NCBI RefSeq assembly: GCF_014138265.1
Contig: NZ_JACGXL010000001.1
Location: 876,525-940,524, forward strand
Direction: 5' to 3'
Source: Dokdonella fugitiva
Lineage (GTDB): Bacteria; Pseudomonadota; Gammaproteobacteria; Xanthomonadales; Rhodanobacteraceae
Length of the DNA stretch: 64,000 bases
Under the pieces are notes generated by a model. The model was given only the letters and a program-made list of their open reading frames with translations. It searched no databases and had not been told where the DNA came from. Within the stretch, counting starts at the first letter, position 1. Every line of letters starts with the position of its first letter. Positions 1 to 64,000 of the stretch are shown one piece after another. Both the position numbers and the translations under genes were made by a program.

Positions 1-372
1 CGAGGTCGGCGTGTCGTAGTTGAGCTCGTAGAGCTTCGCCGGCGCGCGGCCGTCGTAGGCGAGGTCCATGCGCCCATACAGGTGCGGTGAACCCTCGCGC
101 CACGCACGAGCGATCCAGTCGCGGTAGTGTTCGGGGATGCCGAGCCGGTGCATGAGGAACTCGCTCGCGACGATCTCGCCGACGAGGCCCATCGCCATCT
201 CGTGCAGCTCGAGCGTCGGTGTTTCGAGATCGCGCTCGACCTGCTCGAGCGTGAACGCGTAGTACGCACGCTCGTCCCAGTACGGCGCTCCGTCGACCGT
301 GTGGAAATGGAAGCCGAGCCGTTCGGCGCTCGCGCGCCAGTCGCTGCGCTCGGCGATCGGAATGCGACGCAT
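1..372 (-). CDS. yjfC: Glutathionylspermidine synthase family protein (YjfC/YgiC-like), 3' part missing
   Basis: The first 124 residues are visible; the gene runs off the left edge of the window. The segment begins MRRIPIAERSDWR and contains APYWDERAYYAFT and, near the edge, KLYELNYDTPTS. These are typical of the N-terminal part of glutathionylspermidine synthase-like proteins, which carry an ATP-grasp ligase domain further on. E. coli YjfC and YgiC belong to the family, but their own substrates are not well settled, so the reaction here is open. The gene starts 7 bp after the stop of the DUF1190 lipoprotein gene and is the third gene of a yjfL-yjfM-yjfC-like operon. Confidence 0.85.
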   Translation of the reverse strand, partial: MRRIPIAERSDWRASAERLGFHFHTVDGAPYWDERAYYAFTLEQVERDLETPTLELHEMAMGLVGEIVASEFLMHRLGIPEHYRDWIARAWREGSPHLYGRMDLAYDGRAPAKLYELNYDTPTS

Positions 373-379
373 GGAATCC

Positions 380-940
380 CTAGCCGCCGAACGAGCGGCC
401 CCAGCCGCTGCGCTCCGACGAACTCCTGCCGAAGCCCGCACGCGTCGTCGTGATCGCGCGGTTCGGCGCGATGTCGACCGGGCGCTGGCGCCACCCGCCG
501 TAGCTTGCGCCACCGCTGCTGCTCCCGCAGCCGACGTCGCCGCGATCGCAGAACCGCTCGTTGTAGCGCCCCGCGCGATCGCGATAGACCGGATTGGCGT
601 CGACGTAGGCTGGCGAGCGATTCGCACCGAGCATCTGCGAGAGCATGAAGCCCGCCATCAGCGGCATCCAGACGCCACCGCCCTGCGCGCGCTCGGTGCA
701 GAGATCGCCGTAGTCCTGCACGCACTGCTCGCGGCTCGCGTATTTCGGCGACGCATTCGCATGCGCGTCGGCCGCGGCCTTGAGCGCCTTGTCGCAGACC
801 TCGGCGCTGTTGCCGTCGCTGCGGCAGGCTTCGATGCTCGTGTAGAAGCCTTGGCGCAACTTCTCCTCCTCGGCGCAGCCGGCGAGCAGTACCGGCATCT
901 GGCCGATCGCGATCAGGGCGAGTCGACGGGAACGTTTCAT
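380..940 (-). CDS. yjfM: DUF1190 lipoprotein (YjfM/YgiB-like)
   Basis: A 186-residue protein with a lipoprotein signal ending in the lipobox VLLAGC, so it should be acylated at that cysteine and held in the envelope. The middle region has paired cysteines (YTSIEACRSDGN, AEVCDKAL, REQCVQDYGDLC) and the C-terminus is rich in Gly, Ser and Arg, as in the DUF1190 family. Function is unknown. It sits between the DUF350 gene (7-bp gap) and the glutathionylspermidine-synthase-like gene (7-bp gap), the order seen for yjfL-yjfM-yjfC in E. coli. Co-translation in one operon is inferred from the spacing. Confidence 0.8.
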   Translation of the reverse strand: MKRSRRLALIAIGQMPVLLAGCAEEEKLRQGFYTSIEACRSDGNSAEVCDKALKAAADAHANASPKYASREQCVQDYGDLCTERAQGGGVWMPLMAGFMLSQMLGANRSPAYVDANPVYRDRAGRYNERFCDRGDVGCGSSSGGASYGGWRQRPVDIAPNRAITTTRAGFGRSSSERSGWGRSFGG

Positions 941-947
941 CCGGACC

Positions 948-1361
948 TCACCAGGTCATGCAGGCGGCGTCGAGGATGCCGACGCCGATCGACAGCGTCG
1001 CGACGAGCGTCGCGGCCGCGCGTTCGTCGCGCGCGATGCGCGCCGGCAGGTCCGGCAGCAGCACGCGTGCGACGAGGAACGCGAGCAGTTGCACCACCAG
1101 TGCGATCGCGCTCCAGACCGCGCAGTCGAGCAACCCGACCGAATGCGCGATCGCCGACGCGAGCGGGATCACGAAGCCGATGAACGCGCCGCCGAACGAG
1201 ATCGCCGCAGCGAGCGTGTTCGCGCGGATCAGCGCGAGTTCGCGCTGCGGCGTGGTCCAGGCGTACACGACCACGAACAGCGCGGCGAAGGCGATCGCCG
1301 AGGCGAAGTAGGCGAGGAAGTCCGGCAGGGTGGCGAGCGACGAGACCAGCGGCGGCGACAT
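948..1361 (-). CDS. yjfL: DUF350 membrane protein (YjfL-like)
   Basis: A 137-residue inner-membrane protein with about four hydrophobic segments, starting MSPPLVSSLATLPDFLAYF and matching the DUF350 family. The start was placed at 1361 because a GGGAG ribosome-binding site lies just upstream, although the frame stays open further. It is the first gene of a three-gene set with the DUF1190 lipoprotein and the ATP-grasp ligase. The conserved set suggests an envelope function that uses the ligase product, but this has not been shown here. Confidence 0.78.
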   Translation of the reverse strand: MSPPLVSSLATLPDFLAYFASAIAFAALFVVVYAWTTPQRELALIRANTLAAAISFGGAFIGFVIPLASAIAHSVGLLDCAVWSAIALVVQLLAFLVARVLLPDLPARIARDERAAATLVATLSIGVGILDAACMTW

Positions 1362-1578
1362 GGACGACTCCCGACACTTTCGACGTGGGGTTGCGCCACT
1401 GTACTTCAAGCCGCCGCGCGGGCGCCTCGCTGCGCGCGCTATGCTGGTGCGACCGCCACGCGGCCGCAGGCACGCACCGACGTCCCGCACGCGGAACCGG
1501 CGGTCGATGTCCGAATGCAGCACGCCCGATCGACATCGTAGCGGCGGCGCCATTGCCGTCGACCCCAGGAGACCCTCC

Positions 1579-1926
1579 ATGCAGTACCTGCTCATGCTCT
1601 ACGCGGACGAAAGCGGCTGGGGCCGGATGAGCCCGGCCGAACAACAGGCCGGGATGGCCGCGTACACGGCCTACACCGCGGCGCTGTCGAAAGCCGGCGC
1701 GCTCGTCGGCTCGAATCGCCTGCAGGACTCGGACACCGCCACGACGGTGCGCCTGGTCGACGGCAAGCCGCTCGTGCAGGACGGCCCGTACGCCGAAGCG
1801 CGCGAGCAGATCGGCGGCTACTACCTCATCGAGGCACCCGATCTCGACGCCGCGCTCGCCTGGGCGGCGCGCTGCCCGGGCGCGGGCCACGGCACGATCG
1901 AAGTGCGTCCGGTGTGGGAGAAGTAG
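1579..1926 (+). CDS. YciI/DGPF-domain protein
   Basis: A 115-residue protein beginning MQYLLMLYADES with the DGPF-family signature in the form VQDGPYAEAREQIGGYY and a YCII-like ferredoxin fold. An AGGAGA ribosome-binding site precedes the ATG at 1579. Its last codons overlap the start of the sigma-factor gene by 13 bp, so the two are probably translationally coupled. DGPF proteins are the known genomic partners of ECF42 sigma factors, though their biochemical role is unclear. The pair is a standard ECF42 module. Confidence 0.88.
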   Translation: MQYLLMLYADESGWGRMSPAEQQAGMAAYTAYTAALSKAGALVGSNRLQDSDTATTVRLVDGKPLVQDGPYAEAREQIGGYYLIEAPDLDAALAWAARCPGAGHGTIEVRPVWEK

Positions 1927-3176
1927 GCGACACCGCCATCGCCGGCACGGCGGCGCGAGCGACGGCCGAGGCCGTCGCCGCGCGTAGCTACGGCCGGCTC
2001 GTCGCGTTCCTCGCGGTGCGCACGCGCGACGTCGCCGCAGCCGAGGACGCGCTGTCGGACGCGTTCGCCACGGCGCTCGCCGAATGGCCGCATCGTGGCT
2101 GCCCGGCCAATCCCGAAGCGTGGCTGCTCACGGTCGCGCGCCGCCGCCTCGTCGACGGCGCGCGGCGCCGCCAGGTCGGCGATGCCGTACTCGCCGAACT
2201 GCAGCAGCTCGCCGAACACGTCGTCGATGCCCACGACGAGGCGCCGATCCCCGACCAGCGGCTCGCGCTGCTGTTCGCCTGCGCGCATCCGGCGATCGAC
2301 GCGGGCGTGCGCGCGCCGCTGATGCTGCAGACCGTGCTCGGGCTCGACGCGAAGCGCATCGCGGCCGCGTTCCTCACCTCGGCTGCGGCGATGGGCAAGC
2401 GCCTCGGTCGCGCGAAGGAGAAGATCCGCGAGGCCGGCATCCCGCTGCGCATTCCCGAACGGACCGAATTGCCGGCACGCCTCGACGCGGTGCTCGCGGC
2501 GATCTACGCCGCGTTCACCGACGGCTGGTGCGAGCCGACCGGCAGCGACGCGACGCGGCGCGACCTCGCCGACGAGGCAATCTTCCTCGCGCGCGTCGTC
2601 GTCGAACTGCTGCCCGGCGACGCCGAAGCACTCGGCCTGCTCGCCTGCATGCTGCACGCGCATGCGCGCCGCGCAGCGCGCCGCTCCGCCGACGGCGACT
2701 ACGTGCCGCTGCACGCGCAGGACGTCGCGCACTGGGACGCGCCGATGACCGCCGAAGCCGAGGCGCTGCTGCGCCGCGCGAGTACGCTGCGCCGGATCGG
2801 CCGCTTCCAGCTCGAGGCGGCGCTGCAGTCCGCGCACGTCGAGCGGCGCCGCCGTGCCTGCGACAACGCGGCGGCGATCCTGCAGTTGCACGATGCGCTC
2901 GCGATGCTCGCGCCGTCGCCGGTCGCCGCGATCAACCGCGCGCTCGCGGTCGCCGACGTGCACGGCCCGACCGCCGGCCTCGCCGCCTTGCCCGATTCGG
3001 CCGCCGACGCGCGCATCGCCGGCTACCAGCCGTACTGGGCTGCACGCGCGGATCTGCTCGCGCGCAGCGGCGAGAACGAGGAAGCATGCGCAGCCTGCGA
3101 CATGGCGATCGCACTGGAAACCGACGAGGCGGTGCGACGCTTCCTGCGCGCGCGCCGCGACGCGCTCGGCCGCTAG
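1914..3176 (+). CDS. ECF42-type RNA polymerase sigma factor with C-terminal extension
   Basis: A 420-residue sigma-70 family protein starting with GTG inside the preceding gene. Region 2 is near residues 20-90 (RSYGRLVAFLAVRTRD, AEDALSDAFATALAEWP, NPEAWLLTVARRRLVD). A sigma-4-like helix-turn-helix follows at about 140-190 (DAKRIAAAFLTSAAAMGKRLGRAKEKI). The long C-terminal part is the DUF6596/TPR-like extension typical of ECF42 factors, with no membrane anchor. ECF42 factors usually lack an anti-sigma factor and control DGPF-protein genes, matching the partner immediately upstream. The stop codon overlaps the stop of the convergent response-regulator gene in a shared CTAG. Confidence 0.9.
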   Translation: MGEVGDTAIAGTAARATAEAVAARSYGRLVAFLAVRTRDVAAAEDALSDAFATALAEWPHRGCPANPEAWLLTVARRRLVDGARRRQVGDAVLAELQQLAEHVVDAHDEAPIPDQRLALLFACAHPAIDAGVRAPLMLQTVLGLDAKRIAAAFLTSAAAMGKRLGRAKEKIREAGIPLRIPERTELPARLDAVLAAIYAAFTDGWCEPTGSDATRRDLADEAIFLARVVVELLPGDAEALGLLACMLHAHARRAARRSADGDYVPLHAQDVAHWDAPMTAEAEALLRRASTLRRIGRFQLEAALQSAHVERRRRACDNAAAILQLHDALAMLAPSPVAAINRALAVADVHGPTAGLAALPDSAADARIAGYQPYWAARADLLARSGENEEACAACDMAIALETDEAVRRFLRARRDALGR

Positions 3177-3973
3177 TCCGCCGCCGGCGGATCGTCGCTC
3201 GCGGTCGTGCGCGTGGTCGCGAGCCGAAGGAAGCTCTCGTGCTGGTAGCGGCTCATGCGCAGCCGCTGCCCGGTATCCATGACGACGACGTGGTGGCCGT
3301 TGAACCACGGGTGGATCGCCTGCACGCGTCGCACGTTGACGATCGCCGAGCGGTGCACGCGCGCGAAATGGCGCGGATCGAGGCGCGCGGCGAGATTCGC
3401 CATCGTCTCGCGCAATTCGTGGCTGCGATCGGCCAGGTGCAACTGCACCGTGTTGCGACTCGCCTTGATCCAGACGATGTCGTCGACCGGCACGAGGACG
3501 ACGTGCTCGTCGACGCGCACGGGAATGCGCTCGAGCCAGTCCTCGCGCCGGCGCAACGCGTCGAGCGCCTGCAGCAGTTCGTGCGACGGCGCGGGCCGCG
3601 GCGTGGCCGCCGCCAGGCGCGCCTTCACGCGGCGCAGGGTCGCGAGGAAACGCTCGCGGCTGAACGGCTTGACCAGGTAGTCGACCGCGTTCGCCTCGAA
3701 CGCGCGCACCGCGTACTGCTCGTACGCGGTCACGAACACGGTCGCGGGCATGCGCTCGGCGCCGATCGCGGCGACCACGTCGATGCCGTTCATCGCCGGC
3801 ATCTGGATGTCGAGGAAGACGAGGTCGGGCGAATGCTCGCGGATCGCCGCGAGCGCCGACGCACCGTCGCCACATTCACCGAGCACTTCGACGTCGCCGT
3901 CCTCGCGCAGCAGGCGCACGATCGCGTGGCGCGCGATCGGCTCATCGTCGACGACGAGGGCCGCGATGCTCAT
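3173..3973 (-). CDS. LytTR-family response regulator
   Basis: A 266-residue regulator. The receiver domain at residues 1-120 has the acidic pair VVDDEP and the phospho-acceptor Asp55 in VFLDIQMP, with the conserved Lys in VKPFSRERF. A LytTR DNA-binding domain fills about 150-250 (HEVVLVPVDDI-like strand, SRNTVQLHL, RVHRSAIVNVRRV). It overlaps the histidine-kinase gene by 4 bp (ATGA), so it should be co-translated with its kinase. The identical 11-bp repeats at 5146-5177 upstream of the kinase are a plausible target. LytTR regulators in proteobacteria often control envelope, motility or nutrient genes; the regulon here is unknown. Confidence 0.92.
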   Translation of the reverse strand: MSIAALVVDDEPIARHAIVRLLREDGDVEVLGECGDGASALAAIREHSPDLVFLDIQMPAMNGIDVVAAIGAERMPATVFVTAYEQYAVRAFEANAVDYLVKPFSRERFLATLRRVKARLAAATPRPAPSHELLQALDALRRREDWLERIPVRVDEHVVLVPVDDIVWIKASRNTVQLHLADRSHELRETMANLAARLDPRHFARVHRSAIVNVRRVQAIHPWFNGHHVVVMDTGQRLRMSRYQHESFLRLATTRTTASDDPPAAD

Positions 3974-5070
3974 GCGGCATCGTCCATGTCGGGCAGGTCG
4001 AGCCGACGCAGTGGCAGGCGGATGCGACAGGCGACGCCCTTGGGCCACAGGCTGTCGAGGCGGATCTCCGCCGCGTCGCCGTACAGCTCGTGCAGGCGCA
4101 GGCGCGTGTTCGACAGGCCGATGCCGCGCCGTCCGATCTCCTTCGCCGCGCCGTCGAGCAGGCTGTTGCTGTTGCGCACTTCGAGGCAGACGAAATCGCC
4201 CTCGCGGCGGCTCTCGATCTCGACGCAGTCGACGCCGACGTGCTTGCCGATGCCGTGGCGGATCGCGTTCTCGACGATCGGCTGGAGGATCAGCGCCGGC
4301 ACCGCGCAGTCGAGCGTGCCCGGGTCGACGTACACGCGCGTGCTCAGGCGATCCTTGAAGCGCATGCGCTGGATGCCGAGGTAGAGGTCGAGCAGCTCGA
4401 GTTCGCGTTGCAGCGGGATTTCCTGGCCTTCCTGCTCCTCGAGGAACGCGCGTAGCAGCTCGCTCAGGCGCAGCAGCATGTCCTCCGCCGACGCGGTGTC
4501 TTCCTGCAGCAGGGTCACGATCGCGTGCAGCGTGTTGAACAGGAAATGCGGTTGCAGCTGCGTCCTGAGCACTTGCAGGCGCGAGTGCGCGAGTTCGGTG
4601 GCGAGGCGACTCGCCTCGATCTCGCGGCGCGTCTTCTCGCGGTAGTGGCGCATCGCCTCGTGCAAGGTGAGCAGTGCGGCGTAGGTGAGCAGGCCGATCG
4701 CGACGTGCTGGCCGACGAACTGGTCGACCTGCTGGCCGAACGTGCCCGGCTCGAACAGGTGCGACACCAGCGCGCCCGCGATGATCGCGATCGAAGTGAC
4801 TGCGCACGCCGCCACGGCCTGCATGCGCAGGTTCGCCCAGGTCGGCGGCGAAACCGGATAGCGCTCGGCGAGGCGGAACACGAGCGGCGCGAGCGCGGCC
4901 CAGCTGTACCACTGGATCATCGACCAGCGCAGGTAGTCGAACATCGACCAGGTGCGGCCGTCCAGCGAATCGTGGAGGTAGCCCTGCACGGCGAACAGCA
5001 GCACGACACCGGTCCACAGGCCGAGGTAGCGCCAGAAGCCGATTTCGGTATCGAGCAGGCGGATCTTCAT
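3970..5070 (-). CDS. LytS/YehU-type sensor histidine kinase
   Basis: A 366-residue membrane kinase. Four to five hydrophobic segments occupy about residues 15-150. A His_kinase domain follows, with the phospho-accepting histidine in LQPHFLFNTLH, the N-box in VENAIRHGIGKH and a glycine-rich ATP lid in GRRGIGLSNTRLRL. No PAS, GAF or large periplasmic domain is present, so the signal is probably sensed in or near the membrane. It is the first gene of a two-gene operon with the LytTR regulator. The start at 5070 is followed at once by a hydrophobic N-terminus. Confidence 0.92.
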   Translation of the reverse strand: MKIRLLDTEIGFWRYLGLWTGVVLLFAVQGYLHDSLDGRTWSMFDYLRWSMIQWYSWAALAPLVFRLAERYPVSPPTWANLRMQAVAACAVTSIAIIAGALVSHLFEPGTFGQQVDQFVGQHVAIGLLTYAALLTLHEAMRHYREKTRREIEASRLATELAHSRLQVLRTQLQPHFLFNTLHAIVTLLQEDTASAEDMLLRLSELLRAFLEEQEGQEIPLQRELELLDLYLGIQRMRFKDRLSTRVYVDPGTLDCAVPALILQPIVENAIRHGIGKHVGVDCVEIESRREGDFVCLEVRNSNSLLDGAAKEIGRRGIGLSNTRLRLHELYGDAAEIRLDSLWPKGVACRIRLPLRRLDLPDMDDAA

Positions 5071-5145
5071 CGCGTCGTCGGCAGCGTCGTCGCGATCATC
5101 CTAGGCGCGGCCGGCGTGCGGCGGGAAGCTCCGATCGTCACGGCT

Positions 5146-5177
5146 ACGATTCGTCCGCGTCGCAAGACGATTCGTCC
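5146..5177. promoter_or_regulatory. Direct repeat, candidate LytTR binding site
   Basis: The 11-mer ACGATTCGTCC occurs at 5146-5156 and again, identical, at 5167-5177, 21 bp start to start. LytTR proteins bind two short direct repeats about two helical turns apart. The pair lies in the 201-bp gap between the divergent kinase gene (start 5070) and an exported-protein gene (start 5272), and could serve either promoter. The assignment is inference; the repeat itself is plain in the sequence. Confidence 0.45.
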
Positions 5178-5271
5178 CGCAGGCGCCGCCTGAGTGCAGA
5201 GCGCAGCGTCCAATCCGCCGCACCGGCGACGAAGCGATCACGGCGATCGCACGCCGGCATGCGGAGGACCC

Positions 5272-5637
5272 ATGCGTACAGCGATCCTGATCACCCTGCT
5301 GCTCGCCGGCGGACTCGCCGGACGAGCGGCCGCTGCGGGGGACATGCACTACCTCGACCTCGTCAACACGGCGCCGTCGAGCCTGACCGCATTCGCGGTC
5401 GCCGCGGCCGGCAGCGACGACTGGCGCGCGGTCGAACTCGGCGACGCGCCGTTGCGGGGCGGCGGCGACTCGACCACCGTCGCGATCCGCGGCGACTGCG
5501 TGCGCGACCTGCGCAGCACCTTCCGCGACGGCCGCGTGCTCATCCAGCGTAATTTCGACGTCTGCCGCTACCGCAGCTACCACACCGGCCAGTACCTGCG
5601 CCGCGCGCCGGCGAATGCGCGGCTCGGGCACGACTGA
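5272..5637 (+). CDS. Small exported protein, function unknown
   Basis: A 121-residue protein with a signal peptide (MRTAILITLLLAGGLAGRAAA) followed by AAGDMHYLDLVNTAPSSL. The start at 5272 is supported by GGAGG four bases upstream of the ATG region. Two cysteines (GDCVRDL and FDVCRYR) could form a disulfide in the periplasm, and the C-terminal half is rich in Arg and Tyr. I do not recognise a family. It is divergent from the LytS-type kinase gene across the direct repeats at 5146-5177. Confidence 0.75.
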   Translation: MRTAILITLLLAGGLAGRAAAAGDMHYLDLVNTAPSSLTAFAVAAAGSDDWRAVELGDAPLRGGGDSTTVAIRGDCVRDLRSTFRDGRVLIQRNFDVCRYRSYHTGQYLRRAPANARLGHD

Positions 5638-5750
5638 GCGCGCGCACCGCGAACCGGACCAGCTCACGTGGCGAAAGTGGGCCTCCCGGCGCGCCGGCGC
5701 AGCGGCGACGCTGGCGTCGTCACGAACGGTGACGTCCTTCGGAGAGACCC

Positions 5751-6935
5751 ATGCGCCAGATCACATTCGCGCTCGTCGCGGCACTCGGCATCACCGCGCC
5801 GGTGGCGTTCGCCGCCGCCGCGACGGTGCACTATCGCGTCACCGTGCTGCCCGCGCTCGACGGCAACGTCGCCGCGAACAGCCGCGGCAAGAGCATCAAC
5901 GACCTCGGCCTCGTGGCCGGGTATTCCAACGCGTCGAACGGACAGCGCCATGCGGCCGCGTGGGCGTTCGGCCGCAAGCTCGACCTCGGCACGCTCGGCG
6001 GTGCGCCCGATCTCGCGAGCTCGGTGCCGTGGCCGAGCAAGAACCTGCTCGGCCTGGTCTCGGGCATCTCGCTCGTCGACGACCTCGATCCGAACGGTGG
6101 GCAGGGCTGGAGTTGCTCGGCCGGCGGCTTCCTCGCCAATCCGGGCGGACACGCCTGCCACGGGTTCGTCTGGGCGTTCGGCCGCATGCACGACCTCCCG
6201 CCGCTGGCGGGCGGCAACAACAGCTTCGCGACCGGCACCAACGGCTGGGGACAGACGGTCGGCTGGGCCGAGAACGGCGTCGCCGACGGCGATTGCCTCG
6301 CGCCGCAGGTGCAGCAGTTCCGCCCAGTCGTATGGGGCCCCGACCATCGGCCGCACGCGCTGCCGCTCGTCGACGGCGATACGTCCGGTTCGGCCACCGC
6401 GATCAACGACCGCGGCCAGATCGTCGGCATCTCCGGCATCTGCGACCAGGCGGTCGGCCGCTCGAGCGCGCGCCACGCGGTGATGTGGGAGAACGGCCGC
6501 CTCATCCGCATCGACAACCCGAACGGTGCGCCGTACTGGAACACGCCGATGGCGCTGACCGAGCGCGGCGACGTCGCCGGTTTCGCCGGCGTGCCCGACG
6601 ACTTCGACGGCAACTTCACGCGCGCGTTCAGCTGGTCGCGCACGGCCGGCTGGAAATGGATCGACCTCCTGCCCGGCGACATCGCGGCGATCGCGACCGG
6701 CATCAACCTGCGCGGCCAGGTCGTCGGCTATTCCAACGACGGCGCGGTCTTCCATCCGTGGATCTGGCACAACGGCCGGATCGCCAACCTCGACGGCCTC
6801 GTCGACCGCAGCAACGGCTTCCAGGGCACGCTCAACCTCGCCGACGACATCAACGATGCCGGCGTGATCACCGGGCGCGCGACCGCCGCGGACGGCAGCA
6901 GGATCGCATTTGTTGCAACACCCATCGCGCACTGA
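5751..6935 (+). CDS. Exported HAF-repeat protein
   Basis: A 394-residue protein with a Sec signal peptide (MRQITFALVAALGITAPVAFA) and then extracellular HAF-type repeats. The repeat units show as INDLGLVAGYS, INDRGQIVGIS, INLRGQVVGYS and INDAGVITG, each following a strand such as HAAAWAFGRKLDLGTLGG. The family is thought to form a beta-propeller-like or solenoid exported protein of unknown function. No autotransporter or PEP-CTERM tail is visible. A GGAGAG ribosome-binding site precedes the ATG, and a perfect GC hairpin follows the stop at 6955. Confidence 0.85.
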   Translation: MRQITFALVAALGITAPVAFAAAATVHYRVTVLPALDGNVAANSRGKSINDLGLVAGYSNASNGQRHAAAWAFGRKLDLGTLGGAPDLASSVPWPSKNLLGLVSGISLVDDLDPNGGQGWSCSAGGFLANPGGHACHGFVWAFGRMHDLPPLAGGNNSFATGTNGWGQTVGWAENGVADGDCLAPQVQQFRPVVWGPDHRPHALPLVDGDTSGSATAINDRGQIVGISGICDQAVGRSSARHAVMWENGRLIRIDNPNGAPYWNTPMALTERGDVAGFAGVPDDFDGNFTRAFSWSRTAGWKWIDLLPGDIAAIATGINLRGQVVGYSNDGAVFHPWIWHNGRIANLDGLVDRSNGFQGTLNLADDINDAGVITGRATAADGSRIAFVATPIAH

Positions 6936-6954
6936 TGTACGAACATGATCGTAA

Positions 6955-6978
6955 GGCCGCGGGCACCCGCCCGCGGCC
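6955..6978 (+). terminator. Hairpin after the HAF-repeat gene
   Basis: GGCCGCGGGC, the loop ACCC, then GCCCGCGGCC form a perfect 10-bp GC stem beginning 19 bp after the stop codon. No T-run follows, so it is not a classical intrinsic terminator. It may still act as one or as a 3'-end stabiliser. Confidence 0.45.
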
Positions 6979-7029
6979 GGCGGCGACCGCGCGGCGAGAG
7001 GCGCGTCGCCGGACGAACCGGAGGACGCA

Positions 7030-7239
7030 ATGAACACTCCCGAAGAAGGCCAGGACGTGCAGGTGAGGATCGGCAGCGGCGCATGGCAGTCGGCGACGTA
7101 TCGCCGCGGCCAGTTCGTCGACGCATTCGGCCTGCCGCTCGATCCGCAGCGCATCTCCGAATGGCAGGCGACCGAACCGCGCGCGCGCGACACGCGCGAC
7201 CGCCTCGCCGAGTGGAATGCACTCGGCTCATTCCACTAG
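7030..7239 (+). CDS. Small conserved-looking hypothetical protein
   Basis: A 69-residue soluble protein, MNTPEEGQDVQVRIGSG at the start, with no signal peptide or membrane segment. GGAGG lies at the right distance upstream of the ATG, which is the main support that it is translated. The sequence WQSATYRRGQFVDAFGLPLD reads like a small beta-rich domain, and the C-terminus is charged and probably helical. I do not recognise a family. It lies between the HAF gene's hairpin and the convergent acyl-CoA ligase gene. Confidence 0.6.
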   Translation: MNTPEEGQDVQVRIGSGAWQSATYRRGQFVDAFGLPLDPQRISEWQATEPRARDTRDRLAEWNALGSFH

Positions 7240-7286
7240 GCGAACGGGGCGAACCGGCCGCGATGCCGGTTCGCCCGCACGGATCG

Positions 7287-8957
7287 CTACAACGGGCGTT
7301 CGGCGAGCTCGCGCCGGAGCAGCTTGTCGACCGCCGAACGCGGCAGCGCATCGAGGAATTCGACGCGCTTGGGCTGCTTGAAGTGCGACAGCTTCTCGAG
7401 GCACCACGCGCGCACCGCGTCTTCGTCGAGCGATGGGTCGCGCCTGACGATGAACAGGCGCACGCGCTCGCCGTCCTCCTCGTCCGGCATGCCCACCGCG
7501 CAGACGTCGGCGATGCCCGGATGCGCGCCGACGACGTCCTCGATCGCGGCCGGATACACGTTGGCGCCGTCGACGTTGATCATGTCCTTGATGCGCCCGA
7601 GCAGGTACAACGCGCCGTCCGGCTCCATGCGGCCGAGATCGCCGGTGCGGAACCAGCCGTCCGCGGTGATCGCGCGCGCATTCTCGTCGGGCCGCTGATC
7701 GTAGCCGGCCATCATGAACAGGCCACGCAGCCAGACCTCGCCGATCCGCCCCGGCGCGACGGCGCCCAGGTCGGGCGCGTCCGGATCGCGCATCGTGACC
7801 TCGACCGACGGGAACGGGAAACCGACGCTGCCGAGGCGGCGTTCGAAGCCGAGTTCGCCGGCGATCGGCACCGAGGTCTCGGTGAGGCCGTAGCCCTGCA
7901 GCAGCGGCTTGCCGGTGATCTGCTCGAAGCGGTCGCGGATGTCCGCGCGCAGCGGCATGCCGCCGACGAGGCCCGAGCGCAACGCCGAGAAGTCGAGCTC
8001 GGCGAAGCCGGGCGTCGCCATCAGGCGGTTGTGGAACGCGGGCCCGGCGAGGATCGAGTTGATCGGCCGCCCGCGCCAGCCGGCGACGACGCGCTCGGCG
8101 TCGATCATGCGCGGGAACAGCAGCTGCGTCACGCCGCGGCTCGAGTACTGCAGCAGATTCACCGACATGCCGGCCGCGTGCGAGAACGGATGCACGCTCG
8201 CGACGAGGCCGCCGGCACGGCAGGTGTGCTCTTCCATGGTCAGGCGCAGGATCTCGATGCCCGCGCGCATGTTCGCGTGCGTCGTGCGCACGGCCTTCGA
8301 CACGCCCGTGGTGCCGCCGGTGTACGACATCAGCGCGAGGTCGTTCGCGTGCACGTCGCGCTGCACCGGCGGCAGGCGCATGCCGCGCGCGAGCGCCGCG
8401 TCGAATGCGACCGCGTCCGCCGGCGCCGGCGCGGCGACCCCGAACAGGTCCGGCGCGACGGTCACCACGAGCTGCTTCATCGCCTCGCTGCCGCGCGCTG
8501 CGCGCAACGTCGGCATCAGCACGTCGAGGCCGACCACCGCCTTCGGCGCGATCGCGCGGATCGGCCCCTCCATTTCCTGCGACGTCGCCGCGATGTACAC
8601 CGGCATGACCGCGACGCCGGCGGTCCACGCGGCGAGCAGCGCGATCGGGAACGCGGGCACGTTCGGCAGCAGGAACAGCACGCGGTCGCCGGGCTCGAGC
8701 TTCCATTCGTGCACGAAGAAGCGCGCGAGCGCGTCCGCCTGCCGCGCCCAGTCGGCGTACGTCAGCGTTTTCCCATCGAGTTCGAACGCGACGAGATCGG
8801 CATGGCGCGCACACGCATCCTGCAGCAGTGCGAGCATCGTTTCGTCGGGCCCCACGCGGATGTCGCGAGGCAGGTTGTCGGGATACCGCGCCGTCCATGG
8901 ACGGCTCGCATACCAAGCCGCGGCATCGGCCGCGGCATCGAGTCGACCCAGATTCAT
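7287..8957 (-). CDS. AMP-forming acyl-CoA synthetase (fatty-acid CoA ligase family)
   Basis: A 556-residue adenylate-forming enzyme that should activate a carboxylic acid to its CoA ester through an acyl-AMP. Visible motifs are the P-loop SYTGGTTGVSKAV near residue 212, the GYGLTE motif, WFRTGDLGRM, the hinge GRIKDMINVDGANVYP and the catalytic lysine near the C-terminus in RSAVDKLLRREL. Length and motif order fit the class; the chain length of the substrate cannot be read from the sequence. A perfect dyad 19 bp upstream of the start suggests repression by a dedicated regulator. Confidence 0.9.
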   Translation of the reverse strand: MNLGRLDAAADAAAWYASRPWTARYPDNLPRDIRVGPDETMLALLQDACARHADLVAFELDGKTLTYADWARQADALARFFVHEWKLEPGDRVLFLLPNVPAFPIALLAAWTAGVAVMPVYIAATSQEMEGPIRAIAPKAVVGLDVLMPTLRAARGSEAMKQLVVTVAPDLFGVAAPAPADAVAFDAALARGMRLPPVQRDVHANDLALMSYTGGTTGVSKAVRTTHANMRAGIEILRLTMEEHTCRAGGLVASVHPFSHAAGMSVNLLQYSSRGVTQLLFPRMIDAERVVAGWRGRPINSILAGPAFHNRLMATPGFAELDFSALRSGLVGGMPLRADIRDRFEQITGKPLLQGYGLTETSVPIAGELGFERRLGSVGFPFPSVEVTMRDPDAPDLGAVAPGRIGEVWLRGLFMMAGYDQRPDENARAITADGWFRTGDLGRMEPDGALYLLGRIKDMINVDGANVYPAAIEDVVGAHPGIADVCAVGMPDEEDGERVRLFIVRRDPSLDEDAVRAWCLEKLSHFKQPKRVEFLDALPRSAVDKLLRRELAERPL

Positions 8958-8975
8958 TTTGTATCACCCCTGTAG

Positions 8976-9004
8976 CAATGGACGATCCCCTTAATCGTCC
9001 ATTG
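8976..9004. promoter_or_regulatory. Perfect 11-bp dyad, candidate operator
   Basis: CAATGGACGAT and ATCGTCCATTG form a perfect 11-bp inverted repeat around a 7-bp spacer. It lies in the 103-bp gap upstream of the acyl-CoA synthetase gene and is much richer in AT than its surroundings. That favours a protein-binding site, for example for a TetR-type regulator, over a terminator of the upstream phosphodiesterase gene. The regulator is not encoded nearby. Confidence 0.5.
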
Positions 9005-9060
9005 TGGTCATCCTACACTTTGCCGGGGTGACTTCACTGAATGCAACCCCGGTGCGAGCC

Positions 9061-9921
9061 TCATGGCCGCCGCCGGAGCACCGCCCGTACGCCGTAGTGG
9101 TCGGAGGCCCAGGTGCCGTCGGCGGCGGGCCGGTCGAACAGTCGCGTCGCCGACAGCGGCGTCCAGGCCCGCGGATCGTACAGCACGTGGTCGATCCGCA
9201 ACGGGGCGTAGAACGCGAGGTTGAGCGTGCTGTGCCCCGCATCGTCCTGTGCCGCGTCCGCGTGCAGCACGTCGTAGGCGTCACGCAGGCGGGCGAGCAA
9301 CGGCGCGAATTCCGGCGCATTCGCCGGCGCATTGAAGTCCCCCGCGACGACGGTCGGCGCTCCCGGCGCGGAAGCGACCGCGATGTAGGCTTCGAGGTCC
9401 TCGACCTGCGCACGACGGATCGCGCCGCCCTCCGGCGTCCAGTGCAGGTGCGTCGCGTACACCTCGAGCGGCTCGCCGTCGACCGCGATGCGCAGGTGTA
9501 GGGCGACGCGGTAGTCGTCGAGCGGCGCGAGCGCTTTCCATCCTTGCGCGAGGATGCGGTGGCGCGTGAGGATCGCGTTGCCGTAGCGACGCGGCTTGTC
9601 GGCGGCATCGACCGAGGCGAACACGTAGCGAAAGCCGAGGGCGTCGGCGATCGTCTTCGCCTGGTTCGGCAACCCGCGGTCCTGCAGGACTTCCTGCAAC
9701 GCGATCACGTCGGGCCGCAACGTGCGCAGCGTGCGCACGATGAGCGCAGCGCGGCGCGGCCAGTCGCCGGCGTCGTGCCAGAGGTTGAGGGTGACGACGG
9801 ACACCTCGCGGCCGTCGTACGCGCTGGCGCTGTCCCCGGCGACGGCGGCAACGCCGGCGAACAGCAGGCTCCACGTCCGTCGCGCGGCGGCTCGCAGGGT
9901 GGGTCGCGTGGCGCGCTTCAT
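9061..9921 (-). CDS. Exported endonuclease/exonuclease/phosphatase-family protein
   Basis: A 286-residue protein with an N-terminal signal-like segment (TWSLLFAGVAAVAGDSASA) and the EEP metal-dependent phosphoesterase fold. Motifs in order are VTLNLWHD, DVIALQEVL (metal-binding Glu), THLHWTPEGG, VVAGDFNAPANAPEF and the C-terminal SDHYGVRAVL (catalytic Asp-His). Family members cleave DNA, sphingomyelin or phosphoinositides; exported bacterial ones are often phosphodiesterases, and the substrate is not clear here. The start at 9921 gives the signal peptide. It is divergent from the large exported protein gene at 10030. Confidence 0.85.
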   Translation of the reverse strand: MKRATRPTLRAAARRTWSLLFAGVAAVAGDSASAYDGREVSVVTLNLWHDAGDWPRRAALIVRTLRTLRPDVIALQEVLQDRGLPNQAKTIADALGFRYVFASVDAADKPRRYGNAILTRHRILAQGWKALAPLDDYRVALHLRIAVDGEPLEVYATHLHWTPEGGAIRRAQVEDLEAYIAVASAPGAPTVVAGDFNAPANAPEFAPLLARLRDAYDVLHADAAQDDAGHSTLNLAFYAPLRIDHVLYDPRAWTPLSATRLFDRPAADGTWASDHYGVRAVLRRRP

Positions 9922-10029
9922 GCTTGCAGCCTGCCACGTCCGCGCTCGGCGCTCCATCGCTGTGACGCAGCGCCCGGAAATGCGCGCCGCAGCGCGCACA
10001 ATGCGCGCACCGCTCGCCGGAGTACGTCG

Positions 10030-12282
10030 ATGACCCTGCATCGCGTTCTTCCGTCCGCCTCGCGGACGGTGCGTCGTGGGCTGCATGCCCTGCTCGCCGC
10101 CGCGGCGGCATGGACCACGCACGCTACCGCGGAGTCCGTGTTCCGCGACGGCTTCGAGCCGCTCGAACCGCCGCCGGCCGTGACGATCCTGCGCGACGAC
10201 CGCGTGGCGACGCTCGAGATGGACTACGACGGCGAGAACGCCTGGGGCCAGTGGTGGACGATGGACGGCAGCGGCCACGACGCCGCCGGCTTCCTCGTCA
10301 GCTGGTGGCCGGCCGGGACCGCCGCGCCGCTGCTGCCGCGACCGGATGCGAAGCACGACGGCAGCCTCGGCTGCCTCGACGGCGCGCACGCGAAGGCGAG
10401 CGCCGCAACCGTGCGCTGGCTCGTCACCGGCAACCGCCGCGTGCAGCTGCAGCCGCTGCTGAACGGTTCGCCGTACCACGTGCGCGTGCAACGCATCGAC
10501 GCCCTCGGCGAGATCATCAGCCTGCCGCGCGACCTCGACTTCGACGGCGGCGACGCGACGCGCGTCGACGCGCTGCGCGCGTCGATGACCCATTTCGACG
10601 ACTTCAACCTGCCGCTCGGTCCGGCCGACGAGACGCTCTGGAACAACGCCACGGTCACCTCGACCGACGCACGCTTCAACCTGTTCTTCGTCAACGACCA
10701 GTACCACGCGCACACGCTGCACGGCACGCGCGTCGACAACACCGGCGACCGCTCGCAGACCTCGCAGCGTTTCCGCAAGCCCGTGCGCATCGAGAACGGC
10801 GTGCGCCGCCGCATCGTGTTCGACATGGACGGCCCGCTCAGCCCACGCTCGGTCTGGTACCTCGACCTCAACCCGGTGCGCACCGACCTCACCGCGCACA
10901 TCGACTTCTTCGACATGGACGGCACCACCGGCCTGCCCGCGGGCACCCTGCGCCTGCGCTCGCAGTTCCAGACCTTCAGCGTGAACATCATCGGCATGGA
11001 CGGCGCATCGCACCAGGTCGCCTCGGTGGACATGGAGGACGCGGGTCGCCAGGCGGTGTCGAACGTGCGCCGCTCGTTCGAGGCGCGCGTCGGCACCGAC
11101 GGCATCGAAGTGCTCATCGACGGCCGCAGCGTCATCGACGCGAGCTACGCGCCGTACGCGCTCGCGCCGGGCGACTACGAGCCGCTGTGGATCGCGTTCG
11201 GCTACAACACGCCGAAGGACGCGGTGCCGTACTACCTCGTGCACTGGGACAATTTCGGCTTCGACGGCCCCGACGTGGACCCGCGCGAGGTGCACAACTA
11301 CGTCACGCGCATCGAGGGCACCGACTATCGCAAGGCCAACCGCGGCAACGGCGACTTCCCGAGCTTCACCGTGAAGATCCCCGACGACCTGCGCCCGACC
11401 GTCGCCGGCGCCACCGCGCAGGCGACGCTCGTGCTCACCTACCAGATGGGCGATTTCTCCAACTTCACGCTCGTGCCGGGCGACCATGTCACGCTCAACG
11501 GCAGCGCGACCTACGCGCTGCCGCAACGCGACAACAACAGTGTGCCGAGCGATCCGGGCCTGCTCACTTGGGGAATTCCCTACACGGTGCAGGTCCCGCT
11601 CGGCACGCTCGTCCATGGCGGTGCGTCGCCGCTCGTCGTCGGCGACAACACGTTCCAGTTCTTCGCCGAGAACACCGGCATCCTCGACGTGCACGTCGAG
11701 GTCGCCTACCCGCCCGGCAGTGCTCCGGCCTACACGCCACCGGCGGCGATCCACCACTTCCCGCTGCACAGCGAACTGCCGCGCCTCGGCCTGCCCGCTC
11801 GCTTCGAGCAGATCGGCGATACCCAGGTCGGTGATTCGCATCGCCTCACCGCCGACCCACCCGCGCGCATCGCCGTATCCGGCGTGGTGCCGCTCAACCT
11901 CGTCGTCGGCAACCACAGCTACGCGAACTGGGCGCCCGAGCTCATGGTGTTCCCGGTGCAGAGCACCGAAGTGTGGAGCACGGGCGGCACCACCGGCATC
12001 GCGACCATCGAGGTGTTCCTGCGCCCGAGCGGCGGCGACGCCGGCACGAGCACGCGCGTGCTCGCGCTCGATACCGGCCGCGACGTCCCCGCGCCGCAAG
12101 GGCGCTACCTGCGCAGCTTCGACAGCCGCGCATTCGCGGACGGCGACTACGAGCTGTTCGTGCAGGCGACCTCCCCGTCCGGCCTCAAGAGCCATCCCAG
12201 CTACGGCGACGAGACCTATCTGTGGGACGCGGCGCAGCTGTCGGGCGCGTATTACCCGATCCAGGTCCACATCCAGAACTGA
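10030..12282 (+). CDS. Large exported protein with a tag-like FRDGFE segment after the signal peptide
   Basis: A 750-residue protein with a signal peptide ending around THATAES, followed directly by VFRDGFEPLEPPPA. The rest is beta-rich, with a fibronectin-III-like strand pattern (YHVRVQRIDALGEI), a LamG- or jelly-roll-like central part, and a C-terminal part close to Ig-like or FN3 domains (VFLRPSGGDAGTSTRVLALD). I recognise no catalytic motif. GGAG lies 7 bp upstream of the ATG. It is probably cell-surface or secreted. The DGFE motif is normally at the C-terminus in its neighbours, so the N-terminal position is odd. Confidence 0.8.
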   Translation: MTLHRVLPSASRTVRRGLHALLAAAAAWTTHATAESVFRDGFEPLEPPPAVTILRDDRVATLEMDYDGENAWGQWWTMDGSGHDAAGFLVSWWPAGTAAPLLPRPDAKHDGSLGCLDGAHAKASAATVRWLVTGNRRVQLQPLLNGSPYHVRVQRIDALGEIISLPRDLDFDGGDATRVDALRASMTHFDDFNLPLGPADETLWNNATVTSTDARFNLFFVNDQYHAHTLHGTRVDNTGDRSQTSQRFRKPVRIENGVRRRIVFDMDGPLSPRSVWYLDLNPVRTDLTAHIDFFDMDGTTGLPAGTLRLRSQFQTFSVNIIGMDGASHQVASVDMEDAGRQAVSNVRRSFEARVGTDGIEVLIDGRSVIDASYAPYALAPGDYEPLWIAFGYNTPKDAVPYYLVHWDNFGFDGPDVDPREVHNYVTRIEGTDYRKANRGNGDFPSFTVKIPDDLRPTVAGATAQATLVLTYQMGDFSNFTLVPGDHVTLNGSATYALPQRDNNSVPSDPGLLTWGIPYTVQVPLGTLVHGGASPLVVGDNTFQFFAENTGILDVHVEVAYPPGSAPAYTPPAAIHHFPLHSELPRLGLPARFEQIGDTQVGDSHRLTADPPARIAVSGVVPLNLVVGNHSYANWAPELMVFPVQSTEVWSTGGTTGIATIEVFLRPSGGDAGTSTRVLALDTGRDVPAPQGRYLRSFDSRAFADGDYELFVQATSPSGLKSHPSYGDETYLWDAAQLSGAYYPIQVHIQN

Positions 12283-12307
12283 GCAGCATGGCCGGCATTC
12301 GCCGTTC

Positions 12308-12387
12308 GTAGGCCGGACGACCGCAGGTCGGCGGGCGCTTCTCGCCGCGCGCCGCGTTCGCCGGCCGCGCGGTGCGCGTCCGGCCTA
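12308..12387. repeat. REP-like inverted pair (GTAG type)
   Basis: The 11-mer TAGGCCGGACG at 12309-12319 and its exact reverse complement at 12377-12387 face each other across 57 bp. The left copy is preceded by G, giving GTAGGCCGGA, the usual start of enterobacterial and GTAG-type REP sequences, and is followed by the small hairpin CGACC-GCA-GGTCG. This is the form of a bipartite REP (BIME) in a 196-bp intergenic gap. No other copy or RAYT transposase gene is seen in the window. Confidence 0.45.
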
Positions 12388-12478
12388 TCCGCGCGCCTGC
12401 GTAGCGGCGAGCCCCCCCGCCGTGTCGATCTCCGGTACTCCCGTTCGTCGAACGAGCGAACTCCCACCGGAACCCGCC

Positions 12479-13138
12479 ATGTCGTCCCGCCTCGCGCTCT
12501 ACGCCCACCCGTTCTCCTCGTACTCGCAGAAGGCGCTCGTCGCCTTCTACGAAAACGACATCCCGTTCGAATACCGCAGCCTCGAAAGCGAGGAGCACCG
12601 CGCCGAACTCGCGCGCCTGTGGCCGATGCGGCGCTTCCCCGTGCTTGTCGACGACGGCCGCACGATCGTCGAAGCGACGACGATCATCGAGCACCTCGCG
12701 CTCCACCACCCGGGCCCGGTGCGGCTCGTGCCGCTCGATCGCGAAGCCGCGCTCGACGTGCGCGCGCTCGACCGCTTCTTCGACAACTACGTGTCGACGC
12801 CGCAGCAGAAGGTCGTGTTCGACCGCCTGCGGCCGGAAGCCGATCGCGATCCCTACGGTGTCGCCGAGGCGCGCGCGATGCTCGACACCGCCTACGCCTG
12901 GCTCGAACGCCACATGGAAACACGCACCTGGGCCGCCGGCGACGCGTTCAGCCTCGCCGACTGCGGCGCGGCGCCGTTCCTGTTCTACGCCGACTGGACC
13001 CAGCCGCTCGGCGACCGCTTCCCGAACGTGAGCGCGTACCGGCGCCGCCTGCTCGCGCGGCCATCGTTCGCGCGCGCGGTCGACGAAGCGCGTCCGTTCC
13101 GGCCGTACTTCCCGCTCGGCGCGCCCGATCGCGATTGA
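12479..13138 (+). CDS. Glutathione S-transferase family protein
   Basis: A 219-residue protein with an N-terminal thioredoxin-fold domain (residues 1-80: LALYAHPFSSYSQKALVAFYEN) and an all-helical C-terminal domain. The glutathione-binding turn is RFPVLVDDG with VEATTIIEHL, close to the usual cis-Pro and ESxxI motifs. Likely catalytic residues are the serines of FSSYS. It should conjugate glutathione to, or reduce, an electrophile in the cytoplasm; the substrate is unknown. It stands alone between the REP-like element and a convergent flavin monooxygenase gene. Confidence 0.88.
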   Translation: MSSRLALYAHPFSSYSQKALVAFYENDIPFEYRSLESEEHRAELARLWPMRRFPVLVDDGRTIVEATTIIEHLALHHPGPVRLVPLDREAALDVRALDRFFDNYVSTPQQKVVFDRLRPEADRDPYGVAEARAMLDTAYAWLERHMETRTWAAGDAFSLADCGAAPFLFYADWTQPLGDRFPNVSAYRRRLLARPSFARAVDEARPFRPYFPLGAPDRD

Positions 13139-13153
13139 TCCGGCGCGACCCGA

Positions 13154-14275
13154 TCAGGCCGTGCGCGCGAGGTAATCGGCGACGTTGTCGGCGAGCACGC
13201 GCGCCGAACGCCCCGCTTCGAACAGATGGCCGCGCAGGCTGTGTACGTAGCCATTGAAGTAGAGCCCGGGCAGCACGGTCGGTTCGCCCGACCGTGCCAG
13301 CGGGTCGTGCACGGCATCCAGTACGCCATCGGCCTCGATCAGCGCGTCGAGGCCGCTCGTGAAGCCGGTCGCCATCAGGATCGCGTCGAACGGTTCGCTG
13401 CGCCCGTCGGCGTAGACCGCGCCGCCGACCGTGAGCCGTTCGAGCGCGGGGCGTACCTGCACCGTGCCGCGCTTCAGCGCCGCGACGAAGCCGACGTCGA
13501 TGATCGGTACGCGCCGGCTCGAATACGGCCACCACGCGGGTCGCGGATAGCCGTGGCGCGCGAGGTCGCCGAGTACGAGTCGCGCGGTCAGGCGCGCGAG
13601 CCGGTCGGCGATCGCCGGCGGCAGCCGGCTCAGCAACATGCCGGTCTTCTGCACCGGCTGGCCGAACGGATCGCGCGGCACGACCGGCGGCGGCGTGCGG
13701 ATCGCGAGCGCGACGAACGCGGCGCCGTGCTCGGCGAGATCGGTCGCGATCTCGGCGCCGCTGTTGCCGGCGCCGACGACGAGCACGCGCCGGCCGGCGT
13801 AGCCGGTCGCATTACGGTAGTCGACCGAATGCACGAGGTCGCCCGTGAACAGCTCGCGCCCGGGCAGTGCCGGCACCACTGGCACGCGGTATTGCCCGGT
13901 CGCGACGACGACCACGCGCGCGCGCCAGCGCGCGTCCGCACCGTCCACGTCCCAGCGCGCGCCGGACCGGCGCAACGCCGACACCGGCGTCAGCGTGCGC
14001 ACGCGCACGCCATGATGGCGCGCGTAATCCTGCAGGTATCCCGCATAGGCGTCGCGCGAGAGGTAGCGCCCGTGCTCGCGCGGTATCGGATAGCCGGGCA
14101 GGCCGGAATGGTCGCGCACGGTGTGCAGGTGCAGCCGATCGTAGCGGCGCGCCCAGGTGCCGCCGATCGCCGTGTCCTGCTCGAGCACGAGCGGGTCGAG
14201 GCCGCGTCCGCGCAGCACGGCCGCGGCGGCCAAGCCCGCGGCTCCGGCTCCGACGACTACGATCTTCTCGTCCAT
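13154..14275 (-). CDS. Flavin-containing monooxygenase-like NAD(P)H/FAD oxidoreductase
   Basis: A 373-residue flavoprotein. The FAD-binding Rossmann motif is at the N-terminus (VVVGAGAAGLAAAAVL). A second one for NADPH is in the middle (VLVVGAGNSGAEIATDL), and the ATG motif is MATGFTSGLDAL. The segment GGTWARRYDRLHLHT matches the region after the FAD motif in YUCCA-like and FMO-like enzymes. It probably hydroxylates or oxidises a small substrate using NADPH and oxygen. GGAGG precedes the start. It is divergent from the diguanylate cyclase gene. Confidence 0.88.
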   Translation of the reverse strand: MDEKIVVVGAGAAGLAAAAVLRGRGLDPLVLEQDTAIGGTWARRYDRLHLHTVRDHSGLPGYPIPREHGRYLSRDAYAGYLQDYARHHGVRVRTLTPVSALRRSGARWDVDGADARWRARVVVVATGQYRVPVVPALPGRELFTGDLVHSVDYRNATGYAGRRVLVVGAGNSGAEIATDLAEHGAAFVALAIRTPPPVVPRDPFGQPVQKTGMLLSRLPPAIADRLARLTARLVLGDLARHGYPRPAWWPYSSRRVPIIDVGFVAALKRGTVQVRPALERLTVGGAVYADGRSEPFDAILMATGFTSGLDALIEADGVLDAVHDPLARSGEPTVLPGLYFNGYVHSLRGHLFEAGRSARVLADNVADYLARTA

Positions 14276-14447
14276 GCATGCCTCCGGAGAGCGCGCGACG
14301 GCGCATCATGCGGCCACATCGTGGATCGGCGGACGCATCCGGCGTACCGTTCGACCGCCGGCGTCGGGCGAGGCGTCGGCGAAGGAAAATCCCTCATGGC
14401 ACCATTCTGGCATGGTCTGCGATCGACGCATCCGCGATCATTGGCGC

Positions 14448-15488
14448 ATGACGACCGTACTCTCTCCTTCCGCCGATTTCGTCGGTCGCCTCAGCGACTC
14501 GATCGTCGCCGCACGTTCGCTCGAGGAACTCGTGCGGCCGCTGCTCGAAATGCTGCAGGCCGTCACCGGGCTCGAATCCGCCTACGTGACCGCGATCGAC
14601 GAGCCTGCCGGCCTGCAACACGTGCTGTTCGCGCGCAACTCGCGCCGGCTGCAGATCCCTGAGGGCCTGTCGGTGCCGTGGGAGGACACGCTGTGCAAGC
14701 GCGCGCTCGAGGAAGGCCGCACCTACACCGACGACGTCGCCGCGTGCTGGGGCGACTCCGACGCCGCGCGGGCGCTCGGCATCGCGACCTACACGAGCAC
14801 GCCGATCCGCACCGACGACGGCGCGCTGTACGGCACGCTCTGCGCGGCGAGCGACGAGCGCAAGCCGCTCGCCGGCGGCGCCGAGCGCGTGCTGCAGATG
14901 TTCTCGCGCCTGATCGGCCAGCAGGTCGAGCGCGAACGCCTCGTGCAGTCGCTGCGCGTCGCCAACGACGCGCTCGCGACGAGCGCGCTGCTCGATCCGC
15001 TGACCGGCCTGCCCAATCGCCGCGCCCTCATGGCCGACCTGCGGCGCCGCGTCGCGCAGGCCGATCGCGAGCATCATTCGCTGCTGATCGCTTTCGTCGA
15101 TCTCGACGGCTTCAAGGCGATCAACGACCGCTACGGCCACGATGCCGGCGACCGTTTCCTGCACGACATCGGCAACGCGCTGGTGGCAACCTTGCGCGCC
15201 GGCGACCTGTGCGCGCGCCTCGGCGGCGACGAGTTCGTCGTGCTCGCCGGCGGACCGCACGAGAGCGATCCCCCGCAAGCCGCGGTCGACGCGTTGCACC
15301 ACCGCCTGCAGGCGGCGACGACACGCCGCTTCGACCTCGGCGACGCCGGCGCGATCGACTACAGCGGCCCGAGCATCGGCGTCATCGCCGCCGATCCCGC
15401 GGTCACCGATCCCGACGTGCTGCTCATGACCGCCGACGCGGCGATGTACCGCGTCAAGCGAGCCCGGCGCGAAGGGCGTGTGTCCTGA
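14448..15488 (+). CDS. GAF-GGDEF diguanylate cyclase
   Basis: A 346-residue cytoplasmic protein with a GAF sensor domain at about 15-165 and a GGDEF domain at about 175-346. The active-site loop is intact (RLGGDEFVVLAGG). The inhibitory I-site RAGD sits exactly five residues before GGDEF, so product inhibition by c-di-GMP is expected. Other hallmarks are DPLTGLPNRRAL and DLDGFKAINDRYGHDAGD. The GAF domain may bind a small ligand or report redox state. It ends at a strong bidirectional hairpin shared with the convergent ankyrin gene. Confidence 0.93.
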   Translation: MTTVLSPSADFVGRLSDSIVAARSLEELVRPLLEMLQAVTGLESAYVTAIDEPAGLQHVLFARNSRRLQIPEGLSVPWEDTLCKRALEEGRTYTDDVAACWGDSDAARALGIATYTSTPIRTDDGALYGTLCAASDERKPLAGGAERVLQMFSRLIGQQVERERLVQSLRVANDALATSALLDPLTGLPNRRALMADLRRRVAQADREHHSLLIAFVDLDGFKAINDRYGHDAGDRFLHDIGNALVATLRAGDLCARLGGDEFVVLAGGPHESDPPQAAVDALHHRLQAATTRRFDLGDAGAIDYSGPSIGVIAADPAVTDPDVLLMTADAAMYRVKRARREGRVS

Positions 15489-15501
15489 GCGAAGCGAAGC
15501 A

Positions 15502-15532
15502 TCGCACCCGCCGGGCGATACGGCGGGTGCGA
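15502..15532. terminator. Bidirectional hairpin terminator
   Basis: TCGCACCCGCC and GGCGGGTGCGA form a perfect 11-bp stem with a 9-nt loop. It lies in the 53-bp gap between two convergent genes (GGDEF protein and ankyrin protein). No long T-run flanks it, but position and symmetry fit a terminator for both strands. Confidence 0.65.
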
Positions 15533-15541
15533 AGTCGCGAC

Positions 15542-17104
15542 TCATCGCGATCGCAGTTCGTCGAAGTACGCCGCGACGTCTTCGGCGAACGCATAGCGCG
15601 GATCGGGGATCGGCGAGCCGCCCGCGATGAGCGCCCGGGCACAGCCGAGCCAGTCGCCCGGCTTCTCGTCCGCCAGGTTGAGCGAGGCGAAGCTGAGCGT
15701 GCCGTAGACGTTGTCGTTGTAGTTGTGGCGTTCGTCGTAGCGCGCGCCGTGGGCGAGCAGGAAGGCGGCGAGCGCGCTGTCGCCGCGGAACACGGCCCAG
15801 TTGAGCGCGCTGCCGCCGATGTCGCCGCCGCGCACCGCGACCGGCCAGCCGAACTCGACCATGACACGCACGCCGTCGTCGGCACCGCTCGCGGCGAGTT
15901 CGGGCAGCAGGCGCAACTGCATCTCGTCGAGCTTGTCAACGATGTCGGGGTGGCGCGCGCGGATCGATGCCGCGGTTTCGCGGTCTCCACTCGCGCAGGC
16001 GACGACGAAGCGTTCGCGTTCGTCGGCCGGCGCGTCGTCGACGGCACCCGCCTCCCTCAGCAGCGCGACGACGTCGGTCATGCCCATGTGCGCGGCGATC
16101 TTCAGCGCGGTCGCGCCGTGCGCGTTGCGCGCGTTCGGATCGGCGCCGGCGTCGAGCAGGATCTTCACGATCGCGGCCGAACGTCGCCGCCGCAACGCGT
16201 GCGGCAGCGGTCCGTCGCCGCCGCGCTCGTTCGGATCGCCGCCGTGCGCGAGCAGCAGGCGCAGGTAGTCGGGCCGCTCGTAATCGAGCACGTGTCCCAT
16301 TGCGTTGGTGCCGCTCACGCGCGCGCCGGCGGCGAGCAGCAGGCGCACGCACTCGATGTCGGCGCCTTCGACCGCGTGGTAGAGCGACTCGTTGTCGTCG
16401 GGGTTCGCGCCCGCGTCGAGCAGCATGCGCGTCAGCGCGACGTCGTGATTGCGTCCCGCGGCGGCATACAGCACGCTGAGCGGGTCGCCCGGAAATTCCG
16501 CATCCTCGGTCGCGTCGTCCGGATTCGCGCCCGCGGCGAGCAGCAGCGCGACGACCTCGCGCACGCCCGCGGCGAATTCCGGCAGTCGCACGAACGCGGA
16601 GAAGCAGGCCGCGACGAGCGGCGTGCGCGTCCAGCCCTCGCCGCGCGCATCGACCCAGCCCGAGTCCGCCGCTAGGCGCGCGCGCACGGTCGCGACGTCG
16701 CCGATCGCGCAGGCGAGCACGGGCTCGGCATCGAGCATGCGCGGATGCTCGCGCAGCAGGCGCGCGGCGAGCTGCGGGCGCGCGGACTGGAAACCGCCGC
16801 CGAACGCCCAGGCCTTCCAGCGGCGCAGCCGCTCGGCCGCGTCGAGATCGACCGCCTGCGTTTCGACGAACTGCTTGAGTTGTGCCCACGACGCGAAACC
16901 GTATTCGCGCGCGAGGCACGATTGCGCGTCGTGCAGGCGCAGGCCGAGCGCGGCGATCGCCGCGTCGTCGCGGCCGTGCGCCGCGGGCAACGACGCACGC
17001 AGCCGTTCGAGCGCATCGCGCTCACCCGAGCGGTACGCGACGAGAAGTTCCTTCGCTTGCTTCTTGAGCTGATCGAGATCCGGCCGTTGCGGCAGGCTTT
17101 TCAT
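15542..17104 (-). CDS. Ankyrin-repeat protein
   Basis: A 520-residue protein without a signal peptide. After an N-terminal helical part (DQLKKQAKELLVAYRSGE, a motif seen in many bacterial ankyrin proteins) come several ankyrin units. Clear ones read VVALLLAAGANPDD, LTRMLLDAGANPDD, VRLLLAAGARV, IVKILLDAGADPNARN and HGATALKIAAHMG. The role is presumably protein binding; no enzymatic domain is visible. GGAGGT lies upstream of the ATG at 17104; the open frame extends further but without support. Confidence 0.87.
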   Translation of the reverse strand: MKSLPQRPDLDQLKKQAKELLVAYRSGERDALERLRASLPAAHGRDDAAIAALGLRLHDAQSCLAREYGFASWAQLKQFVETQAVDLDAAERLRRWKAWAFGGGFQSARPQLAARLLREHPRMLDAEPVLACAIGDVATVRARLAADSGWVDARGEGWTRTPLVAACFSAFVRLPEFAAGVREVVALLLAAGANPDDATEDAEFPGDPLSVLYAAAGRNHDVALTRMLLDAGANPDDNESLYHAVEGADIECVRLLLAAGARVSGTNAMGHVLDYERPDYLRLLLAHGGDPNERGGDGPLPHALRRRRSAAIVKILLDAGADPNARNAHGATALKIAAHMGMTDVVALLREAGAVDDAPADERERFVVACASGDRETAASIRARHPDIVDKLDEMQLRLLPELAASGADDGVRVMVEFGWPVAVRGGDIGGSALNWAVFRGDSALAAFLLAHGARYDERHNYNDNVYGTLSFASLNLADEKPGDWLGCARALIAGGSPIPDPRYAFAEDVAAYFDELRSR

Positions 17105-17303
17105 GACAACCTCCATGCATGGATGCCGAAGGTCCGCAATCCCGGCTGCACAAAGGTCGTGGATGGCCAGCAAACACAAGTGGGTTCAACCCTTCCCGCG
17201 GACCCGGAGGCGGCTTGCGACGCCACCGACACGATAGCACGCGCCGCATCCACGCGGCGCCGTGAAACGCGTCCGCCGATGCATGCGGAGCGACGCGCTG
17301 GGG

Positions 17304-18350
17304 TCAGTCGAACCCATCCACGAACACGTCGTCGCCCGCTACGCTCGCCTGCATCGATACATGGTCCACCAGCGCCGCCTTCGGCGATCCGGAAGTCGCA
17401 TACGAAAAAGTCATCGACACGGCTCTGGTGGCCACTGGCAACGCATGATTCAGAAGCGAATGCTGGTCCCACTCGCCGACGACGATCTGCGCAGCCACTG
17501 CTTCGGTTCCGAGCATGCTTCCCGTGCAGTGTTCGTTGTCGAAGTACGCCAGCGTGAGGAGCGGATCGTCGCTGCCGATCGAACGCTGCGTGAGCCACTC
17601 GACATCGATTTCAGGACTCGCGATGACCACGCATTCGGCAATCGAGGCCTGGTCGCCTGCCCCCGTCACGGAAAGGGCCATCGACCCCGGCGACGGGTAT
17701 CCGTCGGTACCGTCGTACAGCACGCCACCATTGCCGGACCTCGATATCCGCCACGGGGAAAAGAAGGCGTCGAAATCGGCATTTTCCACGCGATTGGCCG
17801 GCGGCGAACTCAGCGGATCCAAGGATCCCGCGGGTACCAGCTCCGCGTGATCCACGTATGCGCCACCGGCAATGTAACTGTCGAAACCGATGCTGAAGCG
17901 AACGCTGTGCGCGGTGGGGTCACCGAAAGGATATCGCGACCGCAACGTCAACCAGCCGCTGAAGTCCCACGGCCCGTCGATGACGGTATTCGAATAGAAC
18001 GGTTGCGTCGCGCAATCTTCGTCGGAATAGAATTCCGAACGGATCAGGCCGTACTGAATGAAATTCAGGAAGTGCTGGTCTTCGAGGCGAACGAATACAT
18101 TCGCCTCGAGGTCGATGCCGGAGTAAGGCACGCATTGATCGAGGCTGGCGGAGCCGGTCGGAGTCTGGAAAGCAGCGGAACCTGCCGTCGGATGACCCGG
18201 ACCCGCCTCCCACACGACCGTGCTCCCGTCGGTCGTGGAAACATTCCAGCCATCAAGCGACATCGCGAAATCGGAATTCGCGAGTAGGTTTTGGGCGGGT
18301 GCGACCGGGCATGGGATCAAGACCAGTGCTGCTACCAACACACGTAGCAT
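17304..18350 (-). CDS. Exported protein with two carbohydrate-binding-like modules and C-terminal FVDGFD tag
   Basis: A 348-residue protein with a signal peptide (MLRVLVAALVLIPCPVAPAQ) and two similar beta-sandwich modules. Module one starts NLLANSDFAMSLDGW, module two NRVENADFDAFFSPW, each with a SAAF- or SMAL-type strand, a paired Cys and a later strand near AYVDHAEL or ALVDHVSM. This looks like an internal duplication of a CBM-like jelly roll. The protein ends in DDVFVDGFD, the tag shared with other exported proteins here. The DNA is clearly less GC-rich than its neighbours, which suggests later acquisition. The start at 18350 is chosen because the signal peptide begins there. Confidence 0.8.
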   Translation of the reverse strand: MLRVLVAALVLIPCPVAPAQNLLANSDFAMSLDGWNVSTTDGSTVVWEAGPGHPTAGSAAFQTPTGSASLDQCVPYSGIDLEANVFVRLEDQHFLNFIQYGLIRSEFYSDEDCATQPFYSNTVIDGPWDFSGWLTLRSRYPFGDPTAHSVRFSIGFDSYIAGGAYVDHAELVPAGSLDPLSSPPANRVENADFDAFFSPWRISRSGNGGVLYDGTDGYPSPGSMALSVTGAGDQASIAECVVIASPEIDVEWLTQRSIGSDDPLLTLAYFDNEHCTGSMLGTEAVAAQIVVGEWDQHSLLNHALPVATRAVSMTFSYATSGSPKAALVDHVSMQASVAGDDVFVDGFD

Positions 18351-18446
18351 ATCGCCGAATCCGCCGTTGAATGGGCCGATCATAGCAGCCAGGAGTCCGA
18401 CCACTCGCGCGGCCATAGCCCGCGGGAATGGTCGCATCACGCGCGC

Positions 18447-18479
18447 TTATCGCGATAAACCGCGTGCATCGCGCGATGC
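18447..18479. promoter_or_regulatory. Two perfect palindromes, candidate double operator
   Basis: TTATCGCGATAA (18447-18458) and GCATCGCGCGATGC (18466-18479) are both perfect palindromes with an ATCGCG core. Their centres are 20 bp apart, close to two helical turns. They lie between two divergent genes for tagged exported proteins (starts 18350 and 18581). A dimeric repressor binding both is a reasonable guess. Confidence 0.45.
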
Positions 18480-18580
18480 CAACGTTTCATTGGCGCCGCC
18501 GTGCGCGTGCGACTAGCGTGGTTCGCATGGGCGGCCGGCACTTCGTCGCCGACGAAAACCCGAGCCGGCGGAGACGCGCG

Positions 18581-18895
18581 ATGAAGAGCGACTGCGGTAC
18601 GAACACCCTGCCCGCGCACCGGCGCCGACGCGCCTGCGTCGCGCTCGCACTGCTCGCGCTGCTCGCATCGTGCGGCGTCGCCGCCGCGCACCAGCTCGTC
18701 GCGCACGCGATCGCGGGCGGAGGCGGCATCAGCCATTCGCCGGGCGGCTGCCGCACGCTCGAAGGCAGCATCGGCGAGACCGCGGCCGGCGTTTCCGCCA
18801 ATGCCGGCTACACGTTGCGCGCTGGTTATTGGGCCGGCGCAGGCAGCGCCCAGCGCGACTCCGTGTTCCGTACCGGCTTCGAGGGGTGCCAGTGA
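18581..18895 (+). CDS. Small exported protein with glycine-rich repeat and C-terminal FRTGFE tag
   Basis: A 104-residue protein with a signal peptide (LALLALLASCGVAAA). The cysteine lies in ASCG, so a lipoprotein is possible but the box is weak. The mature part has the motif GGGGISHSPGGCRTLEGSIGET and YTLRAGYWAGAG, seen in other bacterial exported proteins as GSIGQ and GYxLxGGFW strands. It ends DSVFRTGFEGCQ, a tag copy followed by only three residues. Its stop overlaps the next start by one base (TGATG), so the two are coupled. Confidence 0.75.
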   Translation: MKSDCGTNTLPAHRRRRACVALALLALLASCGVAAAHQLVAHAIAGGGGISHSPGGCRTLEGSIGETAAGVSANAGYTLRAGYWAGAGSAQRDSVFRTGFEGCQ

Positions 18896-19836
18896 TGAAT
18901 CGCCCACCGCGTCACCTGCAAACGCTGCTTCGGCGAGCGCTGCTCGTCCTGCCGTTTACGTTCGCGACGGCCGCGTTCGCCGATCCGCAGCTTCCCGATT
19001 TCGTCTACCAGGGCCGCCTGCAGGAAAACGGCGCCCCGGCGAACGGCAGCTTCGATCTTGCCTTCGCGCTGTTCGACGCGGCGAGCGGCGGCAACCAGGT
19101 CGGCGTCGCGATCGACGAACCCGACTATCCCGTCGACGACGGCCTGTTCAGCGTCTCGCTCGGCTTCCCCGGCGCGTTCGCGGGCACGCAGCTCTATCTG
19201 CAGGTGTCGGTCGAAGGCGTGCCGATGCTGCCGCGGCAGCCGGTCGCGACGACACCGGTCGCCCAGTTCACGCTGAGCGGCAGCACCGGGCCCGCAGGCG
19301 GCGACCTCGCCGGCGCGTATCCGAGCCCGAGCATCGCGAGCGGCGCCGTCACCAATGCGAAGATCGGCGCCGCAGCGGTCACGAGCTCGAAAATCGCGGA
19401 CGCCAGCGTCACGAGCAGCAAGATCGCGTTCTCCGCGGTCGGCAACGGCGAGCTCGCGTCGAACGCGGTCACCTCCTCGAAGATCGCCGACGGTGCGATC
19501 GCCAGCGCAGATCTCGCCGACGGCAGCGTCGGCACCACGAAGATCGCCAACGACAGCGTCACGCGCGGCAAGATCGCCGGCGGCTACTCCGCCGGATCCA
19601 TCTCGATCTCGCTCGGCGCGCACGTGTGCGCCGACGCCAACCTCGGCGTCTCCGGCGCGCAGGCGGGCGACATGGTGATCTTCAACGTGCAGGCCGGAGC
19701 CAGCCTGCCGGGCGGGGTGCTCGTGCAGCCGCTCGGCGTGCCGAGCAACGGCACCGTGGTCGGTCGCTTCTGCAACCTGACGGCGGCCGGGATATCGTTC
19801 TCGAACCTGCCGGTCTACGTGCTCACGCTGCGTTGA
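18895..19836 (+). CDS. Exported repeat protein with tail-fibre-like KIA repeats
   Basis: A 313-residue protein with a signal peptide (LLVLPFTFATAAFA). The region to about residue 130 (FVYQGRLQENGAPANGSFD) is an extracellular beta-domain often found in environmental bacteria. The linker GGDLAGAYPSPSI follows, a motif that in many phage fibres and surface proteins precedes beta-helical repeats. Then come about nine repeats such as VTSSKIADASV, VTSSKIADGAI and VGTTKIANDSV, and a C-terminal beta domain. A trimeric fibre-like stalk is likely but inferred. It is coupled to the preceding small tagged protein and has no tag itself. Confidence 0.82.
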   Translation: MNRPPRHLQTLLRRALLVLPFTFATAAFADPQLPDFVYQGRLQENGAPANGSFDLAFALFDAASGGNQVGVAIDEPDYPVDDGLFSVSLGFPGAFAGTQLYLQVSVEGVPMLPRQPVATTPVAQFTLSGSTGPAGGDLAGAYPSPSIASGAVTNAKIGAAAVTSSKIADASVTSSKIAFSAVGNGELASNAVTSSKIADGAIASADLADGSVGTTKIANDSVTRGKIAGGYSAGSISISLGAHVCADANLGVSGAQAGDMVIFNVQAGASLPGGVLVQPLGVPSNGTVVGRFCNLTAAGISFSNLPVYVLTLR

Positions 19837-20464
19837 CGGACGCGGAGCGCGTGGGCGCCGTGCGCAAGCGCCACGCGCCGATCGCGAGCCAGGCGAGGAT
19901 CAACACGATCACCGCCTTCTGGCTGACGCCGCGCGGGCCGACGCGCAGCACCGCATGCGCGAGCAGTGCGAGGAAAGCGAGCACGGCGAGCGGCAGCGCG
20001 GTCGGGAAGCGCGCGCGCCAGTCTACGTCCCGGCGCAGGCGCAGCGATTGCCAGAGCATCGCGAGCGTGACCGAGAGGAACGCGGTCATCGCGGCGAAAC
20101 CGTGGATGCGCGCCTCGAGCGAAGCCGTCCCGGACCGCGTCGCCGATTCGGCGAACGCGGTTACCACGAGCGCGAAGCCACCGAGCGCGAACAGCGCCGG
20201 CGCGATCCGCGCGCGCTCGGGCACGCGCGCGGTGCGGAAACCGAAGCCGAGCGCGACGAGCGCCGCGCCGAGCACGACATAGGCCGCCTTGACGACCGGT
20301 CCGTACGCGCCGACCAGGTAGAAGCTCAGCGGCGCCGTGGTCCAGTCGAGGTCACCGCGCGCGAACTGCACTACGAAGCAGACGAGCGCGAACGCGAGCA
20401 CGCCACCGAAGGCGATCGTACCCAGGCGCGCTGCGCGGTCGTGGCGGTGCGGAGCGATCGGCAT
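19823..20464 (-). CDS. DUF998 family membrane protein
   Basis: A 213-residue integral membrane protein with six hydrophobic segments, starting MPIAPHRHDRAARLG. The pattern, with a short extracellular loop after helix one (RGDLDWTTAPLSFYLVG) and Arg-rich cytoplasmic loops, fits DUF998. Function is unknown. Its last 14 bp overlap the end of the convergent repeat-protein gene. No operon partner is visible. Confidence 0.78.
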   Translation of the reverse strand: MPIAPHRHDRAARLGTIAFGGVLAFALVCFVVQFARGDLDWTTAPLSFYLVGAYGPVVKAAYVVLGAALVALGFGFRTARVPERARIAPALFALGGFALVVTAFAESATRSGTASLEARIHGFAAMTAFLSVTLAMLWQSLRLRRDVDWRARFPTALPLAVLAFLALLAHAVLRVGPRGVSQKAVIVLILAWLAIGAWRLRTAPTRSASVNAA

Positions 20465-20545
20465 GGCGGAGCATTCCTCGGCGCGGGGCGCGGCATCATA
20501 GCGGTTCGCTTCGACGCGCCGTACGCGGCGCCGTAAGATGCACGC

Positions 20546-23197
20546 GTGTCGACGCCTGCCCGCCCCGTGTTCACGTTCGGCGCCTTTCGGCTCGATCCGG
20601 CCGACCGCCGGCTGCGCCGCGACGGCGTGCCGCTCGACCTCCCGCCGAAGGCATTCGACGCGCTGGCGTTGCTGGTCGAACGCGCGGGCCGCCTCGTTTC
20701 CAAGGACGATTTCTACGCGACGCTGTGGCCGCGCACCGTCGTCAGCGAGGCGAACCTCAACAAGTACGTGTGGCAACTTCGCCGCACCCTCGGCGACGGC
20801 GACTGGATCGAGACGGTGCCGAAACTCGGCTACCGCTTCGTCGCGGCCGTCACCGTCGACGACGCGACGCGGGAACTCCCGGGGCCACTCGTCGCGCCGA
20901 TGCCTGCCGTCGACGCGCATGCGCGTGCATCGGCACGGCGCGTGCTCGTCGGAACGATGGCGATCGCGCTCGCTATCGCGCTCGTCGCGGCGGCATGGCT
21001 GCGCCACACGCAGCCAGCGACGACCGCCTCCATCGCGGCGACCGGCACGTCGCCGCTGCCCGTCGCGCGACGCACGCTCGTATTCGCTGCCACCGTACCC
21101 GCCGGCGACGTTTCGCACGCGCTCGCGTCGTCGCTGCCCGCGCTGCTCGCGGAGGAGATGGCGCTGTCGGAGGACCTGCGCGTCCTGCCGCGCGCCGACG
21201 TCGGCCTGCAGTTTCCCGACCTGCTGCGGCCTGCCCGCGCGGACGATCGTGCGACCGGCGAGCGCGACTACGCCCGCTGGCGGGCGCTAGGGGCCGACCT
21301 CGTCGCGTCGACGACGCTCGCGCCCGAACCGGCGCTCGGCGCCGACGGCCTGCGCGTCGACGTGCGCGTGTACGACATCGCACGCGCCGAACTCGTCGAG
21401 CGCATCGGCGTGGCCGGATCGGGCGACCACCTCGACGCGCTCGTCGCACAGGCCGGCGATCGCCTGCGCAACGCGCTCGGACTGAACCCGCTCAGCGCGG
21501 CGCTCGCGCGCGTGCGCCGCGCGACCTCGCCGGCCGACGCCGACGCCGCGCGCGCGTACGGCGAAGCGCTCGAGCTCGAATCCGAGCGCATGGCGAACGG
21601 TGCGCGCGAGCGGCTCGCGTTCGTCGTCGCGCGCAGTCCCGGTTTCGTGCCGGGCTGGATCGAGTACGCGCGCAGCCTCTACGACGGCGGCTTCGCCGCG
21701 CAGGCGACGGCCGCCGCGCGCGACGGCCTCGTGCATGCGGCAGCGGCGCCGCGCGAACTCCGCCTCGCGCTCGAAGCAGTGCAGTACGAGGCGAGCGGCG
21801 CGTGGCCGCAGGCGATCGCGAGCTACGACGCGCTGTACCGCTTCTATCCGGATCGCGTCGACTACGCGTTGCGCCTCGCCAGCGCGCAGCTGTGGGGCGG
21901 CAGGCCGGACGACGCGGATGCACTGCTCGCCTCGCTGCGCCGGCAACCCGGTCTTGCCGACGATGCACGCGTGCTGCTGCAGGACGCCGAGATCGCCAAG
22001 CAGCGCGGCGACTTCACGCGTGCGCGCGCGACCGCGACGCGTCTGCTCGGGCGCGCCGACGAACTCGGCGCACCGCACCTGCGCGCCCGCGCGCTGCTGA
22101 TCCGCGGCACCGCGGCGAACCAGCTCAAGGACCACGACGCCGCGCAGGTCGATCTCGCCGCCGCGCGCGCCGCATTCGTCGCGGCCGACGACGCGTTCTT
22201 CGTCGCGCGAAGCGACGTCCGTCTCGCCCTGCTCGCGCAGAGCCGCAACGACCTCGACGCGGCCGGACAGCGCCTGCGCGCTGCGCTGCCCGTGTTCGAG
22301 CGGCTCGGCGCGCAATGGGACGAGAACATCGCGATCGGCAACCTCGTCAACGTCGACCTGCAGCGCGGCGACAACCGCGAAGCGCGCGAACTGACCGAAC
22401 GCTCGCTCGCGCTGAGCCGCACGATGGGCGATCACGCCGGTGAGAACTGGGCGCTCGCCCAGCTCGCCGGTTTCGCGTTCGCGGCCGGGCAGACGCGCGC
22501 CGCGCTCGCCGCGGCGGACCAGGCGATCGCCGGGTGCCGCGCCGCCGGTGACACGCGCAACCTCGCCTGGACGCTCGCCGACCGCGCGCAGTACCTCGAC
22601 CTCGCCGGCCGCACCGACGACGCCGTCGCGAGCGCGGACGAAGCGCTGCGGCAGGCGCAGGCGATCGACGACGCGACCGCGCAGTCGATCGCGCTGCGCA
22701 CGCGCGGCACCGCCGAGCTGCACGGCGGCCGCGACGATGCCGCACGCCGCGACCTCGAACAGGCGCTCGCGCTCGCCCGGCGCAGCGACGAACCGCTGTA
22801 CGCCGCGCTCGCCGCGCTCGCGCTCGCCGACGCGTCGCTCGAAGCCGGCGACGCGCAGGCCGCCCGCACCAGGCTCGCGCCGGCGATCGCCGAGCTCGAA
22901 CGCAGCGGCGCGCGGGGCGCGCTCGCCCAGGCACGCGCGCTGCAGGCGCGCGCGAGCGCGGCGCTCGGCGAACACGCCGCCGCACGCGAACAGCTCGCCG
23001 CGAGCGAGCGCGGCGCGGCCGGCGCCGACTACGTCGACGCGCTCGCCGCGCGCTACGCCGCGGTGCAACTCGCGGCAGCCGCCGGCGACGGCACTCGCGC
23101 ACGCGCGCTCGCAGCCACCCTGCGCGGCGAGCTCGAGGCGCGTGAGCTCGCGGGCGCCGCGCGGCGCGTCGATGCGCTGCTCGCGGCACGCCGCTGA
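20546..23197 (+). CDS. CadC-like winged-helix regulator with TM helix and C-terminal TPR region
   Basis: An 883-residue protein starting with GTG. Residues 5-105 form an OmpR/ToxR-type winged helix (LDLPPKAFDALALLVERAG, WPRTVVSEANLNKYVWQLRRTLGD, KLGYRFVA). One transmembrane helix follows at about 130-155 (GTMAIALAIALVAAAWL). The remainder, outside the cytoplasm, is alpha-helical with a ToxR-associated segment and many TPR-like units (for example ALLIRGTAANQLKD and ARRDLEQALALARRS). Such one-component regulators sense an envelope signal and bind DNA from the membrane. Its targets are unknown; neighbouring exported-protein genes are candidates. Confidence 0.88.
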   Translation: MSTPARPVFTFGAFRLDPADRRLRRDGVPLDLPPKAFDALALLVERAGRLVSKDDFYATLWPRTVVSEANLNKYVWQLRRTLGDGDWIETVPKLGYRFVAAVTVDDATRELPGPLVAPMPAVDAHARASARRVLVGTMAIALAIALVAAAWLRHTQPATTASIAATGTSPLPVARRTLVFAATVPAGDVSHALASSLPALLAEEMALSEDLRVLPRADVGLQFPDLLRPARADDRATGERDYARWRALGADLVASTTLAPEPALGADGLRVDVRVYDIARAELVERIGVAGSGDHLDALVAQAGDRLRNALGLNPLSAALARVRRATSPADADAARAYGEALELESERMANGARERLAFVVARSPGFVPGWIEYARSLYDGGFAAQATAAARDGLVHAAAAPRELRLALEAVQYEASGAWPQAIASYDALYRFYPDRVDYALRLASAQLWGGRPDDADALLASLRRQPGLADDARVLLQDAEIAKQRGDFTRARATATRLLGRADELGAPHLRARALLIRGTAANQLKDHDAAQVDLAAARAAFVAADDAFFVARSDVRLALLAQSRNDLDAAGQRLRAALPVFERLGAQWDENIAIGNLVNVDLQRGDNREARELTERSLALSRTMGDHAGENWALAQLAGFAFAAGQTRAALAAADQAIAGCRAAGDTRNLAWTLADRAQYLDLAGRTDDAVASADEALRQAQAIDDATAQSIALRTRGTAELHGGRDDAARRDLEQALALARRSDEPLYAALAALALADASLEAGDAQAARTRLAPAIAELERSGARGALAQARALQARASAALGEHAAAREQLAASERGAAGADYVDALAARYAAVQLAAAAGDGTRARALAATLRGELEARELAGAARRVDALLAARR

Positions 23198-23210
23198 GCC
23201 GTCCACGCGG

Positions 23211-24725
23211 TCAGTCGAAGTCGTCGGCGAAGATGAGATCGCCCGTCAGCTTGAACGCGGTGTAGTAGTAAGCGCCGGGTACCGAGTAGTCGTGCGTGTA
23301 GCCGCCGAGCAGCAGGCCTTCGCCGCCGGCGAAGTTCAGCGACATGCCGCGCGTCTCCGCGCTGAGGCCGCCGATCGGCACCTGCGCCGCCTGAACACCC
23401 GGCAGCGACGCGCTGAAGTCGCCGAACGTCGGATCGACCGTCGCCTGCGCGTCGATGCGCACCGCCGCGAGGCGTGCATCGTCGCTCGCTGTGTTCCAGT
23501 AGAACCAGCCGCCGAGCACGACGCGGCCATCGCGCTGCACGACGATGCCGTTCGCCTGCGCGTGCCCTTCGAACGTCGGCGCGATCGAGAAATCGATCAT
23601 CGCGCGGCCATGGCCGCCGAGCACGGACGTGTCGAGCGGTCCACTCGGCAGGAACGCGGCGACGCCCATCTTGTCGACCGTACCACCGAGTGGATGCACC
23701 GTGCCGCCGACCCATACGCGCCCCGTGCGCCGGTCGCGTGCGACGCTCGTCGGCACGCTCGGCGTCGCATTGACGGTCGCCGGATCGAACGCGAACGAGG
23801 TCAGGAACTCCTGCGGAAGATCGGGCGTGCTCAAGGTGACGAGCACGCCGATCGCGCGCGGAGGCGAGCCGGCCACGGCATAACCGGCACCGTAGCAGCG
23901 CGTGATCACGCCTTCCGCGCATGCGCCGAACGCGTACAACTCGCTCGCGACCGCGACGCTGCCGGACGTCAGATCGACGCGGTAGTAGCGCGTGCCGTCG
24001 ACGTCGAGGTGGCTGCCGGCGGGCACGTACGCGCCGGCGTCGTCGAGCATGAACACCGCGCCGTGGCGCAAGCCGTCGCCGCTGCCGTCGCGCACGCTGC
24101 CGGCGACGAGCGCCGCGTCGCGCGGCAGGCCGTTGCGCACGTTGCCGATCGCGACCGCCCACGCGCGGTCGTCCGGCCCGAGGTTCGCCGCGCGCGCGAG
24201 TGATGCCGCGCCACCATTGCCGTAGCCGGCATCGAGCACGCCGTCCGCGGTCAGCCGCCAGGCGGTCATGTAGCTGCCGCTGAGGAACTCGAATTCCTCG
24301 CCGACGACGAGGATCCTGCCGTCGCTCTGCAGGCCGACCGCGTAGGCGGCGAAACTCGAGAACGCGCTGGAGTGGATCACCATCTGCCCCGGCGTGACCG
24401 GATCGCCGAACGTCGCATCGAAGCTGCCGTCCGGCAGCAGGCGCGATACGCCGATCGAGCGATGCCCGCCGTAGATGTCGTTTTCGCTGATGCTGCCGAC
24501 GAGGACGACCCTGCCGTCGGGCTGAACCGCGGATGCGTAGGCGTAGTCGGTGACCGGAGCGCCGGCCGGCGCCGAGCCCCAGAGCAGATAGGAACGTCCG
24601 TTCGCGCCGAAACCGGTATCGAAGCGGCCGTCCTGCGCGACCGCGTTGCCCATGGACGCGAGTGAGAAACCGGCCGCGATGGCGAACCGCCGAAGGGCGG
24701 GTTCGAACCGGAAGGGAGCATCCAT
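23211..24725 (-). CDS. Exported delta-60 repeat beta-propeller with C-terminal FADDFD tag
   Basis: A 504-residue protein with an N-terminal signal (FAIAAGFSLASMGNAVAQ) and delta-60 type repeats of the form RLLPDGSFDATFGD, QPDGRVVLVG, QRDGRVVLGG and DAQATVDPTFGD. These build an extracellular propeller of unknown function. It ends TGDLIFADDFD, a variant of the tag shared with other exported proteins. The start codon lies just downstream of a stem that covers the ribosome-binding site (24730-24771). Confidence 0.87.
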   Translation of the reverse strand: MDAPFRFEPALRRFAIAAGFSLASMGNAVAQDGRFDTGFGANGRSYLLWGSAPAGAPVTDYAYASAVQPDGRVVLVGSISENDIYGGHRSIGVSRLLPDGSFDATFGDPVTPGQMVIHSSAFSSFAAYAVGLQSDGRILVVGEEFEFLSGSYMTAWRLTADGVLDAGYGNGGAASLARAANLGPDDRAWAVAIGNVRNGLPRDAALVAGSVRDGSGDGLRHGAVFMLDDAGAYVPAGSHLDVDGTRYYRVDLTSGSVAVASELYAFGACAEGVITRCYGAGYAVAGSPPRAIGVLVTLSTPDLPQEFLTSFAFDPATVNATPSVPTSVARDRRTGRVWVGGTVHPLGGTVDKMGVAAFLPSGPLDTSVLGGHGRAMIDFSIAPTFEGHAQANGIVVQRDGRVVLGGWFYWNTASDDARLAAVRIDAQATVDPTFGDFSASLPGVQAAQVPIGGLSAETRGMSLNFAGGEGLLLGGYTHDYSVPGAYYYTAFKLTGDLIFADDFD

Positions 24726-24729
24726 GGCG

Positions 24730-24771
24730 CGATCCTCGCGAGCGACCGTGCGGTCGATGCGTCGAGGATCG
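24730..24771 (-). promoter_or_regulatory. 5'-leader hairpin covering the ribosome-binding site
   Basis: On the minus strand CGATCCTCG pairs perfectly with CGAGGATCG. The second arm contains the only Shine-Dalgarno-like sequence (GAGG) and ends 4 bases before the ATG at 24725. A smaller stem, GACCG-CA-CGGTC, sits inside. Folding would block ribosome access, so control by temperature, a protein or translation of an upstream region is possible. Confidence 0.4.
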
Positions 24772-24933
24772 TCCGCACCGGCGCCGCCCGTCCTTCCCGG
24801 AATGTTCGTGTTCGCGTGGATTTTTCGTTGCGCCCCGGCGGAAACGCGCCTGTCAACGATAGTGGCGTCGTCGCGTATATGCTTCGCCGGCAGGCCTGCC
24901 GTCGCGGCGGGTCCGGCGATCCCGGGGGAATCG

Positions 24934-25710
24934 ATGGAAACGAAACACGTCGTGGGCGGGCTGCTCGCCGCCGTCCTGCTGCTGTTCACCGTGCACTGGC
25001 TGCGCGATCCGCTGCGCACCGCCTTGCCGTTCGGCACGACCGACCTCTCGTCGGTGCAGGCGCAGCTGAAACGGTTGACGCCCGCGGATCGCGCGCTGGT
25101 CGAAGCCTACGTCAAGCGCAGCAACGGCGACGTGCTGCCGGCGAAGTTCGCCGACCCCGACCAGCCGTTCACCGCGCGCACGTTCGGCGACGCGATCGCG
25201 CTCGAGAAGGCGTGGAGCGTCAAGCGCGGCAAGATGGACGCCGAAGCCGCGCAGCGCCAGGCCGAACGCGACGCCGCGATGGCGCCGCTGCGCGACGCGG
25301 TCGAGGCCGGCGTCGCGCGCGCGGAAGTGCTCGCACCGAGCGACCTCGTCGCGCCACCGGATCCGTCGGCGCCGGTCAAGCAGGCGCTGCCGAGCGAGGA
25401 TGCGACGGTGTTCGTCGTCACCGTCTCGCTGCACAACCTCGGCAGCAAGACGATCACCGCCGTGCAGGGATCGCTCGAGGCGCACGACCGCGAAGCCTAC
25501 CTGCCGCTCGACCTCTGCTGGATCGATCTCGCCGATCGCGAGCCGATCGAACCGGCGAGCCGCGCGCAGGTCCGCTGCGCGAACCCGAACCGGCACGTCA
25601 GCGAACAGCAACGCGCGTTCATCGACGACGACTCGGGGCGCTTCACGCTCGTATGGAACCCGAAACGGGTCGTGTTCGCCGACGGCTCGGTGCTCGAGAG
25701 CGGGTTGTGA
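24934..25710 (+). CDS. Membrane-anchored hypothetical protein
   Basis: A 258-residue protein with one N-terminal transmembrane helix (VVGGLLAAVLLLFTVHWL) and a soluble remainder that should be periplasmic. The middle is helical and charged (EKAWSVKRGKMDAEAAQRQAERD) and the C-terminal part looks like an immunoglobulin-like beta-sandwich (VFVVTVSLHNLGSKTITAVQGSLEAHD). I do not recognise a defined family. GGGGGAA precedes the ATG. It is followed by a methyltransferase gene 55 bp downstream on the same strand. Confidence 0.7.
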   Translation: METKHVVGGLLAAVLLLFTVHWLRDPLRTALPFGTTDLSSVQAQLKRLTPADRALVEAYVKRSNGDVLPAKFADPDQPFTARTFGDAIALEKAWSVKRGKMDAEAAQRQAERDAAMAPLRDAVEAGVARAEVLAPSDLVAPPDPSAPVKQALPSEDATVFVVTVSLHNLGSKTITAVQGSLEAHDREAYLPLDLCWIDLADREPIEPASRAQVRCANPNRHVSEQQRAFIDDDSGRFTLVWNPKRVVFADGSVLESGL

Positions 25711-25765
25711 CGCGCGTGCGGCCGTTGCGGCCGGCATCGCCGCCTCGACGCCGCAGAGGATCCGC

Positions 25766-26653
25766 ATGACCCTGCCCCGCCACGCCCGCTACGACGGCCC
25801 CGTGCTCACGCGCGAGGTCGCCGACGCGATGCGCGCCGCATTCGCCGCGGGGCATGCGGCCTGGTCGGGTTCGTTCGATCTCGGCCGCAGCCGCGGCGAA
25901 GCGACGCTGTCGACGACGGCATGGCGCTGGCGCGATCGCGACTATCCGTGGCCCGACGCGCTCAAGGAACGCACGATCTACGTATGGGACGGCGCGGCCT
26001 TCGTCGCCGCGCACCGCTACGACGGCGCGCTCATCAAGCTCGTGCCGACCGAATGGGGCGCGCCGACGTTCGAGATCGACGGCATCAAGATGCTGCCGAC
26101 GTCGCAGCTGTCGCCGTATGCCGACGCGCAGCGCAAAGTGGCGCTGGTCGCGCCGCGTGGCAAGCACGTGCTCGACACGTGCGGCGGCCTCGGCTACTTC
26201 GCGCGCGCCTGCCTCGAGGACGGCGTCGGCAGCGTGCACTCGTTCGAGAAGAACGCGGACGTGCTCTGGCTGCGCAGCCTCAACCCGTGGTCGCCCGATG
26301 TCGCCGACGACGACGCGCGCGGCCGCCTGCTGCTCGAGCATGCGGACGTGTCGACGCGGATCGGCACGCTGCCCGACGCCGCCTACGACGCGATCCTGCA
26401 CGACCCGCCGCGGTTCGGCATCGCCGGCGAGCTCTATTCGCAGGCGTTCTACGACGAACTCGCCCGCGTGCTGCGTCCGCGCGGGCGCCTGTTCCACTAC
26501 ACCGGCACACCGAACCGCAAGACGAGCGGGCGCGACGTGCCGCTCGAAGTCGCGCGGCGGCTCGCCAAGGCGGGCTTCGCCACCGAGCTCGCGCTCGACG
26601 GCGTGCTCGCGAGCAGGGCGCCGGGCACGCGCGCCGCGTCGCGCGCGCGCTGA
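25766..26653 (+). CDS. SAM-dependent methyltransferase-like protein
   Basis: A 295-residue protein with a Rossmann methyltransferase core. The SAM-binding motif is VLDTCGGLGYFARACLE near residue 135, and motif IV is DAILHDPPRF followed by LYSQAFYDELARVLRPRGRLFHYTG. This set resembles the predicted methyltransferases of the COG2521 type and the spermidine-synthase superfamily. The DPPRF motif hints at modification of a base or small molecule, but the substrate is not known. The N-terminal 100 residues form a separate beta-rich domain. Confidence 0.8.
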   Translation: MTLPRHARYDGPVLTREVADAMRAAFAAGHAAWSGSFDLGRSRGEATLSTTAWRWRDRDYPWPDALKERTIYVWDGAAFVAAHRYDGALIKLVPTEWGAPTFEIDGIKMLPTSQLSPYADAQRKVALVAPRGKHVLDTCGGLGYFARACLEDGVGSVHSFEKNADVLWLRSLNPWSPDVADDDARGRLLLEHADVSTRIGTLPDAAYDAILHDPPRFGIAGELYSQAFYDELARVLRPRGRLFHYTGTPNRKTSGRDVPLEVARRLAKAGFATELALDGVLASRAPGTRAASRAR

Positions 26654-26660
26654 GCACGCA

Positions 26661-27212
26661 TCATCCTTTCGGCCAGCCGACCGCGAGGTCGAAGGTGACG
26701 TCGCAGCTCATGTCGGTGTCGTTCATCGGCGCCTCGCGTGCTTCGGTCGTCACCGCGCCACTCATGCGCGCGGCACCCTTCGTCGTGAACGCGACGTGGC
26801 CGTTGCCGCCGTCGAGCCCGGTCAGCGTGCCGTCGGGGGCGACGTACATGAGGTTGACGATCGTCGCCATGTCGAGCTCGCCGCCGGTGTGCGCGATCTC
26901 CATCCAGCCGGCCGCGGTCGCGCCGCGCTGCGCTTCGACGGCGTCGCCGCGCGGGCTCGTGAACGTGCTTTCGCCGGGTGCCGCGGCGCATGCGCTGCAT
27001 TTCGCGAGCGCACCGCGATCGAGCGGCTTCGCGGTCAGGTAGATCGTCGTCGTGACGACGCCCTGCGCGTCGCGCGCGTCCTGGAACGCGATGCCGTCGG
27101 TGAAGGCGAGGCGCTTGCCGTCGCGTTCGCACCACCCCTTCACCGAATCGGCACGGGCGGGCGATGCAAGCACGAGCAGGAGCATGGGCAGGAAGGCGGA
27201 GACGATGCGCAT
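26661..27212 (-). CDS. Exported hypothetical protein
   Basis: A 183-residue protein with a signal peptide (FLPMLLLVLASPARA). The mature part has four cysteines (KGWCERDG, KCSACAAAPG, MSCDVTF), so disulfides in the periplasm are likely. Weak beta-barrel character appears in the second half (YVAPDGTLTGLDGGNGHVAFTT). No family is recognised. It is convergent with the methyltransferase gene, 7 bp apart. Confidence 0.68.
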   Translation of the reverse strand: MRIVSAFLPMLLLVLASPARADSVKGWCERDGKRLAFTDGIAFQDARDAQGVVTTTIYLTAKPLDRGALAKCSACAAAPGESTFTSPRGDAVEAQRGATAAGWMEIAHTGGELDMATIVNLMYVAPDGTLTGLDGGNGHVAFTTKGAARMSGAVTTEAREAPMNDTDMSCDVTFDLAVGWPKG

Positions 27213-27337
27213 GGGGGAGTCCGGTCGCGATCCCCGGCGGGGACCTCTTCTATCGGCACGCACGAAGGCGACGACGCGGGCCACTCGAGGTGCGCGGGCG
27301 AACCCGCGCCGTGCCGGACATACGTCCCGGCAGCATG

Positions 27338-28291
27338 TCACGGCGCCTCGTGCCGACGCGGCTGCGCGCGTTGTGGCGCGGCTTCGCCCGGCTCGAAGCC
27401 GTCGTCGAAGATCGCTTCCGGGTTCGGCACGAACGCGAGGAACGTACCGCCCGAGATGCCGCCGTCGGCCCCGTCGGCGAGGGTGCCGAGCAGCGCGCCG
27501 GTGGCGCGGTCGTAGCGGCGCACGCGATTGCCGGCGAGCACGAGCAGGCTGCCGTCGGGCGCGACGGCGAGGCCGGTCGGCCGGTTCAACCCGCTCACGA
27601 GCGTGCCGACGAAGGCGCCGGTCGCGGCATCGAAGCGGTAGATCGCGCCGCTGCCCTCGCCGCCGACGAGGATCGTCGCGCCTTCGTCGACGATGCCGCG
27701 CGTCTCGAACAGGCCGCCGCTGCCGCTCGCCACGAACGCGGCCTGCACCTGCGCGGTCGCAGGGTCGATGCGCGCGACGCTGCTCGAATCGTAGCCGGGC
27801 ACGTAGAGCAGGCCCGCGTCGCTCATCATCAGGCCGTTGTCGGCGCCGAGCAGGCCGCTGTCGGTCGGCAGCAGCGTGCCGATCACCGAGCCGTCGAGCG
27901 GATCGAGTTCGAGCACGCGGCTGGTGCCGTAGCTCGCGACGTAGACGCGACCGTCGCTGCCGAACGCGAGGCCGGTCGGGTCGACGTCGGCGTCGAGCTG
28001 GGCGAACACGTCGACGAACGCGTAGCCGGCATGCGGGCGGTAGCGCTGGACCTGGTCGTCCCGCTCGCTGACGACGTAGAGCAGCCCGTCGGTCGGGTTC
28101 ACGCGTACCGCCTGCGCGCCGTGGACATGCCCTTCCTGCTCGAGCTGGCGCAGGAACGCGCCGCTGCAGGCGTCGTAGATCGCGACGTTGTCCGAGAAGT
28201 AGCCGCTCACGAGCAGGTGCCAGGCACAGGTCGCCTGCGCGCTCGGCGTCACGAACGGCAGCAGCAGGGCGGCGGCGATGCGGATCGACAT
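27338..28291 (-). CDS. Exported NHL/YncE-like beta-propeller with near-C-terminal FDDGFE tag
   Basis: A 317-residue protein with a signal peptide (IAAALLLPFVTPSAQAT) and a six-bladed propeller of YncE or NHL type (HLLVSGYFSDNVAIYDACSG, GLAFGSDGRVYVASYGTSRVLELD, LGADNGLMMSDAGLLYVPGYD, RGIVDEGATILVGGEGSG). The tag AIFDDGFEPGEA comes before a 17-residue Arg-, Pro- and Ala-rich tail. It is a close paralogue of the gene at 49456-50739, which has another C-terminal domain instead of the tag. Both have a purine-rich tract on the coding strand upstream. Confidence 0.87.
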   Translation of the reverse strand: MSIRIAAALLLPFVTPSAQATCAWHLLVSGYFSDNVAIYDACSGAFLRQLEQEGHVHGAQAVRVNPTDGLLYVVSERDDQVQRYRPHAGYAFVDVFAQLDADVDPTGLAFGSDGRVYVASYGTSRVLELDPLDGSVIGTLLPTDSGLLGADNGLMMSDAGLLYVPGYDSSSVARIDPATAQVQAAFVASGSGGLFETRGIVDEGATILVGGEGSGAIYRFDAATGAFVGTLVSGLNRPTGLAVAPDGSLLVLAGNRVRRYDRATGALLGTLADGADGGISGGTFLAFVPNPEAIFDDGFEPGEAAPQRAQPRRHEAP

Positions 28292-28435
28292 GGCGGTTTC
28301 CTCCGGCAGGGGCCAGCACGGTGGTCGTCGCCGCATCGAAGGTCCTTCGCGCGCGCCCGGCCATTCCTCCTTTTTTTCTCCTTTCCAGCGGCCTGCGTTG
28401 CGAGCCGGCGCTCCATGCTTGCTAGCATGCCGCGC

Positions 28436-30520
28436 ATGGACGACCCGGCCCCGCCCGCGACCGCGTACCGCTTCCTCGACTGGCGTTACGAGCCCGCGCA
28501 TCGCCGCCTCGTCGGCGCCACCGGCGAGATCCGCCTGAAGCCGCTGCTCGATCGCCTGCTGCGGCGCCTGCTCGACGAGCCGGATACGGTGCTCGCCCGC
28601 GAGCGCCTGATCGAGGAGGTCTGGACGCGTCGCGAAGTCAACGACGAAGTGCTGTCACGGGCGATCGCCGAACTGCGCGGCCTGCTCGGCGACGATGCGC
28701 GCGCGCCGCGCTACGTCGAAACGCTGTCGAAGGGCGGCTACCGCTGGATCGCGCCCGTCGAGCACATCGGCGCCACGGCGTCCGCCACGAATGCGAGCGA
28801 ACCCGGCGCGCAAGCGTCGCCGCGACGCCTTGGCCTCGTCGCTGCGGCACTCGCCGTCGTCGCGCTGCTCGCTGCGTTCGCCGCTTGGCGCCATGCGCGC
28901 GAACGCGCCGCGAGCCCCGCGGCGCTCGCGGTCAACCTGCTCGGCGCGCATCCGCTCGCGAGCGACCCGCGCCTCGAGTACGACGCGCGCTTCGATCCGG
29001 CCGGACGCGTCGCCTACGTGCGCAGCGCGAACGACAGCGACGCGAGCGAGCTCGTGCTGGTCGACCCCAAGAGCCGCGCCGAGCGGGTTCTGTGGCAGGA
29101 CGCGAGTGCATTGCGCCATCCGGCGCCGTCGCCGGATGGTCGCGAGATCGCCTTCACGCGCTACACCCGCGAAGGCTGCGAACTCTGGAGCGTCGCGCTG
29201 GTCGACCTGCAGCGCACGCGCCTCGGCGACTGCGCGGCGTCGCCGCAGGGCGGGCCCGAATGGGTCGACGGCGGCGACGCGCTCGTCCTCACCGGCGCCG
29301 CCGTCGATGCCGCGCACGCGCCGGGCCTCGTGCTGCTCGATCGCCGCCGCGGCACGCGCCGCGTGCTCACGACGCCGGACGTCGCCGAAGGCGCGCACGT
29401 CGACGCGCGCCTGTCGCCCGACCGCACGCGGCTCGTGTACGCGAGCCGGCACAGCGGCGAGGAGCAGCTCTGGCAGACCGACTGGCCCGACCTGCGCGAG
29501 CGCCGCGCGCTGCTCAAGCGCACGGAACCCGCCTACGGACACGCCTTCGAGCCCGACGGTGACGCGCTCTGGGTCGCCGGCGACCTCACCCTCTATCGCG
29601 CGCTGCATCGCCTGCGCGCGGGGCGCGGGCCCGAACTCATCGGCGGGCGCGGCGCGCTGTCGATCGATCTCGCGCCGGACGGCGCCGCGGTGTGGTCGGA
29701 AGCGAACTACGACGCCGACGTCTGGCTGCGCGCGAGCGCGGACGCGCCATGGATCGCGATCGCACGCTCGAATCGCTACGAGTCGCAGCCGGAGTTCTCC
29801 GCCGACGGTGCGCGCATCGCGCTGATCAGCAACCGCAACGGCGCCGAAAGCGTGCTCGTGGTCGACCGCCGCGACGGCCACGTGCGGCCGCTCGCGCTCG
29901 ATCCCGCATTCCGATGGGTGCGCCCGACGTGGTCGATGCGCGGCGACGCGCTCGTCATCACCGCGTACGAGGAACGCCGCACGCGCCTGTACCGCTATCC
30001 ACTCGACGGCGACGTCGCGACCCCGATCGCGGGTGTCGAGGCGGACGCGTTCCTCGGCGTCGAACTCGCCGATCGCCTCGTCTACCTCGGTGGCCACGGC
30101 AACAGTCGCCCGCTGATGCAGCTGCGCGTGGGTGCCGCGGCCGGCGAACGCGTCGGCATCGACGCGGTGACGACCTACCGCGCGTCGCAGGACTGGGTCG
30201 TCTGGCGCGCGCAGGGGTCGACCAACCTGCATGCCGCACGCTGGTCCGCGCCGGGCGCCGTGCGCGAGATCGCGAGCGACGACGACGGCGAAGCCTTCAC
30301 GATCACGCGCGACGTGGTCACCTGGCTCGACCACGGCGCGCTGTGGCGCGCGACCCTGCCCGACGGCATCCCCGAGAAGATCGCGAGCGACCGCGTGCCG
30401 AACGGCAACGGGCCGAGTCTCGCCGCGAGCGCCGACGGTGCGCTCGCGCTGGTCACGCTGACGTCGCTGAGCATCGACCTCATGATCGCGGACGCGGCGC
30501 TGCCGGCCGCGTCGCGCTGA
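28436..30520 (+). CDS. CadC-like winged-helix regulator with TM helix and TolB/WD-like propeller
   Basis: A 694-residue protein. An N-terminal winged-helix domain (residues 15-100: LKPLLDRLLRRLLDEPDTVLARERL, VNDEVLSRAIAELRGLLGDD, LSKGGYRWIAP) is followed by one transmembrane helix near 130-150 (RLGLVAAALAVVALLAAF). The outer domain is a TolB/DPP-like propeller with blades such as PSPDGREIAFTRYT, LSPDRTRLVYASRHS and FSADGARIALISNRN. It is a membrane-bound one-component regulator with an envelope sensor. ATGs at 28415 and 28427 are alternatives; none has a good ribosome-binding site. It is divergent from the propeller gene at 28291. Confidence 0.86.
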   Translation: MDDPAPPATAYRFLDWRYEPAHRRLVGATGEIRLKPLLDRLLRRLLDEPDTVLARERLIEEVWTRREVNDEVLSRAIAELRGLLGDDARAPRYVETLSKGGYRWIAPVEHIGATASATNASEPGAQASPRRLGLVAAALAVVALLAAFAAWRHARERAASPAALAVNLLGAHPLASDPRLEYDARFDPAGRVAYVRSANDSDASELVLVDPKSRAERVLWQDASALRHPAPSPDGREIAFTRYTREGCELWSVALVDLQRTRLGDCAASPQGGPEWVDGGDALVLTGAAVDAAHAPGLVLLDRRRGTRRVLTTPDVAEGAHVDARLSPDRTRLVYASRHSGEEQLWQTDWPDLRERRALLKRTEPAYGHAFEPDGDALWVAGDLTLYRALHRLRAGRGPELIGGRGALSIDLAPDGAAVWSEANYDADVWLRASADAPWIAIARSNRYESQPEFSADGARIALISNRNGAESVLVVDRRDGHVRPLALDPAFRWVRPTWSMRGDALVITAYEERRTRLYRYPLDGDVATPIAGVEADAFLGVELADRLVYLGGHGNSRPLMQLRVGAAAGERVGIDAVTTYRASQDWVVWRAQGSTNLHAARWSAPGAVREIASDDDGEAFTITRDVVTWLDHGALWRATLPDGIPEKIASDRVPNGNGPSLAASADGALALVTLTSLSIDLMIADAALPAASR

Positions 30521-30637
30521 ATCCCGGCATACTCCGGATCAAGTTTTCCGTACTCGGCGTCGCCCGCGCGCGAACGCGCGCAGGCACAGTACGTCCACGG
30601 CGCGACGCCGCATCCCCCATCCCCAAGGAGTCCGATC

Positions 30638-31063
30638 ATGTCCATCGAAAAAATCCTCTACGTCGGCGAAGCCACCGCCACCGGCGGCCGCGAAGGCCAG
30701 GCTGCCTCGACCGACGGCGCGCTCGACGTCAAACTGTCGACGCCGCGCGAGCTCGGCGGTGGCGGCGGTAGCGGCACCAATCCCGAGCAGCTGTTCGCCG
30801 CGGGCTATTCGGCCTGCTTCCTCGGCGCACTCAAGTTCGTCGCGGGCAAGCAGAAGGTCACGCTGCCGGCCGACACGACCGTGACCGGCCGCGTCGGCAT
30901 CGGCCCGATCCCGACCGGCTTCGGCATCGAGGCGCAGCTGACGATCCGCGTGCCCGGCCTGCCGCGCGAGCAGGTGCAGGCGCTCGTCGAACAGGCGCAC
31001 CAGGTCTGCCCGTATTCGAACGCGACGCGGGGCAACATCGACGTGACCCTCGCGGTCGCGTGA
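30638..31063 (+). CDS. ohr: Organic hydroperoxide resistance protein Ohr
   Basis: A 141-residue OsmC/Ohr-family thiol peroxidase that reduces organic hydroperoxides with lipoylated protein as the electron donor. The peroxidatic cysteine is in [11 protein letters not shown] and the resolving cysteine in [12 protein letters not shown], with the Arg and Glu of the active site in [29 protein letters not shown] precedes the ATG. No ohrR regulator gene is visible in the window. The stop codon overlaps the start of the next gene by four bases (GTGA). Confidence 0.95.
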
Positions 31064-32469
31064 GCGGAGCGGTGATCCCGCGCACGCGCGCGCATCGCGC
31101 GGACGAGCGATCGCGAGACGTGCGATCGCGAGGACTCGCGTGGCGCGCGTTCGATCTCGGTTTCGGCGGCGCGCTCGCCCTCGCGGGCGCGCTGCTCGCC
31201 TGGAGCGGCGTGGAGTCGGCGATCGCCTGGCGCGATCCACAGCTCGGCGGCCCGGCCCCGGCCGGGCAGGCATGGCGCTGGCATCGTGCGCTGACGCCCG
31301 CGTACGAGCGCTGGGCGCGCGAGCGGTCGGCCGACGCGCGCGCGGCGCGCCTGCCGATCGACGACATCGCAGGCACCGAATGGCCGCTGTTCGGTTCGGT
31401 GTACTACCTGCGCGCGACGGAGAACCTCGATCGCGCCTGGCAGCGAGCGCCCGACGGTCCGCGGCCGCGCGAGTACGCGCGCGGCGCGATCGACGCCTGC
31501 GCCGACCTGCTCGCAGATCCCGTGCAGGCGCACTGGGTGATGCAGCACTGGGGCGAGCGCGACTATCTGGATCGCGAGGACGTGTTCTACCGCATGATGC
31601 TCGTCGACGGGCTCGCGACGCAGTGGCGCCTGCTCGGCGCGTCGCCGCACGCCGAACTCCTGCGCGCGCAGGTCGACGCGTTTGCGAACGAGTTGTCCGC
31701 GTCCGCCGACGGCCTCCTCGCCGACTACCCGTCGCAGACGTTCCCGGCCGACGTCGCCGCGGCATGGCACGCGATCCGCCGCGCCGACGAAGTGCTCGGC
31801 ACCGACCACCGTGCAGCGGCCGACGTCGCGCGCCGCGGCTTCGTCGACGCGATGGCACCCGACGGCGAACTGCCACCGTACGCGTGGTTCGGCGATCCGC
31901 CGCGGCCGACGCCCGTGCGCGGTTCGGCCAACGCGTGGCTGCTGCATCACGCGCCGTTCCTCTGGCCCGATCTCGCGCGGACGTGGTCGCGCGCGAACGA
32001 CCGCCGCTACTGGGTGCCGTCGCGCTGGCTCGGCGGATACCGCGAATACGATGCGCGCGCGTCGGACATGGATTCCGGCGACATCGACTCCGGACCGATC
32101 GTCGCCGGCATCGGCACGGCCGCGAGCGCGTTCGGCATCGGCGCCGCGCGCAGCGTCGGCGACACCGGGCGTGCGCGCACGCTCGCGCTGCAGGCGGTCG
32201 CGCTGAGCATGCCGTTGCCGAATGGCCGCCTGCTGCTGCCGCGCCTCGCGTCCGACGCGACCGACGCGCCGCTGCTCGGCGAGGCGGCGCTGCTCTACAA
32301 CCTCACGCAACCGCCCGCGCCCGGCTTCGACGCCGCGACCGCCCCCGTCGAGGCGACCCCGCGAGGGTTCTGGCTCGTGCTCGCGCTGCAGATGCTCGGC
32401 GGCCTGTTCCTGCTCCGCCGCGGCGCCCTGCGCATCGCGCGTGCGACGCGCCGTCGCGCACCCGTGTGA
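31060..32469 (+). CDS. Membrane protein of unknown function, coupled to ohr
   Basis: A 469-residue protein starting GTG inside the ohr stop (GTGA overlap). A transmembrane helix lies near residues 30-50 ([18 protein letters not shown]) and another near the C-terminus ([16 protein letters not shown]). The part between is rich in Trp, Tyr and Arg and probably all helical, with [34 protein letters not shown] and [17 protein letters not shown]. The pattern recalls alpha/alpha-toroid enzymes such as linalool dehydratase-like proteins, but that is a weak resemblance and I do not assign it. A role linked to peroxide stress would be guessed only from position. Confidence 0.65.
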
Positions 32470-32475
32470 GGCGCG

Positions 32476-33057
32476 TCAGCGTACGCGCTCGAGCGTCTGC
32501 ACCCAGTTCGTTTCCCAGGTCTTGCCGCCGTCGGGCGAGTACGCCTGTTCCCAGTGCGCGCCCGTCCGGGTGATCCGCGACCAGGTGAAGCGCACCTTGA
32601 TCGGCTGGCCGCGCAGCGTGTCGTCCGCGTAGAACGTACCGACACCATCGACGAACCGGCCCTTGACCGGCGGATCGAGGTTGCCGAACGGGTTGCGGCC
32701 GTCGATCCACCAGATCGCCCACTGGCCCGTCTTCGGGTCGTAGGTGCGCGGCGCTACACCGCGGTAGATGCCGGTCGGCAGGTTGAACACCGTGTCGTCC
32801 ACGTTCGCGCGTCCTTCCATGAGCGGCCACGAGTGGATCGTGCCGTCGAACTCGTACCAGTCGTGGCTGCCCGCGAGGACCTCCTTGAGGCGGCGGCTGT
32901 GCACGCGCCATTCGCCGACGAGGAAATCGAAATCGTGCAGGCCGCTCATGTCCTCCTTGACGACCGGCTTGGGCACGTCCTGCGATGCCCACGCGCCGGG
33001 TACCGGCGCGAGCGCCGCAGCGATCGTCAATCCGAAGGCGATGCTGAACGGTTTCAT
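32476..33057 (-). CDS. Exported DUF1579-like protein
   Basis: A 193-residue protein with a signal peptide (IAFGLTIAAALAPVPGAWA). The mature part begins DFDFLVGEWRVHSRRL and continues with WPLMEGRANVDD, YRGVAPRTYDPKTGQWAIWWIDGRNP and FTWSRITRTGAHWEQAYSPDGGKTWETNW. This order resembles DUF1579 and related lipocalin-like exported proteins that may bind a small hydrophobic ligand. The exact function is unknown. It is convergent with the gene at 31060, separated by 6 bp. Confidence 0.78.
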   Translation of the reverse strand: MKPFSIAFGLTIAAALAPVPGAWASQDVPKPVVKEDMSGLHDFDFLVGEWRVHSRRLKEVLAGSHDWYEFDGTIHSWPLMEGRANVDDTVFNLPTGIYRGVAPRTYDPKTGQWAIWWIDGRNPFGNLDPPVKGRFVDGVGTFYADDTLRGQPIKVRFTWSRITRTGAHWEQAYSPDGGKTWETNWVQTLERVR

Positions 33058-33244
33058 CTTCCACCTCGCGCGGCCGAAGGACCGCGCCACTATGGCATGT
33101 CCGCGCGGCGCGTACAGGGCCGAGGATTGCGCGTACCACCCGAACCGCCGGCCCACCGCCCCCCGGCTCCGGCCGATACGGCGCCGCCCGGCGCGCGAGC
33201 CCGATGCGCTAGACTGCCCGTGGCTCGTCCGTGAAGGGGAACGG

Positions 33245-33883
33245 ATGCACGTCGGCATGCCAGCAATCGCTGCGTGGATGCTCGTTTCGACGGTCGCGAC
33301 GGCCGCCGAGCTCGATGTCGTCGTCGTCGACGCACGCGGCGCGCCCGCCGAGGACGCCGTCGTCAGCCTGCACGGTGGCGACGCACCCCCACCGCGCGCG
33401 GCGGTCACGCGCGAGATCGACCAGCGCAACGAGACCTTCATCCCCTACGTGGAGGTGTTCCGGCCCGGCGACCGCGTGGTGTTCCGCAACAGCGATCGCA
33501 CGCGCCACCACGTCTATTCGTTCGCGCCGGCGAAGTCGTTCGAGTTCGTCATCGCGCCCGGCGGCGATACACCCGCGGTCGTGCTCGATCGCGTCGGCGA
33601 GATCGCCGTCGGCTGCAACATCCACGACCGCATGATCACCCACCTGTACGTGTCGGACGCGCCGTGGGTCGCGAAATCCGATGCGCAGGGCCATGCCGTG
33701 TTCCGCGGCCTGCCGAACAGCCGCTACGAGGTGCGCGTGTGGCATCCGCAACTGCGGCCGGGCAAGGCCGAGCCCGAACAGGCCGTCGACGTCGCCGGCG
33801 ACACCGCGACCTTGCGCTTCTCGCTGCCGCTGCTCGCCGACCCGCGGCCCGATCCCGCCGACAACGAGCGCGCGCGCTACTGA
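33245..33883 (+). CDS. Periplasmic cupredoxin-domain protein
   Basis: A 212-residue protein with a signal peptide (MPAIAAWMLVSTVATA). The mature part has a cupredoxin fold with likely type-1 copper ligands His88 or His89 (DRTRHHVYSF), Cys124, His127 and Met130 (VGCNIHDRM). Close relatives are annotated as methylamine-utilisation or plastocyanin-like proteins. A carboxypeptidase-regulatory-like strand pattern follows (FRGLPNSRYEVRVWHP). GAAGGGGA lies upstream of the ATG. Four bases separate it from the c-di-GMP sensor gene; together with the outer-membrane gene it forms a coupled trio. Confidence 0.88.
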   Translation: MHVGMPAIAAWMLVSTVATAAELDVVVVDARGAPAEDAVVSLHGGDAPPPRAAVTREIDQRNETFIPYVEVFRPGDRVVFRNSDRTRHHVYSFAPAKSFEFVIAPGGDTPAVVLDRVGEIAVGCNIHDRMITHLYVSDAPWVAKSDAQGHAVFRGLPNSRYEVRVWHPQLRPGKAEPEQAVDVAGDTATLRFSLPLLADPRPDPADNERARY

Positions 33884-33887
33884 CACC

Positions 33888-36221
33888 ATGAATTTCCGCC
33901 TGCGCCTCGCCCTGCTGTTCGTCACGACACTCGTCGCGGTGCAGGTGTTCACGGCGCTGCTCGCCTACGGCGTCGCGCGCCGCGCGCTGATCGCCGACGG
34001 CGAACGCCAGCTCGCGGTCGGCGCGGCCGCGGTCGCGCACCAGCTCGACGACATCTCCTCGCGCGTCGCCGACAACGTGCAGGTGCTCTCGCTCGACTTC
34101 GCGTTGCGCGCCGCGATCGCGCAGAACGACCAGAGCACGGTGCTGTCGGCACTGCGCAACCACGGCCGGCGCATCGGCGCCGAACGCATGCTGCTGGTCG
34201 GCCTCGACGGCACGGTGCGCTCGGATACTGCCGAACCCGCCGGCGGCGCCTTTCCGTTCGCCGATCTCGCCGACGCGGCGCTCGATCATCCGGCCGCGGC
34301 GGTCGTCGCGCTCGACGGCAAGGCGTACTGGATGATCGTCGTGCCGGTCTACGCGCCGAAGCCGATCGCGCTGATCGCCGCCGGCATCCCGGTCGACGAC
34401 GCGCTGCTCGCCCATCTCCAACAGCTGTCCGCACTGCCGAACACGCTCGAACTCGTCACCCGCGGTGCCGACGACCGCTGGACCGGCATCGCGCACGGCG
34501 ACGACCGCGTCGGCATCGCGCCCGCGCTGGCCGGGCGCGAACTGCCGCTGCAACCGACGCTCGTGCGCCTCGACGCGAGCGAGTACGTCGTGCTCGCGAC
34601 GCGGCTGCGCGAATCCGAGCGCAGCACGCCCGTCGCCGCCGTGCTCGGCTATTCGCTCGACGACGCGCTGCGGCCGTACCGCTCGGTCGCGATCGCGTGG
34701 GCGAGCCTGGTCGCGCTCGGCCTCGCGATCGGCCTCATCGGCGCTCTGCTGATCGCGCGCGGCGTCGCGCGCCCGATCGAGAAGCTCGCAGCCGCCGCGC
34801 ACCGCATCGGCACCGGCGACTACGCGCCGGCCGCGCCGATGATCAAGAGCGACGAGGTCGGCCAGCTCGCCGCTGCGCTCTCGAACATGACGCTGGCGAT
34901 CGCCGAGCGCGAGGAACGCATCCGCTACCAGGCCGAACACGACGCGGTCACCGCGCTGCCGAACCGGCACGCCGCGGAGGCGGTGATCCGCCACGCGCTG
35001 TCGACCCGGCCGGCGGCCGGCGCGCTGCTGATGGTCGGCCTCGCACGACTGCCCGAGATCATCCAGACGATGGGCCACACGATCAGCGACCGCCTCATGC
35101 GCGACGCCGGCGCGCGCCTGCGCCCGTTCGCTGCACGCGGCGTCGTCGCGCGCGCGACCGACACGCAGTTCGCGCTCTGGCTCGACGGCGCCGACAAGGC
35201 CGACGCGATCGCGATCGCGTTCCGCATCCTCGACGTGCTCGGCGTGCCGTACCAGGAGTCGGACCTGTCGATCGACGCCGCGCCGGCGATCGGCATCGCG
35301 CTGCATCCCGTCCACGGCGAGGAAGCGAGCACCCTGCTGCGGCGCGCCGAGATCGCGCTGTTCGCCGCGCTCGGCGCGGAGGATCCGGTCGCGGTCTACG
35401 ACGCGAGCACCGATCCGCACCGTCCCGAACGCCTCACCCTGATGACGGAGCTGCGCGAGGCGCTCGACCGCAACCAGCTGCGCCTGCACTACCAGCCGAA
35501 GCTGCGCCTCGCCGACGATCGCATCGACGGCGCCGAAGCGCTGCTGCGCTGGCAGCACCCGCTGCGCGGCGCGGTGCCGCCCGACACCTTCATCCCGCTC
35601 GCCGAGCGCACCGGCAACATCCGCCGCGTCACGCGTTGGGTGCTCGCGAGCGGCATCGCGCAGGCGCACGTCTGGGCCGCGCGCGGGCACGCGCTGCGCA
35701 TCGCGATCAACCTGTCCGCGCGCGACCTCGACGACGCCGACCTGCCGACGCGCGTCGCCGACCTGCTGTCGCTGCACGCCGTCGCGCCGCGCAACATCGT
35801 GCTCGAGCTCACCGAGAGCGCGGTGATGGGCGAGCCCGATACCGCGGTGCAGGTGCTCAAGCGGCTCGCCGACCTCGGCATCGACCTGGCGATCGACGAT
35901 TTCGGCGTCGGCCAGTCCTCGCTCGCCTACCTGCGCCGCCTGCCCGTGCGCGAGATCAAGATCGACCGCTTCTTCACCCAGAAGCTCGGCGAGGACGTCG
36001 GCGACCGCACGCTCGTGCGCTCGATCGTCGAACTCGGCCATCGCCTCGGCTACCGCGTGACCGCCGAAGGCATCGAGACGCGCGCCGCGTTCGAATATCT
36101 GCGCGACGTCGGCTGCGACCACGTGCAGGGCTACTACATCGCGGCCGCACTCGAGCCCGACGCGCTCGAAGCGATGCTCACGCGCGACGGCGGCGCGACG
36201 AACCGCGGCGTGCGCGCGTGA
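33888..36221 (+). CDS. Membrane sensor phosphodiesterase: periplasmic sensor, HAMP, degenerate GGDEF, EAL
   Basis: A 777-residue protein. Two transmembrane helices (near 5-25 and 270-300) flank a periplasmic sensor domain of about 240 residues (MLLVGLDGTVRSDT, WMIVVPVYAPKPIALIAAGIPVDD), then HAMP (ARPIEKLAAAAHRIGTGDY). The GGDEF site is replaced by TDTQF, so this domain should not synthesise c-di-GMP. The EAL domain keeps its motifs: EALLRW, INLSARDL, ELTESAVMGE, AIDDFGVGQSSLAYLRRL, IKIDRFF and TAEGIET. It should hydrolyse c-di-GMP. The stop overlaps the next start by four bases (GTGA). Confidence 0.92.
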   Translation: MNFRLRLALLFVTTLVAVQVFTALLAYGVARRALIADGERQLAVGAAAVAHQLDDISSRVADNVQVLSLDFALRAAIAQNDQSTVLSALRNHGRRIGAERMLLVGLDGTVRSDTAEPAGGAFPFADLADAALDHPAAAVVALDGKAYWMIVVPVYAPKPIALIAAGIPVDDALLAHLQQLSALPNTLELVTRGADDRWTGIAHGDDRVGIAPALAGRELPLQPTLVRLDASEYVVLATRLRESERSTPVAAVLGYSLDDALRPYRSVAIAWASLVALGLAIGLIGALLIARGVARPIEKLAAAAHRIGTGDYAPAAPMIKSDEVGQLAAALSNMTLAIAEREERIRYQAEHDAVTALPNRHAAEAVIRHALSTRPAAGALLMVGLARLPEIIQTMGHTISDRLMRDAGARLRPFAARGVVARATDTQFALWLDGADKADAIAIAFRILDVLGVPYQESDLSIDAAPAIGIALHPVHGEEASTLLRRAEIALFAALGAEDPVAVYDASTDPHRPERLTLMTELREALDRNQLRLHYQPKLRLADDRIDGAEALLRWQHPLRGAVPPDTFIPLAERTGNIRRVTRWVLASGIAQAHVWAARGHALRIAINLSARDLDDADLPTRVADLLSLHAVAPRNIVLELTESAVMGEPDTAVQVLKRLADLGIDLAIDDFGVGQSSLAYLRRLPVREIKIDRFFTQKLGEDVGDRTLVRSIVELGHRLGYRVTAEGIETRAAFEYLRDVGCDHVQGYYIAAALEPDALEAMLTRDGGATNRGVRA

Positions 36222-37432
36222 GATGCACGATCGCGATCGCCGCGTGCGTCGTCCTCGCGCCGACCGCGCGCGCCGCCGACCTCGACGTGCACGGCTACCT
36301 CGACTGCCGCCTCGTCGCGCATGCCGGCGAGCGTAGCTACGCAAACGGTGGCCTCGGCAAGACGCGCTTCGGCGGCGACGGCTCGGACGCGACCTGCGTG
36401 CAGGCGGCCATCGCCGCGAGCGTCGTGCTCACGCCGGCGCTCGTCGCACGCGCGGACCTGCAGTACCAGGCCACCGGCCGCGACGAGTTCGCGCTGCTCG
36501 ACGCCTGGCTGCGCTACCGCCCGGTATCGACCACGCCGCTGCGCTGGTCGGTGAAACTCGGCGCGTTCTTCCCACCGGTCTCGCTCGAGAACGACGCGAT
36601 CGGCTGGACCAGTCCGTGGACGCTCGATTCGTCGGCGATCAACGCCTGGGTCGGCGAGGAACTGCGCAGCATCGGCGCGGAAGGCACCCTCGAATGGCGC
36701 GGCGAACGCTCGACCGTGTCGGGCGTGTTCGCGCTCGTGCGCAGCAACGACCCCGCCGGCGAGCTGCTCGCGGCGCGCGGCTGGTCGATCAGCGACCTCG
36801 TCTCCGGCCTCGGCAGCCGCGTGCGCGAACCCGACGCCTACGCCGTCGACAACGACGAACCCGTGCCGCTGCGCTTCAATCCCTTCCTCGAGAACGACGG
36901 CCGCCTCGGCTGGTACGCCGGCGCGAGCTGGGAAGCGCGCGGCGTCGGCGCGATCAGCCTGCTGCGCTACGACAACGAAGCGGATCCCGCGAGTCGCAGC
37001 CGCGGCGCGTCCCCGGTACTGAGCTGGCACACCGACTTCTGGAGCCTCGGCGCGCAGTCGCGCATCGGCGACGTCGTCCTGCTCGGCCAGGCGATGAGTG
37101 GTTCGACCGCGATCGCACCGTCGCCGTTCTTCAGTACGACCACCGATTTCCGCGCGGCCTACCTGCTCGCCGGCTGGGATCGCGGCGCGTGGCGGCCGGC
37201 GCTGCGCATCGACGCGTTCTCGACCGACCAGCTGCCGCGCTCGATCGACGGCCGCGTGCGCGAGCACGGCACCGCGCTCACGCTCGCGCTGAACTGGCGT
37301 CCGCGCGAATGGCTGCGCGTGACCGGCGAGGCGCTGCACGTGCGCAGCTGGCGCAACCAGCGCGAACTCGAAGGCTTGCCCGCGCAACGCGACGACACGC
37401 AGCTGCAGCTCGGCGTGCGCGTCGTGTTCTAG
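36218..37432 (+). CDS. Outer-membrane beta-barrel protein coupled to the c-di-GMP sensor
   Basis: A 404-residue protein with a GTG start overlapping the upstream stop, and a signal peptide (IAIAACVVLAPTARA). The body alternates short beta strands with aromatic girdle residues (LRYRPVSTTPLRWSVKLGAFF, LGWYAGASWEARGVGAISLLRYD, FRAAYLLAGWDRGAWRPALRIDAF). It ends RVVF, the aromatic C-terminus required by the BAM machinery. Porin-like folding is therefore expected; the substrate is unknown. It completes the cupredoxin-sensor-barrel set. Its stop shares CTAG with the convergent kdpE stop. Confidence 0.85.
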   Translation: MRCTIAIAACVVLAPTARAADLDVHGYLDCRLVAHAGERSYANGGLGKTRFGGDGSDATCVQAAIAASVVLTPALVARADLQYQATGRDEFALLDAWLRYRPVSTTPLRWSVKLGAFFPPVSLENDAIGWTSPWTLDSSAINAWVGEELRSIGAEGTLEWRGERSTVSGVFALVRSNDPAGELLAARGWSISDLVSGLGSRVREPDAYAVDNDEPVPLRFNPFLENDGRLGWYAGASWEARGVGAISLLRYDNEADPASRSRGASPVLSWHTDFWSLGAQSRIGDVVLLGQAMSGSTAIAPSPFFSTTTDFRAAYLLAGWDRGAWRPALRIDAFSTDQLPRSIDGRVREHGTALTLALNWRPREWLRVTGEALHVRSWRNQRELEGLPAQRDDTQLQLGVRVVF

Positions 37433-38160
37433 CGCCCGGCGGCGTCGTGCGTGTCCGGCGCGACGAGCAGGCGCAGGCCGACGCCGGGCTCGGTCGCGAT
37501 CCAACGCGGCGCGGTCGGATCGTCGCCGAGCTTCTGGCGCAGCTTGCCGACGAGGATGCGCAGGTAGTGCGTGTCGTGCTCGTGGGTCGGTCCCCATACC
37601 TCGCGCAGGATCTGCGGCTGCGTGACGACGCGCCCCGCGTGGCCGACGAGCAGCGCGAGCAGCGCGTACTCCTTGCGCGTGAGCACGAGCACCTCACCGC
37701 GCAGCTTCACCTCGCGGCGCGCGAGATCGACCTGCAGCGTGCCGTCGTCGAACACCGGCGACGCGTCCGCCGGCGCGGCGCGTGCGCGCAACAACGCGCG
37801 CACGCGCGCCATGAGTTCCTGCACGCCGAACGGCTTGGTCACGTAGTCGTTCGCGCCCGCGTCGAGCGCGCGCACCTTCTCCGCCTCGCCCGCGCGCACG
37901 GTGAGCAGGATCACCGGCACGCCCGACCATTGGCGCAGGTCACCGAGCACCTCGTGGCCGTCGCGATCGGGCAGGCCGAGGTCGAGGATCACGAGGTCGG
38001 CGCCGTGCGTCGCGAGCGCAGCGAGGCCGGCGCCGCCGTCGGCCGCGGTCTCGACGCGATAGCCCTGCGCGCGCAGGCTGATGTCGAGGAAGCGGCGGAT
38101 CTGCGGCTCGTCGTCGATGACGAGGATGCGCGCGGCGGCGGCGTTGGCGGGCTCGCTCAT
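37429..38160 (-). CDS. kdpE: KdpE response regulator
   Basis: A 243-residue OmpR-family regulator. The receiver has LVIDDEPQ, the phospho-acceptor Asp60 in VILDLGLPDRDG and the conserved Lys in VTKPFGVQELM. The winged-helix domain shows EYALLALLVGHAGRVVTQ, QILREVWG, HYLRILVGKLRQKLGDD and the wing TEPGVGLRLL. It should activate kdpFABC at low potassium or high osmolarity when phosphorylated by KdpD. It lies 46 bp after kdpD. The three 11-bp-phased TTTACG boxes upstream of the operon are candidate sites. Confidence 0.96.
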   Translation of the reverse strand: MSEPANAAAARILVIDDEPQIRRFLDISLRAQGYRVETAADGGAGLAALATHGADLVILDLGLPDRDGHEVLGDLRQWSGVPVILLTVRAGEAEKVRALDAGANDYVTKPFGVQELMARVRALLRARAAPADASPVFDDGTLQVDLARREVKLRGEVLVLTRKEYALLALLVGHAGRVVTQPQILREVWGPTHEHDTHYLRILVGKLRQKLGDDPTAPRWIATEPGVGLRLLVAPDTHDAAGR

Positions 38161-38206
38161 GCGGTCATCCTAGCGTCCGCGCGGAGGCGGCGCGAATCCG
38201 CGGCGG

Positions 38207-40840
38207 TCACGCGGGTTCGGTGCGCGGCAACGTGATGCGGATCGTCGTGCCGTGCCCGTCGGCGCCGGGCAGCGCTTCGACGCTGCCGCCGTGCGCGCCG
38301 ATCATGCCGCGACAGATCGCGAGGCCGAGGCCGGTGCCCTGGCGGCCGCGATCGCCGCGCTCGACGCTGTAGAACATGTCGAAGATGCGCCGGCGCTCGT
38401 CCTCGGGGATGCCCGGCCCGCGGTCGCGCACGTCGATGCGCAATGCGCCGTCGTCGAGCACGCGAGCCTCGATCGCGATCGCCTCGCCCGCGGGCGAGAA
38501 CTTCGCCGCGTTCTCGATCACGTTGAACAGCGCCTGCTCGATCAGCGCCGGATGCACCCAGATCGGCCCGATGCCGTCGCCGACCGTGATGTCGAAGCGC
38601 GCACCGGGCTGGTAGCGCTGCAGGCGCGCGACCGCGGAGCCGATGAGTTCGTCGACGCCGATCCAGTCGCGATTGAGCGCGAGGCCGCCGTGGCCGAGGC
38701 GGGTCATGTCGAGCAGGTTCTGGATGTAGCGGTCGAGCCGCTCGCCTTCGAGGCGGATCGTCTCGAGCAGGCCGTGGCGATCCTCGTTGTCCATCGCCGC
38801 CGCGTAGTTGTCGAGGCTGCTCGCCGCGCCGATGATCGACGCGAGCGGCGAACGCAGGTCGTGCGACACCGACGACAACAAGGCGGAGCGCAAGCGTTCG
38901 GTCTCGCCGCTCACGCGCGCGTCCTGCAGGTCGCCGACGAGGCGCACGCGCACGATCGCCTGCGCGATGTCCTCGGCCATCGCCTCGGCGAGCCGGCGCT
39001 GCTCGGCGCCGAGCCGCGCCTGCTTCGCCTCGAAACGCAGGCCGAGCACGCCGGCGTCGTCGCCGCCGGTCGCGAGCGGCAGGAACCACCAATCCGCCGC
39101 GGCCAGCGTGTCGGTATAGCGGCCGGCCGGCTGCGCGCGGCGACGCGCCCAGTCCGCCGCGGCGCGATCGCGGTCGCCGAGCGCGGCGTCGCGCAGCGGC
39201 ACGCCGCCGAATTCGATCAGCGCATCGGCGCCGAGCGCGCGCTTGAGCGCGTGCGTGCCCGCGCTGACCACTTCGCCGAGGTCGGCCGCGCCCGCGAGCG
39301 CTTGCGACAGGCCCTGCAACGCGGTCGCGTGCACGTTCGCCGCCTGCAGCCCGAGCACCTGCGCACGCAGGCGCGAGGCGAGGCGCCCCGCGACGAGTGC
39401 GGCGAGCAGGAACAGGAACACGGTCGCGACGCCCTGCCGCGCACTGATGTAGAACGTGTAGCGCGGCTCGATGAAGAAGAAGTCGTAGCTGACGAAGCAC
39501 AGCGTCGCCGCGATCACTGCAGCGGTCATGCCGGTGCGCGCGGCGACGAGCACGACCGCGACGATGAACACCATCGACAGGTCGTGCAGCCCGGCCCAGC
39601 GCTCGGCGAGCGCACCGATCGCCGCTGCCGCGACCGCGGCGAATATCGCGAGCGCGGCGTCGCTGCGATCGAGCCAGCCACGCAGGTCGCGCAGCGAGCG
39701 CCGTGCCTTCGCGCGCGCCTCGGGCGTGCTCACGATCGTCAGCTCGTAGTGCGCGCCGCGCTGGATCAGCTGCTGGGTGAGCGTGCGGTTGAGCATGCGC
39801 GCGAACGGCCGTTCGCGCGTGCGCCCGAGCACGATCGCCGAGGCGCCGCTGCGCGCGGCGTGGTCGAGCAGCGTATCGACGATGCTCGAGCCGTGCAGCA
39901 GTTCGGTCTCGCCGCCGAGTCGTCGCGCGAGCGCGAACGCGCGATCGAGTTCCATCTGCCGCGCGGCGTCGACCACGCCGCTGCCCTGCACGCTGACCAC
40001 GCTCCACGGCGCGTCGCGGCGCTCGGCGAGACGGCGGCCGACGCGCACGAGGTATTCCGACTGGCCGCGACCGTCGATCGCGACGAGCACGCGCCGGCGC
40101 AGCGACGCGCCCGGCAGGCCGCGCGCGGCCTGCGCCTCGCGCAGGTCGCTGTCGACGCGGTCCGCCGCGGTCTGCATCGCGAGCTCGCGCAAGGCGGCGA
40201 GGTTCGACGGCGAGAAGAACGCCTGCAGCGCCTGCGTCGCCTGCTCCGGCACGTACACCTTGCCCTGCTGCAGGCGCTCGATGAGTTCGCGCGGCGGCAG
40301 GTCGACCAGCACGATGTCGCGCAGGCGGTCGAACACGACGTCGGGCACCGTCTCGGCGACGCGCACGCCGGTGATCCGGTACACGACGTCGTTGAGGCTC
40401 TCGAGGTGCTGGATGTTGATCGTCGTGTGGACGTCGATGCCGGCGTCGAGGAGCTCGAGCACGTCCTGCCAGCGGCGCTCGTGGCGGCTGCCGGGCACGT
40501 TGCGATGAGCGAGTTCGTCGACGAGTGCGAGCGCGGGCCGGCGCGCGAGCATCGCGTCGAGGTCGAATTCCTCGAGCACGCGCCCGGCGTACTCGACGCG
40601 CCGACGCGGCAGCTGTTCGAGGCCTTCGAGCAGGGCCGCGGTCTCGACGCGGCCGTGCGTCTCGACGATGCCGACGACGACGTCGACGCCACGGCGCCGC
40701 AACTCGCGCGCGCGACCGAGCATCGTGTAGGTCTTGCCGACGCCTGGCGCGGCGCCGAGGAAGATCGTGAGGCGGCCGGCGCCCTCGCGACGCAGTTCGC
40801 CGATGAGGGCGTCGGCCTGGGCGCTGCGCGGGTCGTTCAT
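38207..40840 (-). CDS. kdpD: KdpD sensor histidine kinase
   Basis: An 877-residue sensor. The KdpD N-terminal domain carries Walker A GAAPGVGKTYTML and LALVDELAHRN. A universal-stress-like domain follows (RRVLVAIDGRGQSEYLVRVGRRLAE), then four transmembrane helices, a GAF-like region, the phosphorylated histidine in SSVSHDLRSPLASII, the N-box FNVIENAAKFSP and the ATP lid GRQGTGLGLAICRG. It senses low potassium or turgor and controls KdpE. Length is normal for the family. The ribosome-binding region overlaps the end of kdpC by spacing of 18 bp. Confidence 0.96.
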   Translation of the reverse strand: MNDPRSAQADALIGELRREGAGRLTIFLGAAPGVGKTYTMLGRARELRRRGVDVVVGIVETHGRVETAALLEGLEQLPRRRVEYAGRVLEEFDLDAMLARRPALALVDELAHRNVPGSRHERRWQDVLELLDAGIDVHTTINIQHLESLNDVVYRITGVRVAETVPDVVFDRLRDIVLVDLPPRELIERLQQGKVYVPEQATQALQAFFSPSNLAALRELAMQTAADRVDSDLREAQAARGLPGASLRRRVLVAIDGRGQSEYLVRVGRRLAERRDAPWSVVSVQGSGVVDAARQMELDRAFALARRLGGETELLHGSSIVDTLLDHAARSGASAIVLGRTRERPFARMLNRTLTQQLIQRGAHYELTIVSTPEARAKARRSLRDLRGWLDRSDAALAIFAAVAAAAIGALAERWAGLHDLSMVFIVAVVLVAARTGMTAAVIAATLCFVSYDFFFIEPRYTFYISARQGVATVFLFLLAALVAGRLASRLRAQVLGLQAANVHATALQGLSQALAGAADLGEVVSAGTHALKRALGADALIEFGGVPLRDAALGDRDRAAADWARRRAQPAGRYTDTLAAADWWFLPLATGGDDAGVLGLRFEAKQARLGAEQRRLAEAMAEDIAQAIVRVRLVGDLQDARVSGETERLRSALLSSVSHDLRSPLASIIGAASSLDNYAAAMDNEDRHGLLETIRLEGERLDRYIQNLLDMTRLGHGGLALNRDWIGVDELIGSAVARLQRYQPGARFDITVGDGIGPIWVHPALIEQALFNVIENAAKFSPAGEAIAIEARVLDDGALRIDVRDRGPGIPEDERRRIFDMFYSVERGDRGRQGTGLGLAICRGMIGAHGGSVEALPGADGHGTTIRITLPRTEPA

Positions 40841-40858
40841 CGGCGCATTGTGCCGCGT

Positions 40859-41452
40859 TCAGCGCGCGCGTGCGTCGAGCGCGAGGTTGAGTTCGAGCAC
40901 GTTGACGCGCGGCGCGCCGAACAGGCCGAACTGGCGCCGCTCGATGTGCCGCTCGACCAGGGCGGCGACGTCCGCCTCGGCGAGGCCACGCGCCTTGGCC
41001 ACGCGCGCGACCTGCAGCCGCGCGGCGGCCGGCGACACGTGCGGATCGAGGCCGCCCCCGGACTCGGTCACGAGGTCGCCCGGGACGGCCTCTCGTGCGA
41101 CACCCTCGCGCGCGGCGACCGCGGCGAGCGCGTCGTCGAGGCGCTTGCGCAGGTCCGGATTGCTGCGCGCCTGGTTGCTGCCGCTCGCGGCCATCGGGTC
41201 GTAGTTGGCCGCGGACGGCCGCGGCGAGAAGTAGCGCGCGTCGGCGAACGGTTGCGCGACGAGCGCGGAACCGACGACCTTGCCGCCCTGCTCGACCAGG
41301 CTGCCGGTGGCGGCGTGCGGGAACAGCACGCGACCGAGCGCGGTCCCCGCGAGCGAATAGAGGAAGCCGTAGCCGACGAGCACGATCGCGGCGAGGACGA
41401 AGGCGGCTCGCCAGGAGGCGCGATCATCGAGATGGGAGGGCGAGTGGTTCAC
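40859..41452 (-). CDS. kdpC: KdpC potassium-transporting ATPase C subunit
   Basis: A 197-residue subunit with one N-terminal transmembrane helix (FVLAAIVLVGYGFLYSLAGTAL) and a periplasmic domain with the conserved QPFADARYFSPRPSAANYDP, SNQARSNPDL and ESGGGLDPHVSP. In the Kdp complex it stabilises potassium binding by KdpA and couples it to KdpB. It starts 2 bp after kdpB and ends 18 bp before kdpD. The segment NVLELNLALD near its end is typical of the family. Confidence 0.96.
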   Translation of the reverse strand: MNHSPSHLDDRASWRAAFVLAAIVLVGYGFLYSLAGTALGRVLFPHAATGSLVEQGGKVVGSALVAQPFADARYFSPRPSAANYDPMAASGSNQARSNPDLRKRLDDALAAVAAREGVAREAVPGDLVTESGGGLDPHVSPAAARLQVARVAKARGLAEADVAALVERHIERRQFGLFGAPRVNVLELNLALDARAR

Positions 41453-41454
41453 GG

Positions 41455-43497
41455 TCAGACTCCGATGGCGGCGAGCAGGAGGTCGATCGCCTTGATGCCG
41501 ACGAACGGCAGCAGCACGCCGCCGAGGCCGTAGACGAGCATGTTCCGGCGCAGCAGCGCGACCGCGCTCGCCGGCTTGAAGCGCACGCCCTTGAGCGCGA
41601 GCGGGATCAGCGCGGGAATGATCAGCGCGTTGAACACGAGCGCGGACAGCACCGCGCTGTTCGGGCTGGCGAGGCGCATCACGTTGAGCGAGGCCATCGA
41701 CGGCAGCGCCGCGGCGAACATCGCCGGCAGGATCGCGAAGTACTTCGACACGTCGTTGGCGAGCGAGAACGTGGTCAGCGCGCCGCGCGTGATCAGCTGC
41801 TGCTTGCCGACCTCGACCACCGCGAGCAGCTTGGCCGGATCGTTGTCGAGGTCGACCATGTTGCCGGCCTCCTTCGCCGCCTGCGTGCCCGAGTTCATCG
41901 CCACGCCGACGTCGGCCTGGGCCAGCGCGGGCGCGTCGTTGGTGCCGTCGCCGACCATCGCGATGAGGTGGCCGGCGGCCTGTTCGGCGCGGATGCGCGC
42001 GAGCTTGTCCTCCGGCCTCGCTTCGGCGATGAAGTCGTCGACGCCCGCCTCCGCGGCGATCGCCGCCGCGGTGAGCGGGTTGTCGCCGGTGATCATCACG
42101 GTGCGGATGCCCATCTCGCGCAGGCGCGCGAAGCGTTCCTTCACGCCGTGCTTGACCACGTCGGAGAGTTCGATCACGCCGAGCACGTGCTTGCCGTCGG
42201 CGACGACGAGCGGCGTCGCGCCGCCGCGCGCGACCTGCTCGACGCGCGCATCGAGCTCGGGCGAGACCACGCCGCCGAGCGCGCGCACGTGGCGCGCGAT
42301 CGCGTCGCTCGCGCCCTTGCGGATCGAGCGCGCCCCGACGTCGACGCCGGACATGCGCGTCTGCGCGCTGAACGAGACGAACGTCGCCTGCTGCGGGTCC
42401 TCGACGCGGCTGCGCAGCTCGCGCGCGAGGCGGACGATCGACTTGCCTTCCGGCGTCGGATCGGCGAGCGACGACAGCAAGGCGGCGTCGCGCAGCTGCT
42501 CGCGATCGATGCCGCCGAGCGGATGGAACGCCGTCGCCTGGCGGTCGCCGTGGGTGATCGTGCCGGTCTTGTCGAGCAGCAGCACGTCGACGTCGCCGGC
42601 GACTTCGACCGCCTTGCCCGACTTGGCCAGCACGTTCGCCTTGAGCGCGCGGTTCATGCCGGCGATGCCGATCGCCGGCAGCAAGCCGCCGATCGTCGTC
42701 GGGATGAGGCAGACGAGCAGCGCGATGAGCAGCAGCGGATCGAGTTTCACGCCGACGAAACCGGCGAGGAACGGCAGGGTCACGCAGACGACGAGGAAGG
42801 TCAACGTCATCGCCGCGAGCAACATCGTCAGCGCGATCTCGTTGGGCGTCTTCTGCCGGTTCGCACCCTCGACGAGCGCGATCATGCGGTCGAGGAAGCT
42901 GCCGCCGGGCTCGGCGCTCACGCGCACGACGATTTCGTCCGAGAGCACCTTCGTTCCGCCGATCACGCCGCTGCGATCGGTACCCGCTTCGCGCAGCACC
43001 GGAGCGGATTCACCGGTGACCGCGGCTTCGTTGATCGTCGCGACGCCGCGTTCGATCTCGCCGTCGGCCGGAACGAACTCGCCCGCGCTGACGAGCACGC
43101 GGTCGCCCGCCCGCAGTTCGCTCGCCGCCACGCGCGTCTCGTTGCCGGCGTCGTCGAGGCGGCGACCGACCAGGTCGCGCCGCGCCGCGCGCAGCGACGC
43201 GGCCTGGCCGCGCCCGCGCGCCTCGGCGACCGCTTCGGCGAAGTTCGCGAACAGCACGGTGACGAACAGCGTGGCGGTCACCGCGATGCCGAACGCCTTG
43301 TCGGCCGACGCGGCGATCGTGATCAAAGCGGACAGCAGCGTACCGAGCAGCACGACGGCCATCACCGGGCTGCGCATCGCCTGGCGCGGTGCGAGCTTGC
43401 GGAACGATTCGGCGATCGCCGCGCGCAGGCCGGCGGCATCGAGCCCGCCGGCAGGATGGCGGCGAGCGGCGCCGAGGTGGAGCGGAAGGTCGGTCAC
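41455..43497 (-). CDS. kdpB: KdpB potassium-transporting P-type ATPase
   Basis: A 680-residue P-type ATPase starting with GTG. The phosphorylated Asp is in [15 protein letters not shown]; the actuator motif is AVTGESAPV; the hinge is [21 protein letters not shown]. Several transmembrane segments hold the proline-containing [22 protein letters not shown] characteristic of KdpB. It hydrolyses ATP to drive potassium import through KdpA. Ten bp separate it from kdpA. Length and motifs are normal, and nothing suggests inactivation. Confidence 0.97.
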
Positions 43498-43507
43498 GGC
43501 GGATTCC

Positions 43508-45232
43508 TCACGAAACGGCGAGCGACAGGTGCTCGGCCACCGGGCCGAGCACGAGCGCGGGCATGAACTGCAGGACGGTCAGGATCACGATCACCGCGAC
43601 GAGGGTGAGCGCGAAGGTCGGCGTCTCGACGTGCAAGGTGCCTGCACTCTCCGGCGCGACCTTCTTGCGCGCCATCTGGCCGGCGATCGCCAGCGGCACG
43701 ATCAACGCGGGATAGCGGCCGAGGATCAGCACGAGCGTGCACGACAGGTTCCACCAGTAGGTGCCGTCGCCGAGCCCCTCGAAGCCCGAGCCGTTGTTGG
43801 CGAATGCGGAGACGTACTCGTAGAAGACCTGGCTGACGCCGTGGAAACCGGGATTCGAGTTCGCCGTGATCGACGGGAAACTGAGCGCGATCGCGGTGAA
43901 GCCGAGCACGACGATCGGTTGCAGCAGGATCAGCAGCGCGAGCAGGCGCACCTCCGGCGCCTCGATCTTGCGCCCGAACAGCTCCGGCGTGCGGCCGGTC
44001 ATGAGGCCGGCGAGGAACACCGCGAGCAGCAGGTAGACGAGGAACTGCATGAGGCCGCAGCCGATGCCGCCCCAGATCGCGTTGACGAGCATGTCGACGA
44101 TCGCGATGCCGCCGGTCAACGGCGCGAGCGAGTCGTGCATCGCGTCGACCGAGCCATTGCTCGTCTGCGTGGTCAGGGTCGCCCACAGCGCCGAGGCGTC
44201 GGCGCCGAAGCGCACTTCCTTGCCTTCCATGAGCGCGATGTCGTGCGCGCTCGCCGAGTGCCCTTCCGACCACACGCCGAGCCCGGTCGAAGCGACCGAC
44301 ATCAGCAGCATGCTGCCGAACACGAGCGCGGCGAAGCGGCGCCGGCGCACGAAGCGGCCGGCCATGAACGTGACCGCGACCGGGATCAGCACGATCGCGA
44401 GCACCTCGAGCGCGTTCGAGAACGGCGTCGGATTCTCGAGCGGCATCGCACTGTTCGGCCCGTACCAGCCACCGCCGTTGGTGCCGAGCTGCTTGACCGC
44501 GACCATCGGCGCGACCGGGCCGAGCGGGATGTGCTGCTGCTTGAGTTCCGCGCTCGCATCGATCGGCGTGACCGTCGGTCCACGCTCGAGGGTCGCGGGC
44601 ACGCCCTGCGAGGTGAGCAGCACCGACCAGACGAGGCACAGCGGCAGCATGAAGCGCAGCGTCGCGCGCGTGAGGTCGACCCAGTAGTTGCCGAGGTCGC
44701 GCTCGATGGGGACCTGCGTCGGTGCGCGTTCGCCATCCGCGTGCCGCGCCTGCGCGTCGCGTCCGCCGAACAGGCCGCGCAAGGTCGCGACGACCATCGC
44801 GAGCCCCATCATCGGCGTGATCACCTGCAGGCCGACGATGCCGACCATCTGCGACAGGTACGACAACTGCGCCTGGCCGGAATAGTGCTGCTGGTTGGTG
44901 TTGGTGAGGAACGACACCATCGTGTGCAGCGCGAGATCCCAGCGCATGTTCGGCGCGCCGTCCGGATTCAACGGCAGCCACGCCTGGGTCATGAACTGCA
45001 GCCAGACCAGCGCGCCGAGCACGACGTTGCTGACGACGAACGCGCGCGCGTAGCCCTTCCACGACATGCCTCGCCGCGGATCGGTGCCGAGCGCGCGATA
45101 GGCCAGGCGTTCGAGCGGATCGAACACGACGTCGAGGCGCGACGCGTCGCCGCGCATCACGCGCGCGAGGTACAGGCCGAGTGGCCAGCCGAGGGCGATC
45201 GCCGCGGCGAATACGAGCAGGATTTCGATCAT
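43508..45232 (-). CDS. kdpA: KdpA potassium-binding translocating subunit
   Basis: A 574-residue membrane protein with about ten transmembrane segments and four pore-like repeats. Selectivity-filter regions include [44 protein letters not shown] and [16 protein letters not shown], all conserved in KdpA. It binds potassium on the outside and passes it inward. It lies between kdpF (34-bp gap) and kdpB (10-bp gap). Confidence 0.97.
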
Positions 45233-45266
45233 GGCAATGGGACCTTGTCGCGTGAGGTCATGGCGC

Positions 45267-45359
45267 TCAGAAATCCTCGGGGCGCAGCACGACGTAGAGC
45301 AGGTAGATGAAGGTCAGGACGACCAGCACGCTGCAGACCAATACCAACCAGCCGGGCAT
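45267..45359 (-). CDS. kdpF: KdpF small accessory subunit
   Basis: A 30-residue peptide, almost wholly one transmembrane helix (LVLVCSVLVVLTFIYLLYVV) with a short polar tail, matching KdpF in size and position in front of kdpA. It stabilises the Kdp complex in E. coli. It is short, but the context is clear: 13 bp after the TorF porin gene and 34 bp before kdpA. Confidence 0.88.
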   Translation of the reverse strand: MPGWLVLVCSVLVVLTFIYLLYVVLRPEDF

Positions 45360-45372
45360 GTTCGCGTTCTCC

Positions 45373-46083
45373 TCAGAATGCGGCTTGCAGCGCGGCTTCG
45401 ACGCGCGTGCCCGCGACGTCGTCGCCGAAGATCGCCTTCGCGTGGCCATCGGTGGCATGGCCGGACAGGCGCAGCTCGAACGGCGCATGGAACGCCCAGA
45501 TCGCGTTGACCTGCGCATGCGTGTAGCCGTCGCGCGCGACGACGTCGCGGCTCAGGAAGTAGTGCGACACCATCGCCTCGAGGCGAAAGCGGTCGTCGAG
45601 CGGGAAACGCGCGCCGATCTGCGTGTAGAGGCCGCTGTGGTCGTAGCCGAGCGCCTCGTTCGACCAGCCTGCCGACAGCCAGTAGTTGTTTCGGTACGTC
45701 ACCGTGCCGTCGAGCTCGGTCCAGTCGAGATCGACGGTCGTGCCGGGGTAGTGATAGCGCAGCACGTTGGCGTCGACGGCCCAATCCTCCGACAGGGCAT
45801 GACTCCAGCCGAGCGTGAAGTCGAGTTCGGTGCTGGCATCGAGCGCAGGCGCGAACTTGATGCTCGATCCCCACGCCGACGCATAGAAGCCGGTGTCGCC
45901 GGATACCTTGAAGCCGGCCTGTGCCGCGGGTTCACCGTCGGACTGCGTGCTGCCGCGCCAGACATAGTCGGTGGTCAGCGTGGCGTTGCCGTTGAACGTC
46001 AGGGCCTGCGCTGCAGGCGCACCGAGCGAGACAGCGAGCGCGAGCGGCAACAGGGGGCCGCGCGGTGGATGGAGTCGGAACAT
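45373..46083 (-). CDS. TorF-family putative porin at the head of the kdp operon
   Basis: A 236-residue outer-membrane protein with a signal peptide (GPLLPLALAVSLGAPAAQA) and the TorF or Gcw_chp pattern: LTTDYVWRGSTQSDGEPAAQAGF, FYASAWGSSIK, ELDFTLGWSHAL, and a C-terminal AALQAAF ending in Phe. It ends 13 bp before kdpF, so it is almost certainly the first gene of the operon and should respond to KdpE. This suggests an outer-membrane route paired with the Kdp pump. The start was set at 46083, giving a proper signal peptide. Confidence 0.88.
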   Translation of the reverse strand: MFRLHPPRGPLLPLALAVSLGAPAAQALTFNGNATLTTDYVWRGSTQSDGEPAAQAGFKVSGDTGFYASAWGSSIKFAPALDASTELDFTLGWSHALSEDWAVDANVLRYHYPGTTVDLDWTELDGTVTYRNNYWLSAGWSNEALGYDHSGLYTQIGARFPLDDRFRLEAMVSHYFLSRDVVARDGYTHAQVNAIWAFHAPFELRLSGHATDGHAKAIFGDDVAGTRVEAALQAAF

Positions 46084-46142
46084 GGCGATGGAAGACCCTC
46101 GCGAGGCCGTATCGGCCACCGCGAAAGTCTGGGTCGCTGGCG

Positions 46143-46192
46143 CGTAAAGCCTCCATTCCGCGCGGGCACCGCGGGCGTAAATTCATCGTAAA
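46143..46192 (-). promoter_or_regulatory. Three TTTACG boxes with 11-bp phasing, candidate KdpE sites
   Basis: Read on the minus strand, TTTACG occurs at 46187-46192, 46176-46181 and 46143-46148. The first two are 11 bp apart and the third is 33 bp further, so all lie on one face of the helix. Direct repeats at 11 bp are usual for OmpR-family regulators. They sit 60 to 110 bp upstream of the TorF-kdp operon. Confidence 0.45.
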
Positions 46193-46294
46193 ACCTGCGC
46201 GGGCACGAGGCGCGCTCGCGCCGCCGCGCGCCGAACGGCGATCGCATGCGCAGTGCGACGACGCGGCGCGACGGCGCGCCCGGTGCCGCGGGCC

Positions 46295-46714
46295 TCAGTG
46301 CGTGGCGCCGACCGCCGCGACGCGGCCACCGAGTGTCGAGCGGTAGGTCGCCTCGTCGAAACCCGTGACACGCAGGCTCGCCGTGACGAGCACGGGCACG
46401 CTGTTCGCGTGCAGGCGGTCGTACAACGCGCGTGCGGGCGGCGACACGTCGACGTCGTAGACGACGTGCTCGACCTTCATCGCGTCGAGCAACGCGCGTG
46501 CCTGCCGGCAGTACGGACATGTCGTCGTCGCGAACAGCACGACCGGCTCGCCCGCGTCGCGCACGATCGCCGAGTAGTCACCCGCCTGCAGCACGGGCGG
46601 CGCGGTGACGCTGCGAAGCATCGATATGCCGAGCCAGCCGCAGGCGGCGGCGATGGCGACGAGCGCGACCGTCGAGGCGACGCCGCGCAGCACGCGCAGA
46701 GGTCCGTTCATCAT
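46295..46714 (-). CDS. Membrane-anchored glutaredoxin-like protein
   Basis: A 139-residue protein with one N-terminal transmembrane helix (VASTVALVAIAAACGWLGIS) and a glutaredoxin domain with the active site TTTCPYCRQARALLD and the cis-proline region NSVPVLVTASLRVTGFDEATY. The topology is probably periplasmic. It may reduce disulfides or carry thiol redox. GGGAGTGG directly precedes two ATGs (46714 and 46711). It is not in an operon with kdp, from which it is separated by 211 bp with divergent-looking promoters. Confidence 0.85.
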   Translation of the reverse strand: MMNGPLRVLRGVASTVALVAIAAACGWLGISMLRSVTAPPVLQAGDYSAIVRDAGEPVVLFATTTCPYCRQARALLDAMKVEHVVYDVDVSPPARALYDRLHANSVPVLVTASLRVTGFDEATYRSTLGGRVAAVGATH

Positions 46715-46816
46715 CCACTCCCATCACCGCATCGCCGGTCGCCGTCCCTCGCAGCCGTCGATGCACGTGTCACGAAACGGATCGGGTGACGTCCCTGTCG
46801 CCCGAAGGGGACCAGG

Positions 46817-47023
46817 CTAGAGGCCGTAGATCGCGCAGCAGACGCTGGCCGGCAGCCAGTTCAGGCACGAAAGGTAGTGGCCCGTATCGGCCGGATCGAT
46901 CATGCAGACATGACCGCCGCCACCACCGCCGGGCGGCAGTGCCCACGCGGAGGCCGCGGAAAGGCCGAGGACGAGGCCGAACAGCACCGTGCGAACGCGC
47001 ATCGCGCCAAGTAGCTTCTTCAT
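46817..47023 (-). CDS. Small cysteine-rich exported peptide
   Basis: A 68-residue precursor: signal peptide (VLFGLVLGLSAASAWA), then LPPGGGGGGHVCMIDPADTG and a tail with four cysteines in total (HVC, YLSC, SVCCAIYGL). The mature peptide would be about 40 residues, with two possible disulfides. No family is recognised; a toxin, signal or metal-binding role cannot be told apart. AAGGAG is well placed before the ATG, but lies in a short hairpin (47032-47047). Confidence 0.68.
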   Translation of the reverse strand: MKKLLGAMRVRTVLFGLVLGLSAASAWALPPGGGGGGHVCMIDPADTGHYLSCLNWLPASVCCAIYGL

Positions 47024-47031
47024 GCAAAGCT

Positions 47032-47047
47032 CCTTTGTTGACAAAGG
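47032..47047 (-). promoter_or_regulatory. Short hairpin overlapping the ribosome-binding site
   Basis: On the minus strand CCTTTGT and ACAAAGG form a perfect 7-bp dyad with a 2-base centre. The second arm includes most of the AAGGAG ribosome-binding site of the small peptide gene. This is the second leader in the window with its ribosome-binding site in a stem. Confidence 0.35.
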
Positions 47048-47139
47048 GACCGCGTCATTGCGGCCCATCGTCGGAGAACGCCTCGACGCGGCGGATTGAG
47101 ACATCGCGACGCGGCGCCGTGGCCGCGCGCGCAGGCAGT

Positions 47140-47841
47140 TCAGTAGTGGATCGCGACGTTCCAGCCGTTCGCGTCGACCACGGGCGTCGGTGGCAGCGAG
47201 CGCGCGACGCCGTCGGCGATCCGCTCGGCCGACCACAGCGCCGCGAACGCGTCGAGCACGTCGTCGGCGGCAGCGACGCGACGCGGCACGGAGGCGAGCA
47301 GCGCGCGCACCGCCGCCTCGTCGAACACGCGAGCGAGCAGCGCGAGCCGCTGCTCGCGACCCTGCGTGGTCTTTTTTCCCGCGGCGAGGCCGACGCCGCC
47401 GTTCATCGCCGCGAACGAGACTTCCGGATGGATCTCGAACACGCGCGCACGTGCATCGGCGTCCTCGCGCAACGCCTCGTCCCACGCGCGGATCTTCGGC
47501 AGGATGCCGAACGCCTGGGCGCTGAGGCCGCGGCCGTCGTCGAGTTGGCGGTGCAGCCGCAGCGCTTCGGCGTACGTCGTCGCACCGAGCACGCCGCGTA
47601 CCGGCGCGGAGAAGATGCTCGACGCGCGCGGCCAGCCGACGAACGCGCGCGCGTCGCCGTCGGGCGCACGCCGGCCGCGTTCGGCCAATCCGATCGGCAC
47701 GTCGACCGCGATCACGCGCGCGCCGGCGTGCGCCGCGATCAGCTCTCGCGGCCCGGCGTGCACGGCGCACGCGAAGCCGTCGCGCGTGCGCTCGACCGCG
47801 AACCACGCCGCCTTGCAACCGTCGACGCCGACGCAGCGCAC
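47140..47841 (-). CDS. DUF429 family, predicted RNase H-like nuclease
   Basis: A 233-residue cytoplasmic protein with a GTG start. The opening CVGVDGCKAAWFAVE and the VIAVDVPIGL strand carry acidic residues in the RNase H-fold pattern of DUF429, and DDVLDAFAALWSAERIADG near the C-terminus completes it. Activity on nucleic acid has not been established for the family in general. Downstream on the same strand lies the small exported peptide gene; upstream, 22 bp away, the peptidase gene, so the two may form an operon. Confidence 0.82.
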   Translation of the reverse strand: MRCVGVDGCKAAWFAVERTRDGFACAVHAGPRELIAAHAGARVIAVDVPIGLAERGRRAPDGDARAFVGWPRASSIFSAPVRGVLGATTYAEALRLHRQLDDGRGLSAQAFGILPKIRAWDEALREDADARARVFEIHPEVSFAAMNGGVGLAAGKKTTQGREQRLALLARVFDEAAVRALLASVPRRVAAADDVLDAFAALWSAERIADGVARSLPPTPVVDANGWNVAIHY

Positions 47842-47863
47842 GCGTCCCGCCGGACGCCGCGGG

Positions 47864-48790
47864 TCAGCGCGACGCGCGCGCGAGCGCGAAGTCGATCGCC
47901 GCGCAGACCGCGGCCGCCTGCGCCGCGTTGCACTGATCGGGCGTCGCGCGCGGACTGTCGGGATACACTTCGGTCGTCGTCGTGTACGGCGCGTTGGTGA
48001 TGCCCGCGCAGAGGCCGAGTCGCTTCAGCGGATAGTTGATGACGCCGGGGGCGACCACGGTCGAGCCGATGATCTCGCCCTTCGCGTCCGCGGGCGCGAT
48101 GTGCGTGACCTTCGCGACCGCGGCGATGAGCGCCTGCTGGAACTCGGTCTGCGGGTTCTCGCTGTCGCCGACGACGTAGAAGCCGTCGGGAATCTCGCCG
48201 GGTTCGAACGGCACGCCGTCGCGCGCGGCTAGCGCGGGACGGAACTCCGATTCGTCGCTGTCGGTGGTCTCATGCAGGTCGACGTGCACGAGCACGTTGT
48301 CGCGCAACGGCGCGACGAGGCGCAGCAGCGCGGCCGACTCCGGCGCCGGGCTGTCCTCGCGGAACGAGCGGTTCGGATCGAGCGCGAGCGGATTCCAGCG
48401 GTGGATGCGTTCGTACGCCCACGGGCTCACGCACGGTGCGGCAAGCAGATTCACGCGCCCGGCGTAGTCCTTGGCGTGACGTTCCAGGAAGCGCAGCGCG
48501 CCGTGCACGCCGCTCGTTTCGTAGCCGTGCACGCCGCCGGTGACGAGCACGATCGGCAACGCATGGTCCCAGTTGCGGCTGCGCACCGCGAACAGCTCGA
48601 ACTGCTCGGGCGGATAGTCGAGCTGGCCGTACGGCGCGACGTCGAAGCGGTCGCGCAGGCGATCGATCGCGCTCGCGACGTCGTCGACATAGCTGCGCCG
48701 GCGCACCTGGCGCGCCAGCCACGTCGCACGCTCGGCATCGCCCCAGGCCTGGCCGGGCGTGCCGATGGGATAGGTTCCGGATGACAGCAT
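47864..48790 (-). CDS. M14-family metallopeptidase (aspartoacylase/zinc carboxypeptidase type)
   Basis: A 308-residue protein. Zinc ligands are His88 and Glu91 in GGVHGYETSGVHG and a later His in VHVDLHETTD; the catalytic Glu should be near the C-terminus in TEVYPDSPR. Relatives are succinylglutamate desuccinylase/aspartoacylase-like and peptidoglycan-peptide carboxypeptidases; the substrate is open. There is no signal peptide, so it acts in the cytoplasm. The start at 48790 was preferred to a longer open frame because the family begins at LSSGTYPIG. Confidence 0.85.
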   Translation of the reverse strand: MLSSGTYPIGTPGQAWGDAERATWLARQVRRRSYVDDVASAIDRLRDRFDVAPYGQLDYPPEQFELFAVRSRNWDHALPIVLVTGGVHGYETSGVHGALRFLERHAKDYAGRVNLLAAPCVSPWAYERIHRWNPLALDPNRSFREDSPAPESAALLRLVAPLRDNVLVHVDLHETTDSDESEFRPALAARDGVPFEPGEIPDGFYVVGDSENPQTEFQQALIAAVAKVTHIAPADAKGEIIGSTVVAPGVINYPLKRLGLCAGITNAPYTTTTEVYPDSPRATPDQCNAAQAAAVCAAIDFALARASR

Positions 48791-48918
48791 GTTTCGTTCC
48801 CGACGATGGATGCAACCGGCGAACTGTAGCACCGCGCGCCCCGTGTCGATGTCCCTTCCGCTGCCGGAATTGCGTATGTAGCCGACGGCGCACTTCGGCG
48901 CCCCGCCCGGAAACGCAC

Positions 48919-49425
48919 ATGAACCGCCTGCCCCGATCCGCCCTGCCTTTCGTCCTCCTCGCCTCGCTCGCGCACGCGGAGCACCCGCAGTCCCTCGGCG
49001 CACGGGTCGGCGACGCCGCCTTCGAATCGGGCGATGCCGAAATCACTTTCATCGCGACCCGCGGCGCGTTCACGCTGAGCGCGTCGACGCGCGGGGCGAG
49101 TGCGTGGCCGCCGCCGAAGACGCGCGTCGACCGCCTGTCGATCGTCTGCGACGGTTTCGTCGACGGCCAGCCGCTGCGCCTCGATCATGCGGCGTTCTCA
49201 CGCAGCACCTGCAGCGTCGTGTTCGATCGCGGCAACAAGCCGATGGGCGGCGCGCCGGACGCGAGCTTCCACATCGACAAGGCGAGCACCGACAACCGCT
49301 TCGAGATCACCGCAGCGAACGGCAAGGTCTACACGGGCACGTTCTCGTTCGTCCTCGTCGACGACGCGGGCGCCACCCTGCGCATCGCGGAGGGGCACTT
49401 CGAGGCGGAGGATCGCCAGCTCTGA
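48919..49425 (+). CDS. Small exported protein, function unknown
   Basis: A 168-residue protein with a signal peptide (LPRSALPFVLLASLAHA) and a mature beta-rich domain with two cysteines (LSIVCDGF, RSTCSVVF). Strands such as NGKVYTGTFSFVLVDDAG give an immunoglobulin- or lipocalin-like impression. No family is recognised. It is divergent from the M14 peptidase gene and convergent with the propeller gene at 49456. Confidence 0.7.
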   Translation: MNRLPRSALPFVLLASLAHAEHPQSLGARVGDAAFESGDAEITFIATRGAFTLSASTRGASAWPPPKTRVDRLSIVCDGFVDGQPLRLDHAAFSRSTCSVVFDRGNKPMGGAPDASFHIDKASTDNRFEITAANGKVYTGTFSFVLVDDAGATLRIAEGHFEAEDRQL

Positions 49426-49455
49426 CGCTTCCAACGGATCCGTGGCCGGCGAGGC

Positions 49456-50739
49456 TCACGGGCACGCGAGTCCCGCCGGCAAGGTCAGGCGCGCGATCGC
49501 GACCGAGCCGCTGCCGTAACCGGGCACGTCCGACGTCCAGTCGAGCGTGCCGTGGTTGCAGTCGTCGAAACGCAGGTTGACGCTGCCCCACGGCGTGTTC
49601 TGCACGCGCGCGGCATCGAAGTTCGCGCCGAAGCGCCCGCCGGGTCCGTTGATCGTCGACAGCGCGACCGTCGCATGGTCGCCGTCGATCGGACCGACGC
49701 CACCGATCCACGCCTGCCCTCCCGCGGGCGCGAACGCGTAGATCTCGACGACGAGCAGGTTGCCCGAAAGGACTTCGAGCGCGATGCCGAACTGGCCGGC
49801 CATGCCGGCGTCGGCCCAGCTGCCGGTGAAGCCGTTCGTGATCGGCATGTCGCCGGACGAAGCGGTCGCGGGGACGAGCGCGATGAACGTGCCGCCGTCG
49901 ATCGCGCCGTCGTCGACGGTCGCGAGCACGCCGAGGTCGGCCCCCGTGCTTCGATCGAAGCGCCGCACGCGGTTGCCGCTGAGCACGAGGATCGAACCGT
50001 CCGCGTCGAGCGCGAGCCCGGTCGGCGTGCCGAGGCCGGTGACCGCCTTGCCGACGAACGCGCCGGTGTTCGCATCGAAGCGGTACACCTCGCCGCTGCC
50101 TTCGCCGCCGACGAGGATCGTCGCGCCCTCGTCGACGATGCCGCGCGTACGCCGTAGCCCTTGCGTGCGCGACGGCACGAAGGTGGCGAGGACCTCGCCG
50201 GTCGCCGGGTTCACGCGCGCGACGCTCGCGGTCGAGTAGCCGGGTACGTAGAGCAAGCCGGCCGCGCTCATCATGAGGCCGTTGTCGGCACCGAGCAGGC
50301 CGCTGTCGCCCGGCAGCACGGTGCCGACCACCTGTCCCGTCGCGCGATCGAGCTCGAACACGCGGCTCGTGCCGTAGCTCGCGACGTAGACGCGGCCGTC
50401 CGCGCCGAACGCGATGCCGGTCGGATCGATCTCGGGCGTGAACTGCGCGAACACGTCGACGAACGCGTAGTCGGCGTCGTGGCGGTAGCGCTGGATCTGC
50501 CCGTTCACTTCGCTGACCACGTAGACGAGGTCGTCGGCGGGATTGAGCCGTACCGCCTGCGCGCCCTTGATGCGCCCCGCAGCGTCCAGCTGACGCAGGA
50601 AGCGACCGTTGCAGCCGTCGAAGATCGCGACATTGTTGGAGAAGTAGCCGCTCACGAACAGGTGCCGCGCGCACGACTGCGCATGCGCGAGGCTGGCCGC
50701 GGCGAACGCGAAGGCGGCGAGGACGAGGCGGACGAACAT
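49456..50739 (-). CDS. Exported NHL/YncE-like beta-propeller with C-terminal lectin-like domain
   Basis: A 427-residue protein with a signal peptide (VLAAFAFAAASLAHA) and a propeller very similar to the one at 27338-28291: RHLFVSGYFSNNVAIFDGC, VYVASYGTSRVFELD, LGADNGLMMSAAGLLYVPGYS and RGIVDEGATILVGGEGSG occur in both in the same order. The last 120 residues differ: GFTGSWADAGMAGQFGIALEV and AFAPAGGQAWIGGVGP are typical of a repeat domain found at the C-terminus of many Lysobacterales exported proteins. The tag of the other copy is absent, so the two exchanged C-termini. Confidence 0.87.
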   Translation of the reverse strand: MFVRLVLAAFAFAAASLAHAQSCARHLFVSGYFSNNVAIFDGCNGRFLRQLDAAGRIKGAQAVRLNPADDLVYVVSEVNGQIQRYRHDADYAFVDVFAQFTPEIDPTGIAFGADGRVYVASYGTSRVFELDRATGQVVGTVLPGDSGLLGADNGLMMSAAGLLYVPGYSTASVARVNPATGEVLATFVPSRTQGLRRTRGIVDEGATILVGGEGSGEVYRFDANTGAFVGKAVTGLGTPTGLALDADGSILVLSGNRVRRFDRSTGADLGVLATVDDGAIDGGTFIALVPATASSGDMPITNGFTGSWADAGMAGQFGIALEVLSGNLLVVEIYAFAPAGGQAWIGGVGPIDGDHATVALSTINGPGGRFGANFDAARVQNTPWGSVNLRFDDCNHGTLDWTSDVPGYGSGSVAIARLTLPAGLACP

Positions 50740-50870
50740 GGCGGCGGCTCCTGCAGGGCGACGCGCCGACGATGGGCGAATCGGCCGGCGACTTCCTTCG
50801 CGAAGCCTTCGGGCGGCTCCCTTTTTCCTCCTTTCCGAGGAAAGACGGCACGATGGGCGCGGGCGCCCCC

Positions 50871-51655
50871 TCATCCCTTGCTTCGCGCCCGTGCGAACAG
50901 CAGGTAACCGACGACGGTGAACAACACGAAATAGCCGAGCGCGAGCCCATGCACGTCGACCACCGGCGGCGGCAACTTGGCGGGACTCGCCACGCCGATA
51001 TACTGCAACATCGCGCCGCGTAGGGACTCAATGAACCCCAGCGCGTGGAAAGCATGCCGAGCGTGCCGACCCAGAGCAGGAATCCGATGCCGACCGGAAC
51101 CATCACGTTGCGATGGCGCAGCGCGATCGCGTACTGCAGCCCGACGACGGGCAAGCCGCCGATCGCGTAGCCGAGATCGTCGCGCAGGAACGCAGCCCAC
51201 GGGATCGGCGCGGTGGGCATCGCCACGCCCGGCACGAGCCAGGCCGGCACCGCGGCGGTGAACCAGAGCGCGAGGTTGAACGCGAGCAGGAACTGCACGA
51301 GCAGCAGCAGGACGATCGCGAGCTTGGCGAAGTAGATCGTCGCGGGCCCTATCGGCAAGGTGTGCACCTGCTTCCAAGTGTTGTTGCGGAACTCGATCTG
51401 CACGATCAGGCTCGTCGCGAGCACGAGGCCCATCGGCAGGAAGAAGATCGCCGACGATTCCCACGCGCTGGACCACAGTTGCGTCCAGAAGTCCGCGGCC
51501 GCGTGCAGCGCCGGCAAACCCGCATGGCGCACGAGGCGTACGACGAGGATGATCGCCGGCGTGAAGCAGGCACCGGCGAGCACCATCCACGTCGCTAGGC
51601 TGCGGCGCTGCTTGAGCCATTCGCCCTGCAGCGCATCGACGAACGCGGCGCTCAT
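50871..51655 (-). pseudogene. ABC-2 type permease, frameshifted
   Basis: The frame starting MSAAFVDALQGEWLKQRRSL and carrying four to five membrane segments (IFFLPMGLVLATSLIVQ, LVQFLLAFNLALWFTAA) runs normally to RWGSLSPYAA. The remaining C-terminal part (MLQYIGVASPAKLPPPVVD, ALGYFVLFTVVGYLLFA) is in another frame and ends at 50871. The total of 785 bp is one base short of 262 codons. A single-base loss near 51010-51045, in a GC-rich run, would explain this. It could be a real mutation or a sequencing error. The start overlaps the ATPase gene stop by 4 bp. Confidence 0.8.
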
Positions 51656-52575
51656 GCGGCCTCCCGCGCGATGGCCGGATCGACCATGTCGAGGAACAGG
51701 CTTTCGAGGTCGTCGCGCGAACCGCCGACCTCCCGTACGCCGATGCCCGCGCCGACGAGGTCGCGCACGATCGCGACGACGCCGGCATCGTCGAGCGCAG
51801 GCAACACGAGGCGCCGCTCCTCGATCCGCGCGACATGACCGGCCTGCGCGAGTCGCGCCTGCGCGGCCACGTCGTCGTCGGTGCGCAACACGAGCAACCG
51901 TGTCGCGCATTGGCGCGCGCGCAACGCGTCGATCGGCCCCTGGAACAACAGGCGCCCGCGATGCAGGATGCCGACGTGGGTCACGAGCCGCTCGACCTCG
52001 GCGAGCAGGTGGCTGGAGACGAGCAAGGTCATGGCCCGCTCGCGATTGAGGTGTCGCAGCAGCGCGCGCATCTCGACGATGCCGTTCGGGTCGAGGCCGT
52101 TGGTCGGCTCGTCGAGGATCAGCAGTTCCGGTCCGTGCAGCAGCGCGATCGCGATGCCGAGCCGTTGCTTCATGCCGAGCGAGAACATCCCCGCGCGCTT
52201 GCGCCCGGTGCCGGCGAGGCCGACGAGCTCGAGCACCTCGTCGATGCGCGCCTTCGGGCAGCGGTGGATCCGTTGCAGCAGCAGCAGGTTCTCGCGCGCG
52301 GTCAGGTGCTCGTAGAACGACGGGGTCTCGATCATCGAGCCGATCCGGCGCAGCAGCCCCCGGCGGTCGTCCTGCAGGCGCCGGCCGAACACGCGGATCT
52401 CGCCACCCTCGCACGCGAGCAGGCCGAGCAGGAGGCGCAAGGTCGTCGTCTTGCCGGCGCCGTTCGGCCCGAGGAATCCGTAGATGCTGCCGGCCGGGAC
52501 ATCCAGATCGATGCCGTCGAGGACGAGGTCGTCGCGGTAGCGGTGCACCAGCTGGCGGGTCTGCAGACAGGACAT
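51652..52575 (-). CDS. ABC transporter ATP-binding protein
   Basis: A 307-residue ATPase of the BcrA/CcmA-like exporter type. Walker A is GPNGAGKTTTLR, the signature is FSLGMKQRLG, Walker B with the catalytic Glu is LLILDEPTNGLDP, and the H-loop is LLVSSHLL. The C-terminal 90 residues form an accessory domain. It should power export of a peptide, lipid or drug with the permease encoded just after it, which is frameshifted. Its gene is divergent from the DUF2975 and XRE genes. Confidence 0.92.
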   Translation of the reverse strand: MSCLQTRQLVHRYRDDLVLDGIDLDVPAGSIYGFLGPNGAGKTTTLRLLLGLLACEGGEIRVFGRRLQDDRRGLLRRIGSMIETPSFYEHLTARENLLLLQRIHRCPKARIDEVLELVGLAGTGRKRAGMFSLGMKQRLGIAIALLHGPELLILDEPTNGLDPNGIVEMRALLRHLNRERAMTLLVSSHLLAEVERLVTHVGILHRGRLLFQGPIDALRARQCATRLLVLRTDDDVAAQARLAQAGHVARIEERRLVLPALDDAGVVAIVRDLVGAGIGVREVGGSRDDLESLFLDMVDPAIAREAA

Positions 52576-52631
52576 GGCGGTACTCGTGATGAGGCCGGTC
52601 GTGCCGGCATGAACGGGGGTTCGGCGCGGTC

Positions 52632-52689
52632 GAAATTTATGTTTTAATTAAACTACGACCGACAGAAATTTAAGTCAAGGTTAAATTTC
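52632..52689. promoter_or_regulatory. AT-rich intergenic region with repeated GAAATTTA boxes
   Basis: GAAATTTA occurs at 52632-52639 and 52665-52672 in direct orientation, and as TAAATTTC at 52682-52689. The last two form a perfect 8-bp dyad with a 9-bp spacer. TTTAATTAAA at about 52643-52652 is a perfect palindrome. The stretch is strikingly AT-rich for this genome and lies between the ABC genes and the DUF2975-XRE operon, so it is the likely divergent promoter and operator. Confidence 0.55.
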
Positions 52690-52690
52690 A

Positions 52691-53209
52691 ATGCCCGATG
52701 CCCTCCTGTCCGCGCCCCTCCCCGCGGCCCTTCGCGCACGCAGCGCCCGCCTCGCCCGCGTCCTCGACGTCCTGCTCGTCGTGCTCGCGTTCCTGCTGCT
52801 CGCCGAACGTTTCGGCGCGGTCGCGGTCGCGATCGGGCGCAGCGGTTTCGAGGCGACGACGCTCGCGCAGGCGGGGCGGCAGCTCGCGCTCGCGATCCCC
52901 GACGGTTGTTACCTCATGGCGCTCGCCTGGGTTCGCCTCGCACTCGCCGGATTCGCGCGCGGCGCGTTCCACACGCCGGTGATCGCGGCGGCTCTGCGTC
53001 GGGTCGGCGTCATGCTCGCGTTCGGCGCCGCGTTCGCCTTGTTCGCCGTGCCGACGCTGCTGCGCTGGTTCGGCAGCGATCCCGGTTACGTGATCGCCTA
53101 CGACATCGGCAGCGCGGTGCTGTGCGCGCTCGGCGCGTCGCTCGCGCTGGTCGCGCAGGTGCTCGAACGCGCGGCCGCGGTACAGGCCGAACTCGACGGG
53201 ATCTTCTGA
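52691..53209 (+). CDS. DUF2975 membrane protein
   Basis: A 172-residue integral membrane protein with four hydrophobic segments ([66 protein letters not shown]). The family DUF2975 is usually encoded together with a small XRE regulator like the one that follows, overlapping it here by one base (TGATG). It may sense an envelope condition and control the regulator. Function unknown. Confidence 0.82.
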
Positions 53210-53451
53210 TGCCGATCCGCATCACGTTCGACGCACTGCTCGCGCGCAAGGGCATGAAGGCCAAGCACGTCGCGGCCCTGATCGGCGTCAGCGAGACGCA
53301 GCTCTCGCTGTTCCGTTCCGGCAAGGTGCGAGGCATACGGTTCTCGACCCTCGCCAAGCTCTGCGCAGTGCTCGAATGCCAGCCGGGCGATCTCGTCGTC
53401 TACGACGCGGACCCGCTCGACCTTCAGGCTGCCGACGACGGCGACGACTGA
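53209..53451 (+). CDS. Small XRE/Cro-like regulator (YozG-like)
   Basis: An 80-residue protein with an HTH of the Cro/CI type: [22 protein letters not shown], then [36 protein letters not shown]. It contains little else, so it is a single-domain DNA-binding protein. Overlap with the DUF2975 gene couples their translation. The AT-rich dyads upstream of the operon are the obvious target, including for control of the divergent ABC exporter. Confidence 0.9.
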
Positions 53452-53469
53452 GCGCGGCCCCTCGTCGAT

Positions 53470-53506
53470 ACGCCCCGCGATTGAACGCACATTCAGTCCG
53501 GGGCGT
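53470..53506 (+). terminator. Strong hairpin between the XRE gene and paoA
   Basis: ACGCCCCG pairs with CGGGGCGT, and after a one-base bulge a further 7 pairs continue to a 6-nt loop, giving about 15 pairs. It begins 19 bp after the XRE stop and ends 36 bp before paoA. No T-run follows. It may end the XRE transcript or act in the paoA leader. Confidence 0.5.
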
Positions 53507-53541
53507 GCATCGTGCCGGGGTCGTTCGTGCAAGGAGTCCCC

Positions 53542-54195
53542 ATGAACGAATCCGATGCCATCGATCCCTCGCGGCGGGATGCGCTCGTGTTCGGACGCGA
53601 CCTGCTCCTCGGCGGTGCTGCGGCCCGTTGGGCCGGGCCTTCGCCCGCGCAGGCCGCGACCGCGAACGATCCGCAGGCGCCGGTGACCGTGAAACTCACG
53701 CTGCGCGTCAACGGCACGGCGAAATCGCTCGCCCTCGATACGCGCACCACCTTGCTCGACGCCTTGCGCGAACACCTGCACCTCACCGGCACGAAGAAGG
53801 GTTGCGACCACGGCCAGTGCGGCGCGTGCACCGTGATCGCCGGCGGCCGCCGCATCAACGCCTGCCTGAGCCTCGCCGTAATGCACGACGGCGACGAGAT
53901 CACGACGATCGAAGGCCTCGGCGCACCGGGCCACCTTCATCCGATGCAGGCGGCGTTCGTGCGCCACGACGCCTATCAGTGTGGCTACTGCACGCCGGGA
54001 CAGATCTGCTCGTCCGTCGCGATGCTCGAGGAACTGCGCCGCGGCATCCCGAGCCATGCGGGCGCCGACGTCGCCGCCGCGCCGACGGCGACGCCGGACG
54101 AGCTGCGCGAACGCATGAGCGGCAACATCTGCCGCTGCGGGGCCTATTCCAACATCATCGACGCGATCGGCGAGGTCGCGGGGGTGCGCACGTGA
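53542..54195 (+). CDS. paoA: Aldehyde oxidoreductase 2Fe-2S subunit PaoA
   Basis: A 217-residue subunit with a Tat-like signal ([19 protein letters not shown]), so the complex should be exported folded. The first 2Fe-2S cluster is held by [13 protein letters not shown] and the NACL cysteine, the second by [10 protein letters not shown] and [14 protein letters not shown] lies before the ATG at 53542. The subunit passes electrons from the molybdenum centre to the FAD subunit. The three subunit genes overlap by 4 bp each, a standard paoABC (yagTSR) arrangement. No paoD-type chaperone gene is seen nearby. Confidence 0.92.
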
Positions 54196-55148
54196 AGCCG
54201 TTCACCTACGAGCGCGCGACGTCGACCGCGCAGGCCGCCGCGCGTGCGGCAAGCGTGCCCGGGGCGAAGTTCGTCGCGGGCGGCACGAACCTGCTCGATC
54301 TCATGAAGATCGAGATCGAAACGCCCGCGCATCTCATCGACGTGAACGGCCTCGACCTCGCGAAGATCGAACCGACGCCCGACGGCGGCCTGCGCGTCGG
54401 CGCGCTCGTGCGCAACACCGACCTCGCCGCGGACGCGCGCGTGCGCCGCGACTATCCGGTGCTCGCGCGCGCGCTGCTCGCCGGCGCGTCGCCTCAACTG
54501 CGCAACCGCGCCACCACCGCGGGCAACCTGCTGCAGCGCACGCGCTGCCCGTACTTCTACGACCCGGACCAGCCGTGCAACAAGCGCGAACCAGGCAGCG
54601 GCTGCGCCGCGCTCGCAGGCTACCGCCGCATGCACGCGATCGTCGGCACGAGCGATGCGTGCATCGCCGCGCATCCGAGCGACATGGCCGTCGCGATGCG
54701 CGTGCTCGACGCGCAGGTCGAGACGATCCGCGCCGACGGCACCACGCGCAGCCTCCCGCTCGCCGACCTGCATCGCCTGCCGGGCTCGACACCGCACCTC
54801 GAAACGACGCTCGACGCCGGCGAACTCGTCACCGCCGTCGTGCTGCCGCCGCCGCCCGGCGGCGTGCACGTCTATCGCAAGGTGCGCGATCGGGCCTCGT
54901 ACGCGTTCGCGCTCGTCTCCGTCGCGCTCGTGCGACAGGCCGACGGCAGCGGTCGCGTCGCGCTCGGCGGCGTCGCGCCGAAGCCCTGGCGCAGCGAGGA
55001 AGCCGAGCGCGCGCTCGCGTCCGACCCGCAGGCGGTCGTCGACGGTTTGCTGAAGGACGCGCGGACATCGCCGGACAACGCATTCAAGCTCACGCTCGCC
55101 CGGCGCACGCTCGACGCGGCAATCGCCGACGCACGGAGCTCGCGATGA
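54192..55148 (+). CDS. paoB: Aldehyde oxidoreductase FAD subunit PaoB
   Basis: A 318-residue flavoprotein with a GTG start in GTGA overlap with paoA. The FAD site is [14 protein letters not shown], and there is the usual [21 protein letters not shown]. PaoB-type subunits additionally bind a 4Fe-4S cluster; the cysteines [19 protein letters not shown] and SDACIA are all present. It passes electrons from PaoA to a quinone or oxygen acceptor. Confidence 0.92.
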
Positions 55149-57346
55149 AATTCGACACCCCTGCGACGAAGAATCCGATCGATCGCCTCGCGGTCGTCGG
55201 CCAGCCGGTCGACCGCATCGACGGCCCGTTGAAGACGACCGGTACCGCACGCTACGCCTACGAGCACCACGATGCCGTCGCGCATCCCGCGTACGGATAC
55301 GTCGTCGGCGCCGGCATCGCCAAAGGCACCATCCGCTCGATGGACCTTGCGGACGCGAAGGCCTCGCCCGGCGTGCTCGCGATCGTCACCGCGGACAACG
55401 CGGGACCGCTCGGCAAGGGCGACAAGAACACGGCGCTGCTGCTCGGCGGACCGAAGATCGAGCACTACCACCAGGCGATCGCACTCGTCGTCGCCGAGTC
55501 GTTCGAGCAGGCGCGTTCCGCCGCACGACGCATCCACGTCGACTACGCGCGAGAGCCGGGCGCGTTCGACCTCGCGCGCGCCAGGGATTCGGCCGTGAAG
55601 CCGGGGACGGGCAAGCCCGACAGCGCCGTCGGCGACTTCGACGGCGCGTTCGCCGCGGCCGCGGTGAAACTCGACGCGACCTACACCACACCCGACCAGT
55701 CGCACGCGATGATGGAGCCGCACGCGTCCACCGCGCTCTGGGACGGCGACAAGCTCGTCATCTGGACGTCCAACCAGATGGTCGCCTGGGGCGTCGCCGA
55801 CGTCGCGAAGACGCTCGGCATACCGAAGGAAAAGGTGCACCTGATGTCGCCGTTCATCGGCGGCGGATTCGGCGGCAAGCTGTTCGTCCGCGCGGACGCA
55901 ATCCTCGCCGCGCTCGGCGCGCGCGCGGCGAAGCGACCGGTCAAGGTCGCACTGCCGCGCCCGCTCATGTTCAACAACACGACGCATCGGCCGGCTACGA
56001 TCCAGCGCATCCGGCTCGGCGCGACCCGCGAAGGAAAGCTCACCGCGATCGCGCACGAGAGCTGGTCGGGCGACCTGCCCGGCGGCAAGCCCGAAACCGC
56101 GGTCGACCAGACGCGATTGCTGTATGCCGGCGCGAACCGCATGACCGCGCTACGCCTAGCCGAGCTCGACCTCGCCGAAGCGAACGCGATGCGCGCGCCC
56201 GGCGAAGCGCCCGGCCTGATGGCGCTCGAGATCGCGATCGACGAGATGGCGCAGAAGCTCGGCATCGATCCGATCCAGTTCCGCATCGCCAACGACACGC
56301 AGGTCGACCCGGAGCATCCCGAGCGCCCGTTCTCGAAGCGCCGCCTGATCGATTGCCTGAACGTCGGCGCGGAGAAATTCGGCTGGAAGGCGCGCAATCC
56401 GCGCCCGGCGAGCACGCGCGATGGACGCTGGCTGGCCGGCCTCGGCGTCGCCGCCGCGTTCCGCAACAACCTCGTGACGAAATCGGGCGCGCGCGTGCGG
56501 CTCGGCAAGGACGGCATCGTCACGGTCGAAACCGACATGACCGACATCGGCACCGGCAGCTACACGATCATCGCGCAGACGGCGGCCGAGATGATGGGCG
56601 TGCCGTTGCATCGCGTCGTCGTGCGCCTCGGCGACTCCGACTATCCCGTCTCGTCGGGGTCGGGCGGCCAATGGGGCGGCAACAGCTCGACCGCGGGCGT
56701 CTACGCCGCGTGCACGAAGCTGCGCGAAGCAGTCGTGGCGAAACTCGGCCTGGCGGGCGAAGCGGAATTCGTCGACGGACGCGTGCGCGCCGGCGGTCGC
56801 GACGTCGCGCTCGCCGACGCGGCGAAAGGAGGAGAACTCGTCGCCGAGGACGCGATGGAATACGGCGACCTCGCCGAGCGCTACCAGCAGTCGACCTTCG
56901 GCGCGCATTTCGTCGAGGTGCGTGTCGACGCGGCGACCGGCGAGACGCGCGTGAAGCGCATGCTCGCCGTGTGCGCGGCCGGGCGCATCCTCAATCCGAA
57001 GACCGCGCGCAGCCAGGTCATCGGGGCGATGACGATGGGCGTCGGAGCCGCGTTGTCCGAGCATCTCGTCGTCGATCGCAATGCGGGATTCTTCGTCAAC
57101 CACGACCTCGCCGGCTACGAGGTGCCCGTGCACGCGGACATCCCGCACCTCGACGTCGTCTTCCTCGACGAAACGGACCCGATGTCATCGCCGATGAAGG
57201 CGAAGGGCATCGCCGAACTCGGCATCTGCGGCGTCGCCGCCGCGGTCGCCAACGCGATCCACCATGCAACGGGCATACGCGTGCGCGACTACCCGATCAC
57301 CCTCGACAAGCTGCTCGACAGACTGCCGCCTTCGACTGACGCTTGA
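55145..57346 (+). CDS. paoC: Aldehyde oxidoreductase molybdenum subunit PaoC
   Basis: A 733-residue xanthine-oxidase family subunit binding a molybdopterin cofactor. Visible motifs are [14 protein letters not shown], the RAPGEAPGL loop, [11 protein letters not shown] and the catalytic Glu in [10 protein letters not shown] near the C-terminus. Substrates of the E. coli enzyme are aromatic and other aldehydes, detoxified in the periplasm. The gene overlaps paoB by 4 bp. A nested inverted-repeat element begins 5 bp after its stop. Confidence 0.92.
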
Positions 57347-57350
57347 GCCA

Positions 57351-57604
57351 GCGAAGGTCGAACACGAAGGAAGAGCGAATCCGAAGATTGAAACACGGAG
57401 CACACGGAGCACACGGAGGAAAAGCCCTCGATCGAGAAGCGCTTCCCGCCATCTACGTGCTTTCCGCCGAGGACGCCGGGAGTCTCGGGAGATCGGAGAA
57501 GAGCCTACTTTCATGAGGCTCCTCTTGCCCTGCTCTCTCCGTGTGCTCCGTGTGCTCCGTGTCGAAGCTCTATTTCCTTTGCGCTTTTCCTTCGTGCCCT
57601 TCGC
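57351..57604. repeat. Nested inverted-repeat, MITE-like element
   Basis: Inner arms of 26 bp, made of repeating ACACGGAGC units, are perfectly inverted at 57393-57418 and 57537-57562. Outer arms of about 25 bp (GCGAAGG then CACGAAGGAA and AGCG) are imperfectly inverted at 57351-57377 and 57582-57604. A small hairpin (GAGCCT and AGGCTC) lies in the 118-bp centre. No coding capacity is seen. It occupies nearly all of the gap between the convergent paoC and ligD genes, where it may also act as a terminator. Repeats of this ACACGGAG type are common in environmental genomes; mobility is inference. Confidence 0.7.
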
Positions 57605-57615
57605 GTCCTTAGAAT

Positions 57616-60228
57616 TCAATCCTTCCGATCCGCGCGCGACGTGCGCCCGCGACGGCGCCGCGGCCTTTCGCCCGCCGCCGCACGCAGCGACGGCAATGCC
57701 TGCCGCACGCGGTCGAAGCCCTCCCACGGATCGCGCTTGCGCCGCGCGATCTTGGCGAGCGCGGAGCGGATGTCGTAGGCAGCGGCGCTGCGCAGGCGTG
57801 CGAGTTCGCTCCATTCGATCGGCATCGCGACCGGCGCGCCCTCGCGCGCACGCAGCGAGTACGAACCGACCGAGGTCGCGCCACGCGCGTTGCGCAGCCA
57901 GTCGATGAAGATGCGCCGCTCGCGCTTCTGCTCGCCGGCGACGCTGACGAAGGTCTGCGGACGTTCGCTCGCGAGCGTGTCGGCGACCTGCTCGGCGAAG
58001 CGCTTCGCATCGGCCCAGGTCGCGGCAGACGCGAGCGGCACGACGACGTGCAGGCCCTTGCCGCCGGACGTGCGCAGGAACGACTCGAGCCCGATCGCCG
58101 CGAGCGCGTCGTGCACGGTGCGCGCGGCCTTCTTCACCTCGGACCAGGCGACCGAAGGATGCGGATCGAGGTCGAAGATGACGCGATCCGCGTGTTCGAG
58201 GTCGGACGCACGCGCGCCCCACGGGTGGAACTCGAGCACGTTCATCTGCACGAGCTGCAGCACGCCGGTCGCATCGTCGACCGCGAGGTAGCGATCGCTG
58301 CCGCCGCCCTTCTCCTTCACGGCGACCGCGCGCACGTGGTCGCCCCAGCCGCGCCCCGTGTGCTTCTGGAAGAAGCAGGCCTGGCCAACGCCGTCGGGAC
58401 AGCGCAGCACGGACAGCGGGCGCGCGCCGACGTCCGCGAGCAGCAGGGGCGCGACCTTCGCGTAGTACGCGGCGACATCGCCCTTGGTGACGCCGGAACC
58501 GGGGAATACCTCGCGTTCGGGATGGGTGAGGCGCACGCCGTCGGCGGTCGCCGCGGCAAGCGCCCGCTTCGGGGCCTTCTTCTTCGCTGCCTTCTTCGCG
58601 CCGCCCGCAGTCGCGCGCGGCGTGCGACCCATCGCCGTCTTCGCGCGCCCAGCCGAAGCGCGCGACGCTGGTCGCGCATCCTTCACGATATCGTCGAGTG
58701 ACTTGTCTTCGCGCACGGTCTTCAACGCCGGCTGGCGCAGCAGCCCCTGGCCTCCGAGGCCCTGATGATAGACCTCGACGACGAGTGCGGGCTCGACCCA
58801 CGTCGCGGCGGCGCGGTCGGCGCGGCTCATCTTCGACACGTCGACGGGCGTCTCGGCGATGCGCGTGCCCGCGAGGTCCTTGCGCAAGGTGCGCAGCTGC
58901 TCGCTGCTGAAGCCGGTGCCGACACGGCCGATGTAGGCGAGGCCGCCGCGCGGGCGCGGGCGCGCGAGCAGCAGCGCGCCGATGCCGCTGCGGCTGCCCT
59001 TCGGTTCGGTGAAGCCGATCACCACGAACTCGTCGGAGCGGCGCGCCTTGATCTTGACCCAGTCTCCGTTGCGCGTGCCGACGTACGCGCTGTCGGCGCG
59101 CTTGCTGACGATACCTTCGAGGCCTGCGCGCACCGCCTGCGCGTACACGCGGGGACCGTCGCCGACCTGGTGCGCCGAGTAACTGAGCGGCCCGGGATGC
59201 TTCTTCAGCAGCGCTTCGAGCCGCGCCTTGCGCTCGAGCAGCGGTAATTCGCGCAGCGAGTGTCCGTCGAGATACGGCATGTCGAACAGCATGTACGCGA
59301 GCGGCGCCTTCTCTGCCGCAGACAGCCGGCCCTGCAGCGCGTTGAAATCATCGCGCCCGCCGCGCAACGCGACCATCTCGCCGTCGAGCTGCGCGCTTTT
59401 CACGCCGAGCGAACGCAATGCATCGACGAGTTCGGGCAGGCGCCTGGTCCACTCGAGGCCGTTGCGCGACCACAGGCGCACCCGGCGGCCCTTGATCGTC
59501 GCGAGGATCCGATAGCCGTCCCATTTCGCTTCGTGCAGCCACCCATCGCCCGCCGGCACGCGCTGCTCGGGTTTGCACAGCTCGGGCTGGAACGGGCCAT
59601 CGTCGATTGCCTCGGCGGTACCGCGTTCCGCGCTTCGCCCCCGCGTGTCGACCGCGGTCCGCGCTGGCTTCGCATCCTTCCAGACCTTTCGGCGCTCGCG
59701 CAGCGGCAGCGGCCGATCCGAGCGCGGGTCGACGAAGTCGTCCGCCTCGCGCTCGCCCGCGTACGCGTCGCGGTGCTTGATCAGCAGCCATTGCGGCTTC
59801 TTGCCGTCCTTGCGCGTGCGCACGAGCACCCACGAGCCGCGCAGCACGTCGCCGTTCAACGTGAACTTGAGTTCGCCCTTGGCGAGCCCTTCGCGCACGC
59901 TTCCCAGAGGCTCCCAGGTGCCGCGGTCGAACACGTCGACGTGGCCGGCGCCGTAGTTGCCTTCGGGGATGCCGCCCTCAAAGCCGGCGTACGACAACGG
60001 ATGATCCTCGACCTGCACCGCCATTCGCTTGACGTTGGGGTCGAAGCTCGGCCCTTTCGGCACTGCCCAGCTCTTCAGCGTGCCGGCGTGCTCGAGGCGG
60101 AAGTCGTAGTGGCGACGACGTGCGTGGTGCAGTTGGACGACGAAGATGCCGTGGCCGCGATCACCGCCGCCTGCGGGTTCGGGAGTCGCGCGGAAATTGC
60201 GCTTGCGCTTGTATTCGGCGAGTGCCAT
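57616..60228 (-). CDS. ligD: LigD: NHEJ phosphoesterase-ligase-polymerase
   Basis: An 870-residue multidomain enzyme for non-homologous end joining with Ku. The 3'-phosphoesterase domain is at residues 10-160 (LHHARRRHYDFRLEH, GGIPEGNYGAGHV). The ATP-dependent ligase domain at about 210-510 has the nucleotidyl lysine Lys235 in EAKWDGYR and IVSKRADSAYVGTRNG. A Lys- and Ala-rich linker follows, and the primase-like polymerase domain is at about 590-840 with ADRVIFDLDPHPSVAW. The start at 60228 was set where the PE domain begins; the frame upstream is a GC-rich extension without support. Confidence 0.95.
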   Translation of the reverse strand: MALAEYKRKRNFRATPEPAGGGDRGHGIFVVQLHHARRRHYDFRLEHAGTLKSWAVPKGPSFDPNVKRMAVQVEDHPLSYAGFEGGIPEGNYGAGHVDVFDRGTWEPLGSVREGLAKGELKFTLNGDVLRGSWVLVRTRKDGKKPQWLLIKHRDAYAGEREADDFVDPRSDRPLPLRERRKVWKDAKPARTAVDTRGRSAERGTAEAIDDGPFQPELCKPEQRVPAGDGWLHEAKWDGYRILATIKGRRVRLWSRNGLEWTRRLPELVDALRSLGVKSAQLDGEMVALRGGRDDFNALQGRLSAAEKAPLAYMLFDMPYLDGHSLRELPLLERKARLEALLKKHPGPLSYSAHQVGDGPRVYAQAVRAGLEGIVSKRADSAYVGTRNGDWVKIKARRSDEFVVIGFTEPKGSRSGIGALLLARPRPRGGLAYIGRVGTGFSSEQLRTLRKDLAGTRIAETPVDVSKMSRADRAAATWVEPALVVEVYHQGLGGQGLLRQPALKTVREDKSLDDIVKDARPASRASAGRAKTAMGRTPRATAGGAKKAAKKKAPKRALAAATADGVRLTHPEREVFPGSGVTKGDVAAYYAKVAPLLLADVGARPLSVLRCPDGVGQACFFQKHTGRGWGDHVRAVAVKEKGGGSDRYLAVDDATGVLQLVQMNVLEFHPWGARASDLEHADRVIFDLDPHPSVAWSEVKKAARTVHDALAAIGLESFLRTSGGKGLHVVVPLASAATWADAKRFAEQVADTLASERPQTFVSVAGEQKRERRIFIDWLRNARGATSVGSYSLRAREGAPVAMPIEWSELARLRSAAAYDIRSALAKIARRKRDPWEGFDRVRQALPSLRAAAGERPRRRRGRTSRADRKD

Positions 60229-60301
60229 GGCGCGTCCGTGATCGGAGGAACGCAGTGTGTTGGCGCCGACCTGAACGACGTCCGAGGGGATGCGCCGTGA
60301 T

Positions 60302-61174
60302 TCAGGCTCGTTTGCGCCGCGGCTTCTTCGCCGTGGTCTTCCTCGAAGCGCCGCGCTTCGCCGACGCCTTCTTCTTCGCCGGCGCGCGTTTTCCCTCCGC
60401 AAGGCTCTGCTTCAGCAGCGCGACGAAATCGACGACGTTGGTCGACTTCTCCTCGGGCGCCTCCTCCTCCGGCTCGACCTCGACCGTCTTCTTGCTCTTC
60501 AGGCGCTTGGCGATGACCTTCTTGAGGCGCTCGCGGAACTCGTCCTTGAAGTCGCCCGGCTTCCATTCGCCCGAGAGCGTCTCGACGAGCTTCTCCGCCA
60601 TCGCGAGTTCGCTCTTGCCCACGCGCTGCGCGGTCGCCGGGAAGTCGTATTCACTCTGCGGGACCACCTCGGACGGATAGCGCAGCAGGTTGAGCAGCAA
60701 CGCCTTGCCGCGCGGCATCACCGCGCAGAGGTATTCGCGCGTGCGGATCACGACGCGGCCGATGCCGATGCGGCCGGTCTTCTCCAGCGTCTGGCGCAAC
60801 AGCACGTAGCCCTTCTCCGCGCGCTTGCCCGGCACCAGGTAGTACGGCTTCTCGAAATACTCCGGGCCGATCGCACCGGCTTCGACGAACGTTTCGAGAT
60901 CGACCGATTCGTGGCTCTCAGGCGCAGCGCCCTTGATGTCCTCGGGCTCGAGCACGACGTAACTGCCCTTGCGGTACTCGAACGCCTTGATCACGTCCTT
61001 CCACGGCACCTCGTGGCCGGTCTCCGCGTTGACGCGCTCGTAGCGGATCGGCTTGTTGTTGCGTGAATCGAGCATGCGGAAATGCAGGTCGGTGGTGCGT
61101 TCGCCGCTCACGACCGCGACGGGGATGTTGAGCAGTCCAAACGACAATGTGCCGTTCCAGATCGGGCGGGCCAT
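60302..61174 (-). CDS. ku: Ku, DNA end-binding protein
   Basis: A 290-residue Ku protein: MARPIWNGTLSFGLLNIPV, HFRMLDSRNNKPIRYERVN, VLEPEDIKGAAPES and RELMAEKLV-like helix are typical, followed by a Lys-, Arg- and Ala-rich C-terminal tail (KKKASAKRGASRKTTAKK) that binds DNA and recruits LigD. It forms the ring that threads onto DNA ends. It is upstream of ligD by 73 bp on the same strand and divergent from udgX. Confidence 0.96.
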   Translation of the reverse strand: MARPIWNGTLSFGLLNIPVAVVSGERTTDLHFRMLDSRNNKPIRYERVNAETGHEVPWKDVIKAFEYRKGSYVVLEPEDIKGAAPESHESVDLETFVEAGAIGPEYFEKPYYLVPGKRAEKGYVLLRQTLEKTGRIGIGRVVIRTREYLCAVMPRGKALLLNLLRYPSEVVPQSEYDFPATAQRVGKSELAMAEKLVETLSGEWKPGDFKDEFRERLKKVIAKRLKSKKTVEVEPEEEAPEEKSTNVVDFVALLKQSLAEGKRAPAKKKASAKRGASRKTTAKKPRRKRA

Positions 61175-61285
61175 GGCGATCCTCCGCAGGACGATGCCCG
61201 CAGCGTAGGGGCGCGTACCCGACGTCGCGATGAACGGCGCATGCGCGTTGGCGCGTGTTCAGTGCCGGCCCTCGAAGGTGCGCGC

Positions 61286-61891
61286 ATGCCGAACCGCAAG
61301 CCGCCTGCCCTGTCCACCTTGAGGAAATCGGCACGAGCCTGCCGCGACTGCGATCTCTGGCGCCGTGCGACGCAGACCGTCTTCGGCGAAGGCCCCGAGG
61401 ATGCGAATATCCTGTTCGTCGGTGAACAGGCCGGCGACAAGGAAGATCTCGCAGGTCGACCCTTCGTCGGGCCAGCCGGCCACCTGCTCGACGCCGTACT
61501 CGCGGATATCGGCGTCGACCGCAGCGACATCTACGTGACGAACGTCGTCAAGCACTTCAAGTTCGAACTGCGCGGCAAGCGGCGCACGCACAAGCGTGCG
61601 AACGCCGCCGAAGTGGCGGCGTGCCTGCACTGGCTCGATCGCGAGCTCGAGCGCATCCGGCCGCGCTGGATCGTCTGCCTCGGCAGCCTCGCCGCGAAAG
61701 TCGTGCTCGGTTCCGGCTTCAGGCTCATGCAGCGCCGCGGCGAGTGGATCGAACGGGACAAGGGCCAGTGGGCGCTCGCGACCGTGCACCCGGCCTACGT
61801 GCTGCGTGCACGCATCGGCGCGCGCGGCGAGGAAGAGTTCGCGCGCTTCCGCGCCGATCTCATGCACCTGCGCCATCCGCCCGGCGCCTGA
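61286..61891 (+). CDS. udgX: UdgX, uracil-DNA-binding glycosylase family protein
   Basis: A 201-residue family-4-like uracil-DNA glycosylase with the UdgX features. Four cysteines (19, 22, 113, 131) can hold a 4Fe-4S cluster. The active-site motif is GEQAGDKEDLAGRPFVGPAG. The UdgX-specific loop reads KRRTHK with His102, where the Mycobacterium protein has KRRIH and forms a covalent link to the deoxyribose after uracil release. A Thr in place of Ile is a small change. It is divergent from ku, 111 bp apart, and placed in a cluster with other repair genes. Confidence 0.88.
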   Translation: MPNRKPPALSTLRKSARACRDCDLWRRATQTVFGEGPEDANILFVGEQAGDKEDLAGRPFVGPAGHLLDAVLADIGVDRSDIYVTNVVKHFKFELRGKRRTHKRANAAEVAACLHWLDRELERIRPRWIVCLGSLAAKVVLGSGFRLMQRRGEWIERDKGQWALATVHPAYVLRARIGARGEEEFARFRADLMHLRHPPGA

Positions 61892-61904
61892 CACGGAGGC
61901 ATGC

Positions 61905-62282
61905 ATGCAGAGCAAGACGTTGCGATTCACCAAGGGCTTCCGCCTCGCGATGCACAACCGGCGCGGACAGGCGGCGGAGATGACGATCCCGCGCGGCGAT
62001 GCCGAAGGCGGCCCCGACAATGCGCACGGAGGCGCCGACCAGTGGCTGTTCGTCGTCGACGGCGAGGGCCTCGCGATCGTCGAAGGCCGGCGCACGCGCC
62101 TGCGGGCGGGCACGCTCGTGCTCATCGAGAAGGGCGAACGGCACGAGATCCGCAACACGGGCATGGCGCACCTGCGCACGCTCGTGTTCTACACGCCGCC
62201 CGCGTACCGCACGTCCGATGCGCGCCTGCCTCGCGGCCGGCCGCGAGGAGTCAGGTCGGGCGCACGCGGAAAGCCAGGCTGA
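61905..62282 (+). CDS. Small cupin-domain protein
   Basis: A 125-residue single-domain cupin. The first conserved motif is NAHGGADQWLFVVDGEGLAIVEG and the second GTLVLIEKGERHEIRNTG, with metal-ligand histidines present in both. It probably binds a metal and a small ligand; the function is unknown. GGAGG precedes the ATG. It follows udgX by 13 bp, so it is likely co-transcribed, and overlaps the end of the convergent AlkB-family gene by 32 bp. Confidence 0.82.
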   Translation: MQSKTLRFTKGFRLAMHNRRGQAAEMTIPRGDAEGGPDNAHGGADQWLFVVDGEGLAIVEGRRTRLRAGTLVLIEKGERHEIRNTGMAHLRTLVFYTPPAYRTSDARLPRGRPRGVRSGARGKPG

Positions 62283-62883
62283 TGCGCGGACCGACCGGCG
62301 CCTTCGTCTTCGGGATGCCGTGCAGGTAGTGCAGCTGCGAGGCGTAGTTCATCACGAGCAGGCTGCCCGGCTGCAGCTCGATCTTCTGCGTCGTGCGCGG
62401 CAGCGCCTGCGTCGTGATCGTCATGCATCGCGGCGCGCCGAGCGAGAGCAGCGCGATCGGCTGATCCGGCACGAGTTCGGCGAGGCGGTCATGATGCATC
62501 GCGACGCTGTCGTCGCCGTCGCGGTAGAGGTTGAGGCCGACGCTCGTGAACGGTGCCGCGACGAACCGCGCGACCACCTCGCGCGCCGCGCGGATCGGCG
62601 CGGGCGCGGTGTCGTCCGCGAGCGCGTAGTGCGCGAGCAGGCGCGGCACCGCGACATCGCGTTCGTACATCATGCGCCGGTCGGAACGCCAAGGCACCTG
62701 CTGCAGCAACGCGTCGAACCAAGCGTCGGCGGTCGCCGCGTCGCACGCCTGCGGCCAGTATTCGATGCGCGCACTCGGGTGATCGACGAGCGCCGCGCCG
62801 GCGTCGAGAAGGGACATCTGTCGCATCGCCTGCAGATGGGGGCGGCGCGCCCGTGCCGCAACGGCCGGAAGGCTGCGATTCAT
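62251..62883 (-). CDS. AlkB-family 2-oxoglutarate/Fe(II) dioxygenase
   Basis: A 210-residue dioxygenase of the AlkB fold, which removes alkyl damage from DNA or RNA bases. The iron ligands are His-x-Asp in MHHDRLAELV and a later His in QLHYLHGIPKT; the 2-oxoglutarate-binding Arg is in PRISLAFRV. The YRDGDDSVAMHHD segment fits the bacterial AlkB2-like group. The likely product is a direct-reversal repair enzyme. It is convergent with the cupin gene and close to udgX and ku-ligD, supporting a repair cluster. Confidence 0.88.
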   Translation of the reverse strand: MNRSLPAVAARARRPHLQAMRQMSLLDAGAALVDHPSARIEYWPQACDAATADAWFDALLQQVPWRSDRRMMYERDVAVPRLLAHYALADDTAPAPIRAAREVVARFVAAPFTSVGLNLYRDGDDSVAMHHDRLAELVPDQPIALLSLGAPRCMTITTQALPRTTQKIELQPGSLLVMNYASQLHYLHGIPKTKAPVGPRISLAFRVRPT

Positions 62884-62930
62884 TCGCGTGATGCTGTAGT
62901 CGCCGCTCCGACGACGGCGCGGTCCCGACG

Positions 62931-63107
62931 ATGAATCCCGACGAGAAATCCTGCGCGAACCCGTGGTGCAGCTGCACCGTGCACGCCCACGACGAGTTCT
63001 GTTCCCCGGCGTGCGCCGAGCAGGCCGCCGCGGGCCTCAAGCCACCGTGCGACTGCGCGCACGAAGCGTGTGCGGGCACCGTGCACGAATCGCTCGAGGA
63101 AGGCTGA
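62931..63107 (+). CDS. Small bacterial metallothionein
   Basis: A 58-residue protein with eight cysteines and four histidines in the pattern of the SmtA/BmtA family: CANPWCSCTVHAH, EFCSPACAEQ, CDCAHEACAG. It should bind Zn, Cd or Cu in a cytoplasmic cluster. The gene is easily missed because of its length. No strong ribosome-binding site precedes the ATG, which lowers certainty about the start only. It is divergent from the AlkB-family gene. Confidence 0.87.
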   Translation: MNPDEKSCANPWCSCTVHAHDEFCSPACAEQAAAGLKPPCDCAHEACAGTVHESLEEG

Positions 63108-63187
63108 GGCCGCGCATTCCGCGCGAACGTGCCCGCACGCCGGGGAACGCGGTAGCCTGACGCTGGTCCACCGGGGAGGATACGGCC

Positions 63188-63547
63188 ATGTCCGAACGCT
63201 TCGTGAAGATCGCGCTCGTCTACCTCGTGCTCGGCGCCAGCCTCGGCATCTACATGGGCATCTCGCAGGATTTCGTGCTCATGCCCGTGCACGCGCACAT
63301 CCTGCTCGCGGGCTGGCTCACGCTCGCAATGGCCGGCGTGCTTTACAGGCTGTATCCCGCGGCCGCCGGCACGCGCCTCGCGCTCGCGCACTTCTGGTTG
63401 CACAACCTCGGCCTGCCGGTGTTCATGGTCGGACTCGGCCTCATGCTGTCCGGCCGCGCGACGATGCCGCCGGTGATCGGCGGCGGCGCGATCGCGCTGC
63501 TCCTCGGCCTCGTCTGCTTCGCGATCAACCTCTGGCGACGGCTATAG
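63188..63547 (+). CDS. Heme-copper-oxidase subunit I-like small membrane protein
   Basis: A 119-residue protein with four transmembrane segments. VHAHILLAGWLTLAMAGVLYRL and FWLHNLGLPVFMVGLGL resemble the histidine-bearing helices of cytochrome oxidase and NorB-type subunits, but it is far too short to be a complete subunit. Such fragments are annotated as cytochrome-c oxidase-like in many proteobacteria. GGGGAGG precedes the ATG. Whether it binds heme is unknown. Confidence 0.78.
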   Translation: MSERFVKIALVYLVLGASLGIYMGISQDFVLMPVHAHILLAGWLTLAMAGVLYRLYPAAAGTRLALAHFWLHNLGLPVFMVGLGLMLSGRATMPPVIGGGAIALLLGLVCFAINLWRRL

Positions 63548-63599
63548 GCGACGACGGGATCGCGTCGTCGCGGTCCGCTCCCGCTACCACCCGGCCGCG

Positions 63600-64000
63600 T
63601 CAGCGGCCGAACAGCTTGCGCGCGTTGTCGACGCGGATCTTCGCCTGCTCCTCGTCGGTGAGGCCGAGCCGGTGCAGCGCGTCGAGCGTCCGGCCGAGCG
63701 TGAGCTGCGGATAGTCCGAGCCGAGCAGCACGTGGTCGATGCCGACGTTGCGCAGGGTCCAGACGAACTCGGCCTCGATCGGCGAATCGGCGGCGAGCAC
63801 GACCGTCGCCGAGATGTCGAAGTAGATGTTGTCGAAGAAGAACTTGTCCGCCGTGCGCGCGAGCGCGAGCATGTTCCAGAAGCGGAAGTTCATGCCGCCG
63901 ATGTGGGCGAAGATGAATTTCGTCTTCGGCGCCTGGATCGCCAGGTTGAACAGGCGCTCGCTGTCGCCGGGCAGGATGTTCGCGTTGTCGAACAGCACGA
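63600..64000 (-). CDS. Amidohydrolase-family protein, 5' part beyond the window
   Basis: At least 133 C-terminal residues are visible; the N-terminal part lies past the right edge. FAHIGGMNFRFWN has a His of the metal site and VLLGSDYPQLTLGRTLDAL the catalytic Asp typical of the TIM-barrel amidohydrolase (amidohydro_2) family. IRVDNARKLFGR is a typical C-terminal end. The substrate cannot be named. The GTG near 63998 is probably internal and not the start. Confidence 0.85.
   Translation of the reverse strand, partial: VLFDNANILPGDSERLFNLAIQAPKTKFIFAHIGGMNFRFWNMLALARTADKFFFDNIYFDISATVVLAADSPIEAEFVWTLRNVGIDHVLLGSDYPQLTLGRTLDALHRLGLTDEEQAKIRVDNARKLFGR

Follow-up and report, generated by a model that had tools for sequence, protein, structure and literature searches.

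A nine-residue tag on unrelated exported proteins of Dokdonella fugitiva and its co-distribution with a canonical type II secretion system

Known sorting signals and how the tag compares

In type IX secretion, a common C-terminal module routes many proteins that are otherwise unrelated through a single outer-membrane system and in this respect resembles the peptide tag analysed here, although the type IX domain is folded, spans about 80 residues, belongs to Bacteroidota and is removed at the surface. Among signals linked to type II secretion systems (T2SSs), the GlyGly-CTERM signal of rhombosortase is like the tag in being short and in connecting many unrelated exported proteins with one system, and its phylogenetic profile gives high scores to genes of T2SSs (PMC3237569). 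It is, however, tripartite (PMC11980579), C-terminal and cut by a rhomboid protease, whereas the tag has no helix and no basic end and also occurs at N-terminal and internal sites. GlyGly-CTERM is not tied to any T2SS subclass in the account given of it (PMC3237569), and a second signal is described as necessary for outer-membrane transit (PMC13393428).

The MYXO-CTERM signal of myxosortase shares with the tag its restriction to a clade and its occurrence on dozens of proteins per genome; its carriers are moved by a T2SS, and one internal copy was explained by gene fusion (PMC11980579). Unlike the tag, it combines an invariant Cys with a transmembrane helix and an Arg-rich end, is predicted to be lipidated and is cleaved by myxosortase (PMC11980579). 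Loop 3 of PelI is, like the tag, an exposed and flexible region of nine residues, and it contacts GspC and GspD, whereas the known T2SS signals, as the cited account describes them, are composite and structural and have no common linear sequence (PMC7949064). Seven exact tag strings had no match in the literature searched, and a search of NCBIfam with eight 26-residue tag segments at E up to 10 returned nothing on the tag and one unrelated weak match outside it (E 0.37). Matches of the tag profile to the PDB were at chance level only (best E 0.17).

The tag in the window and in the host genome

The window is a stretch of 64,000 nucleotides from Dokdonella fugitiva, for which a preliminary description, made from the sequence, had reported five similar heptapeptides in otherwise unrelated exported proteins. 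All five were found at the genes named (Table 1), and a six-frame scan of the window with the pattern [VILM]F.[DTSN][GDNS]F[EDQ] returned these five tags and nothing else. Four lie where they had been placed, and IFDDGFE was found 17 residues from the protein end rather than about 20. The best pairwise blastp match among the five carriers (E = 0.14) covers 12 residues and is the tag itself; by this comparison the carriers share no homology, as had been claimed. At an E-value of 0.001, Pfam gave no match for three of the five carriers, the other two being DUF5122/delta-60 and NHL-like proteins.

Table 1. Tags and tagged proteins in the window (positions are those of the window).
Feature	Position	Strand	Remarks
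Tag VFRDGFE	10138..10158	+	directly after signal peptide; E, not D, at -2
Tag VFVDGFD	17307..17327	-	exact C-terminus; D-D precedes
Variant tag VFRTGFE	18863..18883	+	3 residues from protein end; D at -2
Variant tag IFADDFD	23214..23234	-	exact C-terminus; D at -2
Tag IFDDGFE	27392..27412	-	17 residues from protein end
Exported protein, 750 aa, N-terminal tag	10030..12282	+	Pfam/NCBIfam match: none
Exported protein, up to 378 aa	17304..18440	-	Pfam/NCBIfam match: none
Small protein, 104 aa from ATG used; longest ORF from 18428	18581..18895	+	Pfam/NCBIfam match: none
DUF5122 / delta-60 repeat protein (beta-propeller type), longest ORF 608 aa	23211..25037	-	profile match
NHL / beta-propeller-like protein, longest ORF 387 aa	27338..28501	-	profile match

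The recurrence that had suggested a signal extends well beyond the window, and the motif is enriched over its control, the reversed pattern in the same genome. In the 4.77-Mb host genome, the strict pattern [VI]F-x-D-G-F-[DE], searched at the DNA level, has 97 matches vs 1 for the reversed pattern, and a relaxed pattern has 165 vs 0. Asp stands at -2 in 78 of the 97 strict tags, a position that was not part of the search pattern, and the full tag is D-x-[IV]-F-x-D-G-F-[DE], nine residues long. Most strict tags (79/97) lie at most 25 residues from the C-terminus, with a tail of 0 to 23 residues behind them and no fixed geometry; 5/97 come just after a signal peptide and 13/97 lie elsewhere. The 96 tagged host proteins fall into 48 homology groups, the largest with 31 members, and the motif is thus not confined to homologous families. 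By sequence, the tag is real, genome-wide and borne by unrelated exported proteins.

In profile scans of 92 carriers, the 25 families listed per library include beta-helix, FG-GAP, S8 protease, PC-PLC, PHA depolymerase, chitinase and choice-of-anchor proteins (the last with 12 of type Q, 3 of type J and 1 of type D among the 92); judged by these profiles, the carriers belong to extracellular protein families. By a home-made and lenient rule, a signal-peptide-like start within at most 80 codons was present in 32/38 tagged proteins vs 57/134 untagged neighbours. With other start limits, the revised rule gave 19/38 vs 41/134 (40 codons) and 36/38 vs 76/134 (150 codons), and its first version had given 56/71 tagged proteins vs 12/23 window controls. 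Type I secretion uses a C-terminal signal on carriers that are defined as lacking an N-terminal signal peptide, whereas most of the carriers tested here start in a signal-peptide-like manner. An AlphaFold model of one tagged beta-helix protein was uninformative, as pLDDT is below 50 from residue 282 onward and the tag lies within this part.

Co-distribution with a second type II secretion system

The host genome has, outside the window, every gene from gspC to gspN, split between two conserved loci (gspCDEF and gspGHIJKLMN). This canonical T2SS, which we call T2SS-A, is distinct from the Xps-type T2SS, itself present in nearly every genome tested. Host GspC, D, F, G, K and N were recognised by profiles (PF11356 plus PDZ, TIGR02517, TIGR02120, TIGR01710, NF037980 and PF01203, respectively), and GspE, H, I, J, L and M by tblastn with the proteins of relatives. 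The T2SS-A GspC has a PDZ domain in the host and in genome G064.

T2SS genes were profiled in 299 genomes, with GspG (TIGR01710) and a GspD N-domain profile as the usable markers. Several other markers were rejected. PF03934 (GspK) cross-matches other helix-hairpin-helix proteins; canonical GspG alone left 41/173 genomes (completeness at least 95) with a T2SS and few or no tags; and a second GspD alone is not diagnostic, as two or more full GspD proteins are likewise encoded in G074 and in three genomes with another cluster (G061, G040 and G275). In that other cluster, seen by synteny in G230, G061, G275, G040 and G075, gspD and gspE lie beside gspG, with a gspF call in four of these genomes; the GspD profile separated it from T2SS-A. 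Seven genomes with canonical GspG and no strict tags were inspected, of which five have a different cluster and two (G064 and G058) have T2SS-A, and these two carry H-type tags or a few relaxed matches.

Among the 249 genomes that are at least 90% complete, T2SS-A was assigned to 65/68 with at least three tags vs 20/181 of the others, under assignments that include an extra rule added after the data were seen (canonical gspG outside families f1 and f2) and the removal by hand of G230, G257, G275 and G156 (two by synteny and two in which only about 4 kb of a single contig separates gspG from gspD). With gspD alone, the counts at the same completeness were 60/68 vs 20/181. At the genus level 76/85 were concordant, and a permutation within families, which controls phylogeny by family only, gave p = 3e-5. 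These gene profiles indicate that the tag is co-distributed with T2SS-A. In the genomes sampled, the tag is limited to one order, the Lysobacterales, and was not found in the sampled genomes of other orders, where T2SSs therefore work without it.

The co-distribution has exceptions. In family f8, strict matches number 10 in G063, 7 in G171, 4 in G122 and 3 in G097, with real tags among them, and these four genomes have neither gspG nor gspD of T2SS-A, their sole T2SS being the Xps-type one. Tags and T2SS-A show no clear association in this family, with 0 to 11 strict matches in 6 genomes with T2SS-A and 0 to 10 in 33 without. Genus g31 has T2SS-A in 28/30 genomes, with a mean of 0.8 strict matches in those and some real degenerate tags. 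The preliminary description had raised a co-occurring transport gene family as a possibility; a T2SS outside the window does track the tag, and family f8 departs from this pattern. The co-distribution could also reflect shared ancestry, with perhaps one switch each in f1 and f2 and about three independent events as a minimum. A same-enzyme comparison with DUF1501 (PF07394), in which none of the 50 places read, out of 53, was tagged, neither supports nor refutes the link; two tagged DUF1501 copies occur, in G064 and G097.

In G064 (genus g55), D is replaced by H in 12 tags from eight homology groups, and a change shared by eight groups implies one shared reader. Changes in GspC and GspD of G064 were inspected for co-variation with the tag and gave a weak lead only.

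A proposed address for T2SS-A and its alternatives

We put at roughly 0.5 the probability that the tag serves as a linear address for T2SS-A, largely regardless of its position, on exoproteins with periplasmic folding; in this explanation the motif is written D-x-[IV]-F-x-[D,N..]-G-F-[D/E], and the figure belongs to the explanation as a whole. A carrier would be exported by Sec or Tat and fold in the periplasm, where periplasmic components of T2SS-A, most probably the PDZ/HR region of GspC and the N-domains of GspD, would bind its exposed tag. This binding would load the carrier for outer-membrane transit, cleavage of the tag would not be required, and the substrates of the two T2SSs would be told apart by the tag wherever both systems are present. 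The exposed loop of PelI is described as a T2SS signal that contacts GspC and GspD (PMC7949064), and the PDZ domain of EpsC as necessary for VesB (PMC12369372). More tentatively, a single nine-residue peptide, at either end or between domains, may bring dozens of folded, mutually unrelated proteins to one of the two co-resident T2SSs and may have co-evolved with its reader, as in the D-to-H change of G064. Any novelty would lie in the signal and not in the machine, which is a canonical T2SS.

The main rival, which we consider unlikely, is a surface-retention tag that would bind a surface receptor non-covalently once either T2SS has secreted the carrier, so that the link with T2SS-A would be indirect. 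Many carriers are choice-of-anchor proteins, a group with relatives elsewhere that bear anchors, for example PEP-CTERM or LPXTG, and tags occur in some f8 genomes that lack T2SS-A. GlyGly-CTERM and MYXO-CTERM proteins are, moreover, described as both surface anchored and T2SS-linked (PMC3237569; PMC11980579). However, no membrane or lipid anchor lies behind the tag, and families typical of released exoenzymes (phospholipase C, PHA depolymerase and chitinase) are tagged as well. For a possible S-layer link (NpdA), the published organism list contains Dokdonella and Tahibacter but also Rhodanobacter and Lysobacter (PMC10765051).

A short acidic-aromatic peptide at mostly free termini could also suit a periplasmic chaperone or quality-control signal outside the T2SS, with a DegP-like PDZ protein or secretion chaperone as a possible reader. 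DegP-like proteases are widespread, whereas the tag occurs in only part of a single order, and we consider this reading improbable.

Slightly less probable still is a tag for processing, at which a dedicated protease or transpeptidase would cut, as the preliminary description had suggested. The tag does lie mostly near the C-terminus, with short and variable tails. However, neither a hydrophobic 12-residue stretch (0/79) nor a basic cluster of at least three K/R in the last eight residues (0/79) occurs in the tails behind C-terminal tags, and a TM-like 17-mer in the last 60 residues was found in 2/79 C-terminally tagged proteins. LPXTG, PEP-CTERM, GlyGly-CTERM and MYXO-CTERM signals are C-terminal only, whereas 18/97 tags are N-terminal or elsewhere, and tail length is not fixed. 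The lack of hydrophobic and basic segments, together with the N-terminal and internal positions, argues for a recognition peptide and not a cleavage signal. What survives of the earlier proposal is a functional signal on unrelated exported proteins, widespread in the Lysobacterales; a cleaved or anchored C-terminal signal of the sortase or exosortase type is not supported. Finally, chance or homology alone, to which the 31-member group might lend some weight, is refuted by the reversed-pattern controls, and the many homology groups and the encoding of the same peptide by AT-rich codons in other genomes also speak against it.

How T2SSs choose their folded cargo is an open question, the stated view being that no common linear sequence exists (PMC7949064). 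If the address proposed here for T2SS-A is true, the approximately 100 to 165 tags in one genome would allow the likely cargo of one T2SS to be listed by sequence, recognition could be tested by point mutation, and nine residues could be tried as a means to route enzymes out of the cell. Even with another mechanism, an order-wide sorting tag for which there is no curated model would be useful for annotation.

A nine-residue tag on unrelated exported proteins

The five heptapeptides lie where the preliminary description placed them, and pairwise comparison bears out its claim that the five tagged proteins of the window are non-homologous outside the tag; a wider six-frame pattern returned exactly these five matches in the window and no others. 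In keeping with its view that the recurrence marks a functional signal, the strict pattern [VI]F-x-D-G-F-[DE] is enriched in the 4.77 Mb genome of which the window is part, where a DNA pattern gave 97 matches versus 1 for the reversed control. All 97 translate to the peptide in some frame of the surrounding stretches. Since Asp precedes the tag by two residues (-2) in 78/97 and the remaining flanks are variable, the consensus becomes D-x-[IV]-F-x-D-G-F-[DE]. A relaxed pattern, which requires Asp at -2 and leaves positions 3 and 4 free to vary, gave 165 matches versus 0 in the control. The tag lies 25 residues or fewer from the C-terminus in 79/97 cases (11 of these at the very end), immediately behind the signal peptide in 5 and elsewhere in 13, some apparently at domain borders. 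Several tags form pairs on opposite strands with a spacing of about 70 to 100 bases, which would fit convergent neighbor genes that are both tagged.

Opposite-strand tag pairs in the D. fugitiva genome (C, contig)
Feature	First tag	Second tag
Tag pair	C1:570356	C1:570456
Tag pair	C4:399380	C4:399450
Tag pair	C1:1384523	C1:1384607
Tag pair	C4:264653	C4:264732

The 96 tagged proteins of this genome fall into 48 homology groups, the largest having 31 members, and restriction of the tag to homologous families, an alternative raised in the preliminary description, can be set aside. The domain scan covered 92 carriers (from 95 of at least 60 amino acids, three being omitted for size), which matched 86 Pfam families, with beta-helix, FG-GAP, subtilase, DUF5122, Calx-beta and others among the 25 listed, and 56 NCBIfam families, with choice-of-anchor Q (12), J (3) and D (1) and phosphocholine phospholipase C, PHA depolymerase and chitinase (one each) among the 25 listed. 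These are extracellular kinds of protein. By a home-made, lenient rule, a signal peptide-like start is present in 32/38 tagged proteins versus 57/134 untagged neighbors. The tag is unlikely to be restricted to Sec substrates, because its relaxed form also occurs on a protein of G064 (a genome of genus g55) that is homologous to DUF1501 copies and whose N-terminus appears Tat-type by eye.

The suggested likeness to C-terminal sorting signals did not hold, as the known signals are tripartite and the tag does not fit that definition. No NCBIfam model matched the tag itself in eight tag peptides, and seven exact tag strings were absent from the open-licence papers searched, which is no proof of novelty. 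No such tag appeared in the titles and abstract openings of open-licence literature (in part the best-ranked 10 of 98 to 198 papers) on sorting signals, type II secretion signals and the tagged genera.

Distribution of the tag

Across 299 genomes sampled from the order Lysobacterales, strict counts ranged from 0 to 119 per genome, versus 0 to 2 for the reversed control. Of 274 genomes sampled from the class, the 271 that lie outside the order had counts of 0 to 3. Named genomes were also scanned independently for D-x-I-F-x-D-G-F-[DE] followed by a stop codon, and at least 117 stretches matched. Among the 80 matches listed, many are named only as Gammaproteobacteria, Proteobacteria or Pseudomonadota, and those named below class fall nearly all within taxa of the tagged order (Lysobacterales, Dokdonella, Marinicella, Tahibacter, Pseudofulvimonas, Rhodanobacteraceae and Lysobacteraceae); the misfits are two MAGs, 'Bacillota', where the match sits in a 13-amino acid frame, and 'Alcanivoracaceae'. 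Among 81 distinct matches, 75 stand at the end of a frame 100 or more amino acids long, and 46/54 such frames that are complete upstream have a signal peptide-like beginning. A conserved segment (LDALFRSDFEDGSLEQ or near) of what we take to be a CcmB-like protein matches the relaxed pattern in four genomes (stretches L161, L163, L164 and L151), a recurrent false positive that inflates relaxed counts.

Association with a canonical type II secretion system

In the 71 genomes tested, GspG scores were bimodal, with canonical GspG at E 5.8e-47 or better. Canonical GspG occurred in 32/33 genomes picked as tagged versus 7/38 picked as untagged and, among those of the 299 with completeness of at least 95, in 51/52 with at least four tags versus 41/173 others. 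Synteny accounts for much of this surplus in low-tag genomes. In the inspected tagged genomes, gspGHIJKLMN has no neighboring gspD, E or F and mostly occupies a single conserved site, close to bioA, rsmE and cysQ. Among seven inspected genomes without strict tags, G064 and G058 have this operon; in the other five (L130, L131, L134, L135 and L136), gspD and gspE adjoin the canonical gspG in another cluster, which looks separately acquired and is presumably Xcs-like. The genomes tested that have the gspGHIJKLMN operon also possess a further GspD, encoded in a second conserved locus, gspC-D-E-F, close to rho, trxA and ftsEX (non-gsp names read from sequence). Of 15 such loci, all had a gspD call, 13 a gspC call, 13 a gspE call and 9 a gspF call. 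Since gspC to gspN are complete across the two loci of the D. fugitiva genome, together they form a full canonical system (T2SS-A), alongside an Xps-type system with a PilN/PilM-like GspL (L123, C4:155001-175000; L124 in genome G063). The divergent Xps-type GspG was found in 68/71 genomes tested (none in G001, G019 and G230), and G025, G044 and G270 each have two canonical GspG genes. Two tagged genes lie upstream of the D. fugitiva gspG-N operon (L121:2142-3941 and 5206-6288), one bearing the variant DRIHADGFD, which may be chance at about one relaxed match per 29 kb.

With T2SS-A called by the GspD profile combined with canonical gspG outside families f1 and f2, the system is present in 65/68 genomes with at least three strict tags versus 20/181 others (60/68 versus 20/181 by the GspD profile alone; completeness of at least 90). 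Fifteen of these 20 low-tag genomes belong to genus g31, the others being G064 and G167 (g55), G017 (f7), G082 (f8) and G139 (f10). With g31 and f8 set aside, T2SS-A is found in 63/63 tagged genomes versus 4/147 others. All T2SS-A genomes of f1 (10/10) and f2 (2/2) are tagged; the 142 genomes of these families without it average 0.25 strict matches. Tag and T2SS-A agree in 76/85 genera, which was reached in 3 of 100,000 trials when labels were shuffled among genera inside families, a procedure that counts sister genera separately, independent events being fewer than genera.

Two groups run against this link. In family f8, strict counts overlap between the 6 genomes with T2SS-A (0 to 11) and the 33 without (0 to 10), and the association is thus absent there. 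Profile searches found no T2SS-A gspG or gspD in G063, G171, G122 and G097 of this family, where strict matches include plain C-terminal tags on exported-looking proteins. The reader of the tag in f8 would then be the Xps-type system or another factor, unless T2SS-A was lost only recently and the tags have persisted. In g31, T2SS-A is kept in 28/30 genomes and strict matches are few (mean 0.8), some tags being real and degenerate, e.g., the N-terminal DEVFRDDFE in G037.

A tag variant and possible recognition by GspC and GspD

G064 has zero strict tags and 17 relaxed matches (control, 1), of which 12 take the form D-x-I-F-x-H-G-F-[DE]. Every one of the 12 sits in a long frame, 10 of them no more than one residue from the C-terminus, and their carriers fall into eight homology groups. 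If one shared reader were at work, the same residue would be expected to change in this way in proteins that are unrelated. All three g55 genomes have Glu at two positions of the GspD N-domain, one an Asp constant in 32/32 others and the other an Asn found in 31/32 others, giving the loop SERKNE (L408, L409 and L190) where others read have, e.g., SDRAGN. Because it comes from one genus, with the tag type known for 1/3 of its genomes, this apparent co-variation of tag and GspD is a lead. Profile searches placed a T2SSC region and a PDZ domain in the T2SS-A GspC of D. fugitiva and G064, and both are common to 13 aligned GspC by eye. In PelI, a nine-residue loop that makes contact with GspC and GspD is described as acting as a signal (PMC7949064), and VesB as having a PDZ-dependent, graftable signal (PMC12369372). 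By our proposal, GspC and GspD of T2SS-A would recognize the tag in the periplasm.
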